From Imbricaverruca yamaguchii (lineage: Eukaryota; Arthropoda; Thecostraca; Neoverrucidae), in contig JAOTOL010001559.1 in NCBI GenBank assembly GCA_034440575.1, forward strand, positions 1,347,001-1,411,000: a DNA stretch of 64,000 nucleotides. Reading direction: 5' to 3'. Made by a program: the position numbers and the translations under genes. Below are positions 1 through 64,000 of the stretch, piece after piece. Below the pieces are notes generated by a model that saw only the letters and a program-made list of their open reading frames with translations, did no database searches and was not told where the DNA came from. How positions within the stretch are numbered: position 1 is the first letter of the stretch; each line of letters opens with the position of its first letter.

Positions 1-331
1 TATGCTGGCATCGTGTTCCGCGCAGGGAACCACCTGTCGGTGCTCAGCTAAGCCCCTTAGTAAACTGACATACCTATCTCTCCGCTCGTTCTGCTTCGGC
101 GGACAGCGGCCAGTCACTTTTGGAGTGCGTGAGCAGGGTCGTCGACAATGGCTCTACTGTTCACCAACCCTGATATTTTCATATCGTTGGTGACTCAGCT
201 ACCGAATGGCAGTGGTATGGGGGCGGAGCCTCACAGCCAACTTTCTGAAGGTATCCTACGCGTGCATGTTCTGCCTGACTGCCAAAACTCACCACCTGCG
301 CCATTGCATGGCCTTGGAGCTGGTCCCATGG
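1..331. other. No gene recognised
   Basis: Nothing here can be supported as coding. If the TRPN gene continues to the left it should carry ankyrin repeats 1 and 2, but no frame shows the TPLHxAA-type core. The segment is probably intron just before a minisatellite. Confidence 0.4.
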
Positions 332-1206
332 CTGACAATCGCCGGGGACGTGTGAACTGCCGTCTCATAGTCACCCATCGGGGGGGGGAGACATGGTCGC
401 ATTGCTGACAATCACTGGGGACGTGTGAACCGCCCTCTCATAGTCACCCCTCGGGGGGACCTAATCACATTGCTGACCATCGCCAGGGACGTGTGAACTG
501 CCGTCTCATAGTCACCCCTCGGGGGGACCCAATCACATTGCTGACCATCGCCGGGGACGTGTGAACCGCCCTCTCATAGTCACCCCTCGGGGGGTGGAGA
601 TGGTCACAATGATGACCACCGCTGGGGACGTGTGAATCGCCCTGTCATAGTCACCCCTCGGGGGGACCTGGTCACATTGCTGACCATCGCCGGGGACGTG
701 TGAACCGCCCTCTCATAGTCACCCCTCGGGGGGTGGAGATGGTCGCAATGCTGACCATCGCCGGGGACGTGTGAACCGCCCTCTCATAGTCACCCCTCGG
801 GGGGACCTGGTCACATTGTTGACCATCGCCGGGGACGTGTGAACCCCCTCTCTAGTCACCCTCGGGGACCTTCACATTGACCATCGCCGGGGCGTGTGAA
901 CCGCCCTCTCATAGTCACCCCTCGGGGGGGAGATGGTCGCAATGCTGACCATCGCTGGGGACGTGTGAATCGCCCTGTCATAGTCACCCCTCGGGGGGAC
1001 CTGGTCACATTGCTGACCATCGCCGGGGACGTGTGAACCGCCCTCTCATAGTCACCCCTCGGGGGGGAGATGGTCGCATTGCTGACCATCGCTGGGGACA
1101 TGTGAACCGCCCACTCATAGTCACCCCTCGGGGGGGGGGGGGGACCTGGTCACAATGCTGACCATCGTCGGGGACGTGTGAGTCGCCTTGTCACAGTGAC
1201 CCCTCG
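332..1206. repeat. Minisatellite, 67-70 bp unit, about 13 copies
   Basis: Units begin with ctgaccatcgccggggacg and contain ctcatagtcacccctcgg. Copies start at 332, 405, 473, 541 and so on, up to about 1159. G-tract length varies between copies (6 to more than 12 G), and one copy near 840-890 has lost several bases. The last copy runs straight into the polypyrimidine tract and acceptor of the probable ankyrin exon at 1214, so the array borders, and partly builds, a splice site. Confidence 0.95.
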
Positions 1207-1213
1207 CCCCCAG

Positions 1214-1326
1214 TGTGGGGTCCTGTGCTCGCTGCGCTGGCTCCGGCCGCGCGTACCTATCCGGGTGCCAGGCAGTTGGAGCCCCTGCTTCCTGCCGGCC
1301 GCTATGGCCGGCCGGCGCGGGAATCT
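1214..1326 (+). CDS. nompC: TRPN/NompC-like channel, probable exon for ankyrin repeat 3
   Basis: After a cccccag acceptor the frame reads GPVLAALAPAARTYPGAR, then QLEPLLPAGR. This aligns with the atypical third ankyrin repeat of NompC (AVHLV...LLAAAGK) with a two-residue insertion. The chosen end gives phase 0, which matches the next exon, and the joined protein then reads ...ARES/DGNIPL, close to NompC in length. Weaknesses: the donor gtgcgc is poor, the repeat is degenerate, and the exon abuts a minisatellite. The alternative is intron sequence that happens to stay open. Confidence 0.45.
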
Positions 1327-1613
1327 GTGCGCCGGTGTTGTCTATTCGTGTGCTTAATGTCCGCTGCTCTGTTATGTTGTCGGATTGTCTCTGCGAATGT
1401 TCCATTATTTGACGATGATGCTAGTGGCCGCGACTGCAACTCTATCATCGCATATGACACCACAAGCCACCACTGTTCTCTTCTGACAACAGTATGCTTC
1501 CGAGGTTGTGCCTGCAGAATTGGATCCCTATAGCTCGCATGTTCCCCGTGCTCATCGAGCGCCTCCAATGACATCTCGCACTGATAACAAGTGTGAGGTG
1601 TGTGGCACTGCAG

Positions 1614-1700
1614 GATGGCAATATTCCACTGTTTCTGGCGGCCGATGCGGGTGCACAACACCTCTGCAGGGAGCTGCTCAGCGCACACGCTGATGTCCAG
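1614..1700 (+). CDS. nompC: TRPN/NompC-like channel, exon for ankyrin repeat 4
   Basis: This 29-codon exon runs from acceptor actgcag to donor caggtgaga, phase 0 at both ends. It reads DGNIPLFLAADAG and then CRELLSAHADVQ. NompC repeat 4 has the same two blocks (GKIPLLLAVESG and CRELLAAQ), and the CRELL block is identical. In the full protein this repeat belongs to the 29-repeat ankyrin spring that ties the mechanosensory TRPN channel to microtubules. That role is family knowledge; the sequence shows only the repeat, the splice sites and the phase. Confidence 0.88.
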
Positions 1701-2048
1701 GTGAGAGCATCCGACACTTCAACTCATGGCTAGACTAGGGTCGTCTGGGAGATGGCGGACTGAGTCATATACGGCACATCGGCATCAAGTCGCCGTACCG
1801 GTCAATCTGTATACCGCACCCAGGTTCGGACCCCTTTTGATGGCCAGGTGAAGTGTTCCACGCCGCAGGACTGGGCGAGGCGTTCCGAGTCGTCCGTCAC
1901 ACATTGGATGAATGTTCATGGGTGGCGAGGGTGGATCCAGGGACCGCGTCTGTCCCAGAGCGGGGTGCCAACATTACCTGTTCCCCGGAGCTGTGTGTTA
2001 TACTTGCCACCTGTATATGCATCTTAACGCATTGTCCTGTGAGCACAG

Positions 2049-2162
2049 ATGCAAACTCGCAGGAGAAACGGAGATACTGTGCTGCACACCACGGTTCGCC
2101 GTAGGGACCTGGAGCTGGCAAAGCTGTTCGTGGAGTATGCGGCGCCTGTGGACGTTCAGAAC
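2049..2162 (+). CDS. nompC: TRPN/NompC-like channel, exon for ankyrin repeat 5
   Basis: This is a 38-codon exon, phase 0 to 0, between acceptor gagcacag and donor aacgtgagta. It reads RRNGDTVLHTTVRRRDLELA and ends FVEYAAPVDVQN. NompC repeat 5 has NGDTALHLAARRRD and ends with a similar VDTQN. A second AG 14 nt further in (ctcgcag) would put the ankyrin frame out of phase with the previous exon, so the upstream acceptor was chosen. One substitution stands out: the usual AA after LHx is TT-V here. Confidence 0.88.
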
Positions 2163-2837
2163 GTGAGTAATCGTGGTTGGAGAACCAGCACGACGTGGTA
2201 GCTAGGAACTTCACGCAGACTTTCTGCGTCTCGTATTCCTCCGAACATGCTATCTCCGTCAGTGCATAATCGGAGGCGAAACATTTTACATAGGCCACAT
2301 ACTATAGCTAGCCTGGAGCCTGCGTTGCACAATTGCCCCAATTCTCTAATTGTGACACTCCATGCTCTAATTATTAGTATTCTAGATGGTACTGTCCTGG
2401 AAGCCAAGCAGCAGCGAGGAACACGAATAGCACGTGTTATTGGATCATTCTTGACGTATATAACGCTTGGCGGACATATACCAAAGGAATGAAAAACACC
2501 ACGTGGAAGCCGGATGTGAGACCACTCAATTTGGCTGTCATGCTGCGCACGTAATCAGCAGTCTTTGCATGGGTAAAGCCAAACTGAGCGGAAGATTCTT
2601 ACGTATTATTCGTAGAAGGCGGTGGAAATTTCTATGGGACAAAAGAGCATGGTGTAAAATATCAACACTGGCCAATGCTAATTTCTTGCTAAAGCTGGAG
2701 AGTTCAGAATGTAGGCAAGACATTACTCCAGTGGTTAATTAAAAATCCTGAGTGAGTTCAATCAGAGCATACAGGATGTGCCGGAGATCTGAAAAGCGGG
2801 AAGTACTAAGGACTTTATCATAGGTTTCTACCAGGGA

Positions 2838-2972
2838 TGCGGAGCTGGAGCCGAAGCCGGAGCTGGAGCCGGAGCCGGAGCCGCCGGAGCCGGAGCATTT
2901 TGCCCGGAGCCGGAGCCGGAGCCGGAGCCGCCGAGGCATTTTACTCGGAGCCGGAGGTGGAGTCGGAGCCGT
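2838..2972. repeat. GGAGCC-type hexanucleotide repeat
   Basis: Degenerate (ggagcc)n with interspersed cattttgcccggagcc and cattttactcggagcc blocks. A second patch with the same block structure lies at 3568-3668, so this appears to be a dispersed element carrying the hexamer, not a lone slippage tract. Confidence 0.85.
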
Positions 2973-3048
2973 CAAAGGCAGGCGGCTCCGTTCCGAAAGA
3001 GGTATAAATTAAACAAAATTAGCAAACGTGCAATGAACACATTATACC

Positions 3049-3075
3049 TAGTATGGTATGGTATGGTATGGTATG
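3049..3075. repeat. (GGTAT)n microsatellite
   Basis: Five near-perfect copies of ggtat. Confidence 0.9.
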
Positions 3076-3567
3076 AAATCGCATTTTTCAAAGCAAAAAT
3101 GTTTAAACACGAGTAACATGAAAAAATAATCAAATAATGATAGAATAGCCAATAACCATATTCTAGCCTCAGTAGTCAATGCAATAGTTCCATGTTTAGT
3201 TTAGTTAATTTCATTGTTTCCACCATCAACGGGTTGTTGTACCTTATTAGAGATGCGGTAAAACATTACAATTTACAACAATGGTGTACCTTGGACCGTT
3301 CACGGGATGAGGAGTGTTGTTGATTCGAGTCTCCCCTCTTCTGATTGCCCCAATACGACCCGAAGCGAGCGTCAGTTTACGAGGGCATAACACCGAAAAG
3401 TGATTTGGGTGGGGGCGGGTGTTTATTTAAAGATATATACAGGGTTTATATAGGAAAGTTGCATATACTTGTCTGAAGTTTGCGCCTCTGAGTGGTCGCG
3501 GCTAACTTTTTTTTGACATCCCCCCTTGCTGTAACTTGATGGATCGATCACGTTTGGGATGTACGGG

Positions 3568-3668
3568 GCCGGAGCCGGAGCCGGAGCCGCCGGAACATTT
3601 TACTCGGAGCCTGACCCGCAGCCGAAGCCGGGATGCTTCCCCGGAGCCGGGGAAATTTTCCCGGCTCC
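3568..3668. repeat. Second GGAGCC-type hexanucleotide patch
   Basis: Contains gccggagccggagccgccg and cattttactcggagcc, the same modules as the patch 700 bp upstream. Confidence 0.8.
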
Positions 3669-3875
3669 CCATCCCTGGTTTTTACCATAGTTCTTGTGCT
3701 GTTTTGTAAGGATATTAAAGCTTTTCGTTTTTTTAAGGTTTTGGGTGGTCTTGACAGCGGTGTTGTTGATAATATGTCAAGTTCCGTTAAATACATTAGC
3801 AAAGAAGACTTCTTTGGTGTTGATTAATTTTGCATTGTTTGTTAGGTGCGTGATTTCATTTTCTGTTTCTGTTGA

Positions 3876-3900
3876 CCAAGATGAACATTGTTCATCTTGG
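3876..3900. repeat. Perfect 12-bp palindrome
   Basis: ccaagatgaaca and tgttcatcttgg are separated by a single T. No associated gene is seen, and this may be chance or a small hairpin. Confidence 0.8.
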
Positions 3901-4428
3901 TGAGTAATATGTTGCTTTCTGATCATCGCGAGCAAAGCAGAAAGCTTGTGCGTCATATTTCCAAGTGGGATAATTAATCCTATATGAAACAACGTTAATG
4001 GTAATCGTAACGGCCCATGAGCTGTAACTGGGATATATTTTTCCTATAGGGATAAATAGATGACCATGGTCGTTCGATTCATCTTCCGTGGTATCCATGG
4101 GTCCCGAAGAGATAGGAAATAGGAAGAGCCAAACAAGAATCATTGGAAAACTCCTTGAAGACATCATGTTCTGAAACGTAAGCAGAGTTGATTGGCATGT
4201 GCCAGAAAGGAGGTAGTAGATCACGCACTGCCAGAACAAGACGTTGAACCAATGCATCCAGTTTGACCGATGGTGACCGATATCACAATCTGTTGGGAAG
4301 TCATATGGTGGCTATGGAACACGCGAAATGTTCATTTCAGAAGAACATCTGCCATTATGGATATGTAGTCGTCTGTCAGTGGAAATAATCACGTCAGCGT
4401 CTGGGGATGACGGACGGTTTCTAGCAAC

Positions 4429-4545
4429 CTGTACTTCAGGCTCGGACCTGTACTTCAGGCTCGGACCTGTACTTCAGGCTCGGACCTGTACTTCATGCTC
4501 GGACCTGTACTTCAGGCTCGGACGTGTACTTCAGGCTCGGACCTG
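4429..4545. repeat. Minisatellite, 19-bp unit, about 6 copies
   Basis: The unit is cctgtacttcaggctcgga, with single-base variants (catgctcgga, cgtgtacttc). Confidence 0.95.
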
Positions 4546-5107
4546 TCATCGCGGCGCCGTCTGGAACAAAGGTCATATCGATGAGTCGGGGGTGTAAGGC
4601 ATCGCTTTCCGCTAATCATGTCGTACGACGACGGCAGAAAATGATCAGGAACGATTGGCGGGTTTACTATTAAAGGGTCTAAAGCATTCTTGTCCTTACT
4701 GTCTTCATTGACAACGTCCTGTGCGTCTGACGGAGGGACCCCGGATTGGTGGAAGGCCTACGAGCTGATGAAGATGGTCCTGCCCAACCAAAAAAGCACC
4801 TCAACTGAGAGCACCCCTCATCCAAAAGAGGGCGCTAGCCACTTGAAAATAATTGAGGGCCCCGAGCCGTCATGTAGGACATCTGGGCCGACGAAATGCT
4901 CCAAGCTGATGTGAAGGAACCTGGACTGGCGAATGGGGCACAGGTCGTTGGAAGAGCTCTTGGTCTGATGGAGAGAGCCATATCCAGCGCTAGAGGGCCC
5001 CTGAACAAACGGAGACGGTTTCTCAGTAGTGAACGGGCTCGTGTCACTCAAAGGGATTCAATCTATCAAGGCACCTTTATGCTCGTGCGTGCCGCCTAGC
5101 AATGTTG

Positions 5108-5870
5108 TAGTTCAGAAAAGGCAGCTCTTCAACACCAGTAGAATATTAAATATCTTGTAAATACAACAAGGCATAGGGGCTGCTACATCCGGGTTCCCTA
5201 AGATCCGGATCCTGCATTATATTTTGCTGGTGGGTTCCGACCCCATCTGAAAAAGGGCGTGGGTGTGGTGGTGTGTTGCGTCTTGGCGTTAATTACTAGT
5301 GGCTATCGGTAGTAATTGCCATGCAAGCATTATTTTTGTATATTACTATATTGTCATGTATTATTATTTTACTGAAGTAAGTATATTCAGCAGCTGGTAT
5401 CAAAGGTCGTAATGAAAATAATCGCTCCGGCACAAATATGGAGGAATACAGAAATCATGTCTAATGTTTTGTAATACCTGATCCTTTGCAATAGCTGCAC
5501 AGCCCTTGCCAAGGTAACACATCTTGAAGGAGAAGTCAAGCAGGCAGGCAGACGGGCCCACTCGTCGGACTCGCCGCGGACCATGGTAGTATCGACCGCG
5601 ACGGAGACCCGACTGGCGGATCCGAGGAGGCACCGTCGGATGAGTCCATTCACCTGATTTAGATGTCGCCTGAACAGAAACTAAGAAACTTGGGAACGAT
5701 GCCGTATTTTCCCGAAGCTATCAGTTTTTTTTCAGATGGATCGGAACCCACCAACAAAATACCATGTAGGATCTGGATCCTAGGAAACCCAGTGGTAGCG
5801 GCCCATGTGCCTTGCATTTGCAATATATTTAACCTTCTACTGGTGATAACTGCCTTTTCTGAACTGTAAG
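5108..5870. mobile_element. Non-autonomous element with long inverted arms
   Basis: Two diverged inverted arms of about 150 bp flank a 460-bp centre. The left arm runs roughly 5108-5262 and the right arm 5723-5870. Matching blocks include gttcagaaaaggcag, caccagtagaa, ttaaatat, and ggtgggttccga followed by catctgaaaaa, each read in reverse complement on the other side. No transposase frame is visible inside. Superfamily is unknown; target duplications were not found because the ends are blurred. Confidence 0.7.
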
Positions 5871-6404
5871 CAGTCCCTCGGAGGAAGAATGCAATTGCTT
5901 CGCTGTCATTGTAAATGCAGATTTATGAATATATTTAAATCATGGCATGTCGGGAGCGTATTCACCTGTGTCATGCAGTGATTTCTTGTTGACCACACAT
6001 ATTGAGCATGATCGCCACCATTTCACAGACATGTTCCTCTTGGCTTCTATTTTTTGTTGTGGAATGAAAAGGAGAATTGCTTGCACTGGATACTTACAAC
6101 GTACCTAAAGTTCACCACATGGTGCAATATTGGAAAACGCATTGCCGTGCCATGCAACGCCCTAAGCTCTCAGTTTCCAATAATTTAGATTATCGTTTAG
6201 GTTTGCAAACTTGTGCCATTTTGTTTTCAAACATTTGCTTGGGCAGCCAGCTGCCGCCTGGGCCGGTGGCACGACACGACCGGCGTCGCTGGTGTTTGAC
6301 CTGGCGACAGGTGAGCGGCTCTCCGGTCTCCCCCTCCTGGTGCACGAGATTAACCCGGGCGAGGGATGTCGCGCCACTCACCCTTGCTTTGCATCTAAAG
6401 AATA

Positions 6405-6462
6405 CTTATATGTATATTTATATGTATATATACATGTACATACATATATATACACATATATA

Positions 6463-6509
<47 letters not shown>

Positions 6510-6515
6510 GTAAAC
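6405..6515. repeat. TA-rich microsatellite
   Basis: Mixed (tatg/tatc/ta)n ending in a pure (ta)n run. The open frames over it are artefacts of the repeat. Confidence 0.95.
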
Positions 6516-7286
6516 CTATCCCTCCCCTCCCATCCGAAATACATCGCATCATCTGCGTCCATGCACACGATTGAATTCGCCGCAGTAGCTCCTCTACGAA
6601 GAGTGAACCGCATTAAAGGCTTTCTGGCAGGAGGAGCAGGCACATCATTCCAGCATGGGTGGCGGGAACGTACGCTAGGGCGAATCGCTCCTTTTAATGC
6701 GGGCATTTGGCATAAGCCATAGTGTTAACTGGATGGAATCCACCTAAAAGCGTTTCCCCCGCCAAAAGCTTAATCTTCCACCTCAAGTGAATTCCAGACT
6801 GACTCGATCCTATTTAGTTACCAACACAACACGAAATGAATGCATGAACGGAGACCCGTATGGTGATGTACACTGTACAGCGTTCCAGCTGCAAACAGCC
6901 CGCTTGAAGAATGATGAAAGTTTGTCATTCGTGAGCGTCAAGGTGGAATCATACCATTTGGAAGTTCCTGGAACTTCCATATTTCTGCAAAATAATTTTG
7001 CCGCACATCCCTCAAATAACACCTGGAATGCAAGAGAATTCATGTGTAGCATACATACTACCCTTTCCTTTCTTACCTGATATATTTTTAAGCACATCAA
7101 CGGGAAATTGATTTCACATCCGATAACTCTCAGTTCATGTGCTATTGTACCAGACGTGGCCAGATTGCTCAGTTGTTTCTACAGGTCAAGGGTTTAATTA
7201 AGAAAAGGCAGTACTGATATTTGGATATGGTGCTTGCGTTTCATATTGAATATATTGTTTGATAAGTATCACTTGCTAAGCAACAT

Positions 7287-7313
7287 ATGTACATATATAT
7301 ATATATATATATA
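7287..7313. repeat. (TA)n microsatellite
   Basis: Short pure (at)n run. Confidence 0.9.
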
Positions 7314-7523
7314 ATGCATTTCATCTACATCAGACGAAGCCATCCACCTTGCATTCCGGTGCATATTAGCCAATGTAAAATCGACCAATGTTGCCTCTTC
7401 TACAAGATCTCTACTCAGTCCCTCGGCCGGATCAGTGCTATTTCTAGAATTGTTATTCTTCTTGTGTCACTTCGCATCTCCTTCAGCCCTTCATTAATAT
7501 CGCCTTCTGTAGTTGGCTAGTGT

Positions 7524-7690
7524 AGGTGCTGGCAGCCGTGTTGTCTGATATGCTTCGTCCTACCTGGCAGCCGTGTTGTCTGATATGCTTCGTCCTGCCT
7601 GGCAGCCGTGTTGTCTGATATGCTTCGTCTTACTTGGCAGCCGTATTATCTGATATGCTTCGTCCTGCTTGGTAGCCATGTTGTCTGATA
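7524..7690. repeat. Minisatellite, about 35-bp unit, about 5 copies
   Basis: Unit ctggcagccgtgttgtctga followed by tatgcttcgtcctac. A (gt)n run follows at 7690-7706, and a stray copy recurs at 7906-7943. Confidence 0.9.
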
Positions 7691-8077
7691 TGTGTGTGTG
7701 TGTGAGTGTCTGTGTTTGGCCAGCCTGCCACCGCGTGGTGATGTCGGCTGTTTCCGGGGGGGCGTTTGTGGTGTCAGTATTTTGTTGCTGTTTGTTAAGG
7801 GTGAAAGGGAGTAATGTGGTGCGGATGAGAGGAAGCGAAGAAGATTATAGTTGTCTTGTAGAGGCGAGTTGTGAGACAGTTGAGGTGACTGATATGCTTC
7901 GTTTTACCTGGCAGCCGTGTTGTCTGACACGCTTCGTCCTACCTCGGAAATCGATTTTCACAGAAACGCGTAAATAAAGCTCACAATGAAACATGTGAGT
8001 CTGGAACTTATGCCACACGACGAAAATTGGTGTTTGGTGTTCGGTGTACGCGCGTTCTTCTCCTGACTCGTCATAGT

Positions 8078-8950
8078 CTAGGGTTCGCCTCGCTTGCACG
8101 ATAACTGGTAAATCGAACAGCCTGCACTGCCTTATATTGACCGGGCGGATACCCAAACGATGATAGCTTGTGGTGCAACGGCTCTAGACAGAGACAACGG
8201 GCAGACACTAAAGAGTGTGTCAAACAGTTCGAGCTCTGCCAGTTCCGGTCTGCCCACCTTTGCGCTGTCGCACCGTCTGGTGACCAGCAGCGCTCAGCCA
8301 CATGTTAGCACCCTCGCCGCCCAGTGGCGTCTGCCTGACCAGGGTCAGTCGTGCGCTGCTCGGACACACCTATCACGAGCCAATCGCGTGCCGCAACTCG
8401 CAGGGTGGGGTTCTCTCGACGACTCCGACCGGCCTCCCAGTCCTACATGTGCAGTGGTGACACCCCATATGGCGGTGGAATGCCGCCATGTACATGGGCA
8501 CTGGTGATGACGGTAGGACGGTCCGGCCTCGCCGGAACTGACCGAGCGAAACATCCGGTTCACGGCACTGTTGTAGGCGAGTTCGCCTGGCGGTGATAGT
8601 TTAGGGTTCGCCTCACTTTCACGATGACTGGCTCTTAAATCCATCAGCTTTTCCTGCCTTATATCGACCGGGAGGATAGCCAACCAACGACGGCTTGTGG
8701 TACAACGGTTCAAGACGAAGGTGCGGCTGAGCAGCAGAGGTGACCGGACGTTGAGAAAGTGCAGAGGTCAGTAGACAGGAACTGCAAGGGCTGCTGAAAG
8801 ACACGTTTCGGTGTATGCCCGTTGTCTTCGTCTAGAACCGTTGTACCGGCTACCATCGTTTGGCTACCCGCCCGATCTATATAGGGGCAGTGAAGGCTGT
8901 TGGATTTAAGAATTCAGTCATCGTTCTGCCGAAGCGAATCGTAGCCCGCC
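8078..8950. repeat. Cluster of direct and inverted copies of a ~130-bp sequence
   Basis: Copy 1 (about 8078-8205) and copy 2 (about 8600-8722) are direct repeats sharing agggttcgcctc, gccttatat-gaccggg and cttgtgg-caacgg. Copy 3 (about 8828-8950) is inverted, with ccgttgtac and cgtttggctacccgcccg. This layout suggests nested or rearranged MITE copies. No coding capacity is seen. Confidence 0.7.
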
Positions 8951-9946
8951 CCGTCTATTCCGTCAGATTTTCACACGCCGTCCCGGGGGTCGATAGATAC
9001 CCCCTACCCCCTCTAATCTTCAAACTAAACGTCGCACGAGAACGAAATAGATGTCATCGGAAAGCGCTCGAAGAGTAGGGCCCTCCCCCTCCCCCAAAAA
9101 AAAATCCCAAAAACGTGACGTCACTAGGGGCCCTAGAGTTTCACGACTTGCATCATGTTTGTGGCTCTGGGGAAGGGGGGGTCATTTTGAGGGAGATTTG
9201 AAAAACAAAAAATATTCGGAATCGGAATAGGAAAGCGAAATCGACCAGTACCATACGTTTTTTGGCTATCCAAAAATCAAAATTTTATTTGTTTGTCAAA
9301 TTTCACAATTATCAGTTTTCAAGTTTTCGTTAATTTCCCTTTTCCGATGGGTTGAGCGGATCGTAAAATGTTGTTCGAAGTCAACTTTTACCAATAAAAA
9401 ATGCTTACTTTAGCCAGGAGCTTCGATTTGTATTCTAAGGACAAAATATATAAAACTAATAAATAATCAAAAACGGAAAAGAAATTCCTCCGGTGTGTTT
9501 TGTTGCATCCGTAGAGATAAGCAAACTCTGAAAGTTTCATTGCAACATCTTTATCCATTAAAGCGTGACGACTGGTTGTCCTTTTTTTGTAGGTGACCTC
9601 ACTTGACCTTGACTAACTCGTTGACCCTAGATGACCTGTCTTCAAAATTTTGACACAACATGCCAAATTGATGTGGGAAAAGCTATGCCAACTTTCGGCG
9701 TCTTGCCGCGCGTGGTTCTTTCACAGTCCGCTGAAAAAATCCTTAAGGGGGTCGTCAACGACCCCCCTTCCACGGTACGGCACAGGCTAGACTATTACCG
9801 ACAGCTGAACTCGCCTGCATAGGACGTCCAAGAATTTCAGCTGACGGTGACCCGAGAGGCCGCGACGTGCGGAGGACACCATGTCAGTGGTCAAGAGGAC
9901 ATGATGGCTCAAGCTGCTCGCGTTCGGCGGCATTTGGTTCGCTGCG

Positions 9947-10464
9947 ACTTTGGCCGGTGACCTGTCAGCCTCTTGATCAGGGGACGGCAGACGGTCTGGC
10001 TCCGCTGCCGGAGAGCTGACTTTGGTGGTGACCTGTCAGCCTCTGTGATCAGGCGGACGGGCAGACGGTGCTACACGTGGCTGCCGCTGCCGGAGACGAG
10101 GTCGTGACTTTGGCCGGTGACCTGTCAGCCTCTGTGATCAGGCGGACGGGCAGACGGTGCTACACGTGGCTGCCGCTGCCGGAGACGAGGTTGTGTCTTT
10201 GGCCGGTGACCTGTCAGCCTCTGTGATCAGGCGGACGGGCAGACGGTGCTACACGTGGCTGCCGCTGCCGGAGACGAGGTCGTGTCTTTGGCCGGTGACC
10301 TGTCAGCCTCTGTGATCAGGCGGACGGGCAGACGGTGCTACACGTGGCTGCCGCTGCCGGAGACGAGGTCGTGACTTTGGCTGGTGACCTGTCTGCCTCT
10401 GTGATCAGGCGGACGGGCAGACGGTGCTACACGTGGCTGCCGCTGCCGGAGACGAGGCCATGGT
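9947..10464 (+). repeat. Tandem array of acceptor plus 5' half of ankyrin exon 6, 89-bp unit
   Basis: About six copies; the first is degenerate. The ttt of tttggccggtgacctg recurs at about 10021, 10109, 10198, 10287 and 10376. Each unit contains a pyrimidine-rich tract, gtgatcag, and then gcggacgggcagacggtgct, which is the first part of the true exon at 10409 (codons for ADGQTVLHVAAAAGDE). Only the last copy continues into the second half of the exon and a donor. Because 89 is not a multiple of three, using an early acceptor and reading through would break the frame. Confidence 0.93.
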
Positions 10465-10514
10465 CCGCTATCTCCACAGTCTACATGCCAGCGTGCAGAT
10501 AGTTGACAACTTAG
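10409..10514 (+). CDS. nompC: TRPN/NompC-like channel, exon for ankyrin repeat 6
   Basis: This exon enters in phase 0 after gtgatcag and ends in phase 1 at donor ttaggtgagc. It reads ADGQTVLHVAAAAGDEAMVR, then YLHSLHASVQIVDNL. NompC repeat 6 has GQTPLHIAAAEGDEALLKY and SIADNQ. The leftover G joins the first AT of the exon at 17010 to make Asp, giving DNL-DRTPLH as in NompC (DNQDRTPMH), a strong check on both boundaries. Its 5' half is tandemly copied upstream, so the correct acceptor competes with about five near-identical ones. Confidence 0.92.
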
Positions 10515-12943
10515 GTGAGCGACCCCACTAAGGTATGGAGGGATGAGCACCTGCATTGCCAGCTAAGCACATGGTGCCCCTGTGCTGGCTCGACGGCCCC
10601 TGCGGCACGCAACAAGGGACAGCTGCTTCCTCATGCAAACTGACCTATGGGGTCTCTGGCCGTGTAATCGGACGCACAGATCAGATCAGAATCTTACTGA
10701 GATATACATTTAACAAGCCCACTGGAGGTGGGACGAAATCCATCCAGCTCTCCGGTTTTCGTGCATAACCCCAGATGTTACCGGTCGATGTACGCAATTT
10801 TTGCGTACCTGCTTTTTAAATGTCCGGTTGTCGTTTAAAGGAAGTAAAACGGAAATCTGAGGAAAATGTTTCGCGTTAGGGACCGTTAAATTAAAAAATG
10901 TGTAGAGCCAGACCACAAAAGTCGGCGCTAATGCGCTTCCCGTGTATTGGCAAAAGGGTAGTGTCTGGGCAACATTAGCGATTTGTTTCATGTACATTGT
11001 TATGCTACATAGTTTCGAGGTCATTTTAGGTGACCGAGGTCAAGTTCATGACTGGTTAATGAAACCAAGCTTGGTCAACTGGAATGCTGTCATAAATGTA
11101 AATGATTGTCTTGGGATTGATGTCACTTTGCATGTTACTCCCTGCACATCCGGAAAACTACTGTTTGTCATTGAGTACCTAAGCTTTTCCATACTTTATT
11201 CATGTACTTCACTCCTTTTTTCGCGAAGTCGACTGCGCCGAGCCGCACGCCGGAGCAGTCGGGCGGGCGGCCTGGTTCTGGTAACTGGAACAGGTAGCTG
11301 ACCTGATAAAGTGCTGCTATATAGGTGGCTTGAAGTAAAATGCTGGGGCTAGATTCTGTATTGCATCATTAGTAATGTCCAAAACGTCATTGATGTCCAT
11401 TTTCGAGCATTCAAACAAAATCACGGCGATCCATAAAAAGCCAACCGACTCAAAAGAAGAAAATTTTGGCATATGTAGCCACATTAGACCTTGAAGATGC
11501 TGGCCTAATATCATGAAATCTGTACATAATAGAGTTAACTACCGTACCCATCTACCCTACGTATTTCGCTACACCAGCTTTATTAGGAACCGAGATATGA
11601 GGGGACGGAATCCGCCCCCTCCCCCTCCAGTGACGGCAATTTTCAGAGGCTCTCCGCCTCCAAGACGCGTGTCAATTGCTTTAAGCCTGCTCAAACCATT
11701 CAGTTTTAGTCAAACATTAGCCTTAGAAGCCCAGGTGAAGTATTAAGGTAAGTCCCAACGCAGTATGGTCATAGAAACTGCAAGTAGCATAACTGAGATC
11801 GCACACAAGTTATTCATCAAGGGTAGTTAGTGCTCTCACTCTGGCAAAGGGTCAGGCGCCTGCGAACGGTAATGATGTTCCTGGTCTTCTTGTGGAATGC
11901 AGATCTAGTGGAATGCACTAAGATGTTTACCGAGACCGCTGTATTATCAACATGTGCCATCAGTTATGACGATGAAGGCATTGGTACCTATAAAAGACTA
12001 ATCCTGCTTCCGCCAAATGCGTAATACTCAATATAAAAGGACTTGGTGTATGCCATACGCAATGCATGAGCATAGCACCGATAATGAGGGCCAGACTATT
12101 TTTTGGGCCAATTCCAACCAGTAATGTCATTAAGAATGTTCATCGTGATGTCAACCAGTAATGTTCATCGTTAAGATTTGAAGCATTGGGGCCCATGGCC
12201 ACCTGCACCCCTTCCACTATTCACTCTTGCATGACACAAAGCACAATTGCTCTCACTCTCTTTTGTATGTGATGTCTGACAACTTCGGAGATCAAATCCG
12301 ACGTTACCACTTAGAGTAGGCTGAATTTATAAAGATGTGTGGTGTCACAAGATCGTAGTTAAATGTTGGTAACACTTGTTAAAGCGGTACATTCACAGGT
12401 GAACGTGTATGTATCATGTATGGTATCACGTACCTCGGTGACGCCACGCTTTTGCGGCGGTCTGCAGTCGAGGTGCTGACGTCGCCGACGTGATAACACT
12501 TGAGACCAAGTTCCCAGAATCAAATGTGGAACCCATCGACTATCGTGATCGCCAATTGGACTTATCGCTTCTACAACATGGCCATATGTTGTGTATTCGT
12601 AACCCAGATATGATGGTCATATAAACCGTCTGAACAAAGATAAAGCTTGCTGGACTATACCAATGGCAGCGGTGAAAAAGTGGTCAGCCTGTCGCCTGCA
12701 AAATATCAGACGCGGCCGATCTGTCCAACCTGCCATATGTTGGAACAGATGCTTTCACGGATAGCATGTAATAGCGTTTGGTTTTGTCTTGATTAAGAAA
12801 CAAACACAGCACTCTTTTTCTGTTTGGTGGATAGATATCATGCAGTCAAGTAGTTTATGTGATATTATAATGCATGATTGCAATAGTTGCTGGGGCGCAT
12901 ACACAAGACTATGCCTTTACCCCAATCACGACGTAAGCTTCGA

Positions 12944-14916
12944 TGAACCATGTTCGTAACATTCGTTTACCACATTCCTGACGACCTCAGATTACTGTTC
13001 AAATTATTCAATTTCCCAATGGCATGTCACGCACAAGGAATAAGAGAGGTTGATCACTTCAAACGATATCGACGGGTAAAAATACAAGATTATTTATTTT
13101 GTCGCCTAGCATTTGTTTTTGGTTTCGGCCCAGGCATATTCAGATCCACTATCAAGCGATAGCCCATTGTGAACCGTTTAATAACATTTTGAAACCTGGA
13201 TATGTCAAGGTTAAGCCTCAAGGTCAAAAGCTGGTTTGAATTTTTCGAAGTCCTCGCAACTCGTCGCTTTGGGTTCAATTTGCACCAAAAGCGTGTCATT
13301 CGACGTGGCTTGTGCCGTATTATAATGTTACGAAACCGAACTAATTTTAAAAGTCAAAAGTCAAACAGATTTTGTATGTCGCCACGGATATTTTTATTCG
13401 CCCTATCTTTCTCACATCTGGTATTAAGCAACAGCCCGTGGTGAGTACCGATTAACAATTCAAACCGTGACATGTCAATGTCAAACTATAAGATCGTAGG
13501 TTTGCTTAAATTGTTCGAAGTTCTCACGCCTCGTCACAATGTCTTTAATTTTCATCAAATGAGTATCATTCGACGTGCTGTGAGGTACTCTAGCAAACCG
13601 TGCAGAAATCACATTAATTTGCAAAGTAGTCGAACTAATATATTCGGCCGCCACGCGTTTCTTCGTTTTCTCGCAAACTTACCCGTGTTTTGTACCAAGT
13701 GGCACCCCGTGGTCAACCCTCGAGTAACATTTCAACCCGGGGAATATCAAGTCAAGCCTCAAGGCCAAAGGTTAGTTTTGGGTATTCGAAGTCCTCGCGC
13801 TCTGTCGCTATGGCTTCAACTTGTATTATGTGGGTGTCATTCGACGTGGCCCGCGATACATGATCAGAATGTCCAGATATCGAAATAATTTTGAAGGTGC
13901 AGAAGATCCGGTGTATGTACAATGATTGTGTGTAATAGGAATAGGGGGATCAAATATATTTTTGTTTGCAGCCATTGTGATAGCAAGCACTCATATCCTA
14001 TACGACTAGGAGCTTCCCCAAAAAATCGGTCATTGCCAGTTCGGAAATCGTTCTCATCGCTTGTTTGCATTCAATGCAATAATATTAAATAATATTTATT
14101 CGCAATAATATTTTAATAACCAGCCGGAGATCATAACCGCGAGAGAGCAATGCTGTAATCAGGAGTGGATCCAGCAATTATCATAGGGGTACTTGCGTGA
14201 ACGGGCGCCATTTCTCTCAAGTGGCGCCAGTGCGAAAGCACCTGGAGGTGCTCCTCGGGCTGCAAAATTCGAGTGGTGGGTTAAACTCCGTCCTTCCAGA
14301 AGGACGGCATTTTTCCTTCGAAAACGAAGGGAGGTCTTTCCTTCGAAGGGGTGGCTTTTTCTTTCATAGTGGCGCCTCTGGCTGAAACATTCGAGTGGAT
14401 GCACTGTAACCTTTTCAGAGGGGCGCCTTTTCCCGGTCGGAATTTTCCATATCCGTGGCACATGCCCTCAGTGCCACATCCCTTACCCGCCCTGATTGTC
14501 ATTGCATCGAAATTTCTCCCCGTAAAACAGGAAAGCATGAGACAGGTTATTGCATGTCTATATTTACTACCATGAAACCATCGTCCAATGTTTTATGTTT
14601 TCCCGTTAGAAGAGGGGAACGTTTAACCTACTAACAGCATTGCTCCGTGGTGATTGTGAAATCTGGATCAGCACATACGACAAAACCTAGATGCTCATAG
14701 GCAGTGGCAAGGAGTGAAACTTCCTAATTTTGGCAGAACATCACCCAAAAGTATAATTTTTCACAATGGTAAATCTCAAAATTAGACATTGAGAATTATG
14801 TGATTAAATTCAAGGATTGGTTTGGGGGCGGGGCTGCACCTCTGTGCTGTCTAAGCTTACACCGTCCATGGTTTGTCCCCCAGCCTAATTTCGAAACCGC
14901 GGCTACATCCATTCTC
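12944..14916. mobile_element. Dispersed element, copy 1, with internal ~260-bp repeats
   Basis: Successive units of about 260 bp share phrases such as ttcgaagtcctcgc, ctcgtcgctatg, cattcgacgtg and caagcctcaaggtcaaag. They are followed by a module with gatagcaagcactcatatcc and gagagcaatgctgtaatcag, and end in cgaaaccgcggctacatcc. The same modules in the same order occur at 24.92-28.12 kb, and part of the tail at 32.78-33.18 kb. No intact protein was recognised. The left end is uncertain. Confidence 0.75.
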
Positions 14917-15604
14917 CAGGGTGTAATTATTACCACACTGAAAGCTCCATTTTAAGAAGTATTTTGCTGTCTAACTCAGGTGAGCCTATCCATGGAATTG
15001 AGTACTGACAGATTCTTAATCCTGTTAATAAATGTAGCATTGCAATTTTGTTCTTAAAATTGTTGTGAATGATCTAGATAATAGATTTACCCAATATTCA
15101 TTTTTGAGGGTTTCTGGAACAGCAAATGCATGCAAATTAGCGATTCAACTATGAAGGAATGGACTTTTACTTTATGCTTGCACATCATGCTTTTCATAAC
15201 CACGTTTTGTTCAACCACTCATGCAATTCCTTGCTCTTCCTGATGTTTCCAAACAGTATCAGTCCTGATTGCACTACGTCTGGAATTTAGAATTGTACCC
15301 ATCACTATGAATGTCGTAAAACACTGATGCATATTCGTATATCGCAGGTGCCATGGCATTCATCATCATTATAGTCAGAAAATAGCCATCCCGATGCAAA
15401 TTTCAATCATTAATACACGAGCGATAAGAAAACACACATATTGGACGGATTCGAAGTTAGTAGGTGATTCGGCAGTAGATCCAGCAGCAGATTCAGCAAC
15501 CATTCACACATTCACCATGTACTCCACGGCACATTTAAGATGTTCAGGAACGGATTCAGGAGCCCAGCGCACATTCGACTCACATTCAGTGCATATTCGG
15601 CATC

Positions 15605-15780
15605 ACATTCAGGAAGTTCAACAACACACTGCACAGCCATATTTTGCAGCACATTCAGGTGGTTCAACAACATACTGCACAGCCATTTTCGGCAGCACAT
15701 TCAGAATGGTCAACAACACACTGCGCATCCATATTCTGCAGCACATTCAGGTGGTTCAACAACACACTGCACAGCCTAAC
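15605..15780. repeat. Tandem repeat, about 48-bp unit, about 4 copies
   Basis: Unit contains cattcaggtggttcaacaac and cactgcacagccatattttg. The open frames across it follow from the repetition. Confidence 0.85.
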
Positions 15781-16502
15781 GCGCATTGAACACCCATTCA
15801 GCGCTTATTCGGCAGTACATTAAGAAAAGTTGAGCAGCAAATTCTCACTCGGCAGTCCAGCGCGCATTCAGCTCATGTTCAGCGCAAATTCGACAGCACA
15901 ATTAAAAGCCTCAGGAGCTGAATTTATTCTGAGTTGTTAAATTTGCTCCTGAGTCCACTGCCGAATCGTCTGCTATTTGTACTACACCAATGCCAACTAA
16001 ATCCAATGTTGGAAATATTGTGGTACTAAAGCACTCGCGCAAAGGAACAGTTATGAGATGTGGTCCATCAAATTCGTCAAATCTGCCCCCAAACTATAAT
16101 ATATAGTACCGTACTTTTCTTCCCGAATTCCTTTCAATGAGAAATAATGCCAGGGAGCATACTAGGAAATATCGCATGTGTGTTTTGAACATGTTTTCAG
16201 CAACACAAAGCTTTACATTTTATAGTAAAAATCACTACATATAGTTTGTATTAGTATTTCTTGGTATTTCTAGTGATGGGTGCATTAACAAATTTAGCTT
16301 AGAATGTTGAACCTAGCAATGTTTGCTTGATGAACATGCGCAACTGAATACAACTTCCAGGTTTTAGATGCATCAGCGTGGGTGAATCTAAACGTTGTAT
16401 TATGTAAATGTTATATCACAATTTTAACCGGTAAAAGATATTGATGCGTGAGCTTGTTGGTCAGATAATTGGAAAGGTTGTCTTAATTTGTAGGCCTATC
16501 TT

Positions 16503-16505
16503 CTA

Positions 16506-16574
<69 letters not shown>

Positions 16575-16680
16575 ACGTGTATATATGTATGTATATACAT
16601 ATACATATATATACATTTATATATGTATATATATACATATGTATAAATATATATATATAAAAGTATATGTATATACATAA
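16503..16680. repeat. TA-rich microsatellite
   Basis: Pure (ta)n of about 60 bp followed by interrupted tatg/tatac runs. Confidence 0.95.
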
Positions 16681-17009
16681 GTTGACCTCGCAGCAGGATC
16701 TGTGGTAACATGCTAACTGACGAGGGAGAGGTTAAAACCACAGTTTTCCGCAACTGTGCATTTTGCTGGACAATTCATGGATTCACACAAAATTATTTAT
16801 TTTCGTGCATAGTTTTATCTGTCGACGTCGTCATCCTGATGCACCTCAATTAAAATACGCACCGCCCCTCAGCACCAATTCCTAACGGATCGTGGTCATA
16901 CTGGCCAATTCATGGCCATCTGATTGATGGCCCCGTTGAACACCGTGATGGATGGGTGAGTGCGGCTCGTCAGAGGCGCGACTGTTGAGAGCCTCGACGG
17001 TGGTCCCAG

Positions 17010-17206
17010 ATCGGACACCACTGCACGTGGCGGCACAGCACGGCCACACCGTAGTCGTACAGACGCTCGCCGACAAGTTGCACGCGTCCGTGCTAGACCG
17101 GACCAAAGACGGCAACACCCTGCTGCACATCGCCTCCCGCAACGGCCATCCTGGCGCAGTGATGACAGCCATCAAGACTGGAGTTCCCCTGCGGATGCCA
17201 AATAAG
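17010..17206 (+). CDS. nompC: TRPN/NompC-like channel, exon for ankyrin repeats 7 and 8
   Basis: This is the exon that first identifies the gene. It enters in phase 1 after ggtcccag and leaves in phase 0 at aataaggtgaca. Repeat 7 reads DRTPLHVAAQHGHTVVVQ with TLADKLHASV. Repeat 8 reads RTKDGNTLLHIASRNGHPG and ends GVPLRMPNK. NompC has ILADKFKASI, ERTKDGSTLMHIASLNGHAE and GVYLHMPNK at the same spacing. Motifs such as RTKDG and MPNK are not general ankyrin consensus, so they argue for TRPN orthology over a generic ankyrin protein. Confidence 0.95.
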
Positions 17207-18600
17207 GTGACATTTGGAAAACGGGGTTCGCTTCAGACTGAATTGGCGGGCAAAGCTTCGCTGATAAAATTGCATCCTCTAGATTGCTTTTTAATGCTTA
17301 TTTTATTTTGCAGCTCATTATAGGTGACATTCCATGGGGTTGAAGTGCTAGGTCCTTCCCATCCCGATGTTTGAGGAATCCTTGGCATCAGGCTTATAGG
17401 GTGTACATAGATATTCTTGGCGCAAAGCGTATGGTGACCTCCTCCAACCTCTAGATATAAATTCTTAAGATATATTTTTAGCATCGTAGTTGATGTAATG
17501 ATGTGCAGTCATGCTGAAAAAGCAAATATCGGTGGGTTTGGATGGACGGCCAAGGCTATTTAACCAGGTCGTTTTGCCGTCCCCTGGCATATGACATTCA
17601 TAAACCCGCCTAGTGACTAGTCATAAAGTGCTTGCGACAACATCACTGGCAGCAAAGGCGTCTTCATACATACACAATATTTGGAATTGGATAATGAATG
17701 GAAGATCATGCAGCTGCTCAAGCATTGATTATAATTAAAAGCTTGTGGTGAGGGCTTTCCACTATTACGGGAATGAGTGGGTAGGAAGTCCCCCGTGGTC
17801 TCTTGTTTTGGGTGTAACTTGCTATCTAAGTCACATTCCTGAATCATTCGCGATTTGTAATGTCGGTTGGTTGGTTGTTTCTTGGTGTTTATGACTTTTG
17901 AACAGCCTTTGAACTATTGGAACGGTTATCCTGAAACTTGGTGGCTTCTCATAACAGTTTGTCTATTTGGGGTGACAAATGCAGTACGTATGTTTCACAC
18001 AGGGGAGCCTAGTGTAAGCCGGAACTTATGTGAGCTACAGGGAGGCTCGAATACCATGATATTTGAAAAACGTGCTATTTTCTATCGAAACCTTGCATGA
18101 AGCTTGTACTTTATACCTGCCTCTTACCTATCTTTGACAGCATTTGACCGTTCTTCACCAAACTTGGCAGACAATGACTATTCGCTGCACAACTTGAAAT
18201 AATGTAGTTCTTATGCTCTTCGGATTCGCGTCAAGCATGGATAAGACAAGGGTAAATTGTTACTTGTGGCGCTCATGCAGAGACTAAGCAACTAGAGCTG
18301 CATATACCAGTATAGGACAAATATAAGCTTTTGACCATTGTTGTATTTTGCCACCTACGGCATCAGTGGTAAGAGCTTCGCTGGTATTTCGGAATCAAGC
18401 AAGCTAGCGAAGCGAAGCAAACCCAGCATATAGCCTGCTACGGGGTTTGCTGATTGACAAGTGTGACCGCGTGGCCTATTGGTAGATCCCATGGATGAGG
18501 TCAAAGGACACATTTCATTGGCATAAGCTATTTCAGTATGAACTCCAAATCAATTCGTGTGCATGTAACCCAATGTGACCACATTCAACCTTATTCTTAC
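17207..18600. other. Intron, no gene seen
   Basis: First part of the phase-0 intron between repeats 8 and 9. Some phrases (for example cctgaaacttggtggcttct) resemble low-copy arthropod interspersed repeats, but no coding or RNA feature is recognised. Confidence 0.5.
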
Positions 18601-18666
18601 TCTTGCAATGCCTCGAATATTTCATGAGATACTGGAATTAATGTGGCTCTTTTAAATATGCGTAGA

Positions 18667-18719
18667 GTTATATATATATATACATACATACATACATATA
18701 TTACTATAACTTGTATATA

Positions 18720-18766
<47 letters not shown>

Positions 18767-18795
18767 CTTGTATATATATGTATATATATGCACAG
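18667..18795. repeat. TA-rich microsatellite at the 3' side of a CR1-like element
   Basis: (ta)n with tatatac/tatatgt variants. It sits immediately after the C-terminal end of the minus-strand retrotransposon and may be its tail or the microsatellite into which it inserted. Confidence 0.9.
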
Positions 18796-20034
18796 ACATA
18801 AAGACGTAGACATAGAAGATCAGTGCAACTATGAGCCACAAGTGCACTTCTTGGTTGCACTCTGGATACTCAACTAGTTGCCCACCAAATCCGTCGATCA
18901 TCCCTCCCTGGAATACTGAACGCAAGCCATCTATTCTTATAATGAATGTCTATGCTGTTTTTAAAGATGCTCAATGTGGTGCTACTGGTAATGGTTTCTG
19001 GCAGCTGGTTCCAGTGTTCAATTACCCCGTTGGTGAAGAAAGACAATCTTCTCCCGCTCCTGTTGATACTGATAGTACTTGGGCACCCAGCAAGTATGGA
19101 GCCTTCATATGCTACCTACCTACATGCATGATTTTACACTTATCAAAATTTAATTTCATTCGCCATTCTTTGGACCACTTCACAAGTTCGTCTAAGTCTT
19201 TCTGCAGTGAGATATCCTCATTGTGACCGTTATTACCCTAAAGACCTTCAAGTTATCCGCAAATTTCGACGCCATACTGCTTAGGCCACTTTCAATGATA
19301 TTTACAAATATAATGAATAGTAGTGGCCCCAGTACTGACCCCTCAGGGACTCTAATAAGACGATTTTGTCATGATAGCTTTGTACCACTTAGTATCACTC
19401 TCTGCTGCCTATCTGAAGGCCACAACTCTATCCATTTTAGGATGCTACCTGAAATGCCATGGACCTGAAGCCGCATCATTAACCGTGAACGGGGTACCTT
19501 GTCAAAGGCCTTACTGAAGTTACGATATGCTACATCAACCTTTTTTCCCTGATTAAATTGTTCTATAGCGATGTTTAAAAAGTCCAAGAAATTTGGGAGA
19601 CACGATCGCCATTTCTTAAACCCATGTTGAGTATCTTGAATCAATCAGTTTCCTTCCAGATAACTAACTATTCTATGCTTGATAAATTATTCGAGTACCT
19701 TGCAGACTAGGGATGTGAGGCTTACTGGCCTATAGTTGTCAGCTTTCCCTCTTTCTCCTTTCTTGAAAATTGGAACTACATTTTCCCTTTTCCAATCTGT
19801 TGGACTTTAATTTTGTGAAACTGATCTACAAAATATACTAAGTAGAAATGCCAAGTCATTTTCAGCTTCCCGCAATACCCTAGCATAAATTTCATCAGGT
19901 TCTGCTGCCTTGTTGGGCTTCATTTTCTTGATACGATTGAGAACAACATCACTATCAATGAAATCAACATCGTTTACCCGATCACATGTTACTGAACTGT
20001 GGTGTACTAATGGCAGATTAGTCACATCTTCCTT

Positions 20035-20035
<1 letters not shown>
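18796..20035 (-). pseudogene. CR1/L2-like non-LTR retrotransposon, 5'-truncated RT
   Basis: Read right to left, frames give the RT N-terminal region (VLNRIKKMKPNKAAEPDEIY), the palm (YRNFSKAFDKVPRSRLM, then ILKWIELWPSDRQQRVILSG), a GSVLGPLLFIIFVN block, the KFADN block in place of YADD, LDELVKWSKEWRMKLNFDKC, and the terminal HWNQLPETI...SIFKNSID region typical of CR1/L2 elements. Stops and frameshifts, and the loss of the second catalytic Asp (ADN), show it is dead. Both edges are TA microsatellites. Confidence 0.88.
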
Positions 20036-20040
<5 letters not shown>

Positions 20041-20099
<59 letters not shown>

Positions 20100-20128
20100 T
20101 GTGTGTGTGTGTGTGTGTGGGTGTGTGT
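20041..20128. repeat. (TA)n(GT)n microsatellite
   Basis: About 56 bp of pure (ta)n followed by (gt)n, adjoining the 5' break of the CR1-like element. Confidence 0.95.
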
Positions 20129-20701
20129 ATGGGCGGGTAGATTTAATGACAGCGCATATCCGGATATCCTTGAGAGATACGCGGGAATGTATGCCCAGTA
20201 GGGGTACTTCGTATCTAGTTGTTTCCCATGTTCTTTTCAGCACTGACAACTTTCTTGAAGCCACTACCAAACTCATTGGGCACCCCCAATGTTTTTCTTC
20301 AGTCATGGCCATATCAGCCTGGTACTGCATGAATGCATGCTAGAGGAATTATTATAATCCAATTATTGACAACCGTTGGCTAAGTAGGTGGGTTAGAGTA
20401 TCCAACGGGTATTGAGGATTAGACTGAAATCCTAGTTGAGATAATTATGATCTTGAAGCTATCGATAGCGCAAAGTCAAAATACATACAAAACATAATTA
20501 TCAATCGATTATGTGTCCGCCCGAAGTGCACCATGTTAGCAACAGACAAAACAAATTGGACGGACAACCCAACATTAGGTCGACGAATGGCCTCTCAAAT
20601 GTACTAAATCGACACCCATGTTTGGATGGCTGATATAGCACTGTATGCCTGTTGACTTTGAGTGCATAGCTATTGAGCTGGAGTGTTACCGTTGCTGGCA
20701 G

Positions 20702-20800
20702 GCGGGGTCACGCGCTATCCATACTGCTGCCATCGCCGGCCACCCTGCGGTGATCAGCGCCCTCGTCAGCTCTGGCGAACAGGTGGACGCCAGAGACAAG
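20702..20800 (+). CDS. nompC: TRPN/NompC-like channel, exon for ankyrin repeat 9
   Basis: Exactly one 33-residue repeat, phase 0 to 0, between ttgctggcag and gacaaggtaacc. It reads AGSRAIHTAAIAGHPAVISA, then LVSSGEQVDARDK. NompC repeat 9 (GARSIHTAAAYGHTGI and LLQKGEKVDV) shares the unusual xIHTAA core where most ankyrins have PLHxAA, which supports the repeat-by-repeat assignment. The donor gtaacc is less common than the GTGAG(T/C) type used by many neighbouring exons. Confidence 0.94.
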
Positions 20801-21095
20801 GTAACCAAGTAGTCCATCCAGCAATGGCCCAGGCACAGGAAGGTGCAATTATGTGGGCAACTCATAGCATAGGTAAGAAGTGTGGAGGGTAGGGAAGGCA
20901 AGTAGATGGGATCCCAAAGATGTGTAAAGATGTCGCCAAGGAAGAGCTAAATCGTATCCGCTGAGTTTGGTACCTATTATGCAGTATTTGCAAAGTAAAT
21001 AAACCATTTTAGAAAACCGTCCTTAGACAGCCAGTAGGTTTCTATATTTCCATTCCATTTTAAGAAACGAGTTATGTTTTCCGGCTTGATTCCAG

Positions 21096-21189
21096 CACGG
21101 GTTCACAGCACTACATCTGGCGGTCAAAGCGGGAATGTCGGCTGCTGTGGAGACACTACTGGGACATGGAGCTCAGCTGGAACTCAGTG
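21096..21189 (+). CDS. nompC: TRPN/NompC-like channel, exon for ankyrin repeat 10
   Basis: Phase 0 start after gattccag and phase 1 end at donor ctcagtggtaggt. It reads HGFTALHLAVKAGMSAAVE, then TLLGHGAQLELS. NompC repeat 10 has YTALHIAVESAKPAVVETLLGFGADV, including the same VETLLG string. The split Gly codon joins correctly with the next exon. A 44-bp minisatellite whose every unit ends in an exon-like ctcaatg followed by gtaagt begins directly at this donor, so at least ten further donor-like sites lie in tandem behind it. Confidence 0.94.
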
Positions 21190-21660
21190 GTAGGTAGGAA
21201 GGCACCCAGAGGCAGGTCGGATGGTGCTCAATGGTAAGTAAGATGGCATTCAGAGGCAGGTCGGATGGTGCTCAATGGTAAGTAAGATGGCATTCAGAGG
21301 CAGGTCGGATGGTGCTCAATGGTAAGTAAGATGGCATTCAGAGGCAGGTCGGATGGTGCTCAATGGTAAGTAAGATGGCATTCAGAGGCAGGTCGGATGG
21401 TGCTCAATGGTAGGTAAGATGGCATTCAGAGGCAGGTCGGATGGTGCTCAATGGTAGGTAAGATGGCATTCAGAGGGAGGTCGGATGGTGTTCAATGGTA
21501 GGTAGGGTGGCGTTCAGAGGGAAGTCGGATGGTGCTCAATGGTAGGTAAGATGGCACTCAGAGGGAAGTCGGATGGTGCTCAATGGTAGGTAAGATGGCA
21601 CTCAGAGGGAGGTCGGATGGTGCTCAATGGTAGGTAGGGTGGAATTCAGAGGTTGATAGG
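21190..21660 (+). repeat. Minisatellite of donor-like sites, 44-bp unit, about 10-11 copies
   Basis: Each unit starts gtaagtaagatggcattcag (or gtaggt) and ends ggatggtgctcaatg. The exon end before it, ggaactcagtg/gtaggtagg, resembles the unit joint ggtgctcaatg/gtaagtaag, so the array seems to have grown from the exon 3' edge and its donor. Some units carry a better 5' splice consensus (gtaagt) than the real exon has. Confidence 0.93.
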
Positions 21661-22219
21661 ATGGCGCCCAGAAGTAGGCCGATGGTACTCTGAGGTACGT
21701 CTAATGCTACTCTGAAGTATGTCTGAGGGTACTCTGAAGTAGGTCGGATAGTACTCGGAGGTAGGTCGGATGGAACTAAAGAATGCGTGTACATAGGTTA
21801 GATGATGCTCAGATGTAGGTCAGGTAGTACTCGGAGGAGGGTCAGATACCAGGAGGTCTATTATACCTACCCAGATATTGGTTCAACGAAACTCAGAGGT
21901 AGGTAGGATGACACTTTAAGATAGGTCATATGGTACTTGAAATTAGGTCAGCTTGAACTGAAAGTTATGTCAGCTGAAATTAAAAAAGATGTCATCTGGA
22001 ACAGAAATGTAGGTCAGCTGTACCTCATGGTAGGTTCGACCATAAATATGTGCTACTTACTTGGGGGAACTGCTGTCCTGCTGAGATGCTGAGAACGTCC
22101 TGCTGAGATGCACTAGTCAGCAGGGAAATGTAGCTGCTGCATTTTTCCACGTCCTGAAAACGACAGAAATGACATAATTGTTCTGACTTGTGATGATCTC
22201 ATGCCGCGTGTGCACCCAG
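21661..22219. other. Degenerate continuation of the donor minisatellite
   Basis: Diverging units with gtaggtcgga/gtactctgaggta are recognisable up to about 22050. From there to the next acceptor nothing further is seen. Confidence 0.6.
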
Positions 22220-22333
22220 GTGGCAGCAGGGGCGAGAAACCTCTCCATATGGCAGCCCGAAACGGCGCTGGGGCAGAATGTGCCGCCCTACTCCTCAAGT
22301 CTGGAGCATCAGTGCACAGCACCATGGACAACG
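22220..22333 (+). CDS. nompC: TRPN/NompC-like channel, exon for ankyrin repeat 11
   Basis: Enters in phase 1 after tgcacccag and leaves in phase 1 at donor aacggtgggt. It reads GGSRGEKPLHMAARNGAG, then ECAALLLKSGASVHSTMDN. NompC repeat 11 (RETPLHIAARVKDG, CALMLLKSGAS) shares the LLKSGAS string exactly. A second AG 8 nt inside the exon would break the frame, so the first was chosen. The 3' half of the exon and its donor are copied twice just downstream. Confidence 0.94.
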
Positions 22334-22470
22334 GTGGGTAGACCGCGCCGTCCTGCTCCTCAAGTTTGTAGCATCAATGCACAGTAGCACGGACACTGGA
22401 TAGTGGTGGGTAGGTTGTGCCGCACTGCTACTCAAGTCGGAAGCATCAGTGCACGACAGTAGTGTATCGT
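22287..22470 (+). repeat. Partial tandem copies of the 3' half of ankyrin exon 11 with donor
   Basis: The exon segment ctactcctcaagtctggagc...gtgggtag recurs as ctgctcctcaagtttgtagc...gtgggtag (about 22346-22413) and ctgctactcaagtcggaagc (about 22414-22470). The copies have point changes and small indels and no acceptor of their own. They look like local duplications of exon 3' half plus 5' splice site. Confidence 0.88.
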
Positions 22471-23005
22471 GGGCGGCGAGTGCAATTAAACGGAACGTCC
22501 ATAGGTGGAGGAGCCAGTTGGCTGCTGGGAGGATACTGATCGCCCTCTACCACATGTTATTGATCACAGAGAAAAGGTTTCAGGCTTTACTGGTCCCCTC
22601 CCCGACATGGTGAACCAGGGCTTGCCGCGGATAATTCCCGTATCGTTTAGCTTGCTTGGTGTTGGTTGTAGCATTATGCCGTGTTATTTACATTTAATCC
22701 AACCAAACACAATTCACGTAAGGTTCACTCTGTTTCTGTATCCTCATAATCTGAACCTCCTGAGCTATCCATTAGGGCCACCGGAACTCTACCCCGCCCT
22801 CCTCTTACCTCCGTCGTTCAGCGAATCTTTGCGCCGGAGGCGCCCTTCCGCCGAACTGTGCTCTCCCCGTCATTGGAAATTCTCAGATCCACTCCTGTAC
22901 TGACGATGTTTGGGGTTCAGCGCAAGCTTGACCTTCATATCAAAATATGAGTCGATATAAATGCACAAATAAATTAGCACCTTAATGCTGGTTATTGAAC
23001 CACAG
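22471..23005. other. Intron, no gene seen
   Basis: Phase-1 intron between repeats 11 and 12. An open stretch around 22505-22903 shows no domain and no splice-compatible ankyrin motif. Confidence 0.55.
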
Positions 23006-23100
23006 GACAACAGCCATTGCACGTGGCAGCCGTACTGGGTCACCTGGAAACATGCGAACGCCTTTTGGAGGAAGGGGCTGACCCGACCGCCCAGTGTCAG
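23006..23100 (+). CDS. nompC: TRPN/NompC-like channel, exon for ankyrin repeat 12
   Basis: Phase 1 entry after gaaccacag and phase 0 exit at tgtcaggtgagt. It reads GQQPLHVAAVLGHLETCERL, then LEEGADPTAQCQ. NompC repeat 12 has LTPVHVAARHGNLATLMQLLEDEGDP; the acidic LLExEG-DP end is retained. The following intron, 6.8 kb, consists almost entirely of minisatellite and one transposon. Confidence 0.92.
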
Positions 23101-23180
23101 GTGAGTTGTGTATGTGTTTCGCTCTTCTCTAGACTTCCATTTTGGCTTCAGCAGTGTCCTGGGCGCACCGGCAGCGCTTC

Positions 23181-24046
23181 ATTGGTGAGTGGCATTCCAT
23201 TGGTGTGACGCATCCAATTGGTGAGTGGCATTCCATTGGTGTGACGCATCCAATTGGTGAGTGGCATTCCATTGGTGTGACGCATCCAATTGGTGAGTGG
23301 CATTCCATTGGTGTGACGCATCCAATTGGTGAGTGGCATTCCGTCAGTGTGACGCATCCAATTGGTGAGTGGCATTCCGTCAGTGTGACGCATCCAATTG
23401 GTGAGTGGCATTCTGTCAGTGTGACGCATCCAATTGGTGAGTGGCATTCCATTGGTGTGACGCATCCAATTGGTGAGTGGCATTCCGTCAGTGTGACGCA
23501 TCCAATTGGTGAGTGGCATTCCATTGGTGTGACGCATCCAATTGGTGAGTGGCATTCCGTCAGTGTGACGCATCCAATTGGTGATTTGCATTCCATTGGT
23601 GTGACGCATCCAATTGGTGAGTGGCATTCTGTCAGTGTGACGCATCCAATTGGTGATTTGCATTTCATTGGTGTGACGCATCCAATTGGTGAGTGGCATT
23701 CCGTCAGTGTGACGCATCCAATTGGTGAGTGGCATTCCATTGGTGTGACGCATCCAATTGGTGAGTGGCATTCCGTCAGTGTGACGCATCCAATTGGTGA
23801 GTGGCATTCCATTGGTGTGACGCATCCAATTGGTGAGTGGCATTCTGTCAGTGTGACGCATCCAATTGGTGAGTGGCATTCCGTCAGTGTGACGCATCCA
23901 ATTGGTGAGTGGCATTCTGTCAGTGTGACGCATCCAATTGGTGAGTGGCATTCCGTCAGTGTGACGCATCCAATTGGTGAGTGGCATTCCATTGGTGTGA
24001 CGCATCCAATTGGTGAGTGGCATTCCATCAGTGTGTCGCATCCAAT
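23181..24046. repeat. Minisatellite, 36-bp unit, about 24 copies
   Basis: Units read attggtgagtggcattcc then attggtgtgacgcatcca, with a second sub-type in which the middle reads gtcagtgtgacg. The two sub-types alternate in places. Each unit contains ttggtgagtgg, a good 5' splice consensus. The unit length is a multiple of three and free of stops, which creates long open frames on both strands; these are not genes. Confidence 0.96.
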
Positions 24047-24921
24047 TGCTGTGTGACACTTCATTCGTGTGTCGCATCCAATTGTTGAGTGGCATTCCGT
24101 TGGTGTGTCGCATCCAATTCCTGTGTGGCATCCCATTGGTGTGTGGTATCCAATCGGTATATGGCATATCACTTTGTGTGATATCCTATTGGAGCTTGGC
24201 ATCCCGTTCGTGAATGACATCCAATTGGTGTGTGGCATATCAGTGTTGCGTGGCATCCATGGTTGCATGGCAATTGACATGTGACATCCCATTGGTGTGT
24301 TGCATTCCATCGTGTGTGGCATCCCATTTTGTGTGACATTCAGTTTTGTGGCAACCCATGTTGTGTGGCATCCCATCGGCGTGAGGCATACTGGCGCGTG
24401 GAATCCCATTGGCGTTTGGCATCCCATTGGTGTGTTGCATCCCATTTTGTGTGGCATCCCATTGGTATGTGTCATCTCATTGGTGTGTGGAATCCAAATG
24501 ATGTGTAGGACCCAATTTTTGTGTGACATCCCATTGGTGTTTTGCATCCCATTTGTGTGGCACGCCATTTTGTGTGGCATTATATTGTTGGGTGACATCC
24601 CATTGGCGTGTGGCGTTCCATTTTGTTTGGCATACAATTTTTGTGGCATCCAACTTTGTGTTGCATCTCATTGGTGTGTGGCATCCCATATACGTGTGGC
24701 ATCCAATATTCAATAAATGTATGACATCCCATTGGCGTGTGACATCCCATTGTCATGTGACAGCCCATTCGTGCGTGTTATCTATATCTTGCATGACATC
24801 TCATTTTGCGTTGCATCCCATGTTGTGTGGCATAACCTTGGCATGTAGCATCCCATAAACGTATGGTATTTCATTGACACGTGGCTTCTCATTGGTATGT
24901 AGCATCCCATTGTGTGCATAG
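24047..24921. repeat. Degenerate 18-bp repeat (gtgtggcatcccattgg)
   Basis: Irregular copies of gtgtggcatcccattggt with many substitutions. The same degenerate family resumes at 28119, so the 24922-28118 element split one array. Confidence 0.9.
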
Positions 24922-27900
24922 GTGTAACCATTGGGGGGACTGCGGGAGCATGTCCCCCCCCCCCCCACCGAATTTCTGAAAAGTGGTGATTTGTCCCCAT
25001 CGATTTCTTATGTGTCCACCAAGCATCAGCTATCTGAGTATCATCGCTGCAAAATTATACTCAATCATTTATAAAGTGAAAATACATATGCAAGAGAATC
25101 ACCAAAAAATACCAAAAGCCCATCTAACCAATCAACGGTCTTCACAGGCTATCTGTCGTCGCAAAATATCCGAATGGGAAATCAGAAAACGTCAACAATG
25201 TCCGCTTCCAGCCAATTCTTGAATAACATGAACCTTGACCATCTTCTGTTTCCGCTTCGGTGGAAGATTGTGCTCTGTTAGGCAGCAAATTACATTATCG
25301 CAGGGCTTTATACGTCTTAGGTTGCATTTTCCTGATCATATATTGATATATCTTGAACAAATGCGACTCTGGGTGTACTTGGGTACCTTGAAAGCTATTG
25401 AGGGAAACATGGACAGCCTTAAGCATGTATGTTAAGTTAGCATCGTATTCGTATTTATATTTAGCGACGTGTTTATGATCATTCAAATCAATTACCACAA
25501 ATGCTTCTGCCTGACTGAACACGCTGTAAGGAACTACATAGGTAAGGAAGGAACACGCTGTAAGGAAGGAACTACATGACCAAATATGGTATCAAGCAAT
25601 AGCCTATGGTGAGCCATCGTGCAACATTTCAAATCGGTACATGTCAAGGCAAGACCTCTAGGTCAAAGGTTGGCTTGATTTATTAAACGGCGATATTGAA
25701 GCGATATCAACAGAACGCGAGACTCGGTTGCATTCGCCTCAATTTCCATCAAATGAGCGTCATTCAATGTGGCTTGCTAAGCAGTATCATAAAGCCCAGC
25801 AATATATATTTGAAGGACAAGGGCTAAGCTGATCCTTCGGTCGCCTATTTTTCAGTTTTCTCTCAAACCTATCCAAAGCTGGTATCAAGCAATAATCAGT
25901 GGTGAACCCTCGAATAGCATTTCAAACCGGAACAGGTCAGGGTCAAAGGCTTTCCTGAGTTCTCCTACGTTCTTGCGTTTCGTTGTTATAGCTTCAAGTT
26001 GGAGAAAATGGATGCAATTCGTGTTCTGGCATTCGTGTTGTCTTGTTGCGCAGTATCAGAAAGTTTGAATTTAAAAATAATATTGACGGATTAAAATTCG
26101 AGCGGATTTCTTCGGTCGCCTCACATTCTTTTGTGATTTCCGTTCAAGCCTACCCGGACCCACTTTCAAACGACAGCCCATGGTGAACCCTCGAGTTACA
26201 TTTTTAAACCGGAATATGTCAAGGTTAAACCTAAAGGTTAACGGCTAGTTTGATTTTTTCGAAGTCCTTGCGATTGGTCGCTACGGGTTCAATTTGCACC
26301 AAGTGGGTGTCACTCGACGTAGCTTGTGTCGTACTATAATGATACTAGATATAACTAATTTCTAAGGTCAAAGGTCAAACCGATTCCCTTGGTCGCCTCC
26401 TATTTTTTTATTCGTCCTAACCTACCCACATCTGATACCAAGCAATAATCCGTGGTGCATCACAAGCAGCATTTCAAACCGGGACATGTCAATGTCAAAC
26501 CACAAGACCGAAGGGCAGCTTCAGTGGTTCAAAGTCCTCGCGCCTCGTCGCTATGTCTTAAATCTTCATCAAGTGGAGTCATTCGACGTGCTGTGTCGTA
26601 CTCTATCAGACTGTTCAGAAATCGAATTATTTTTCCCAAATCAAATGTCAAACTCATTTCTTCGGTTGCCCCACGTTTCTTCGTTTTCTCCCAAAGCTAC
26701 CCATTCTTGGCATCAAGAGATGGCCCCGGGGAAACTCTAGAGTACCATTTCAACCTGGGACATGTCAGATCAAGCCTCAAGGTCAAAGATTAGTTCCATT
26801 TTTCGGAGTCCTCGCGTTTCGTGGCTATGGCTTCAATTTGCATTATGTGGGTATCATTCGAAGTGGCTACCGTATCAGAATGTTGAGATATCGAAATAAT
26901 TGCAAAGGTGTCGAAGGTCCGGCGTGTTCGCAACGACTGGGTGTAATATAAGTATGAGGATCAGGTATATTTTTGTTTGCAGCCTTTGTGATAGCAAGCA
27001 CTCGTATCCTATATGACTAGGGGCTCGCCAAGAAATCCGGCAGAACCTGCTCGGACAGTGCTCTCATTGTTGGTTTTTAATTTCATCTGCCGCATTGCTG
27101 TTTCGGACAAATGAAATACAGAACTGTGTTCAGTTTATTCACTTTCCTATTAATGATTCAACGGAAGTTGTCAAATTTGCAAGAAAAGCCACACGTGAAT
27201 GCGCAAAATTTTATAACTAGCCCGAGTCCATAACCACGAAAGAGCAATCTTGTAATCAGGGGTAGATCCTGGAATTGTCATGTTGGCACCTGTCTAGAGG
27301 AGCGCCATTTCTTTGGAGCGGCGCCGCTGTGAAAGCACCTGCACCTGCCTCTGGCTGCAAAATTCGAGGGGGCGGGTGGTACTCAGCCCTTCCCCAAGGG
27401 GCGCCTTTCCTTTCAAAGTTGTGCTTTTTATTTCATGGAAACGCCTCAGGCTGAACACTTCGAGCGGGTACACTGGAACCTTTTCAGAAGGACACACTTT
27501 CCCAGCCTGGGGGATACCACCTTGGACGTGGGGGTACATGCCCTCAATTCCAGACTCCCTAACACTCCTGGTTGTCACTACATCGAAATGTGTCTTCGTG
27601 AAACAGAAAAGCATGGGAATGGAAATTGCATGTTCTTATTTGCTGCCTTAAAAGCACCGTCCAATATTAATATGGCTTTCCTGCTACAAGAGGGCAACGT
27701 TTAGCGTACTTACAGAATTGCTCTATGGTGATTGTGAAATCGGGTCCAGCACGTACGACATAAAACTAGACGTTCATAGGTAGCGATAAGTAGTGAAATT
27801 TGATCATTTTCGTGGAACATTTAGTCCCCAAAATATCATTTTTAACATCTGGAAAATTGAAATGCACCCAATATTGAAATATTAGGTGTTGACATATTGT

Positions 27901-28118
27901 TCAAATGTTTTAAATATTGAAATATGTTTGAAATCTTTCAAATATCAAAGTGTCTGAGAATAGCATTGAAAAAGAAGTGGCTGAAATCCAAGGACTTTTC
28001 GTTTCGGGGTGGGATAGGGAGGGGGAAGTCTGGGCTAGGTCCCACTATCCTATTCAAACTTATCGCGTCTCGGGTTTGTCCGCCCCCCCCCCCCCCCATT
28101 TCGAATCCGTGGTTACAC
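24922..28118. mobile_element. 3.2-kb DNA element (copy 2) inserted in the minisatellite
   Basis: The ends are gtgtaacca and tggttacac, an exact 9-bp inverted match. Next to them lie G/C tracts (ggggggact inside the left end, ccccccccatttcgaatccg inside the right). Internal ~260-bp units and the agagcaatcttgtaatcag tail match copy 1 at 12.9-14.9 kb. Minisatellite of the same family flanks both sides. No transposase was recognised, and no clear target duplication was found because the flank is itself repetitive. Confidence 0.75.
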
Positions 28119-28400
28119 TCAGATTATGTGTGATATCCCATTGGTGTGAGGCATCCAGTTTTGTGTGTCATCTCATTGGCATGTGGCATCCCATTAGCGT
28201 GTGGCATTCCATGGGCGTGTGGCATCTTATGGGCGAGTGGAATCTCATTAGCCCGTGGCATCCCGTTGGTGTGTGGCGTCCAATTTTGTGTGGCATTCCA
28301 TTTGCATGTGGCATCCCATTAGCATGTGACATCACATCGACGTGTCGTATCCCATCGACGTATGGGATCCCATTGGCGCGTGGGATCCCATTGGCGTGAG
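28119..28400. repeat. Degenerate 18-bp repeat, right part
   Basis: Copies of gtgtggcatcccattagc and relatives, passing into the more homogeneous gaggtatcccattgacgt type. Confidence 0.88.
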
Positions 28401-29913
28401 GGATGTACCGCGTGCCAGCCCGGCAACACGGCGCTACACGTGAGGTATCCCATTGACGTGAGGGATGGACCGCGTGCCAGGTCGGCAACACGGCGCTACA
28501 CGTGAGGTATCCCACTGACGTGAGGTATCCCATTGACGTGAGGTATCCCATTGACGTGAGGGGTGGACCGCGTGGCAGGCCGGCAACACGGCGCTACAAG
28601 AGGGGTGTGAGGTATCCCATTGACGTGAGGGGTGGACCGCGTGGCAGGCCGGCAACACGGCGCTACACGTGAGGTATCCCACTGACGTGAGGTATCCCAT
28701 TGACGTGAGGTATCCCATTGACGTGAGGTATCCCATTGACGTGAGGTATCCCATTGACGTGAGGTATCCCATTGACGTGAGGTATCCCATTGACGTGAGG
28801 TATCCCATTGACGTGAGGGGTGGACCGCGTGGCAGGCCGGCAACACGGCGCTACACGTGAGGTATCCCATTGACGTGAGGTATCCCATTGACGTGAGGGG
28901 TGGACCGCGTGGCAGGCCGGCAACACGGCGCTACACGTGAGGTATCCCATTGACGTGAGGTATCCCACTGACGTGAGGTATCCCATTGACGTGAGGTATC
29001 CCATTGACGTGAGGGGTGGACCGCGTGCGGGTGAGGTCCCATTGACGGCGGTATCCCATGCTGTGCGGTATCCCATTGACGTGAGGTATCCCATTGACGT
29101 GAGGTATCCCATTGACGTGAGGTAGCCAGGCCGGCAACACGGCGCTACACGTGAGGTATCCCATTGACGTGAGGTATCCCATTGACGTGAGGTATCCCAT
29201 TGACGTGAGGGGTGGACCGCGTGGCAGGCCGGCAACACGGCGCTACACGTGAGGTATCCCATTGACGTGAGGTATCCCATTGATGTGAGGTATCCCATTG
29301 ACGTGAGGGGTGGACCGCGTGGCAGGCCGGCAACACGGCGCTACACGTGCGGTATCCCATTGACGTGAGGTATCCCATTGACGTGAGGTATCCCACTGAC
29401 GTGAGGTATCCCATTGACGTGAGGTATCCCATTGACGTGAGGTATCCCATTGACGTGAGGTATCCCATTGATGTGAGGTATCCCATTGACGTGAGGTATC
29501 CCATTGACGTGAGGTATCCCATTGATGTGAGGTATCCCATTGACGTGAGGTATCCCATTGACGTGAGGGGTGGACCGCGTGGCAGGCCGGCAACACGGCG
29601 CTACACGTGAGGTATCCCATTGACGTGAGGTATCCCATTGACGTGAGGGGTGGACCGCGTAACAGGCCGGCAACACGGCGCTACACAAGTGAGGTATCCC
29701 ATTGACGTGAGGTATCCCATTGACGTGAGGGTATCCCATTGACGTGAGGTGGACCGCGTGGCAGGCCGGCAACACGGCGCTATCCCATTGATGTGAGGTA
29801 TCCCATTGACGTGAGGTATCCCATTGACGTGAGGGGTGGACCGCGTGGCAGGCCGGCAACACGGCGCTACACGTGAGGTATCCCATTGACGTGAGGGGTG
29901 GACCGCGTGGCAG
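28401..29913 (+). repeat. Composite array: 18-bp units plus 13 copies of acceptor and 5' end of ankyrin exon 13
   Basis: Runs of gaggtatcccattgacgt (one to about twelve per block) alternate with a block containing ggtggaccgcgtggcag, then gccggcaacacggcgctaca. The latter is the first 20 or so bases of the true exon at 29914 (codons AGNTALH), and the former is its acceptor. Thirteen such decoys precede the real exon. Some are damaged (aacag for gcag near 29660; the exon piece is missing near 29027). After each decoy the sequence returns to 18-bp filler and no donor-bearing exon end is present. Confidence 0.95.
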
Positions 29914-30180
29914 GCCGGCAACACGGCGCTACACGTCGGGTGCGCGGCGAGCCGGCCGGCCGTGGTGAAGGTCGTGCTGCGCGCCATGGCGGATCGCGCC
30001 GACGACGGCCCGACGTCGCAGCTGCAGACGCTGCTGAGGCTGCGCAACAGTCGAGGCGAGACGGCAGCCCACTGCGCCGGCCGCCAGCCGCCGGCTGAGT
30101 CTGACGGCGCAGACGACGCTCAGCAGGTGGTCACGCTGCTCTGCCTCAGCGGCGCCCGGCTGGACGTTCTCACGTCAACC
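29914..30180 (+). CDS. nompC: TRPN/NompC-like channel, exon for ankyrin repeats 13 and 14
   Basis: This is the largest exon: 89 codons, phase 0 to 0, donor tcaaccgtgagt. Repeat 13 reads AGNTALHVGCAASRPAVVK. A long loop (MADRADDGPTSQLQTLL) leads to repeat 14, RNSRGETAAHCAGRQPPAE, then QQVVTLLCLSGARLDVL. NompC repeats 13-14 have the same layout: a cysteine-bearing repeat (PLHMACRA), an extended loop, then a repeat with an insert before QIVRMLL. The exon is very GC-rich beside its AT-rich flanks. Its 5' edge has been amplified into the upstream array. Confidence 0.93.
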
Positions 30181-30726
30181 GTGAGTGCTGTGTTACGTCA
30201 CCGATTGGGGGCGAATGCCGTCGGTGCCTGGCAAAACCTGGTGGAATGATGACTCATCCTACATAATAGCTAATCTGATAATTTGTGGTCGTGTCAGCTT
30301 TCCAGAACCAAACTGAAACCTGGCTTACAGTCAGCGTTTTCGGAAGGAGAGCAGCCAACGATGTAGGAGGGAAGAATATTTGATGTAGGATAATTGTAAA
30401 TAAGAAAAACATGGCTTAAGGGGGTGACCAATTATGCCCTTTATGCCGTCCCTGGCTACGCTACTGATTGAAAGATCGCGCCAGTGATACGAAACAATGA
30501 AAATAGTTGGCTTTGCGACGAAAAATGTTGAACATACTTTACATACATCCCATTCACTCCATCCATTTTCATTTAAAAAATGTTAACTGGCCGTGTTTGA
30601 CCTTTGATCTCTCTCAATCACATTCTCTGATTATGTTGACGCAGGGGTGACATGTTATACCCTTGAACCTCATGTCTATAACATACCCATGTACATAGCA
30701 CCCAGAGGATTGTCTGTAATAGCAAT

Positions 30727-30836
30727 GTGTCCTGGAATCTGATATAGTCCTGGAATCTGATGTAGCCCTGGAATCTAATATAGTCCTGGAATCTGATGTA
30801 GTCCTGGAATCTGATGTAGTCCTGGAATTTGATCGG
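30727..30836. repeat. Minisatellite, 18-bp unit, about 6 copies
   Basis: Unit tcctggaatctgatgtag with one- or two-base variants. Confidence 0.93.
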
Positions 30837-30924
30837 CATGTATAGTATGCTTTCGTTCAGCCTCTTTAACTTGATTAGATCACTCAGAACCCGATTGATG
30901 TTATAAGCAATTGCACTGTTTCAG

Positions 30925-31008
30925 GACAGTGAGACAGCGCTTCATCATGCCGCCCGCTGCGGAAACAATAAGCTGTTGGTGCTAATGCTGTCCCTCTTGA
31001 ATGAACAG
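30925..31008 (+). CDS. nompC: TRPN/NompC-like channel, exon for ankyrin repeat 15
   Basis: A short 28-codon exon, phase 0 to 0, from cactgtttcag to gaacaggttagt. It reads DSETALHHAARCGNNKLLVL, then MLSLLNEQ. NompC repeat 15 (ETAFHYCAVAGNNDVLMEMI) has the same GNN in place of the usual GH and a methionine-rich helix. The acceptor has a good pyrimidine tract. It joins the preceding exon as VLTST/DSET. Confidence 0.92.
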
Positions 31009-32260
31009 GTTAGTGCGTGGCCAGCGGTGAAACAGTGGAGCTGTCAATACTGATACATGCGATGCTATTGCAGGTGTATGTCAAGATCAATATATTTTTG
31101 CCTTAGAAAATCGTGATAGGAGTTGCACACAAGGAAGTTCCAGTTGGCATTTGTTCCCTAAAGCATTAAGTGTACCCGTATGTAAGAAGGAAGCAGCTAT
31201 CCAATAATCCAAGATTTGAACGATCCTTTTGGCCGATAAAAATTGTGGTTTTATCTACAAAAGCGTCATATGTTGAAGCATTTTTACATGATCCCTCTTA
31301 CTCTATTATCCTCATGTAGGGTACACCCATCATTAATTATATCCCGCGATGATCCACAGCTGAAAAAGACGTAAATCAAGCTGCCTTAGTTGGCTTCTCT
31401 GGCGCTCAAAGAAGCAATTCTCGAATGTATAGGAGCCCCCAGACCACCAAGGCTGGAAGGACCGGTTGGCGCTGGCCTATGGGTGGGTCTTGGGGGTAAG
31501 GAAAGCGAAGTTGCTCAGATGCGCCGGGCGGTGAGTCCGGCCAGTGGTGAGGCGGCGGGAAGTTAGAGGTGGGAGGAGTGCCTCGTTTTGTGAAACGCGC
31601 GTGTTGGCGTGCTGTCGTATGTGGTACGCACCGTGTTGCCACATACCGGCACAACTCGCTCTCGAATGCCCACTTGGGATAGTCTGGGTCGATGGCGAGA
31701 CCGAAAGACACCATCCCCAGAATTGATTTATCCATGGCGTGGTTGATATTGAGAACACCCACCTCAAACAATGTATGGGAATTAAGGCCCTATTCCTACA
31801 ATGTCAACTTGGTCAACATGTCATTGATGCAATCTGGTGATTAATGTTAGCATGTGCATTGGTCCCCTATCAATTGCCGTATTGTTCCAGTGTGCTATGT
31901 GGAATCATGTCATACTGTGCCATTCACCAACTTGTGCAAAATTTCATAATTGCCCATTGCATCGTAGCTGGGCGGTAGTGGTAGTAGTGTAAGAGGGGGT
32001 TTCCAAACACTTCATGCTTGCAACAAATTGCTCTACTGTTGCTTTTGTATTGTCAAACCAGTAATTATACTGTTTACTGAATTTTTGTTATTAGAAAATG
32101 AACTACGTATCTATATTCACATGGTACTTTCTATGAAAATTATCTAACCACTCGTATAGAGCAACTTTAAAACATATAAAAGTGTTGTGTCATATTCTGA
32201 ATAGGAATGTGGTTGTGCAGGATTAATTCACTGTAGCCATTGTGGTACCAATTATTAGTA
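31009..32260. other. Intron; includes an LTR-like piece
   Basis: Phase-0 intron between repeats 15 and 16. Apart from the LTR-like segment at 31.4-31.8 kb, listed separately, no gene or RNA signal is seen. Confidence 0.55.
31406..31770 (+). mobile_element. LTR-like fragment related to the gypsy LTR at 43.9-44.2 kb
   Basis: About 130 bp near 31590-31710 (blocks gctgtcgt, ccacataccggcacaactcg, and tgcccacttgggatagtctg) match the minus strand of 43.87-44.02 kb (gctgtcgtgcgg, gccgcataccgacacatctc, tgcccacttgggtcagtcag). This suggests a solo or broken LTR of the same gypsy family. Its ends were not defined. Confidence 0.5.
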
Positions 32261-32268
32261 GCTAGCCC

Positions 32269-32748
32269 CAGTGGCGTCGCCACGAAATTCTTCCAGGGGG
32301 CGAGATCGAAAGGGGGCCTCCTGCTTCCCGAAAAGCGGCCTCCATTGTGTTAGGGCCTCCTATTGTTTTTAGACCCTTAGTATGGCTCGGGAATGGGAAA
32401 CTGAGGGCTGGAAGGCCTCCTTTTCGTCCTGGAGGGCCTCCTTTTCGTCCTGGAGGGCCTCCTTTTCGTCATGGGGTCCCTTTTCGTCCTGAGGTACCTT
32501 CTTTTCGTCCTGAGGTGCCTTCTTTTCGTCCTGGGGGCCTCTTTTTCGTCCTGAGGGCCTCCTTTTCGTCCTGGGGATTCGTTTTCGTCCTGGGGGCCTC
32601 CTTTTCGTCCTGGGGGCCTCCTTTTCGTCCTGGGGGCCTCCTTTTCCTCCTGGGGGCTTCCTCAAATTTCAGGGGGGGGGGGCGCCCCCCAGTCTCACGG
32701 CAGGGGGGGCAATTGCCCCCTCTGCCCCCCCCGGTGGCGACGCCCCTG
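32269..32748. mobile_element. hAT-type MITE with 8-bp target duplication
   Basis: The ends are cagtggcgtcgccac and gtggcgacgcccctg (imperfect TIR), flanked on both sides by gctagccc (32261-32268 and 32749-32756). An 8-bp TSD with a CAG-starting TIR is the hAT signature. The interior carries about ten degenerate 19-21 bp units of ctccttttcgtcctgggggc. No transposase. Relatives in the window are the large element 44361-59577 and its internal ends. Confidence 0.9.
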
Positions 32749-32779
32749 GCTAGCCCCAACTAGCCCCCAGTGCCACCCT

Positions 32780-33180
32780 CTGCATCCGCCCCCGGTTGAC
32801 ATTGCACCGAAATGTAACCCCATAAAATAGGAAAACATGGAGAAAGACTCGTGTAAGTCCATATATACTACAGCAAAACCATTTCCCAAATAGTTTCAAC
32901 ATTCCTATTGCAATAGGGCGACGTCTAACGCAATTACAGCACACCCATATGCGGTGAAACTTCTTAATTCCAGCAGAACATTCTGTCATCAAAACATCAG
33001 ACTGATCAAAGGTAAATCTGACAGCCAGATCTGGAAAATGAAGTGGATGAAGACCGATAATTTATTTTTGGTGGTGGCGGGGGGGGGGGCGGCGTGTGCT
33101 TCCCTCTATCCTGCCCAAACTGTCCCCGACCCCGATTTGTCCCCCTCCCCAATTTCGAAACCGTGGCAACGTCTATGCCC
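32780..33180. mobile_element. Dispersed element, copy 3 (tail only)
   Basis: Shares with copies 1 and 2 the phrases attgcaccgaaatgtaaccc/cattgcatcgaaatttctcc, gcaatagggcgacgtctaac and the terminal aatttcgaaaccgtggcaac. Only the 3' part is present. Confidence 0.6.
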
Positions 33181-33775
33181 TTACGTATAAATATACCCCT
33201 AAAAGGTGAGGAGGACGGGCGAGGGACCAATTTAGAGCTGAAATTCCCACGAAATGAGAGCTAGTCAGGACTGTTGAGGGCTGCAATTGGTCCTTACAAG
33301 CAGGAGCGGGCCCCGAGGGATGAAAAGGACCTCTGAGAGTCAGAGAGGGCTGAATTTAGGTCACCCTGAAGTTGAGTGCGGATCCTGATGGATGAATATC
33401 ATCCCTTGGGATATTTTCTAATTGTTTTTTGCCGGCGATTGCAAGGAGAAATACCAGACAAGAATATAAATATAGGATCCCTTTCAAAATAAAGTGGGAG
33501 GAGTCTAAATAGCTGCGTGGCTCCCTTCAGATATTCGCCAACTCAATTAGCCAAATTAGCTACTAAATTCCCCAGCCCCGCTCCTCCCCTGGACCAAATA
33601 CTGGCTACGCCACTGCTCGGTCCTTGTGGGATGTTTGCCGCTGCATCATCGAACCACGTTAGCTTCAGAGTCGACTGACTTCCCAGAACCACCCACTCGG
33701 CCTCGGTGGGGTGCATGCCATTAGATCAACTGACCACGCCATCCTCAGAGTCGAAATGTGGCCGGTATGCGACAG
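33181..33775. other. Intron, no gene seen
   Basis: Rest of the phase-0 intron before repeat 16. No recognisable feature. Confidence 0.5.
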
Positions 33776-33894
33776 GGGTGCGATGTGCAGCAAGTGGTGA
33801 ATCAGCAGAACAGTGGCGGTGACAGCTGTCTGATGGTGGCCGCCGCTGGTGGGCACCAGCAGCTCGTCAAAACTCTGCTCGACGACGGCGCAAG
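33776..33894 (+). CDS. nompC: TRPN/NompC-like channel, exon for ankyrin repeat 16
   Basis: Phase 0 entry after tatgcgacag and phase 2 exit at gcaaggtgagg. It reads GCDVQQVVNQQNSGGDSC, then LMVAAAGGHQQLVKTLLDDGA. NompC repeat 16 (NRQSSVGWTPLLIACHRGHM, LVNNLLANHAR) has the same polar, Gln/Asn-rich linker and a core without PLH. The partial AG codon is completed by the G that opens the exon at 42738, giving Ala-Arg-Val-Asp, which equals NompC ARVD across the junction. Confidence 0.93.
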
Positions 33895-36687
33895 GTGAGG
33901 CGCGGCCAGGCGCGGCCAGGCGTGGCCAATTTGGAAATGTATTGAGGGGGCCCCAAGTGTTGATGCACTATACACCCCTCCACAACCACAAACTCAGCGA
34001 ATTTCTCCCACCTTATTTTGAGATCTTAGACATTCTAACTTTGTATTTGATGATGCTTATACTTGTATATATTCAGCATCACCACCAAAGAAGAAATCGC
34101 TCCACAACATATGAGGTCACTTAAGGCCCATTTCATGACAAATCAACGAATGAAAGGGCCAAAATAATACCCAATATTTTATGTTTGATGAAAATATTTA
34201 TGCAAGGTTATCTGAAGAGCCGAATCCAGCTATGCCATTTTTAGAAAGAGCAGGTCAATGGTCAAGGAGCTATAGTCTCGGAAATTGTTTAGATGTTACC
34301 TAAGAAGGGTGTCTTTTGAAGTGTTTAAACCCAATGAAGAACCGTCTTAATTATACAAAATTACACCTTTTTGCGTCCAATGTCGCCGCCTGTGTGTCAA
34401 TTTCAGCGATAACCTCATTCATTTTCGACAGTTTCGACATTAGCATAGCGCACCCAATTTACAGCTCCACATTCGGCCCAGCAGCATTAGGTTTAGTACC
34501 AGTGCAACCTGTTTCGGCAGAACTGCACTCGAATTCAGATTTGCAGTGAATATTTCGGCATGTGCGGATGATTCAGTAGTAGTGCGATGAATTTCGGCAA
34601 AGTGCAAGCAAATTCGACGCGGAAAATACTCCGCTATGAGACTAGTATTTGTCCCATTCGGTTGTGTATTTATTCATCGGACAATAATGGACAATCTTTG
34701 ATGTTTTGTGTATCCAATTGTATATCCACTGCATAATGTGACTTTGGCTAGCGGGAAGTTACTAAGCGGCGCGACTCAGCACTGTAACACTTAACCAATC
34801 AGAGGCCAGTAATACTTCTTTCAAGACGCGTATGCTGCAACCACAAGGTCAAGACGTTACGGCTCGTTTGCACGTTGTCATGCCCACTGGTGGATCCAAA
34901 GGCCACGCCCGCCCCCCCGAAGCGCCTCAAAGAGGGGCCATCATGTTTCCCCCTCCCCCCCCCGACACCAACAGAAGTAAACTAAATTAAAATACGATAA
35001 CTTTGAAAATAGCGCTCCGGGTGAAAGAATCTCCAATTATAAACACATTTTCATAATTGACTGTAAGCCCAACATGGTAGCATAGTAGACTCTGACACAC
35101 ATCGAGGGTTCTATGCTGTTTACGTTCTGCTTACAGCAAGACTTGACAAAATCAGCAGTTTCATTATTCCTTTAGTCAGATAGCTTCATTAATTTAGTTT
35201 AGCCAGTAACGGGGAAGCAAACTCAGTGAGCCAGCTTTGGAAAGCGAATTTTGAACAGAATGTTTTGTGCGTGTGTCCAGTTAAGCCCAGTTGAGCAACA
35301 TGCTTCTTATGTTGGTGTTGTGGGTCTCTAAGAGGAAGGGACAGGCTACGTTGGCTGATTTTTTTCAAAAGTATAGCAAGATGATGTATGTAGGTATTTA
35401 GATCCTGAATAAGAGATAACTGGTTAGTTGGCAGGTAAGGGAGATTCGGGTGGTAAGACCGCGCTATCAAACTTTAAGGGTTTAATTGCAGTTTAACACT
35501 CGCACGTCCGGCGGTCCACGCCAACTTCGCATGTCCGGGGGGGGGGTAGATGTCTGCCCCCTTAAGATCTTAGGAACTATGCTAGCTAGCGACAAACGGA
35601 AAACGGCGTTGGATAGCTGGTGACGGGCTCTGTCGAAAATGTGTCGGTATTTTTTTTCTCGCTCAGGTCAACATTCAGGTCACTGGGCCTTCATAGGTCA
35701 AATTCGACCAGATTGGATGGGACTCAGATATTGACACATATCTCAGGATCTGTAAGAGATTGAAACAAATGGCGAACGCTATTCGACAGTCCTTGAAATG
35801 CGCTACTGACATTAGGCGGTGTTATTTAAGGTCAGGTCAACCGAAACTCAGGTCGAATTCATGAATTCATGGCCTCAGGTCAAGGCTTAGGGAGGTCACG
35901 TAAGGTATCAATCGACACGTCTTGACGATGCAAGCGCAATGACGGTAATTTCAGCCTTCTAGCTCAATGCAGTGCGATGTAATGCGCATAAATGTGTAGT
36001 GATCTCACGTAACCTCAGAGACCTTGGTGAGGTCACTGAGCAAAAATGTCAGCGGTAACATTGAGCATAGCTTCCGTCTACATTCCACAACCGTTGTGAG
36101 ATCATTCCGACCGCAAATATGTAACTAGGAAACATTTTACCATAGCCCTATAATGGGGAAGCCATGGCAGCGACCTGACCTAAGGTCAATGCTACGAGAA
36201 AAACCCGACATACATGTTATGTTCCCTGATGAGATCATGACATGCTATAAGTTTCAAATCAATCGCCCGATTATTGTGGAAGTTATGCCACCTAGAACTC
36301 CGAGTGTAGTTGGGTCACTTCGCCTGACCTGGTGACATGACCTGAGATGACCCAGGATTAAAAATGTACGAAGATATGCGGAAAAGACCAATGAACAGCT
36401 ATGCGAGGTTTGGCTTTGCTAACCCTATTAGTTTGGCGGCAAATGAGGAAACACCGAAGGCGGGCCGATATGTGTCCCCCCCCCCTCCGGACGTGCGCGG
36501 ATTAAAGTATAAAAAGATATAAGGGAAATCATTAAAGATGATCAAGTCCAATCGTGTTTACACCAATGTTAACTGCAGGTGAACTGCATACATATCACTA
36601 GATACAGTTACAAGGAACAATTCTTGACTTCTTGAAGTTTACTAGATTGCACAAGTCCTGCATTGACTAATTCTTTGACATCAGCCT

Positions 36688-36730
36688 CCAGGGCTCAGGA
36701 GACCCCTCCAGCTGGTCTCCTGAGCCCTGG
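36688..36730. other. Perfect 17-bp hairpin, 9-nt loop
   Basis: Arms ccagggctcaggagacc and ggtctcctgagccctgg flank the loop cctccagct. No transposon or gene context was recognised. With 17 uninterrupted GC-rich pairs it is clearly above the background. It could be a cloning-unstable cruciform, a recent micro-inversion, or part of a small hairpin RNA, but the stem is short for an animal pre-miRNA. Confidence 0.9.
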
Positions 36731-37028
36731 GCCTTCCATGCCTCTTTTCCTGTGCGAAGTACTTACCAGATGCAGTCATCTTAACAACCCTTACAATAAG
36801 TCGTGTGGCAAGGCCAGCTGAGCTGCTCCACGGGGGAGTTCATTAAGTTCTTCTTCTAGGGGTTGCTTAGGGAGCAGATGAGAGGTGGCACTGATACAAA
36901 ATCTGACCAGCTGATCAAGTCGACAATGCTGAAAGTATCACGACTGGTGTCAGGTGTCCTTCTGATTCTGACATAGTAGTCCCTTAGCTGAGTGTCTGGG
37001 TCCTCCTCTCCCCTGATGGCGACTCTCT

Positions 37029-37480
37029 TCATCCCTCAATCCTCTCCTTTTGATCCTCAGAGCACAGCAGTATTTGGATTACAATTTCACGGCGGACATA
37101 CCAAGCAGGCGCTCGGAAGCCGCTCTGAAATGGACTGAAATGGTTTTCACTTTCAAGGAAATGACGTACACGTCTATTTACCATTCGTTCAACAATTTTG
37201 CAAGAAGTTTGCGAGTGAGATAGGGTGGAAATATTTTGGGCAAAGCGCATCTTTCCCTTGCTTCTTTATGGGGATGATTCCACTTTCGGGCCAGGTATGA
37301 GGAAACATCTGTCGTTCCCAGCGATGGTTTATTGCAGCAGAAAATTTGCATTGGTTAAGCTCTGATAGATCAGTAAAGGAAGCATATGGAATTTCGTGTG
37401 GCCCGCACTTTTACCGTAGAAGACGATGAGGGTTTGGCAGGATTCATCGCCTTCTTGTAACAGATCTACATCGCTAAGTA
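37029..37480 (-). pseudogene. Non-LTR retrotransposon RT fragment
   Basis: The minus strand gives INHRWERQMFPHTWPESGII, then PIKKQGKD, followed (after a damaged stretch) by SCKIVERMVNRRVRHFLES and SPFQSGFR. These are RT motifs 0 to 2 of Jockey/I-type elements (W...FP..WK.A.VIPI.K, the ER-VN-RL helix and the QSGFR turn). The rest of the element is absent. Confidence 0.75.
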
Positions 37481-39497
37481 AGGTATGAAAATGCATTCGA
37501 TCCTTTACTTACAATCACTCAAATGTTGCGCAAAGAAACATTAATTGCGCATCTGATGGGGTCAGTTTCATGCACGTTCCATTATAAATTCATGCGGTAC
37601 CTGAGGATCATAGCGAGGCATGTTCAAGTTTCTTAGCATGGAGACCGCTGGTCGAAAAGTGGTTGTTCGTGTTGCGAGGGGCGCCACATCGTAAGTATCG
37701 CACTGGTACGTCCAGAACACATGTATTGTGTGCATGGGTTAATTTACTTTGAAACAAGTGTCGGCTGGAAATTCTTGTCGAATAAATTGATGCGTACTTT
37801 TGCGTTCTTTGCGGGCATGTCTTAAAATGGCTAAGTTATTAACCAATGGCAATAAATATATTTACCAAGTATGCAAAATTGCGAGCACCGACTGCAATGC
37901 ATAATCCACGGCCCATTGCTATTTAAAGTCTACCACACAAGAAAAGCCGCATACAGGCTGCAATCGATAAATTCAATATCAATAATCATGTTTGTTTCTA
38001 CATATGGAAACAGTTAAAGACAGCTAGCGTGAAGCGCATGGAAAACGTGATGTTCCATTTTTAAACCATGAATCTATTTAAATCTTAATCGAAAGCGGAT
38101 TTTTGTGTGAGACGTATCGAAACACAGATGACAACCGACAATCGGGTGGGCGCTACGCACTGTGTTCTTGGCCGACTTATTTGCCACCATAAGTGCTCTG
38201 ATCCATATAAAATTGATAAAAATTCCACAATGTTATTTTCACCGACTCCAAGACCCTCTACGTAAGGTACAACCGTCCGACAGTTGAAACGTTTCATGAT
38301 GTCATACGTTTTCAACGGCCGAAATCCTCATTGCCCGCAATGCTTTATAGGGGTAGTTTATAATCTATTATCTTTTTCAGAAATGAGGCTACAGCTATAA
38401 AATAAAGACCATGTGATAGAAAAGATCTTTCTCTACCAAAACGAGAATTTCAGTTTTTACCTGAAAATTACCTGAAACCCGATAAAGGAATTCAAACAGG
38501 TCGTCGCATCATGCAGGCTTCGTCTCCAGCTGGCACCGTCCCATAACTTTTTTTCATCGACGAATGTTGTTAAGGTAGGAATGTGGCGTGAAACTCACGC
38601 AAATTCTGGGACGGATACAGGGGTTTTGTTTGATGCACTTTTGAGGGAACACTTGCCCCTTCAATCTCGACTTTTTCAGCCAATAATTTCAGGTTTTATC
38701 ATGGTGCCCCATTGAGTGTACCTCTCAATCTATATGAATTCCCCTATTGCCTTCATGTATTGCGTTCCTCAATAATTGCCAGAAGCAGCACCTGTGAAAG
38801 GATATAAAGGTCCATAATGGTCACGCATTGCGAATGGCCTATATCCAACTTCCGGTAACATGGGGGAGGGGCAGTTGTCCCGTAAAAGTAAGCTCATTCC
38901 CCGCGGTGAATCTGATGTGGTGCTAAGCGGATGAAGCACACCGAACGTGTAAATTCACCAATGTTTAGTTCAAGTTCTCCAGGTCCTTGTGTCATCTGAA
39001 GGTCAACACAGGTCAAATAAAGCAAATTAGAAATGGGACATATTGTATTCAATGTTGTTTCATGTTCAACGAATTATCCAGATTGTAGACGTAAGCTAAA
39101 TTGACGTTGCTATCACGGTTCAGGACTATACAATGTGATCCTCGGTAACGCTTTCGTAGTTTGAGTACAAGGAACACGAAAACAGGTGTATTGAGAACTT
39201 GATTGTCCTGAATATTTTTCATCACGCCCTGGTTACCTCTCCCAACTGGATTTTCTGCTATGCAAATACGTGTCCACTGGTATCACTGCCGTGCAAGGGA
39301 AAAAAGACGCAGGTGACATTTTCTGGCCCAAACCACCTTTCTACACCATACGATAGCTATTTCGTAGACGCCGATTGGTAAAAACCATACCCATGTTTAG
39401 GTAACATACGATTTCGAAGAACATTATTTTCTTTAAAAAAATACGCACGTGAGGAACAACGATATAGATATCATGGCCAAAGGACGTATGAAACAAA

Positions 39498-39735
39498 CTA
39501 GCATTCGATGACAACATACCTTGATGGAATGTTCACAGACGGAATAGCGTTTTTGCGCAAGAACAGCTTGGCCTTGAAGCCCATAGACCGTTTCAGTAGG
39601 CATGATGGGTCAAAGTCACCTTCCGCAAAATGGTTCGAACAGATCCGAGCCGTCTTCAAGTTCATCCGGTCCTGTCTCGCACACAGGTGCACCCACTCCG
39701 CTCTCCTTTTAATATCTTTCGGAAAAATTAAAATA
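39498..39735 (-). pseudogene. THAP-domain fragment
   Basis: The minus-strand frame reads FPKDIKRRAEWVHLCAR, then ICSNHFAEGDFDP and LRKNAIPSVNIPSR. These are the core features of the THAP zinc finger (FPKD, W, CSxHF, F, and a terminal AxPSxN in place of AVPT). The N-terminal C-x2/4-C part is not in frame; an intron or decay could explain that. THAP domains occur in P-element-type and Harbinger/IS4EU transposases as well as host proteins. With other transposon debris around, a transposon remnant is more likely. Confidence 0.65.
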
Positions 39736-40011
39736 CGAGATGTCAGGATTGTTCCTGAATGATGAAGTACACTTAGCCACAGAACAGTATCCCATTACTA
39801 GGAGCACCTACTCAAAGACCAGAAAAGCCTATAATATATCGTACGCAGCCGCACCACTACCAGATATTTGAAAGGACGGTTGTATTCTGGCGCAGTAAAT
39901 GCGCAAGAAATGCCTGACGAATGACGTCAGAAATTATAGTGGGCCTATGGCCGCTGAAGGGACGGTTCCCCCTAACTGACTCTAAAACAATCTTTATGGG
40001 CCATCCAGCAA

Positions 40012-40560
40012 ATGGAAGACATTCACCACCCTCGTGCATATGGCATTGCTAGCGTCTTCCTCTCCCTTACATGCCGGCGAAGCGTTGTCTTCCTCTGGAT
40101 GTCTGGCCATTCCGGAATCCCAGGGAATACAAGCCCTGACCAGCTAGCAAATGAGCCTACTAACCTCCTAATACGTTTATGTCTTTCCATAGCACTTTCG
40201 GCTGCCTTGCATTAAGCCAAGCTGTGCTTTTCGACATCCTCCAAAATAAATGGCGAGATAATCGCATTAGCCATCTTTATCGCATCAAGCCTATCCTAGC
40301 ACCTTGGTCTACGTCCACCCGATGCAGCCCAGAACGCGTGTTTTTTTTTGTCTCCGTTCAGGGCTCCGCTTTCCCAGCCACCAATCTACTCCTCATGCAA
40401 TGTACATCTGACCGTAAAGCATTTACTTCTGATATGTACTCTCTATGATCTTAAACGGCGCCATATCGTGTCTTCCATTCGTGCTTCCACACTGATGAAG
40501 GATTTACCCGGCCTTCTGGGTATTATATCCCTTCAAAACTAAACGGTCTTGTCCTGGACT
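40012..40560 (+). pseudogene. Non-LTR retrotransposon RNase H and C-terminal domain remnant
   Basis: One frame carries VVFLWMSGHSGIPGN and PDQLAN, the late RNase H motif of I/R1/Jockey-type elements (WVPGHxGIxGNExAD). After a frameshift near 40.2 kb come NKWRDNRISHLYRIKPILAP, then CNVHLTVKHLLLICTLYDLK, the terminal Cys-His motif (C..H.TxxHLLxxC). Frameshifts and the lost acidic residue make it a pseudogene. Confidence 0.75.
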
Positions 40561-40816
40561 ATATAACAAACTCCGGTCTCGCCCGCAAAATATGAGCTCG
40601 AAATTCCCAAAATATATTAATCCTGCTGACCTTAATACGACTTCAGGTTGTCCTCTACAGCACAACACATGCAGGTATCGCACACGTCACATTTACCGGC
40701 ATGAGGAACGCCACGCAAGCTGGAAAAAATGCGCGGCCTTCCTGAAAATAGTGATGCACGTGGTTTTTTCACCGTCGCATTTTTTCCAGTTTTATAAATG
40801 ATCAACAAATACACAT

Positions 40817-40842
40817 CAAACACACACACACACACACACACA
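40817..40842. repeat. (CA)n microsatellite
   Basis: Pure (ca)n run. Confidence 0.95.
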
Positions 40843-42558
40843 TGGAAGGTGGAGTCGAGGCGCAGGACAGATGTCGAGAGAACTACTGTCTATATGTTAT
40901 CTAGCGACTGTCTACTCTACTTGGCCTTCCACATCGCCCTACGGTCGCGGCAGTTCTCCTTACCTGCCGTTCAAATTGGTTTTGAAATGTGTGTCCAGAT
41001 GATCGTACAATGTACATAGCATGTTTTGTAGTACAAAATTTCGAACCGCTACTATATTTCTGGCAATATACGTGTTCTCAGAGCATGGCAGGGACCACGA
41101 TGTTTTTTTCGTCTATGCGATGAACTAGGCAATGCCCCTTACCTCTCGATTGTGCACAAGACATCGTTTCCGCCTGCTTCGCGGTTGGTTACAACCTACC
41201 TTCTTAACCTACAGCATGTAGTCTGGTGTCCGGATCAGCCGGGCTCCCTGGACCTCGAGGCCCTCCTCTGCCCGGCGCTGACTGTTCCTCATCTCAACCT
41301 GCTCGACCTAATCAATCGGTTTCGAGTCGGATTTTGGTCGGCGCCTGGAGAACGGATTTAGTCGGGCGCCGGGAGATTTCTCGGCGTAGGGATTGTGGCG
41401 GATCGAATCGGTAAAGTAACACGTTCCCCTTCGGCCGAATATCTTTGGTCAAAGGCCAACACAAAAATAATTAATACATGTCAACGTTCGTCTTGTATAA
41501 TTGAAAGAGGCTTGTTTAGAAAGTCATGTAAGCCATGGCTTCCTACCTATTGTTTTTTTTTAAGAATAACAATTTTAATAAAGTGTGTAACAATAACAAA
41601 TAGCAATGCTCACTAAGTGTTGCAGACTTTATTCTAACATTGTATCATAAGCCATATTTGGTTTACGTGTGACTCTTGTTGGTTCAGACTTGAACTGGAG
41701 TGCGCCATATCAAGATTGAATATAGGGACATTGGGCATGTAGGTACATATGTAAATATAGAGCTATATATGTAATATAGCTTTATATGTAATAATAGCTT
41801 TATATGTAAATATAAAGCTACTGGTGCGGTGGATGTGCTGCTGATGGCAATTATTGTTCGTGTGTCCACAATCTCAATGGCAATGCGATTGTTGTCGACT
41901 CAATATTTTGCGGTAGTGTATGCAGTTTTGGCAATGTCTGCACATTGATAAAATGTTATGATACGAATTCAAGCTCCATATGCTTGTGTTTCCCATTGAT
42001 GCTGTGTGCAAATATCAGTATGCCAAGGCAATTGTAGATGAGTGGCTTTCCTGATTTGCCAACCAATTTGGTTTAAAATGTATCAGTTTCAGCTAATCTC
42101 AATATTTGATTAGATTAATGTGTGCTTCCAAAGTGAACAGCAATTTAACTAGTTTGTGTTTTGATAAATTTGCACTTTTGCAGGATAAGATTGATAGTCA
42201 ATCCGCTATTCAATCTAAATATGTTATTTTCCGTACAAAACATGCTACTTGGTATCCCCTATGTATTCCAAGTCGAATGCTGTGTTTCATTTTGTTCATA
42301 TTAACTTTCTTCTCATCAACATAAAACGCATTAGGTCAATGGGGGATCCACATTGAGGGAATAAGATCAACATTGGTGAGGCCATGACCCCCACAAAAGG
42401 ATTGAAGTCGACGCCCCTGGGTGAAGCTGATTGCCAAGGTTTGGGGATTATCCGGCGGACGATGAATGCCTCCGCTGTGCTGTGCGATGTGCCGCTCTGA
42501 TCATCCTCCCCCTCCATTTCAGTCAATTGTGCTCGTGATAGCATGGTAAATCTTCCGT

Positions 42559-42795
42559 CGTGTCACGCTGTGTCTGCAGGGTGGACCTGCTGGACGTCCA
42601 GGGTCGGATGGTACTACACCTGGCCGCCCAGATATCGGCTGTCACGCTATGTCTGCAGGGTTGACCTGCTGGACGTCCAGGGCCGGATGGTACTACACCT
42701 GGCCGCCCAGATATCGGCTGTCACGCTGTGTCTGCAGGGTGGACCTGCTGGACGTCGAGGGCCGGACGGCACTACATCTGGCCGCCCAGGCTGGA
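42559..42795 (+). repeat. Three tandem copies of acceptor plus 5' part of ankyrin exon 17, 79-bp unit
   Basis: Each copy has tgtcacgctgtgtctgcag, then a piece encoding VDLLDVQGRMVLHLAAQ. Exon-like starts are at 42580, 42659 and 42738. Copies 1 and 2 end in gatatcggc and re-enter the next acceptor. Copy 3 continues into the complete exon. The unit is not a multiple of three, and reading copy 1 into copy 2 meets a TGA. Copies 1 and 2 share gtccaggg-cggatggta, where copy 3 has gtcgagggccggacggca, so copies 1 and 2 are closer to each other than to the functional one. Confidence 0.94.
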
Positions 42796-42957
42796 CACAC
42801 GGCAGTGTGTGAGACCCTACTGGAGCGGCCGCTGCCGGTCAACGCACGCTGTCGTATCGGCCGCACTCCGCTGCACCTGGCTGCCGCTGCCGGCTTCTCA
42901 CAGCTGGTGGACGCTCTGCTGCAGCGATTCCACGCAGCCGTCGACATTGCTGCGCTG
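42738..42957 (+). CDS. nompC: TRPN/NompC-like channel, exon for ankyrin repeats 17 and 18
   Basis: Phase 2 entry after gtgtctgcag and phase 0 exit at gcgctggtgagc. Repeat 17 reads VDLLDVEGRTALHLAAQAGH, then VCETLLERPLPVNARCR. Repeat 18 reads IGRTPLHLAAAAGFSQLVDA, then LLQRFHAAVDIAAL. NompC has VDVFDTEGRSALHLAAERGY, VCDALL, SRVGRTALHLAAMNGFTHLV and a final AVIDILTL, a repeat-for-repeat match with identical spacing. It is the third of three tandem acceptors, and only this one gives an intact exon. Confidence 0.96.
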
Positions 42958-43471
42958 GTGAGCATGCCACGCACCTGACCTGACCTCATGTCATCCGGAT
43001 TAGCTGTGGGGTCAATGTTATTGCGCTGCTGGTGAGCATGCCATGGGCATGACCTGAACTGACTTTACCTGGACTAGCTTAAAGGTCAGTGGCTATGCAC
43101 CGGTGAATACGCCGTGAATCTGATATAGCTCCAGTGGCCTGTGACCAGGAATGTCACCTTGAATATGCTAAGGGGTACTGGTTCTCTCAATCATTGATTT
43201 GTCTCCTTCAATCATCAATTTGTAACCACCCCTCCCCCATTAAGCTGAAGCTCAACCATTGTGCATATGTCCATTGTAACCATTGTACACTAAACCCTAT
43301 ACACCTTTGTTTTTCTGGGCAGCTTTTGCTATCAAAAGGATCATTTTCCCCTCCCTCGAATCAGATTCGTAAAGCGACACCCATGCCTGTGTCTGCCCGA
43401 TGCCTGACATCAACTTGGCGACTCGCTGGGCGTCTAGTGCCAGTGTTCAGTGCCTCTTGCTCCGACGACAG
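42958..43471. other. Intron, no gene seen
   Basis: Short phase-0 intron. At its start gctggtgagcatgcca is repeated once (about 42953 and 43028), a small copy of the donor region. Nothing else was recognised. Confidence 0.6.
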
Positions 43472-43672
43472 GATCGGAGGACTCCACTCCACCTAGCGGC
43501 CGACGCTGGGCACCTGGAGGTGTGTAGCGCGCTGGTGCAGGCCGACAGCGACACTAGCGCCAGGGACGCCGGCGGACAAACACCTGTACTACTGGCGGCA
43601 CGCAGGAACCACGCAGAGGTGGTCAAGCTACTCCTGAAGTACTGCCCGGAGCTACCCAACTGGACAGATCAG
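43472..43672 (+). CDS. nompC: TRPN/NompC-like channel, exon for ankyrin repeats 19 and 20
   Basis: 67 codons, phase 0 to 0, from ctccgacgacag to gatcaggtactg. Repeat 19 reads DRRTPLHLAADAGHLEVCSA. Repeat 20 reads AGGQTPVLLAARRNHAEVVK, then LLLKYCPELPNW. NompC has RKQTPLHLAAASGQMEVCQLL, then LGQKPIHVAAQNNYSEVAKL and a terminal QQHPSLVN. This is the last TRPN exon visible. Repeat 21 (DGNTCAHIAA in NompC) was looked for to the end of the window and not found, so the following intron would exceed 20 kb, filled by nested transposons. Confidence 0.95.
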
Positions 43673-43859
43673 GTACTGTCCTAAGCTATCTAACTTGTCG
43701 ACGGATCGGCCATTGATTCGGGCTGCTGAAGCTGATGGGAAATAATGGTGCTGTTGGCTGCTCTGAGCGACACTGCATGTATTCCCCAGATCTGTCAGGG
43801 CAAGTGAAGCGGTTCGTACTTAAAACTATAGGTCAATTCATGTCATCCGAAATGAGGTC

Positions 43860-44256
43860 GCAGCCCGTCACCGACCCTGACTGACCCAAGTGGGCACACG
43901 AGAGGGAGATGTGTCGGTATGCGGCAGTTCACAGCGTGCTACGTTCAACCGCACGACAGCGCCTACGCGACAACACTTCCACCACTGGCATTTCCACCTC
44001 CACAGCTGTGCCCTCCCACACCGCACTTGCTGTCGGGCGCAGCTACACAGCGGCTCTCTCATCAACACCTAAACTCGCACTCATCCCAGCACCAGCTCCT
44101 GTGATGTTCTATAGGTTCAGATCCGTGCTCGAGGCTGGCGGCTGCAGCTCACGCGATGGTCGTGGGTCGGACTGTCGGTTTATTGGCTGCGGCTGGCAGC
44201 TGGCTGCAGCTGCGGGCTGCCATATCTAAGGAAATTCCCAGCATCTCCCTCCCCCA
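43860..44256 (-). mobile_element. 3' LTR and polypurine tract of gypsy element A
   Basis: On the minus strand a purine run cttgggggagggaga (44244-44258) is followed by tgctgggaatttcc, a typical polypurine tract plus LTR start. The pol C-terminus of the same element is at 59578 and above; the hAT element 44361-59577 separates them. The left LTR end is not precisely defined. Similarity to the LTR-like piece at 31.4-31.8 kb supports the call. Confidence 0.55.
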
Positions 44257-45117
44257 AGACGCATGTGAACAAACGAATATGGTATAGCATAACAGGAAAG
44301 AACACACGCACGCGTATGATGTTGCATAATCGATCACAAATTGTGATAGGTAAGCCCGGACAGTGGCGTCGCCACGAAATTCTTCCAGGGGGGCAAGGTC
44401 GAAAGGGGGCCTCCTGCTCCCCGAAGAGAGGCCTCCATTGTGTTGGGGCCTCCTATTGTTTTTAGGCCCTTAGTATGGTTCGGGAATGGGAAGCATGATT
44501 TCATAGTAATGTACTGTTTTTCTTGGCATGGTGCATAATATACACAACACGCAATAGCAATAATCTTTTTTTTTTCAGCTGAAAACTGGGCCATGCCAAC
44601 CTATAAATAAGTTATTTGTCGATATACACCTAAGTGTCAAAACCAACCAACGTCTCAATGCTTTCTCGAACAGAAGAATCTTCCCGCTGCCCCCTAGATT
44701 GCAGCGAGGCTGATGCTAAGCATATCTTAGAGATACCTCCCATTGAGCAACCCACTTTTATGTCCTCCAAGAATAACTTAATATGGTTAGATTCATCACT
44801 CTCGCACCCAATTCTACGGTTTTATTTTGGTATCCCTTGACAAATCAACTGACACTGCTGAAATTGCACCTATATCACAACAACCGGATCTGTATCCGAA
44901 AATGTTAAGCTAGAGCCCTTCAAAATAAGGAGGGATTCGATAAAAAATATCCGGGTCAGGAATATTGCTCTGGAGCACATCACCAGATATCACCAGATGC
45001 CATCACAAATTGTGTACACCGCCGAAAAACATACCGAATCTCGACAAATCGAGATGGGATACAAATACATGGCGCCAGGGTATCGAAATGTCGGGCTGGA
45101 AGACGGACTTTTGAGAG

Positions 45118-46640
45118 AGAAAAAAATGCACAGAAATCGCATTGAGCCGAGAGAACTGGCGTTGGGTACCCGGAACTACGTGCCTAGGAGCAATCAGCCA
45201 GGCCGTGACACATAAAATCGCGCCGAAGTCCCAAAACCGTACTAGGGCCCACAAATGTGCATTAGAAGCCCCAAGTAAACACAGCGGGACCCCAAGAGCA
45301 CAACGGGGGCCGACAATACAACTGACGCTCTAAAGCACACAATCTCCCAAAAGGCGACAGGGCCTTAAAGCATGCGTTGCAGCCCAAAATAAACATTTAT
45401 GGAGCTATAAAAATTACACTGGAACTTCTCAAAAAGCAAGCAGGGACCATGCTAATGCACAAGGGTCTGAAAAAGTGGCTGGAACCACAAAAGGCAAAAT
45501 GGTTCCAAAGCGAACAAAAGGACTAGGAGCTAAATAAGCACATCGGGATCTTCGAAAACGCCCTGACACGTAAAAATATCATCTGTGCATAAAAAGCAAC
45601 AAAACCCTAAAATGAGCAGAAGTTTAGAAAAAAAGTATTAAATCTCTAACTTTAATTTAATGTATATTACCCATCACTTTGAAATGTAAAATTTCCCAAT
45701 TTCAGGAATTACAGTCCATATCACCCAGTCCCCACGACGCCAACGTCCGTGCGCGTGCACACTCATCTTGCGCATTTGGTGCATTTGCCACACGTCGTGC
45801 GGCAAATGTACTACGGTCTACGGTCTCTGCCAGGCCTTCTGCCTTTTGTTGATTACATCCACATGATGGACTTGCGCCGTATTTGACGTGCTCGAATGCT
45901 TAGTATGGGCGATCGCTGAGAAAAGTCGAGTAATTAAATCCGATCATGAATTCCCTACCTCCCACATTTTCTGGTAGTTATGAAATGCAGATTGCGCTCA
46001 GCTTTGATGCACCTGATATATTTGCTGCTATCCTCCCGGAATGGCTGTCGAACCGAGACTCTTCCTCGGTATTCCTTGTTGGACCCGCCGCGGATTTCTG
46101 CGCTGCGGCCTAATGCATTTTCGAAGCCCTTCCTCGATTTAGTGTGTTGTTGCTTTTTTTCGGCGCCGATGACTTTTTTACGTGTCAGCGCGTTTTCGGA
46201 CGTTCCAGACGTCTTCATTTGACGTCAGGTGCTTTTGTTCGTTTTGGAACCATGTTGCCATTTGCGGCCCCAGTCTCTTCTTCAGGCCCTGGTGCGTCCT
46301 TATGATCTCTGTGTGCCTTAAGAGCTTCTTGTGTTTTTTACAGGTCCAATTATGTTTATTTACGGCTGCAACGCTATGGCTGCAACGTTAAGGCTCTGTC
46401 GCTTTTTGTGAGACTAAGTGCGTTTTGTTGGGCTAGTTGTTTTGTCGGCCCCCTTGTACTCTTAGGTTCCTGTTGTGTTTATTTGGGGCTTCTGACGCAC
46501 GTTTGTGGTGCTCCAGTACGATTTTGTGGCATTGGTGCGATGCTTCTTAGTCCCAGCGCGATATATCGCGCCCAGGCGCGTGGTTTCGGGGACCCAACGC
46601 TAGTTTTCTAGGCTCAACGCGTTTTTTGTCCATTTTTTCA
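45118..46640. repeat. Long inverted repeat, ~500-bp arms, ~530-bp spacer
   Basis: The left arm (about 45118-45605) and right arm (about 46139-46640) match in reverse complement: gggggccgacaatac with gtcggcccccttgt, gttgcagcccaaaataaaca with tgtttatttacggctgcaac, aatggttccaaagcgaac with gttcgttttggaaccatg, and cctgacacgtaaaaa with tttttacgtgtcagcg. Divergence is moderate, so this is an old hairpin within the hAT-like element. Confidence 0.85.
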
Positions 46641-47293
46641 ATTATGGGGGCCTCCGTGCCAATTTTTGGCACAGTATTGATTTCCGGGGCTTCCTACCCT
46701 CCCCTAGGTGACTCCTTTTTTTAATTGTGGGACTCCTTTCACGTATTGGAGGCCTCTTCATCTTTGTTTGGAGCCTCATTGTCCTCTTAGAAGGTTGCTT
46801 TTGCGAACTAGTCCCAAATCTTCTCTTCTATGGTACTCGTATTCTAAAATGTGGGCCTCGTCTGGCTGGTCTCCGTGGCCTTCTCTCATTCCTAGGGGGG
46901 GACCTTCTTACCCATCTTCGGGCCACTCTTGCGTCCGGATAAATATCTCTCGTCATTATTTTATATTGTATTGTTCTCTTCCACCTCGGGAGCCTCGTTT
47001 TCCAAATTAAGAATATCTCGCCACCCATCGGAAGCCTTCTCGTGTAACCCTGGGTGGCCTCTTATCCGTCTCGGTGGCATCCTTTTCGTCCTGGAGGTCT
47101 CTTTTTCTTCCTGTGGGCCTCCTTTTCGTCTTGGGGTCTCCCCACAACCTCTGTTCTATGTCTCCAATAGGAACCTGATTGTAGTTTCTGGGGGTCTCGT
47201 TGTTAGTCTTGGATCCTCCTTGACAAAATTACCTTCTGTCCCGTCGGGATCCTTGCTCACCCTTTTGTCCTATGCATGTCCGAATAGTGGTGC
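46640..47293. repeat. Satellite-like tail of the hAT element, left of the LTR insertion
   Basis: Loose repeats of ggcctccttttcgtcctgg plus a cctcccctaggtgactcctt module. The same modules resume at 58500-59480, to the right of the LTR element. Confidence 0.8.
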
Positions 47294-47733
47294 TGTGGGC
47301 GTGCTAGCTTTCCCTAGGTCCAATATACGGCTAAACACAGGCGGAACGGTGCTCACCACACAAGATGTCTGCCGAGAGAGATCTATTCTCTGTTTTCATA
47401 CACGTAATCAGAATATTCAGAATACATTCAAAGACACAATAGAATGCGTGTTCTTCTACGAAATTAGGTCATGATATGGTAAACAAAACAACAATTAATC
47501 AATTATTTCCATTACTAGTTATTGAGAAATACACCAGTTTCAGGGAACAATGTTCATGCGCGGCACATCGTGACCCACTTCCAAGTGGCGGTCAACAAGC
47601 GTTTTAACAATCGTATGATCTTGTGGGCGTAACTTGGTGGCATGGCAACATTGAACTATCGGTAAAGGTGACGCGCCACGGACATACCTGGCGCAGCATA
47701 AACAAACAATACGTTCGGATGTGGGGCACCACA
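47294..47733 (-). repeat. LTR (3' copy)
   Basis: Begins tgtgggcg and ends gggcaccaca. It aligns over its whole length with the copy at 57963, with a small number of substitutions and one- to few-base indels (for example tcaaagacaca against tcagacaca), implying a moderately old insertion. Confidence 0.93.
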
Positions 47734-47799
47734 GTACTCCCCCCTTTAGCGCGGAGCACGGCATATACAGATTTAGTCAACTACATACAATGTTAGAAC

Positions 47800-48033
47800 T
47801 TAGAAATACACGTAGTACGCGGAGTACTTCTGCTGTGGCTCGCTCAGCTTCTTGGAGTAGGATGCGACTGGAACGGGCTGCCCGTCCACCACTTGATGGA
47901 GGACTGCACCAGCAGCCACCATGGAGCAGTCAGCGACCAGCTGGTAGGAGCCGCACTGTGGGGCGTGGTGCGACAAGATGCAAGCGTCTCGCATAGCCTT
48001 CTTGATGGCACTGAAGGCGCTCGTCTCTGCCAC
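47800..48033 (-). pseudogene. RNase H N-terminal fragment of the LTR element
   Basis: Frame reads ETSAFSAIKKAMRDACIL, then LVADCSMVAAGAVLHQ and SYSKKLSEPQQKYS. These are the usual gypsy tether/RNase H start (AFxxLKxAL, LxTDAS-xGxGAVLxQ, FSKKLxxxQxxYS). It is shifted by one frame from the RT and stops soon after KYSA, where the catalytic Glu and the rest of RNase H should follow. About 70 bp later comes the LTR, so the 3' half of pol is deleted. Confidence 0.88.
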
Positions 48034-49040
48034 ATGCCATGGGAGATCCGAAGATTTGGGATGGAGACGGAATGAGCTCGGTGAGTGGATGGGTGATCTT
48101 GGCGAAGTGGGGAATCATCCTACGATAGAAACCCACCATGCCGAGGAAGCGACGGAGATCAGCTGAGTCTGTGGGCTGTGGGAGCTCGTGGATCTCGTCG
48201 ATCTTGACGTCCGGTGGACGGAGTCCTGCTGCGGAGACCGTGTGCTTGAGGAAGTCGACTTCGGTCTGATAGAACTGGCACTTGTCCAGCGAGATCCGGA
48301 GCTTGTGGTTGTCCAGGATGTCGAACACGGCCTGCAGGTCTTGGTGATGCTGCTCTTCATCTTCTGAGGACACGAGGAGGTCGTCAAGATAGATGAAGAG
48401 GCAGTCGACTCCTCTGAAGATGGTGTCCATCGTGCGTTGGAAGGTGGCGCCACTGTTCTGGAGTCCCATAGGCATGTACAGGTACTCAAACGAGCCGAAA
48501 GGCGTGGTGACTGCGGTTTTCTCAATATCTTGTTGGTTCATTGGAATCTGGTGGTAGGCGCGGAGGAGGTCGATTCTTTCCATGGAGGTTTGTTGATAGG
48601 CTTTGGATGTGTGGAAGGGGTACCGGTCTGGTTTGGTGATGGAGCTGAGGGCTCGATAGTTACCAGTGACTCTCCACTCTCCGGGATTATTCTTTGGAAC
48701 TAGGTGAAGGGGTGAGGACCATGGTGATTTTGAAGGACGGATGACGCCGGTCTCCAGGAGCACGTTCAAGGATGCCTTTGATGCGTCCAACTTGTCTGGT
48801 GGCAGGCGTCTCGGACTGGCGAATGTCGGTGGGGAGCTGCCAGTGTCGATCGTGTGGTTGGTTGGGATTGTTGTCATGTCTTTGTCCAACACATCGCCTG
48901 GCTTGCATGGCTCTAGAGCAGAGGGATGCTCACACAGGAGGGATTGTACTTGAGCAGATTGACTAAAGGTGTCATTGATGAGGTAGTTGCTGGTTGCGTT
49001 TTTGCTGAGAGTGTAAGGAGGCTTACATTTTTCGGCACCA
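48030..49040 (-). pseudogene. Gypsy-type reverse transcriptase
   Basis: A long frame carries the connection IDTGSSPPTFASPRRLPPD, then IRPSKSPWSSPLHLVPK, RAYHQIPM (motif A with IDLL), TPFGSFEYLYMPMGLQNSGA, the catalytic LFIYLDDLLV, KCQFYQTEVDFLKH and LRRFLGMVGFYRRMIPHFAK. Motifs A and C keep their aspartates. The usual GDYR reads GNYR. The frame is open to 49049 and, if the 49058-54232 insertion is removed, runs on without a stop into the protease. A frameshift near 48.03 kb separates it from RNase H. Confidence 0.95.
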
Positions 49041-51977
49041 AAATTTGTATACTTTCCTATCCGAACAGGCCGCCAGACATCCAGTCAGATCATGGCCGTC
49101 TTACCCGTCCCGTACAAACACTTGCCCGGAAAGCGCCCGCGTGAGGCGCCGGCGCCTACGTCAAAGCGGCGGTTCCATCAACACGCGGCGCATGCTAGTT
49201 GCGCCGGCGCCCAAGATCAAAGGGCGGTCCCGGCAATAACATCCGGGGCAAACCCGAGTAACGGCTCGGCACCTCCGCGAGGGTACCGGAGGCGCAAGCA
49301 CCCCGGAAGGAGGGTCATTTACCCGTGAGGTCGGTGGCCCGGACATGAAGACGTCGCCACTCAAGCCAGAAAAAAAACAATCAGGAGCGCGAACTCACCC
49401 CCGAAGCCCTGGGAGTGGGTACAGGAAAAAAAGAGGCGGAGCAATAGCAAGTTCAAGAGAACAGAACAGAACAGGACGGACAGGAGGAAGGGAAGATAGA
49501 CGCAGGGATAAGGGTCTGGAACACGCGCGGCGGTGGACGCCGGACCGACGCCTGAGGGCCGCCCAGCGGTGGCCAGATGGCTGAGTTTTCGGATGGAGGA
49601 GAAGAAGCACTCAGCCAAGGCCACTCGCCACTCACCATCGGACATGTGAGTGCTAAACTTCTGGCATGTTATCCTTTTTCCCAAAACCTTTCCGAACCAA
49701 CCTAAATTCTCTTCCGCAGCTTCTGCCTTCTCACCAAATTCATTGCTGGAAGCGACCTGTCTCATGGGGGGGGAACAAATAGGATAAGTTCAGGATGGGG
49801 AGGAAGTGGACGGAGATGTCGGAGATGGCGGGAAGCATATGAGCAGTGTGTGCGTAATGCGATGCGATGCGGTGTATGTAAGGGCAAATATATTAGGGTA
49901 AGCATATAAATTATCTAGTGGCATCAGCAAAGACCGGTGGTGGCATTTCGGCAGTGACGGACAGGAGGAGCGGTAGAGCAAGGCCGGATAAAATAAGACA
50001 TAGTGCAGCAATGGATGACGTCAGAATTACGACCCTATGGAAACGGTGCCCGCGTAGTAAATACCTCAGCGACCGGGCGCGAAGAGGGGAGGATATTTAC
50101 GTCCAGAATTGAAATGGCGGCCGTGCCTCGGGTGATGAGGGGTGCGCGCGCTCTGACTGGGTCATCCACAGCCGACCCGTAGACGGAGATCGTACCATGA
50201 GTACTTCCCGACAAGGTGGAATGATTTACACAATTATGCTTGGATATGTGCATGATTTCAATTTGTACTATAAAGTACATTTATAAGCGAGGACGCCGAC
50301 CTGCGAGCCGTCCTCCTATGGACTGAACGTGTTACGGGCGATGGTGGTGACTGTTGAAGCCAGTTAAATTGCCTAGAATATTATTGCTGTTATATATATA
50401 TGACGCGCGTTTAGTTAAGGCCTGATTGCCAGAGGGTGCGATGAACGGACACTTCGGGGGTTTTAGTTCACCTGCTCTGGATCTTTGACCGCAAAATCAC
50501 GCTGGCCTCTGCGATCCAGAGGTGGAGGTGAGGTGGCGAACATAGTATGCATGTGGGAGGGGCCGGTAAAGGGGCCACCACATTGCGTTCGCCGGAAGTC
50601 TGGCGCCGGACTATAGGGTATAGGCAAAACATTGCCTGGTGGTTTGTCCACCCCCGAACTCTGCACGTGGGCACGGTTGGTGCAGACAGTTCGAGGGGCA
50701 TGATGGACGGGTTTGGCATGCCATAAGACCCCAGGCTAAAGAGGTAGGGCTGGCTAGGATATGTCGACCGGGTACGTGGCCAACGTGGTAGGGATCCGTG
50801 CCCGCCCGTCGATTTTTTCAGACCTGGGCCCAGTTTCATCAATCTGCATCAAATCGTAGTTTTCAAATAAAAAGCACGCCTACAAATCACGTTTCACGTT
50901 TTTTCCAGTTCCACTAACAAAGTACGTACCTTGAAAATTTTGTCGTAGAATTTCCATGAATCTACGCACAAATTCTACGAATATACGCATGCATCAAATA
51001 CAAGTAATTATGAAATAATAATACAAAATTATGGCACATGCATAAATGTTCCACATTAATTCAAATCTTCATGCTGCTATGGGTTGGCTTAGTAAGTTTT
51101 TTCATTTAAATAACTATCTGAAATTATTCAGAGCCAGTTCACTAATGACAACATACTTGGTTGCCATGGGCAACCACAGAAGACAAATGAGATGCCTGAC
51201 ACACATTATTAGACATATTTCACAAATGCTATTCTTGTGAAATGCTTTTTGACAACATTTATTGACATGCCAAGTATCAGTCATGTTAATTCAGTATAAA
51301 TATTGGTTTAGAAAACATCATTAATGGTTTGTGTAACCAAGGCAACTAGGTAGATAGCCAACAATGCTTCTAAACAATGCTTCATTCATTACCATCAACT
51401 GTCCATTCATTATGCTCATTCATTTACCATGGGCTATGCCAAGAATTGAAGCATCCAACCACTATCCACATTATCCACAATGTCAAATGGAAAATGATTA
51501 TGCTGCAAGCCAGGCAGCTTGGCTTGCTCAAGGGCCCAAGCACCATGAATGAATTTACAAGAAGTTCTGTAGGCACCACTGCACACTGCAAGATGTAAAA
51601 GCTTAAGTAATTTCACAAAGCATCTAAAGGCTTGCATGCATTCTGCCCGTGTTTTTATTCACATTATTGTCAATTCTGATTTTGGTCGGTATGTAACCTC
51701 GAGGTACATATCCAGGCAAATGCATCCAAATTTGTACCCGCCTAGGCAGTACTTACATAGGTACCTACCTACCTACAGAGCCTGCTAAATAGAAAGGTAC
51801 CCACCAGAGTTGGTGCCGGTGATCTTCAAGTATTACTAAGTAGGTATGAAGGAACCTACCTGGGTAGGTAGGTATCTAAATCCTAACCTACCCAGATTGG
51901 ATAGGCCATATATATTCCTCACATCTGAAGATTGTTCAATACCACGACTTTACAATCGGCCACAAGATCAAGTCTGA

Positions 51978-52181
51978 ATGCCATATGCTTACAATGGTCA
52001 TTCATCAATCAATAACTACACAAACACAACATATCAACAGAGGCACCAGAAACCCTACACGGCAAGGCCCTCTACACGGTGCGACCTCGAAACCGACGAA
52101 CAATTGTGGCGCGCTGCCAGGTACGGATTAGTGACATCGTCAAATATCGCTAGTTTTGGCGCCATTTATTACCCGCCATGA
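51978..52181 (+). pseudogene. Possible YqaJ-like nuclease fragment
   Basis: The frame ends with TDEQLWRAARYGLVTSSNIA, then SFGAIYY. The pattern W-x3-R-x-G-x-(V/I)-T-x-S-x-(I/F) is the start of the YqaJ recombinase/exonuclease domain, which IS4EU-type elements carry as a second protein. Only the first motif is present before a stop. It could be the end of an exon, but no good donor follows at once. Confidence 0.4.
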
Positions 52182-52550
52182 AAATACACCCGCACTTTAA
52201 CGAACCGTTGTATGTTTTCACCCAGTTCTAATTCGGATGATATTTTGAGACAAATTGAATGTGGGTGCAGTCGGTGGAGGGGACAGGGGTTGGTTGCTGC
52301 CGGCATCCCTCCAAGCTATTCAGACTGGTCCTGATAATACTCTATATCTGGCAGCTTCATGCCGTCTAGTGTTGATCACACGCTTGACCTTCATTTGCAC
52401 GGGTATGAAGATAGGTACATACGGTATCATAATTATGAAATATAATACGTCTAATTTGGTGTATTAAAAAACATGATTTTTTTATACAAACAACGTTCAA
52501 CTCTTTGGAATAAAAAAAAAATATCAGCGTCCATTGCCAGAACTGTAACC

Positions 52551-52774
52551 ATGGGCGATTCCAGCACGTTCCAGATTTGGTTAGATAACATCACTGAAGT
52601 GCAACGGTGGAAATATTCTTCGTCCAATCGCATGCCTCGAGTCGATCACGATACCGCCACCCTAACCTACATGTTCCCTGGGTTTGCCTCTGTCACGCGG
52701 GACAGCGCGGCCATCGCTATTGTTTACATCGTGGCAGAGTTTTTTTTGCAGGCGGTCTTGGCGCCGTGTGGCGG
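52551..52774 (+). CDS. Hypothetical first exon inside the TIR element
   Basis: ATG in a favourable context (aaccatgggc) opens 74 codons (MGDSSTFQIWLDNITEVQRW onward) that end at a strong donor, cgggtaagt. A ttttttttgcag acceptor-like site lies 22 nt before that donor, so a short exon is an alternative. No family was recognised and no second exon was found. It may be a piece of the element's transposase. Confidence 0.25.
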
Positions 52775-54240
52775 GTAAGTCGGAGTTGGATTCTGGGGTT
52801 AAATATATTACACAAATATTCATCCAGTGCTTATAGCCGTGTTGTTCTTGGCTAGATCTTTGGTTAGTGGAAATGCATTTCATAGTGATATGCACAGATC
52901 AAGATGTATGTATATGCATAGTAATCTCACTTCATATGAAGTAGGTAGTTAGTTATTAGGGGTTTTGGGCGCATCAACTGCAGTGGTCATGCAGCACCCA
53001 TAGGTAAGTAGGTAGTTGGGTACCTACCTACCTATCTATCTCCCTTGGAAGGTAGGTAGGTACGTACCTACCTACCTAAATTGTGCATATTAGTAGTACC
53101 ATTATTATTGGTTGAATGGCAGCCAAAAGTACTTTTTGTGGCCTGTATGCAAAGCTCAATGATATACAGGATGGACAATCATTAAAATCATTCATGACTT
53201 GCCTAAACTCATCAGCACAAAGGTGAAAATGTATCCTTAGGTGTAACAACTGACTTCTGTGATCATGGGCTGACATATCACCCAAACACCTAGCTGCAGC
53301 ATATCCATGATAGAAGGGAATATTGATGCACTAACAAAAACACTTAGCAGAAACAACTGACTAACAATGATCAATTGACTAAGATAATAGACTATGACTA
53401 GAACAAAGAACACTAATCACAGGAAAGATCAATAATAAGTAATCAATAATAAACTAGTTGGCCTATCTCCTCAACTCATTCACTTATTGCCAACATCACA
53501 ATGTTACGCCTGTCATACTGTGCATCATTTGCATGCCGTCATTTCGTTAAAATTCTCCCACCACTAGGGTTTGATGAAACTAGACATGCATTGATTCGTA
53601 GTTTTTGAGTCGTGGAATCGTAAAATTGTGTGCGTGTTTTTGAAAGCGTGCTTTTTTTGGAAAATCGTAGAATTTATTTTTGTGAAACTGGAAATTACGT
53701 TTAACGCTCAAAAAAGCTGCTGAATCGTGAAATCGTCAATTCGTAACATTGATGAAACTGGGCCCTGGTCGCAACTGTACGACGAATAAGGCCCGGCGCG
53801 GCATCGATCGAACTTAAGGCTAGGTGTGTCGGTCAGAGACATCAGGTCACTTGTATCAGCCCTCGGAGTCAGTACGATGAGCCCCCTCGTTGCAGTTAAG
53901 ACTTTGTTCAGGCGAGAAACGCTGCTAATAACGGCTAGGCCAGCCATGATTGGCAGTGAAAGGTTTACTTGTTCGGCTCAGTAATACCATCAAAATTCGA
54001 GCATTGGTCTGTCGATCTATGTGTTTGTGTACCGCTGAATAGGGGGGGTCGGGAGCTAAATTTGGGGACCAAGCAATTAATTAATTGATAAGGAGAGCAT
54101 GAATGGGGCGAGCGAATGCGAAGTGAGTGAAGGGAATGAACGTGAGTAGGTAGATTTAAGGATCAGCGGAAGCCGCTTGGGGCTCAACACAGGCACCTAT
54201 TTCGTGCGGAACATTGCACAAAAATTAAACCCTACTTTCC

Positions 54241-54513
54241 GAGTATGGCACAGGTCACATCTGCCACAACAAATGTCCACGTGAATGTGCGGCGCAGTTC
54301 TCGGATGGAGATTGTTAGGGACACTTCGCCATATGTGTTGAGTGGATCACCACTAGCAGTACTGATGGTGACTGCTGTCTGGTTGAGATGATATCCGGCG
54401 ATGTAGTTGGGTGGAATTAAGGACACTGGGGCTCCAGTGTCCACGATGAAGTTGACCTGCTGGGCACCAACTTGGGCTTCGACTTCTAGGAGTTGCAGAC
54501 CAGGCGTCGCCAT
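54241..54513 (-). pseudogene. Retroviral-type aspartic protease of the LTR element
   Basis: Reads LLEVEAQVGAQQVNFIVDTG, APVSLIP, then (late in the frame) VVADVTCAILGK. FIVDTGAPVS is the catalytic DTG loop, and the AILG motif is the flap-proximal ILG typical of gypsy proteases. The catalytic Asp is intact. The frame stops where the 5.2-kb insertion begins. Confidence 0.9.
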
Positions 54514-54530
54514 GACTGGGGCCTGCCGCT

Positions 54531-55389
54531 CTAGTTTTCCGTCGGCCTGGTGGGTGATACTGGGCGAGATGAGGGCTGGATCTTCACAGATGTTCGCTTA
54601 TCAGGCCACTGGCACCAAGGCTTGCAGTTCCTGGCACGGCTGCCAAAGTAGATGTGAGCCCTGCATACCTTGGGACGCTGTCCCTCTTGGTATGGTTTCA
54701 CATCACTTGCTCCAAATGAGGTCGAGTTGGGGGTGGCAAGCCGCTCTGCCGTCCTGTTTGCTGCTGCTGCAGCTGCTGATGTCCTTGGGGTGGCCTGCAT
54801 CAGGTTCAGGATGTCCCCATGAGTGCTGTTGCTGGACAGCATATGCTGGCGCCCCTGCGCCCTGCACCAGTGGCAGGATTTCATCAGCGAGTTTCCCCAA
54901 CTGGCAAAGAGGGAGCTCACGCTGGGCAACCGGGACAGCAGCGATGGAGGGATGCAGAGACTGGATGAATTTGTGGCGGGCAAGATCCTCGCCGACACCC
55001 ACCTTGCCTGCTACTTCTCGTAGGTCAGCGAGGTAGATAGAGGGTCGGCCTGTCATGCGGCTTTTCGAGATCAGTTTTTCAAAGAGCTCTGGTTTTGTTT
55101 TCTCATACAGATCGGTGACAGCAGATTGTAGTGCACTGAGGCTCTTGGTGACGAGCACACTTGGATTAATCTTGCAGACCGTGTCTGGAGGTAGGGCTGC
55201 GAGGACATGGTAGAATTTGGTTTGGTCATTTGTGATACGGGTGAGCTGGAATTGTGCATCAAGCACTGCGAACCAACCTTGAACAGTAATCTCCATGAAT
55301 GCAGGAGCTTTGAAGGCGACATGATGAGCTGTCTGACCTGTTACAGGCGTGACGGCAGATTCAGGATTATCTTTCTCTCGAGATGTCAT
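54531..55389 (-). pseudogene. Gag of the LTR element
   Basis: Starts MTSREKDNPESAVTPVTGQT, followed by VQGWFAVLDAQFQLTRITND and TKFYHVLAALPPDTV, the capsid-like core of many arthropod gypsy Gags. A frameshift near 54.74 kb moves the reading to the frame with KPYQEGQRPKVCRAHIYFG, SRARNCKPWCQW, a zinc-knuckle-like C-x2-H-x7-C-x3-C arrangement. The initiation codon is 7 bp from the target duplication of the foldback element, which therefore separates gag from its leader. Confidence 0.88.
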
Positions 55390-55404
55390 GATCGTGCTTC
55401 AGAC

Positions 55405-57836
55405 GGGTGGGTCTACTCTGTTCCCCTGGGCTGTTGTCGTGACCATATTCAGAAACTACCGAACCAAATTCCACCAAACCTTCGCCAATCTATTGAGTTG
55501 GGTCGATTTATGTGGGACTTTTGAATATGGGGACTCTTACCATTACGCAAAGCTATAAAATTACCCCTCAAACTTGGAGCGGCCATTTTGAAATCATTCT
55601 GAAAGTGTTCCCGTGCCCATGCTTATAAACCGCTGCACCGAATTGAACGAAACCTTCACCAATCGATGCAGCATAGTCGATTTACTTGGGACTTTAAAAT
55701 ATGGTGACCTTGACCTTGACCTAAGGTCGCTTCTTAAGTACATCTTTATTTTGAATTGTTGCCGTGACCATGCTCCTAAACTACTGAACCGAATTTCGTG
55801 AAACCTTCACCAATAGACGTGACATGGTCGATATACCTGGGACTTTTGAATATGGTGACCTTGGCCTTAGGTCAAGGTCATCAAAAAAGCACAAAACCAT
55901 TTGTAAGACTTTTAACCACGCCCATACTCTGAAACTTCCCAATACAACTTCATGAAACCTCCACAAATCGACGTAACGTGTTCGATATACGTGGGGATTT
56001 GAATATCGTGACCTTGACCTTAGGTCAATGTCACCAAAATACACAAAATCGTTTTCTTGCCTATTTGATACGCCTATGCTCCCAAAGTACAGAACCGAGT
56101 TTGATGAAACATTCACCAATCGACGTGGAATGGGCGATATATTCTGGAGTTTAAATATGGTGACCTTGGCCGTCGGTCAAGATCATAAACAATGCATAAA
56201 ACTAATTTTAATGGTTGTTGCGCCGCCCATGCTCCGAAAGTACGGAACCGAATTTCATGAAACCTTCGCCAATCGACGTGCCGTGGTCGATATACTTGGG
56301 ACGTTTCATTATGGTGACCTCGGCCCTAGGTCAAGGTCATACAAAATGCATAAAACTCATTTTAATGGTTGTTGCGCCGCCCATACTCCGAAAGTACGAA
56401 ACCGAATTTCATGAAACCTTCGCCAATCGACGTGCCGTGGTCGATATACTTGGGACTTTTCAATATGGTGACCTCGGCCTTAGGTCAAGGTCATAAAAAA
56501 TGCATAAAACTAATTTTAATGGTTGTTGCGCGGCCCATGCTCCGAAAGTACGGCGGCGCAACAACATTAAAATGAGTTTTATACACTTTTGATGACCTTG
56601 ACCTAGGGCCGAGGTCACCATATTGAAAAGTCCCAAGTATATCGACCACGGCACGTCGATTGGCGAAGGTTTCATGAAATTCGGTTTCGTACTTTCGGAG
56701 TATGGGGGGCGCAACAACATTAAAATGAGTTTTATACACTTTTGATGACCTTGACCTAAGGCCGAGATCACCATATTGAAAAGTCCCAAGTATATCGACC
56801 ACGGCACGTCGATTGGCGAAGGTTTCATGAAATTCGGTTCCGTACTTTCGGAGTATGGGCGGCGCAACAACCATTAAAATGAGTTTTATGCATTGTGTAT
56901 GACCTTGACCTAGGGCCGCGGTCACCATATTGAAAAGTCCGAAGTATATCGACCACGGCACGTCGATTGGCCAAGGTTTTATGAAATTCGGTTCCGTACT
57001 TTCGGGCGGCGCAACAACCATTAAAATGAGTTTTACGCATTTTTTATGACCTTGACCGACGGTCAAGGTCACCATATTTAAACTCCAGAATATATCGCCC
57101 ATTCCACGTCGATTGGTGAATGTTTCATCAAACTCGGTTCGGTACTTTGGGAGCATGGGCGTGTCAAATAGGCAAGAAAACTATTTTGTGCATTTTGGTG
57201 ACCTTGACCTATGGTCAGGTCACGATATTCAAAGCCCCACGTATATCGAACACGTGACGTCGATTTGTGAAGGTTTCATGAAATTGTATTGGGTAGTTTC
57301 AGAGTATGGGCGTGGTTAAAAGTCTTAAAAATGGTTTTGTGCTTTTTTGATGACCTTCACCTAAGGCCAAGGTCACCATATTCAAAAGTCCCAAGTATAT
57401 CGACCATGTCACGTCTATTGGTGAAGGTTTCACGAAATTCGGTTTAGTAGTTTAGGAGCATGGTCACGGCAACAATTCAAAATAAAGATGTACTTAATCA
57501 GCGACCTTAGGTCCAGGTCAAGGTCACCATATTTTAAAGTCCCAAGTACATCGACTATGCTGCATAGATTGGTGAAGGTTTCGTTCAATTCGGTGCAGCG
57601 GTTTATGAGCATGGGCACGGGAACACTTTCAAAATGATTTCAAAATGGCCGCTCCAAGTTTGAGGGGTAATTTTATAGCTTTGCGTAATGGTAAGAGTCC
57701 TCATATTAAAATGTCCCACATAAATCGACCAAACTGAATCGATTGGTGAAGGTTTGATGGAATTTGGTTCGGTAGTTTCTGAATATGGTCACGGCAACAG
57801 CCCAGGGCAACAGAGTAGACCCACCCGCTTCAGACG
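55405..57836. mobile_element. Foldback (long-TIR, Mutator-like) element with 9-bp target duplication
   Basis: A near-perfect head-to-head palindrome of two ~1.2-kb arms meeting at about 56.56 kb. Both ends read gggtgggtctactctgtt followed by ccctgggctgttg. The flanks gcttcagac at 55396-55404 and 57837-57845 are an exact 9-bp TSD, as in Mutator/Foldback elements. Each arm is built of about seven diverged ~160-bp units with gtgaccttgacct / aggtcaaggtcat, catgctccgaaagtacgg, ttcatgaaaccttcgccaat and gatatacttgggactttt. No transposase. All open frames here are by-products of the repeats. Confidence 0.93.
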
Positions 57837-57962
57837 GGGGACGAATGATTTTTGTAGCGGGACTTGGTATGCGTAGGTTTCGGGCGTAATGTTCCAGAGA
57901 GAGGCAAAAGCCTTGGTTTGGACCTTGGTTGGGGGAATCAAAATGACGTCTGGTGCACCATT

Positions 57963-58400
57963 TGCGGGCGGGCTAGCTTTCCCTAGGTCCAATATACGGC
58001 TAAACACAGGCGGAACGGTGCTCACCGCACAAGATGTCTGCCGGGAGAGATCTATTCTCTGTTTTCATACACGTAATCAGAATACTCAGAATACATTCAG
58101 ACACAATATAATGCGTGTTATTCTACGAAATTAGGTCATGATATGGTACACAAAACAATAATTAATCAATTATTTCCATTACTAGTTATTGAGAAATACA
58201 CCAATTTCAGGGACCTATATTCATGCGCGGCGCATCGTGACCCACTTCTAAGTGGCGGTCAACAAGCGTTTTAACAATCGTATGATATTGTGGGCGTAAC
58301 TTGGTAACATGGCAACCTTGAACTATCGGTGAAGGTGATGCGCCACGGACATACCTGGCGCAGCATAAACAAACAATACGTTCGGATGTGGGGCACCACA
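57963..58400 (-). repeat. LTR (5' copy)
   Basis: Begins tgcgggcg, ends gggcaccaca. Inside it (toward lower coordinates) lies the primer-binding-like sequence. On its right comes the target duplicate gtgc and then hAT satellite sequence. Confidence 0.93.
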
Positions 58401-59577
58401 GTGCCCTCAAACTACAGGGGGAGCCCCCCCCCCCCCAGGGCTCAAGACAGGGGGTGAAGACGATTGCTCCGCTGCCCCACCCCGGTGGCGGCGTCCCTGC
58501 TCCGAAACCTCATCTCATATCCAGTGGCTTTCTTTCCCGGCTTAAGGCCTCCTCTGATTTTCTTGGGCCTCCTTTCCCGTATTGAGACTCCTTTGCCATG
58601 TTGGGGGCCTCCGTGCCAGTTTTTGGCACTCTCTTGATTTCTGGGGCCTTCCCCCTCCCCTAGGTGACTTCTTTTTCAAATTATGGGCCTCCTGGAGGCC
58701 CCTAATTTGTAGAATCTCCTTTTCTTCCTTTTCGTCCTAGGGGCCTTCTTTTCGTTCTGGGGCTTCCTTTTTGTCCGGGGGTCTCCTTTTTGCCCTAAGG
58801 GCATCCTTTTCGTCCAGGTGGACTCATTTTCGTCCTGGGGGCCTCCTCGTCCTGGGGCCTCCTTCTTGTCCCGGAGGCTTCCTTATCGTCCTTGGGACCT
58901 CCGTGCCAATTGTTGGCACTCTCTTGATTTCTGGGGTCTCCTACCATCTCCTAGGTGACTTTTGTCAAATTATGGACCTCCTCTTGTTGGCCCATAAGTT
59001 GTAGAATCTTCTTTTCGTCCTGGGGGCCTCCTTTTCGTCCTGGGACCTCCCTTCCGTCCTGTGGAACCTCCTTTTCGTCCTGGGCGTCTCCTTTTCCTCC
59101 TGGGACCCTTCATGTCAATTTGTGGTACCCCCTTGATTTCTGAGGCCTCCTACCCTCTCCTAGGTGACTCCTTTTTCAACTTATGGGCCTCCTCTAGGTG
59201 GCCCATAATTTGGAGAACCTTCTTTTCGTTCCGGGTGCCTCCTTTTCATCCTGGGGGCCCCCTTTTCGTCCTGTGGAACCTCGTTTTCGTCCTGGGTTCC
59301 TCCTTTTAGTCCTGGGGGCCTCCGTGTCAATTTTTGGCGCTCCATTGATTTCTGGGGCCTCCTACCCTCTCCCAGATGACTTCTTTTTCACATTATGGGC
59401 CTCCTCCTGGAGGTCCATAATTTGTAGAATCTCCTTTTCATCCTGGAGGACCTCATTTTCGTCTTGGGGGTCTCCTTTTCGTCCTGAGCTTCACATTTCA
59501 GGGGGCAGCGCCCCCAGTCTCACGGCAGGGGGTGCAATTGCCCCCGCTCCCCCCCCCCCCCGGTGGCGGCGCCCCTG
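58401..59577. repeat. Right part of the hAT element with ctccttttcgtcctggg satellite
   Basis: Begins with a right-end-like segment (about 58440-58497, ending ggtggcggcgtccctg). About three cycles of a ~270-bp higher-order unit follow (ttggcactctcttgatttct, cctaggtgactcc, ggcccataatttgtagaatc, then several ctccttttcgtcctggg). It ends in the terminal ggtggcggcgcccctg. Confidence 0.85.
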
Positions 59578-60840
59578 GGCCCGGACCAGCGGACCGTGAA
59601 TGTTTTCGGCCGCTGTCGAAGGCGAGTCACACGCCTCGGCTCGCGGGTAGGTGAGCTGGAGCCGGGAGCGCACGCATCACTGTGCCAGTTTCCCCGGACG
59701 TCTTTCCCGACCCGCGTCGCCACCTGTTGACTGCCCTGGCCGACGGTTTCTAAGTCACCTTCACTGGCCCCCTGGTGGAGCGTCGTGCACAGACATCCAT
59801 CTTCCTGCTCGCTGTGGTGCATGTCGTCAGCTACCCGGCGGTGCTGGCCGGAGTCGCTGACCGTGATGAGTGGCCGCAGGGGACGCAGGTGCCAACGGCT
59901 TCGCCAGTATATGCGTCCGTCGGGCAGGCGGATGAGGTAATCTCGGCGGCTGCCGACGCCAGTGAATGTGCCGGTGCGGTCCCATAGACCGGTCCTCGGA
60001 TCCTGCCGACCCATCCTGAGTGGCTGATGGCGGCGCGTAGCCATATCATAGTGTTCAGTTACATGCCGCTGCATGTCTTAGGCCTTGGCGTGGCACGCGT
60101 CTGCCGCTCTTTGACAACACTCTGCGAATGCCCGGTGATGTGCTGGCACTGTTGACCTGAGCGGATGACCATATAGGATCTGGCCTGGTGAATGGCCGTG
60201 GACTCGCGGCGTGTTGCGCAGCTCCAGCAATCCTTCGGGGTAGGTGTCCGTATCTGGATCTCCTCTGGTAGTTTCCTGGATCAGCCGCTTCACGGCCTTG
60301 ATTGCCGCCCCCGCGTGGTCGTTAGGTTGCGGATAGTGAGGTGTGGATATTTTGTGTTTCACACCCCATCGGCGCAGAAAGCTACGGATGACTTTTGCCG
60401 CAAACCGCGGCCTGCCATCTATTCGCAATGCGTTTGGCACGCCCCTGGCGGCGAACACGTATCCACACTGGACGGTCGCGGGCGGTCGCTTCGGCTCTCA
60501 TGTGCGATACAAACAGCCACCCGGATAGGCGGTCTACATACACATGAGATGTGCGGCCATCGGAGGTAAAGTAGTCCGCTAACACGGCCTCGAAGACACT
60601 TGATGGGTCTTCTTCGTCATCAGTAGCTCCTGCTGGCTGGACAGGTACAGCTGACACGCCTGGCAAGAACGCACACAATTCTTCACAGTTTGGTCGATAC
60701 CAGGTCAGTACACGGCTTGGTGTGCCTGTCTTTTGGTCCGAGCTATGCCCTGGTGAATAGCGTGAAGCCGACGCAGTCTCACGCCGCAGGCTCTGTGGCA
60801 TGATCAGTCGATGGCCGCATACGACCAGGCCGTCGCCCAC
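59578..60840 (-). pseudogene. Integrase and C-terminal pol of gypsy element A
   Basis: Read right to left: the spacer before the integrase core, then VFEAVLADYFTSDGRTSHVY and VDRLSGWLFVSHM (first catalytic Asp in ADYF). A frameshift follows near 60.47 kb, then FAARGVPNALRIDGRPRFAA (second Asp), VIRSFLRRWGVKHKISTPHY and PQPNDHAGAAIKAVKRLI. The usual SNGHAEAAVK has become PNDHAGAAIK, so the catalytic Glu is Gly. The C-terminal part reaches RQRPKTFTVRWSGP and is cut there by the hAT element. It is clearly inactive. Confidence 0.92.
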
Positions 60841-60847
60841 TGCCAGT

Positions 60848-61204
60848 CTATCGCATGCTCCCTAGTAGGGATGTAAACTTGGGCCCAGCTGCGTCTTGTG
60901 CTTCGGAAATCCCATCAGGACTTCTTCTCGTAGTGCGATCATGGTTGGATCTCTGTCGGCGGCTGCCCATGTCGCCGCCAGAGTCAGATCGTCGAACGGT
61001 TGTGGATCCGTCCTCTTGGCCGCTGGTGATAATGCGAGTGATCATGCTTCCGAGCTGGTGGCTTACGTCCTTATCGGCCTCTTCGTCTTCAGGCGTTGGA
61101 TCATCTACCGGCGCTCGAGACAGAGCCAAGCTGCCGTCGAACGTCTTCACGCCAGCAGAATGGTATATGTCGTGCAGTGGTAAGCGCAAATGGAACCGCG
61201 TCAT
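60848..61204 (-). pseudogene. RNase H C-terminal/connection region of gypsy element A
   Basis: Frame reads RFHLRLPLHDIYHSAGVKTF, then DGSLALSRAPVDD. This is the standard end of gypsy RNase H (RxxLRLMxYDxxIxHxPGKxxxxADALSRAP), with GSLALSRAP in place of ADALSRAP. An acidic, low-complexity linker and then the integrase follow. Confidence 0.8.
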
Positions 61205-61530
61205 CAGTTAGCTTGATCTTCATCGGCTTCCCAGACATCTCCCGTAGCATTCACTTCGCTCGTAGCATTCACCTGTGGGAAGTCGGCCTTCATGGCAGCA
61301 AAGTGTGCGAGGCGATCATACGTGGATGACTTACCACGACACGCCGCACCCCATGTCGGCATCCACGCCGGAGGCTGCCTGGTGTCCGTCGGCGCTGGTT
61401 CAGAGCCGCCCGCGATAGATCCTGGGTCAGCTTCTGGTCGTCGCGGAGGCTCCTCGGCGGCTTGCGAGTTGCCGTTGCCCTGACGAGTCACCTCTCGATG
61501 ATCGGTGATCAGTTTGAAGGTGGTGGATCC
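61204..61530 (-). pseudogene. Gag/zinc-knuckle-like fragment of gypsy element A
   Basis: A frame with EEPPRRPEADPGSIAGG leads to WMPTWGAACRGKSSTYDRLA, then HFAAMKADFPQVN. This resembles the Gag zinc knuckle CPTWGxxCRxCxKxxHFAxxCR with its cysteines mutated, followed by the usual gag-pol spacer. It sits directly before the RNase H tail, so protease and RT have been deleted. Confidence 0.6.
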
Positions 61531-61599
61531 TGGATCCCGATCCCGCTGATTTCCAACAGCACGGCGGCATGCAGTGGATGTCGAGTGCGGGCAGTACCG

Positions 61600-62182
61600 A
61601 GTCTGTACTCCGAACTCGTGGCTGGCATTGCTCCGCTGTACCAGTGACAGAGCCTTCCTGACTGGAGCTGAGTTGGTTGAGGAGGCTGGGCTGGCTCAGC
61701 GCGGAGAACCTGGCGAGTTATCACACCCTTCGCCTCATACACAAGGTGCGTCTCCATGGTGAGCCAGAGTCACTGGGTCACGATCTCACCACCATGGCGG
61801 AGATTCGTGACCGGACCACCCGTCAAGACCACAACTTGTATGTCCCCCGGTCCCGCACCGAGATGGGGAAGAGACGCTTTAGTTCCAGAGCGCCACACAT
61901 GTACAACTCACTGCCACCTGAGCTGACGCGACTTCCCGTGTCGATCTTTGGTCGCCACCTACGGGAGTATCTACTTGACGTGCCGCCCGTGCCGGACTGA
62001 TAGACTGCTCGACTTGCTGTTATTTTATATATTTTTTTAAATAGTTTAACTGCATTCTGTGATTTTGACCCTCTTTTTTACCTTTTGTGCTGTGTTGTTT
62101 TATCTATTTGACGCGATGTCGTAATAGCCACAAGTCAATTGTGGATGACCTCAATAAAGTCTGTCTGTCTGTCTGTCTGTCT
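61600..62182 (+). mobile_element. 3' end of a non-LTR retrotransposon with (GTCT)n tail
   Basis: Frame ending at 62000 reads LGWLSAENLASYHTLRLIHK, then NLYVPRSRTEMGKRRFSSRA, HMYNSLPPELTRLP and LREYLLD. This is the terminal domain of non-LTR elements (LxWLxVxxxxxYHxxxxxxK, FxxRAxxxYNxLPxxxR). After a ~150-bp 3' UTR come aataaa (62153-62158) and (gtct)n, a microsatellite tail in place of poly-A. The copy is 5'-truncated to less than 0.6 kb. Confidence 0.85.
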
Positions 62183-62839
62183 GGTACCAAGATTATGCAC
62201 CAGCTGGTTCGATCTCGTGCCCGAATCTCGATCAAAATCCGGATCCAGCGGCGGTAGCGATGTATCCCTGGCTGTGGCGACGTTGCGTATCTGCTCCGGG
62301 AAGTCCGCCGGCAGGATACTAAACTTCACACAACCATGCCATGACAGAAGTACTGAACCTCCGAACTACGGTGACTTGCACGGTTCGGGTGATGTTACCC
62401 AACTGCAGTGTGACGTCGCATATCCCAAGTCTCCATCTCGTGGTTTCCCGTGTCGTAACAGTCGGTTAGTTGGTGGGTTCAGGTCCCGACGGTGAATCCC
62501 CAGCGTATCAGCTTATCGCTGCTCAGCGACAAGCCAGACGTCTCAGCCCCGGAGTCCCGTGTTCAGGCGGTGCCAACCGTTCTACCGTCGGACCGATGCA
62601 ACTGCATCCGAATCGGTAGTGAATGATGAGCGGTCATTCCTCTGATCACCACGTCCACGATGCGCGTAACCGGAAGCCGTTCGGCTAGCGGGCTTCTCGC
62701 ACCATCTTCAGCAAGCGCTAGCGGCACCTGGTGGCGGGGTCTGGAAGCGGCTCGCCCCTGGCGGCGGCCGCGGCTGGGATTACCCGCGCCGCTCGCTCCT
62801 CTCTGCGATGTTCCGACACACTATTGATAAGTGTCCCGT
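62183..62839. other. Unresolved transposon-rich sequence
   Basis: No domain recognised. The position between a non-LTR 3' end and a gypsy gag suggests further pol debris. Confidence 0.4.
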
Positions 62840-63762
62840 TTAGCGACACTTGTGACACAAGCGACCGATCGCTGGGCACGGCCGATCGTCGTCGTGAGGC
62901 GATGCTCCGCACCGGTTACACATCTTCCCGGGGTTGGTTGACGGACGCCGCACGCTGCTGGAACCACCCACGAGCTCGGCGACGCTCTTGTCCATACTGC
63001 GACACTCGGGACAGTGCCAACTCAGCCGAGCCGGTGCTGTTATTTGCAGCATGTTCCGACGCGCGACAAATGTCTGAAGTCGCTTCAAACGTCAGGTCGG
63101 CTACCTCTAACATGCGGCGGCATGCGTCCTCGTCATACGTTTCAATCACTAGATGGTCTCTAAAACTATCGTTTGTACAATGCGAACGAAAGTCTCAAAA
63201 TGACGCTATCTCGCGCAATGCAAAGAAGAAATCGTCAACTGTCTCGCCGGACTCCTGCTCTCGCATGCTAAATTTACGCAGGTCTATTATGATGTTGCGC
63301 TGTCGCCGCAGGTGTGCTTGCAAGACCGTAGTGAATGGGCGCTGTATAACCACAGAGTTGATGGCCTAAAACCCAAATAACTAACTAATACTAACAAGAC
63401 CGTAGTGATATCGGCCATGTCGATGTCCTCGGAAACGGACAGCCCGAATCGGACCACTCGCGCCCAGTCGTCATCAAGCACCGATAGTAGTTAGCGCAGC
63501 TCTCTTGTGCCGGGGAGAGTTTAGCAATCCCGTCAGCAAGCTGTATCCTGCGAACTTGGATTTCCACGTTTCAAAACGCTTCCCTTGCCCGCTGCTGCAT
63601 CCTGGGCGCCGGCTGAGTGCCACCAGACGAGACCTGGGCCACGGCCACAGGCACTCTGGCAGACAGCACTCGCTCCATAAGCGCAGCCATCTGATCTCGA
63701 CGATGCGCCGATTCCAGTTGTTGCGCTAGCATGCGCGTGAGTATCTCCACTTCTGACGGCAT
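62840..63762 (-). pseudogene. Gag of gypsy element B
   Basis: Starts MPSEVEILTRMLAQQLESAH with a predicted coiled N-terminus. After a frameshift it has DDDWARVVRFGLSVSEDIDM, then (another frame) DLTFEATSDICRASEHAANN, and ends with a CCHC-type knuckle CNRCGASPHDDDRPCPAIGR, LCHKCR. The PHxxxxCPAxGxxCxxCxK layout is that of K02A2.6-like gypsy Gags. At least two frameshifts. The knuckle differs from that at 61.3 kb, so this is a second copy or family. Confidence 0.75.
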
Positions 63763-64000
63763 ATGCTTGGTGCTTGGTCAACCTTGCTTGGTGCCACCTC
63801 TGCTCTGCCGCTTGGAGCCATGCAGGTCCGCGGGCGATTAGCAGAGACCGACACTGCACCGCAACACATCTACCGTTGTGCGATCGGGCCAACGCCTATC
63901 CGAGATCACTGCACACTCCCAATCTCACAATTCACACACTATCGTGATGTTGCACCCATGGGGAACTTAGTTGAGAACGTATCACTTCCTGAGCACCAGC
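63763..64000. other. Leader/LTR side of gypsy element B, end of window
   Basis: Sequence upstream (on the minus strand) of the gag start. It probably includes leader and perhaps LTR, but no LTR boundary or primer-binding site could be identified before the window ends. Confidence 0.35.

Follow-up and report, generated by a model that had tools for sequence, protein, structure and literature searches.

Tandem arrays of splice sites with adjoining part-exons in a NOMPC/TRPN gene of a probable barnacle-like crustacean

Several exons of the gene described here are bordered by tandem copies of one of their own splice sites together with a piece of the exon, which raises the question of how such arrays arise and why they are tolerated. 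An earlier note on this DNA had reported recurrent amplification of this kind within a single gene and had named five arrays, and we found all five in the window (the whole 64,000-nt stretch of DNA that was analyzed). We consider it likely that the arrays are mirages, that is, exon-edge minisatellites born of local duplication, tolerated since splicing removes the surplus, and with no requirement for ankyrin-coding DNA.

The host gene and the arrays in the window

The window holds 13 exons of the host gene with GT/AG junctions and phases compatible with a single frame. Their spliced product matched residues 233-823 of fly NOMPC (PDB 5vkq) with few gaps and 517.8 bits, and its long ankyrin array is colinear with that of NOMPC over this range. 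Channel exons further downstream, at window-relative 99011-102049, match positions 1633-1836 of P0121. As PF00520 (ion-transport domain) lies at 1638-1792 of P0121, the ion-transport domain downstream of the ankyrin part is placed via the P0121 alignment and not on the host's own protein. Judged by this homology, the host gene is NOMPC/TRPN, the mechanosensitive channel with which it has the colinear ankyrin domain and the downstream channel exons in common; the channel is merely the carrier of the arrays. The entire gene spans ∼119 kb with 45 junctions, and the part in the window contributes 26. We also scanned the flanks for a neighboring gene and, among the matches listed, found retroelement-like fragments and no recognizable gene. 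The exon map is as follows.

1614..43672, + strand: ankyrin part of the NOMPC/TRPN gene (joined frame; 5vkq match)
1614-1700, 2049-2162, 10409-10514, 17010-17206, + strand: exons 1-4 of the window
20702-20800, 21096-21189, 22220-22333, 23006-23100, + strand: exons 5-8
29914-30180, 30925-31008, 33791-33894, + strand: exons 9-11 (start at 33791 less certain)
42738-42957, 43472-43672, + strand: exons 12-13

Six of the 26 window junctions lie inside tandem arrays, whose unit comprises one splice site and 12-63 nt of exon.

9946..10462, + strand: acceptor mirage of exon 10409, 89-bp unit with 49 exon nt
21170..22020, + strand: donor mirage of exon 21096-21189, 44-bp units resembling doubled 22-mers
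22271..22454, + strand: donor mirage of exon 22220-22333, two diverged copies, GTGGGT intact in one
28130..29941, + strand: acceptor mirage of exon 29914, 13 decoy cassettes in an 18-bp minisatellite
42561..42789, + strand: acceptor mirage of exon 42738, 79-bp unit with 52 exon nt, 2 decoys
42946..43091, + strand: donor mirage of exon 42738-42957, one 74-bp diverged copy, GTGAGC intact
23180..24768, + strand: 18/36-bp minisatellite with no exon sequence, in the intron that also bears the 28130 array

Before exon 10409-10514, for which about five decoys had been claimed, we counted four full decoys and one deletion-rich 71-bp unit. The composite array before exon 29914-30180 does contain the 13 decoys reported, one of them truncated, each cassette consisting of the acceptor and 23 exon nt with the 18-bp repeat in between. 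The two decoy acceptors given for exon 42738 were located before 42580 and 42659. Donor copying after exons 21096-21189 and 22220-22333 was likewise borne out; at the former, 25 junction copies were counted up to ∼22020, GT being present in 15, and comparison of the 21189 junction with older repeats at 21661-22045 gave a match score of 34, which was reached in 0/300 shuffles. The tally of five was an undercount, as the donor array at 42957 had been missed. A further candidate, an ankyrin exon bordering the left side of a 68-bp array at 316-1206 whose unit somewhat resembles an ankyrin end, was rejected because its translation was unconvincing by eye. By eye, too, the 18/36-bp minisatellite at 23180..24768 appears related to the repeat at 28135.

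In the exon part, the nearest copy is identical at 10409, 29914, and others and 70-78% identical at 21189, 22333, and 42957; array births therefore recur. The exon part of the window units corresponds to coding sequence that relatives have conserved, so the exon was the source of the copies and the array the product. This bears on the reading that the exons captured pre-existing satellites, for which the 18-bp repeat beside exon 29914 provides some grounds: it occupies kilobases of the preceding intron and also occurs, at ∼70% identity, on three other contigs, so that part of the array is indeed found away from exons, and one of the refuting observations named in the earlier note holds in part. 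We searched the genome with two of the six arrays, the 89-bp and 28130 arrays, scoring the best candidates and skipping very common words. Within that search, the 89-bp array (9946..10462) had no second match and the acceptor cassette of exon 29914 was not found on the three contigs that bear the 18-bp repeat. For these two arrays, whole-array capture of a satellite is rejected on this basis, and we regard satellite capture in general as highly improbable.

Decoy sites and chance expectation across the gene

Across the ∼119 kb of NOMPC, 12 of the 45 junctions carry arrays (five acceptors and seven donors), including a pore-domain exon. As in mirages, units cross the exon-intron boundary, both acceptor and donor ends are hit, and unit lengths (22-106 bp, with 12-63 nt of exon) fall within ∼10-160 bp. 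We counted 175 extra copies, of which 143 keep GT/AG. The exon at window-relative 83386-83594 has arrays at both ends; when its last acceptor and first donor are used, the protein length equals that of Amphibalanus by eye. The conserved protein length is consistent with splicing that would be undisturbed.

Could the arrays instead be functional, with decoys that make splicing slower, sharper, or regulated, or that route transcripts into nonsense-mediated decay? The retention of GT/AG in most copies would fit such a role, as would the outcome for window decoys, 46 of which were tested and every one of which ran into a stop codon; the latter finding also counts in favor of mirages. Two donor arrays of NOMPC outside the window stay mostly open, which has also been taken in its favor; there a stop is met by 5/42 and 12/35 decoys, and it therefore fails to hold everywhere that decoy use is always fatal. 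However, copy number, unit length, and side differ from junction to junction, and 32 of the 175 copies have no GT/AG at the aligned place, including the sole decoy of the acceptor at window-relative -4482. Both decoys at exon 42738 share non-synonymous variants absent from the real copy, three residues of the exon part being altered, and amphioxus mirages are described, in the sections cited here, as not disturbing splicing (PMC3087553, PMC3902484). We thus hold functional decoys to be very unlikely. Within the 89-bp array, 3/37 exon columns versus 0/49 intron columns are variable, which is not significant (p = 0.08). All four full decoys at acceptor 10409 have an upstream AG that is absent from the real site; systematic disabling of decoys by selection was nevertheless dropped as an idea, as decoys elsewhere match or beat the real site.

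A position-blind tandem scan over the gene part of the window yielded 19 tandem loci, compared to none in five Markov shuffles that served as the control. Six of these loci span a junction; no locus contains both the start and the end of an exon. Under a circular-shift null, 2.0-2.3 junction loci were expected in the window (p = 0.005-0.007), and a GC-weighted birth model gave 0.89 (p = 0.0003). For the whole gene, the GC-weighted model gave 1.6 expected versus 12 of 50 loci observed at junctions (0/4000 draws). The junction excess goes beyond what GC-weighted births account for. Counter-results came from a base-coverage null, with 3.95 of 26 junctions expected versus 6 observed in the window and 8.6 of 45 versus 12 in the whole gene, and from GC-matched intron positions, with 9.6 expected versus 6 observed; we think the latter null circular because much of the GC-rich intron DNA here is array. 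That duplication favors exon edges beyond the GC prediction, for example via transcription, splicing, or exon-marked chromatin, is possible, though we doubt it.

Arrays in other genes and the role of ankyrin

We surveyed 151 junctions of NOMPC, other ankyrin, kinesin, and myosin exons, a small and non-random sample, and found mirages at 26: 12/45 in NOMPC, 8/30 in other ankyrin exons (4/14 in an ANKRD28-like gene and 4/16 in the remainder), 4/28 in kinesin, and 2/48 in myosin. Several arrays beside myosin acceptors (L045, L051, L057, L058, L060, and the acceptor side of L062) show no exon part by eye and were left uncounted, and kinesin cases L066 and L070, with a short exon part, were excluded from the strict count. 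In two kinesin copies with identical exon hits, the array units and their order differ. Truncated exons of the Pollicipes model P0006 were dropped as a sign of mirages, these exons being cut short at many places.

The earlier note had suggested a common mechanism such as slippage or template switching at ankyrin-coding DNA; on such a reading, ankyrin-repeat homology or structure would be the provocation. Mirages are indeed commoner on ankyrin exons than on others (19/70 versus 7/81 junctions, Fisher p = 0.004). However, the rate also rises with exon GC, from 1/28 (<0.55) through 3/30 and 5/51 to 17/42 (≥0.65), a trend with p = 0.0003 without ankyrin in the model and 0.01 with it. Once exon GC is included, less of an ankyrin effect is left (p = 0.04-0.25, depending on how cases are counted), whereas GC persists (p = 0.01-0.03); GC accounts only in part for the higher rate of ankyrin exons. 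Furthermore, the units copy their own junction, and clear mirages are present at the pore-domain exon, at two myosin exons, and at kinesin exons, where both ends are affected. These exons rule out ankyrin repeats as a necessary cause, and an ankyrin-tied mechanism appears improbable to the same degree as functional decoys. What survives of the proposal is slippage or template switching itself, which short shared sequence at some unit ends fits by eye. The one-splice-site geometry, previously read as the sign of a common mechanism, is forced: a unit shorter than the exons, as most are, has room for no more than one splice site.

An assembly artefact was also weighed. Aligned with a decoy, one of the units in the 89-bp array shows 18 gap columns and a single substitution, and by eye there are like patches near 841-895 and 29023-29070, a pattern typical of uncorrected long-read sequence; copy numbers are therefore approximate. 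However, substitutions separate the copies, those at 22271 and 42946 being diverged by about a quarter, and clear mirages lie on eight contigs. A pure artefact is rejected for these reasons, and of the explanations considered here we give artefact the smallest chance.

Proposed origin and significance

For the mirages we propose that slippage or microhomology template switching would first duplicate a 20-100 bp GC-rich stretch straddling an exon edge. As follows from the observed geometry, one splice site per unit leaves a complete exon at the outer edge and the surplus copies on the intron side, and the coding frame stays intact provided that the exon-adjacent site is used. Births at junctions would be tolerated because the frame survives with that site, and births within exons would be purged. 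The array may then gain, lose, and homogenize units like any minisatellite, as the arrays partly show, and the spliceosome would pick the site adjoining the complete exon, which is consistent with protein homology. Several unrelated genes in this genome would be subject to the process, mostly at their GC-rich exons.

The earlier note knew of no described case; mirages have, however, been published from amphioxus, in Adh3, the globins BflGb6 and BflGb9, and PGBD5, a handful of genes in the sections cited (PMC3087553, PMC3902484). There, as here, they are tandem copies of boundaries at 5′ or 3′ ends, with units of 10-160 bp and splice signals in many copies. Homogenization within arrays is described for amphioxus as well, and the variants shared by the 42738 decoys may point the same way here. 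Amphioxus is a cephalochordate, whereas the present arrays are probably crustacean, number 12 in one gene, and occur in several genes (compared with the cited part of PMC3087553). Unlike the amphioxus cases as set out there, both exon ends are hit in three cases (two NOMPC exons and one two-copy kinesin exon). Our literature search found no mirages in arthropods and none with this many per gene; the novelty lies in the host group, in how dense the arrays are, and in their occurrence across several genes. Internal tandem repeats of human duplicated genes, as outlined in PMC2812944, are likewise minisatellites lying across exon edges, from which splice sites can be drawn; those alter exons or create introns in young paralogs, whereas here protein length appears to be kept. 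Intron gain by tandem duplication (PMC4974935) likewise multiplies splice signals. In contrast to it, no new intron is seen here within former coding sequence: the extra copies flank an existing junction on its intron side, and window decoys fall outside the coding sequence shared with relatives.

With well over a hundred look-alike splice sites in one touch-channel gene, and junctions at which presumably one site is used out of as many as tens of near-identical acceptors or donors, the locus offers a natural test of exon definition. The arrays also show the raw material thought to start intron gain and intron sliding by tandem duplication. If duplication did favor exon edges beyond GC, a sizeable share of all junctions would have their own duplicate splice-site array, which would amount to thousands of natural tests of spliceosome choice among identical sites and a standing supply of new introns and shifted splice sites. 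Their presence at 26 of 151 junctions in a probable crustacean suggests that mirages may be general in some animal genomes, where there is a risk that gene models are broken or cut short.

Tandem arrays on the exon-intron boundaries of NOMPC

The + strand of the window carries 13 exons with splice phases compatible with a single reading frame. Their spliced product of 594 residues aligns with few gaps to residues 233-823 of fly NOMPC (PDB 5vkq); its top full-length match is P0121, an uncharacterised protein of Amphibalanus amphitrite, and a close but partial model exists in the goose barnacle Pollicipes (P0006). Many exons are skipped or cut short in the latter, a broken gene model that such arrays may have caused. 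These two matches make a barnacle or close kin the probable source. Within the 200 kb examined around the window in this 767 Mb assembly, NOMPC exons range from -17 kb upstream (window-relative) as far as +102 kb downstream; some of them match the ion-transport-domain-bearing part of P0121. The exon map comprises 24 placed exons and 45 usable junctions; it excludes as uncertain three exon ends and two more exons known by homology, and it retains two donors with GC instead of GT. Near window-relative 80050 and 86764, two NOMPC exons apparently finish with GACAAG, after which the sequence reads gccagt, a pattern that points to GC donors.

At shifts of 25-130 bp, a position-blind scan found 19 tandem-copy loci in the gene part of the window versus none in five Markov-shuffled sequences; six of the 19 cross a splice junction and reach 5 nt or more to either side of it. 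At the same threshold, the full gene span scanned at shifts of 20-180 bp (the shuffle control belongs to the window scan) yielded 50 loci, 12 containing a junction. The tandem units combine exon and intron parts, as in mirages, minisatellites founded on an exon-intron boundary. The earlier note had described recurrent tandem amplification of a splice site with part of its exon in this gene; the observation stands, and the donor array at 42957 adds to it.

Junction arrays in NOMPC: window-relative exon edge, strand, description, and decoys (surplus splice-site copies) that read into a stop among those tested. Arrays between 10409 and 42957 come from the position-blind window scan.
-6280, +, donor array, 47 bp unit; 28/29
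-4482, +, acceptor array, 63 bp unit; 1/1
10409, +, acceptor array; 4/4
21189, +, donor array; 25/25
22333, +, donor array; 1/1
29914, +, acceptor array; 13/13
42738, +, acceptor array; 2/2
42957, +, donor array; 1/1
81374, +, donor array, 26 bp unit (19 exon and 7 intron nt); 5/42
83386, +, acceptor array, 55 bp unit; 13/13
83594, +, donor array, 33 bp unit; 12/35
100590, +, donor array, 61 bp unit, pore-domain exon; 7/9

Across NOMPC we counted 175 junction copies. At least 143 of them retain an aligned GT or AG, a lower figure because a 2-nt shift masks some GTs at donor 100590. All 46 window decoys tested read into a stop, and mostly open decoys occur outside the window at 81374 and 83594. 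Exon 83386-83594 carries an array at either end; across its junctions, the spliced product equals P0121 in length when compared by eye. Protein homology thus supports the exon-adjacent site as the predicted real splice site.

Chance, geometry and age of the arrays

Circular shifts of the exon map predicted 2.0-2.3 junction loci in the window against the six observed (p=0.005-0.007), and births placed uniformly by unit length or weighted by GC predicted 0.46 (p=5e-5) and 0.89 (p=0.0003). For the whole gene, where 12 were observed, the corresponding expectations were 5.1 (p=0.00045), 0.99 (12 reached in 0/5000 draws) and 1.63 (0/4000 draws). Counted by bases covered, 3.95/26 window and 8.6/45 NOMPC junctions are expected in arrays, so that coverage alone gives no strong excess. 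GC-matched intron positions lie in arrays more often than junctions do (9.6/26 expected vs 6 in the window), a comparison we take as circular, since arrays themselves make up much of the GC-rich intron DNA in this gene.

The shared geometry, half an exon with one splice site, had been taken to suggest a common mechanism. Since NOMPC units measure 22-89 bp and exons 84-361 bp, both splice sites of an exon hardly fit one unit. When a single junction is duplicated, the complete exon always ends up outermost and the extra copies lie towards the intron. By this reasoning, the geometry is expected of any tolerated exon-edge duplication and calls for no special mechanism.

In the exon part, five junctions (10409, 29914, 81374, 83386 and 83594) have an exact nearest copy, whereas at 21189, 22333 and 42957 its identity is 70-78%, so that births are recurrent. 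At 42738, both decoys depart from the real exon at the same four exon-part positions, with an amino-acid change at three; this sequence pattern suggests homogenisation among decoys and lost coding constraint. A 22-mer that itself straddles the junction seems to underlie donor array 21189, whose match with the older repeats as far as 22045 scores 34; no score above 26 arose in 300 shuffles. A unit at 9945 has 18 gap columns and one substitution, suggesting uncorrected long-read sequence, and copy numbers are therefore provisional. Deletion-rich patches resembling such sequence occur inside arrays at 841-895, 9945-10015 and 29023-29070.

Arrays found away from exons would indicate capture of an existing satellite. 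The 18-bp repeat at 29914 is indeed a dispersed minisatellite, present on three other contigs at ~70% identity, but its off-site matches fall on query stretches without the splice cassette, which looks local, and the 89-bp array at 10409 matched only itself; these two genome searches, which cover two of the window's six junction arrays, score best candidates only. Unit ends at 29914 share ACGT by eye. Most cassettes in 28419-29914, ahead of exon 29914, comprise an acceptor, 21 nt reading AGNTALH and then GTGAGG, which resembles a donor; each could form an in-frame micro-exon, repeated about a dozen times.

Other repeats were observed nearby. A 68-bp array of 13 copies (316-1206), 0.4 kb upstream of the window's first exon, has a unit reading DLVTLLTIAGDV and then a stop, with faint ankyrin likeness. 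The block 24906-28110 apparently interrupts the 18-bp minisatellite and by eye resembles 13100-14900, perhaps a mobile element inserted twice. Also by eye, the halves of a 154-bp satellite (55432-57799) look mutually reverse-complementary, and 47930-49084 and 54703-55398 on the - strand hold retroelement-like open frames, reverse-transcriptase-like and gag-like.

Mirages in other genes and their possible origin

A translated search with an ANKRD28/52-like tick protein identified its relative on contig C896, where all seven listed exon matches gave mirages at 4/14 junctions (units of 39, 58, 91 and 57 bp). Eight of the other 39 listed ankyrin matches, chosen for short open frames with the sequence unseen, gave 4/16, two of them in one paralog pair. 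Myosin gave 2/48 (24 of 72 listed matches, taken from rows 2-20 plus adjacent matches on those stretches; row 1, which consists of one long open frame, was omitted). Kinesin gave four clear cases at 28 junctions (first 14 of 126 listed matches; two weak ones uncounted), at both ends of one exon present as two near-identical copies 570 kb apart. Exon ends in this survey are ends of homology matches, and we inspected the sequence around the closest arrays by eye. The two kinesin copies (L067/L068) lie on one contig with identical coding matches and differing array units, and represent either a recent duplication or a haplotype retained in the assembly. In the ankyrin paralogs L037/L038, whose exons are ~90% identical, a donor mirage occupies the same junction in both, so this array may predate their split.

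In total, mirages occurred at 26/151 junctions (23/145 after near-duplicate removal), 19/70 on ankyrin and 7/81 on other exons (Fisher p=0.004). By exon GC they rose from 1/28 (<0.55) through 3/30 and 5/51 to 17/42 (>=0.65). A joint model gave p=0.01-0.03 for GC and p=0.04-0.25 for ankyrin, by counting rule; these survey p values are optimistic because junctions within one gene are not independent. The ankyrin-specific mechanism proposed earlier falls, as mirages also sit on pore-domain, kinesin and myosin exons.

Births thus differ in age, mirages spread across unrelated genes and follow GC, and for the window exons copying ran from exon to array. We infer that arrays would be born by slippage or microhomology template switching and survive as splicing discards the surplus, the spliceosome presumably using the exon-adjacent site, and that later growth may proceed in minisatellite manner. 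This mechanism does not account for the junction excess over the GC-weighted model or for the residual ankyrin effect.

Published accounts describe mirages in amphioxus (PMC3087553), add PGBD5 and mention troponin C (PMC3902484), and cover tandem repeats at human exon-intron boundaries (PMC2812944) and intron gain in tandem repeats (PMC2891723, PMC10809524). The earlier note knew of no case with this many in one gene. Among titles and abstract starts of the open-access literature, which give no proof of absence, we likewise found no arthropod mirage and none this numerous in one gene, but the structure itself was already described. The arrays surveyed here are therefore a structure of known kind, at unusual density, in a new host group and in several genes.
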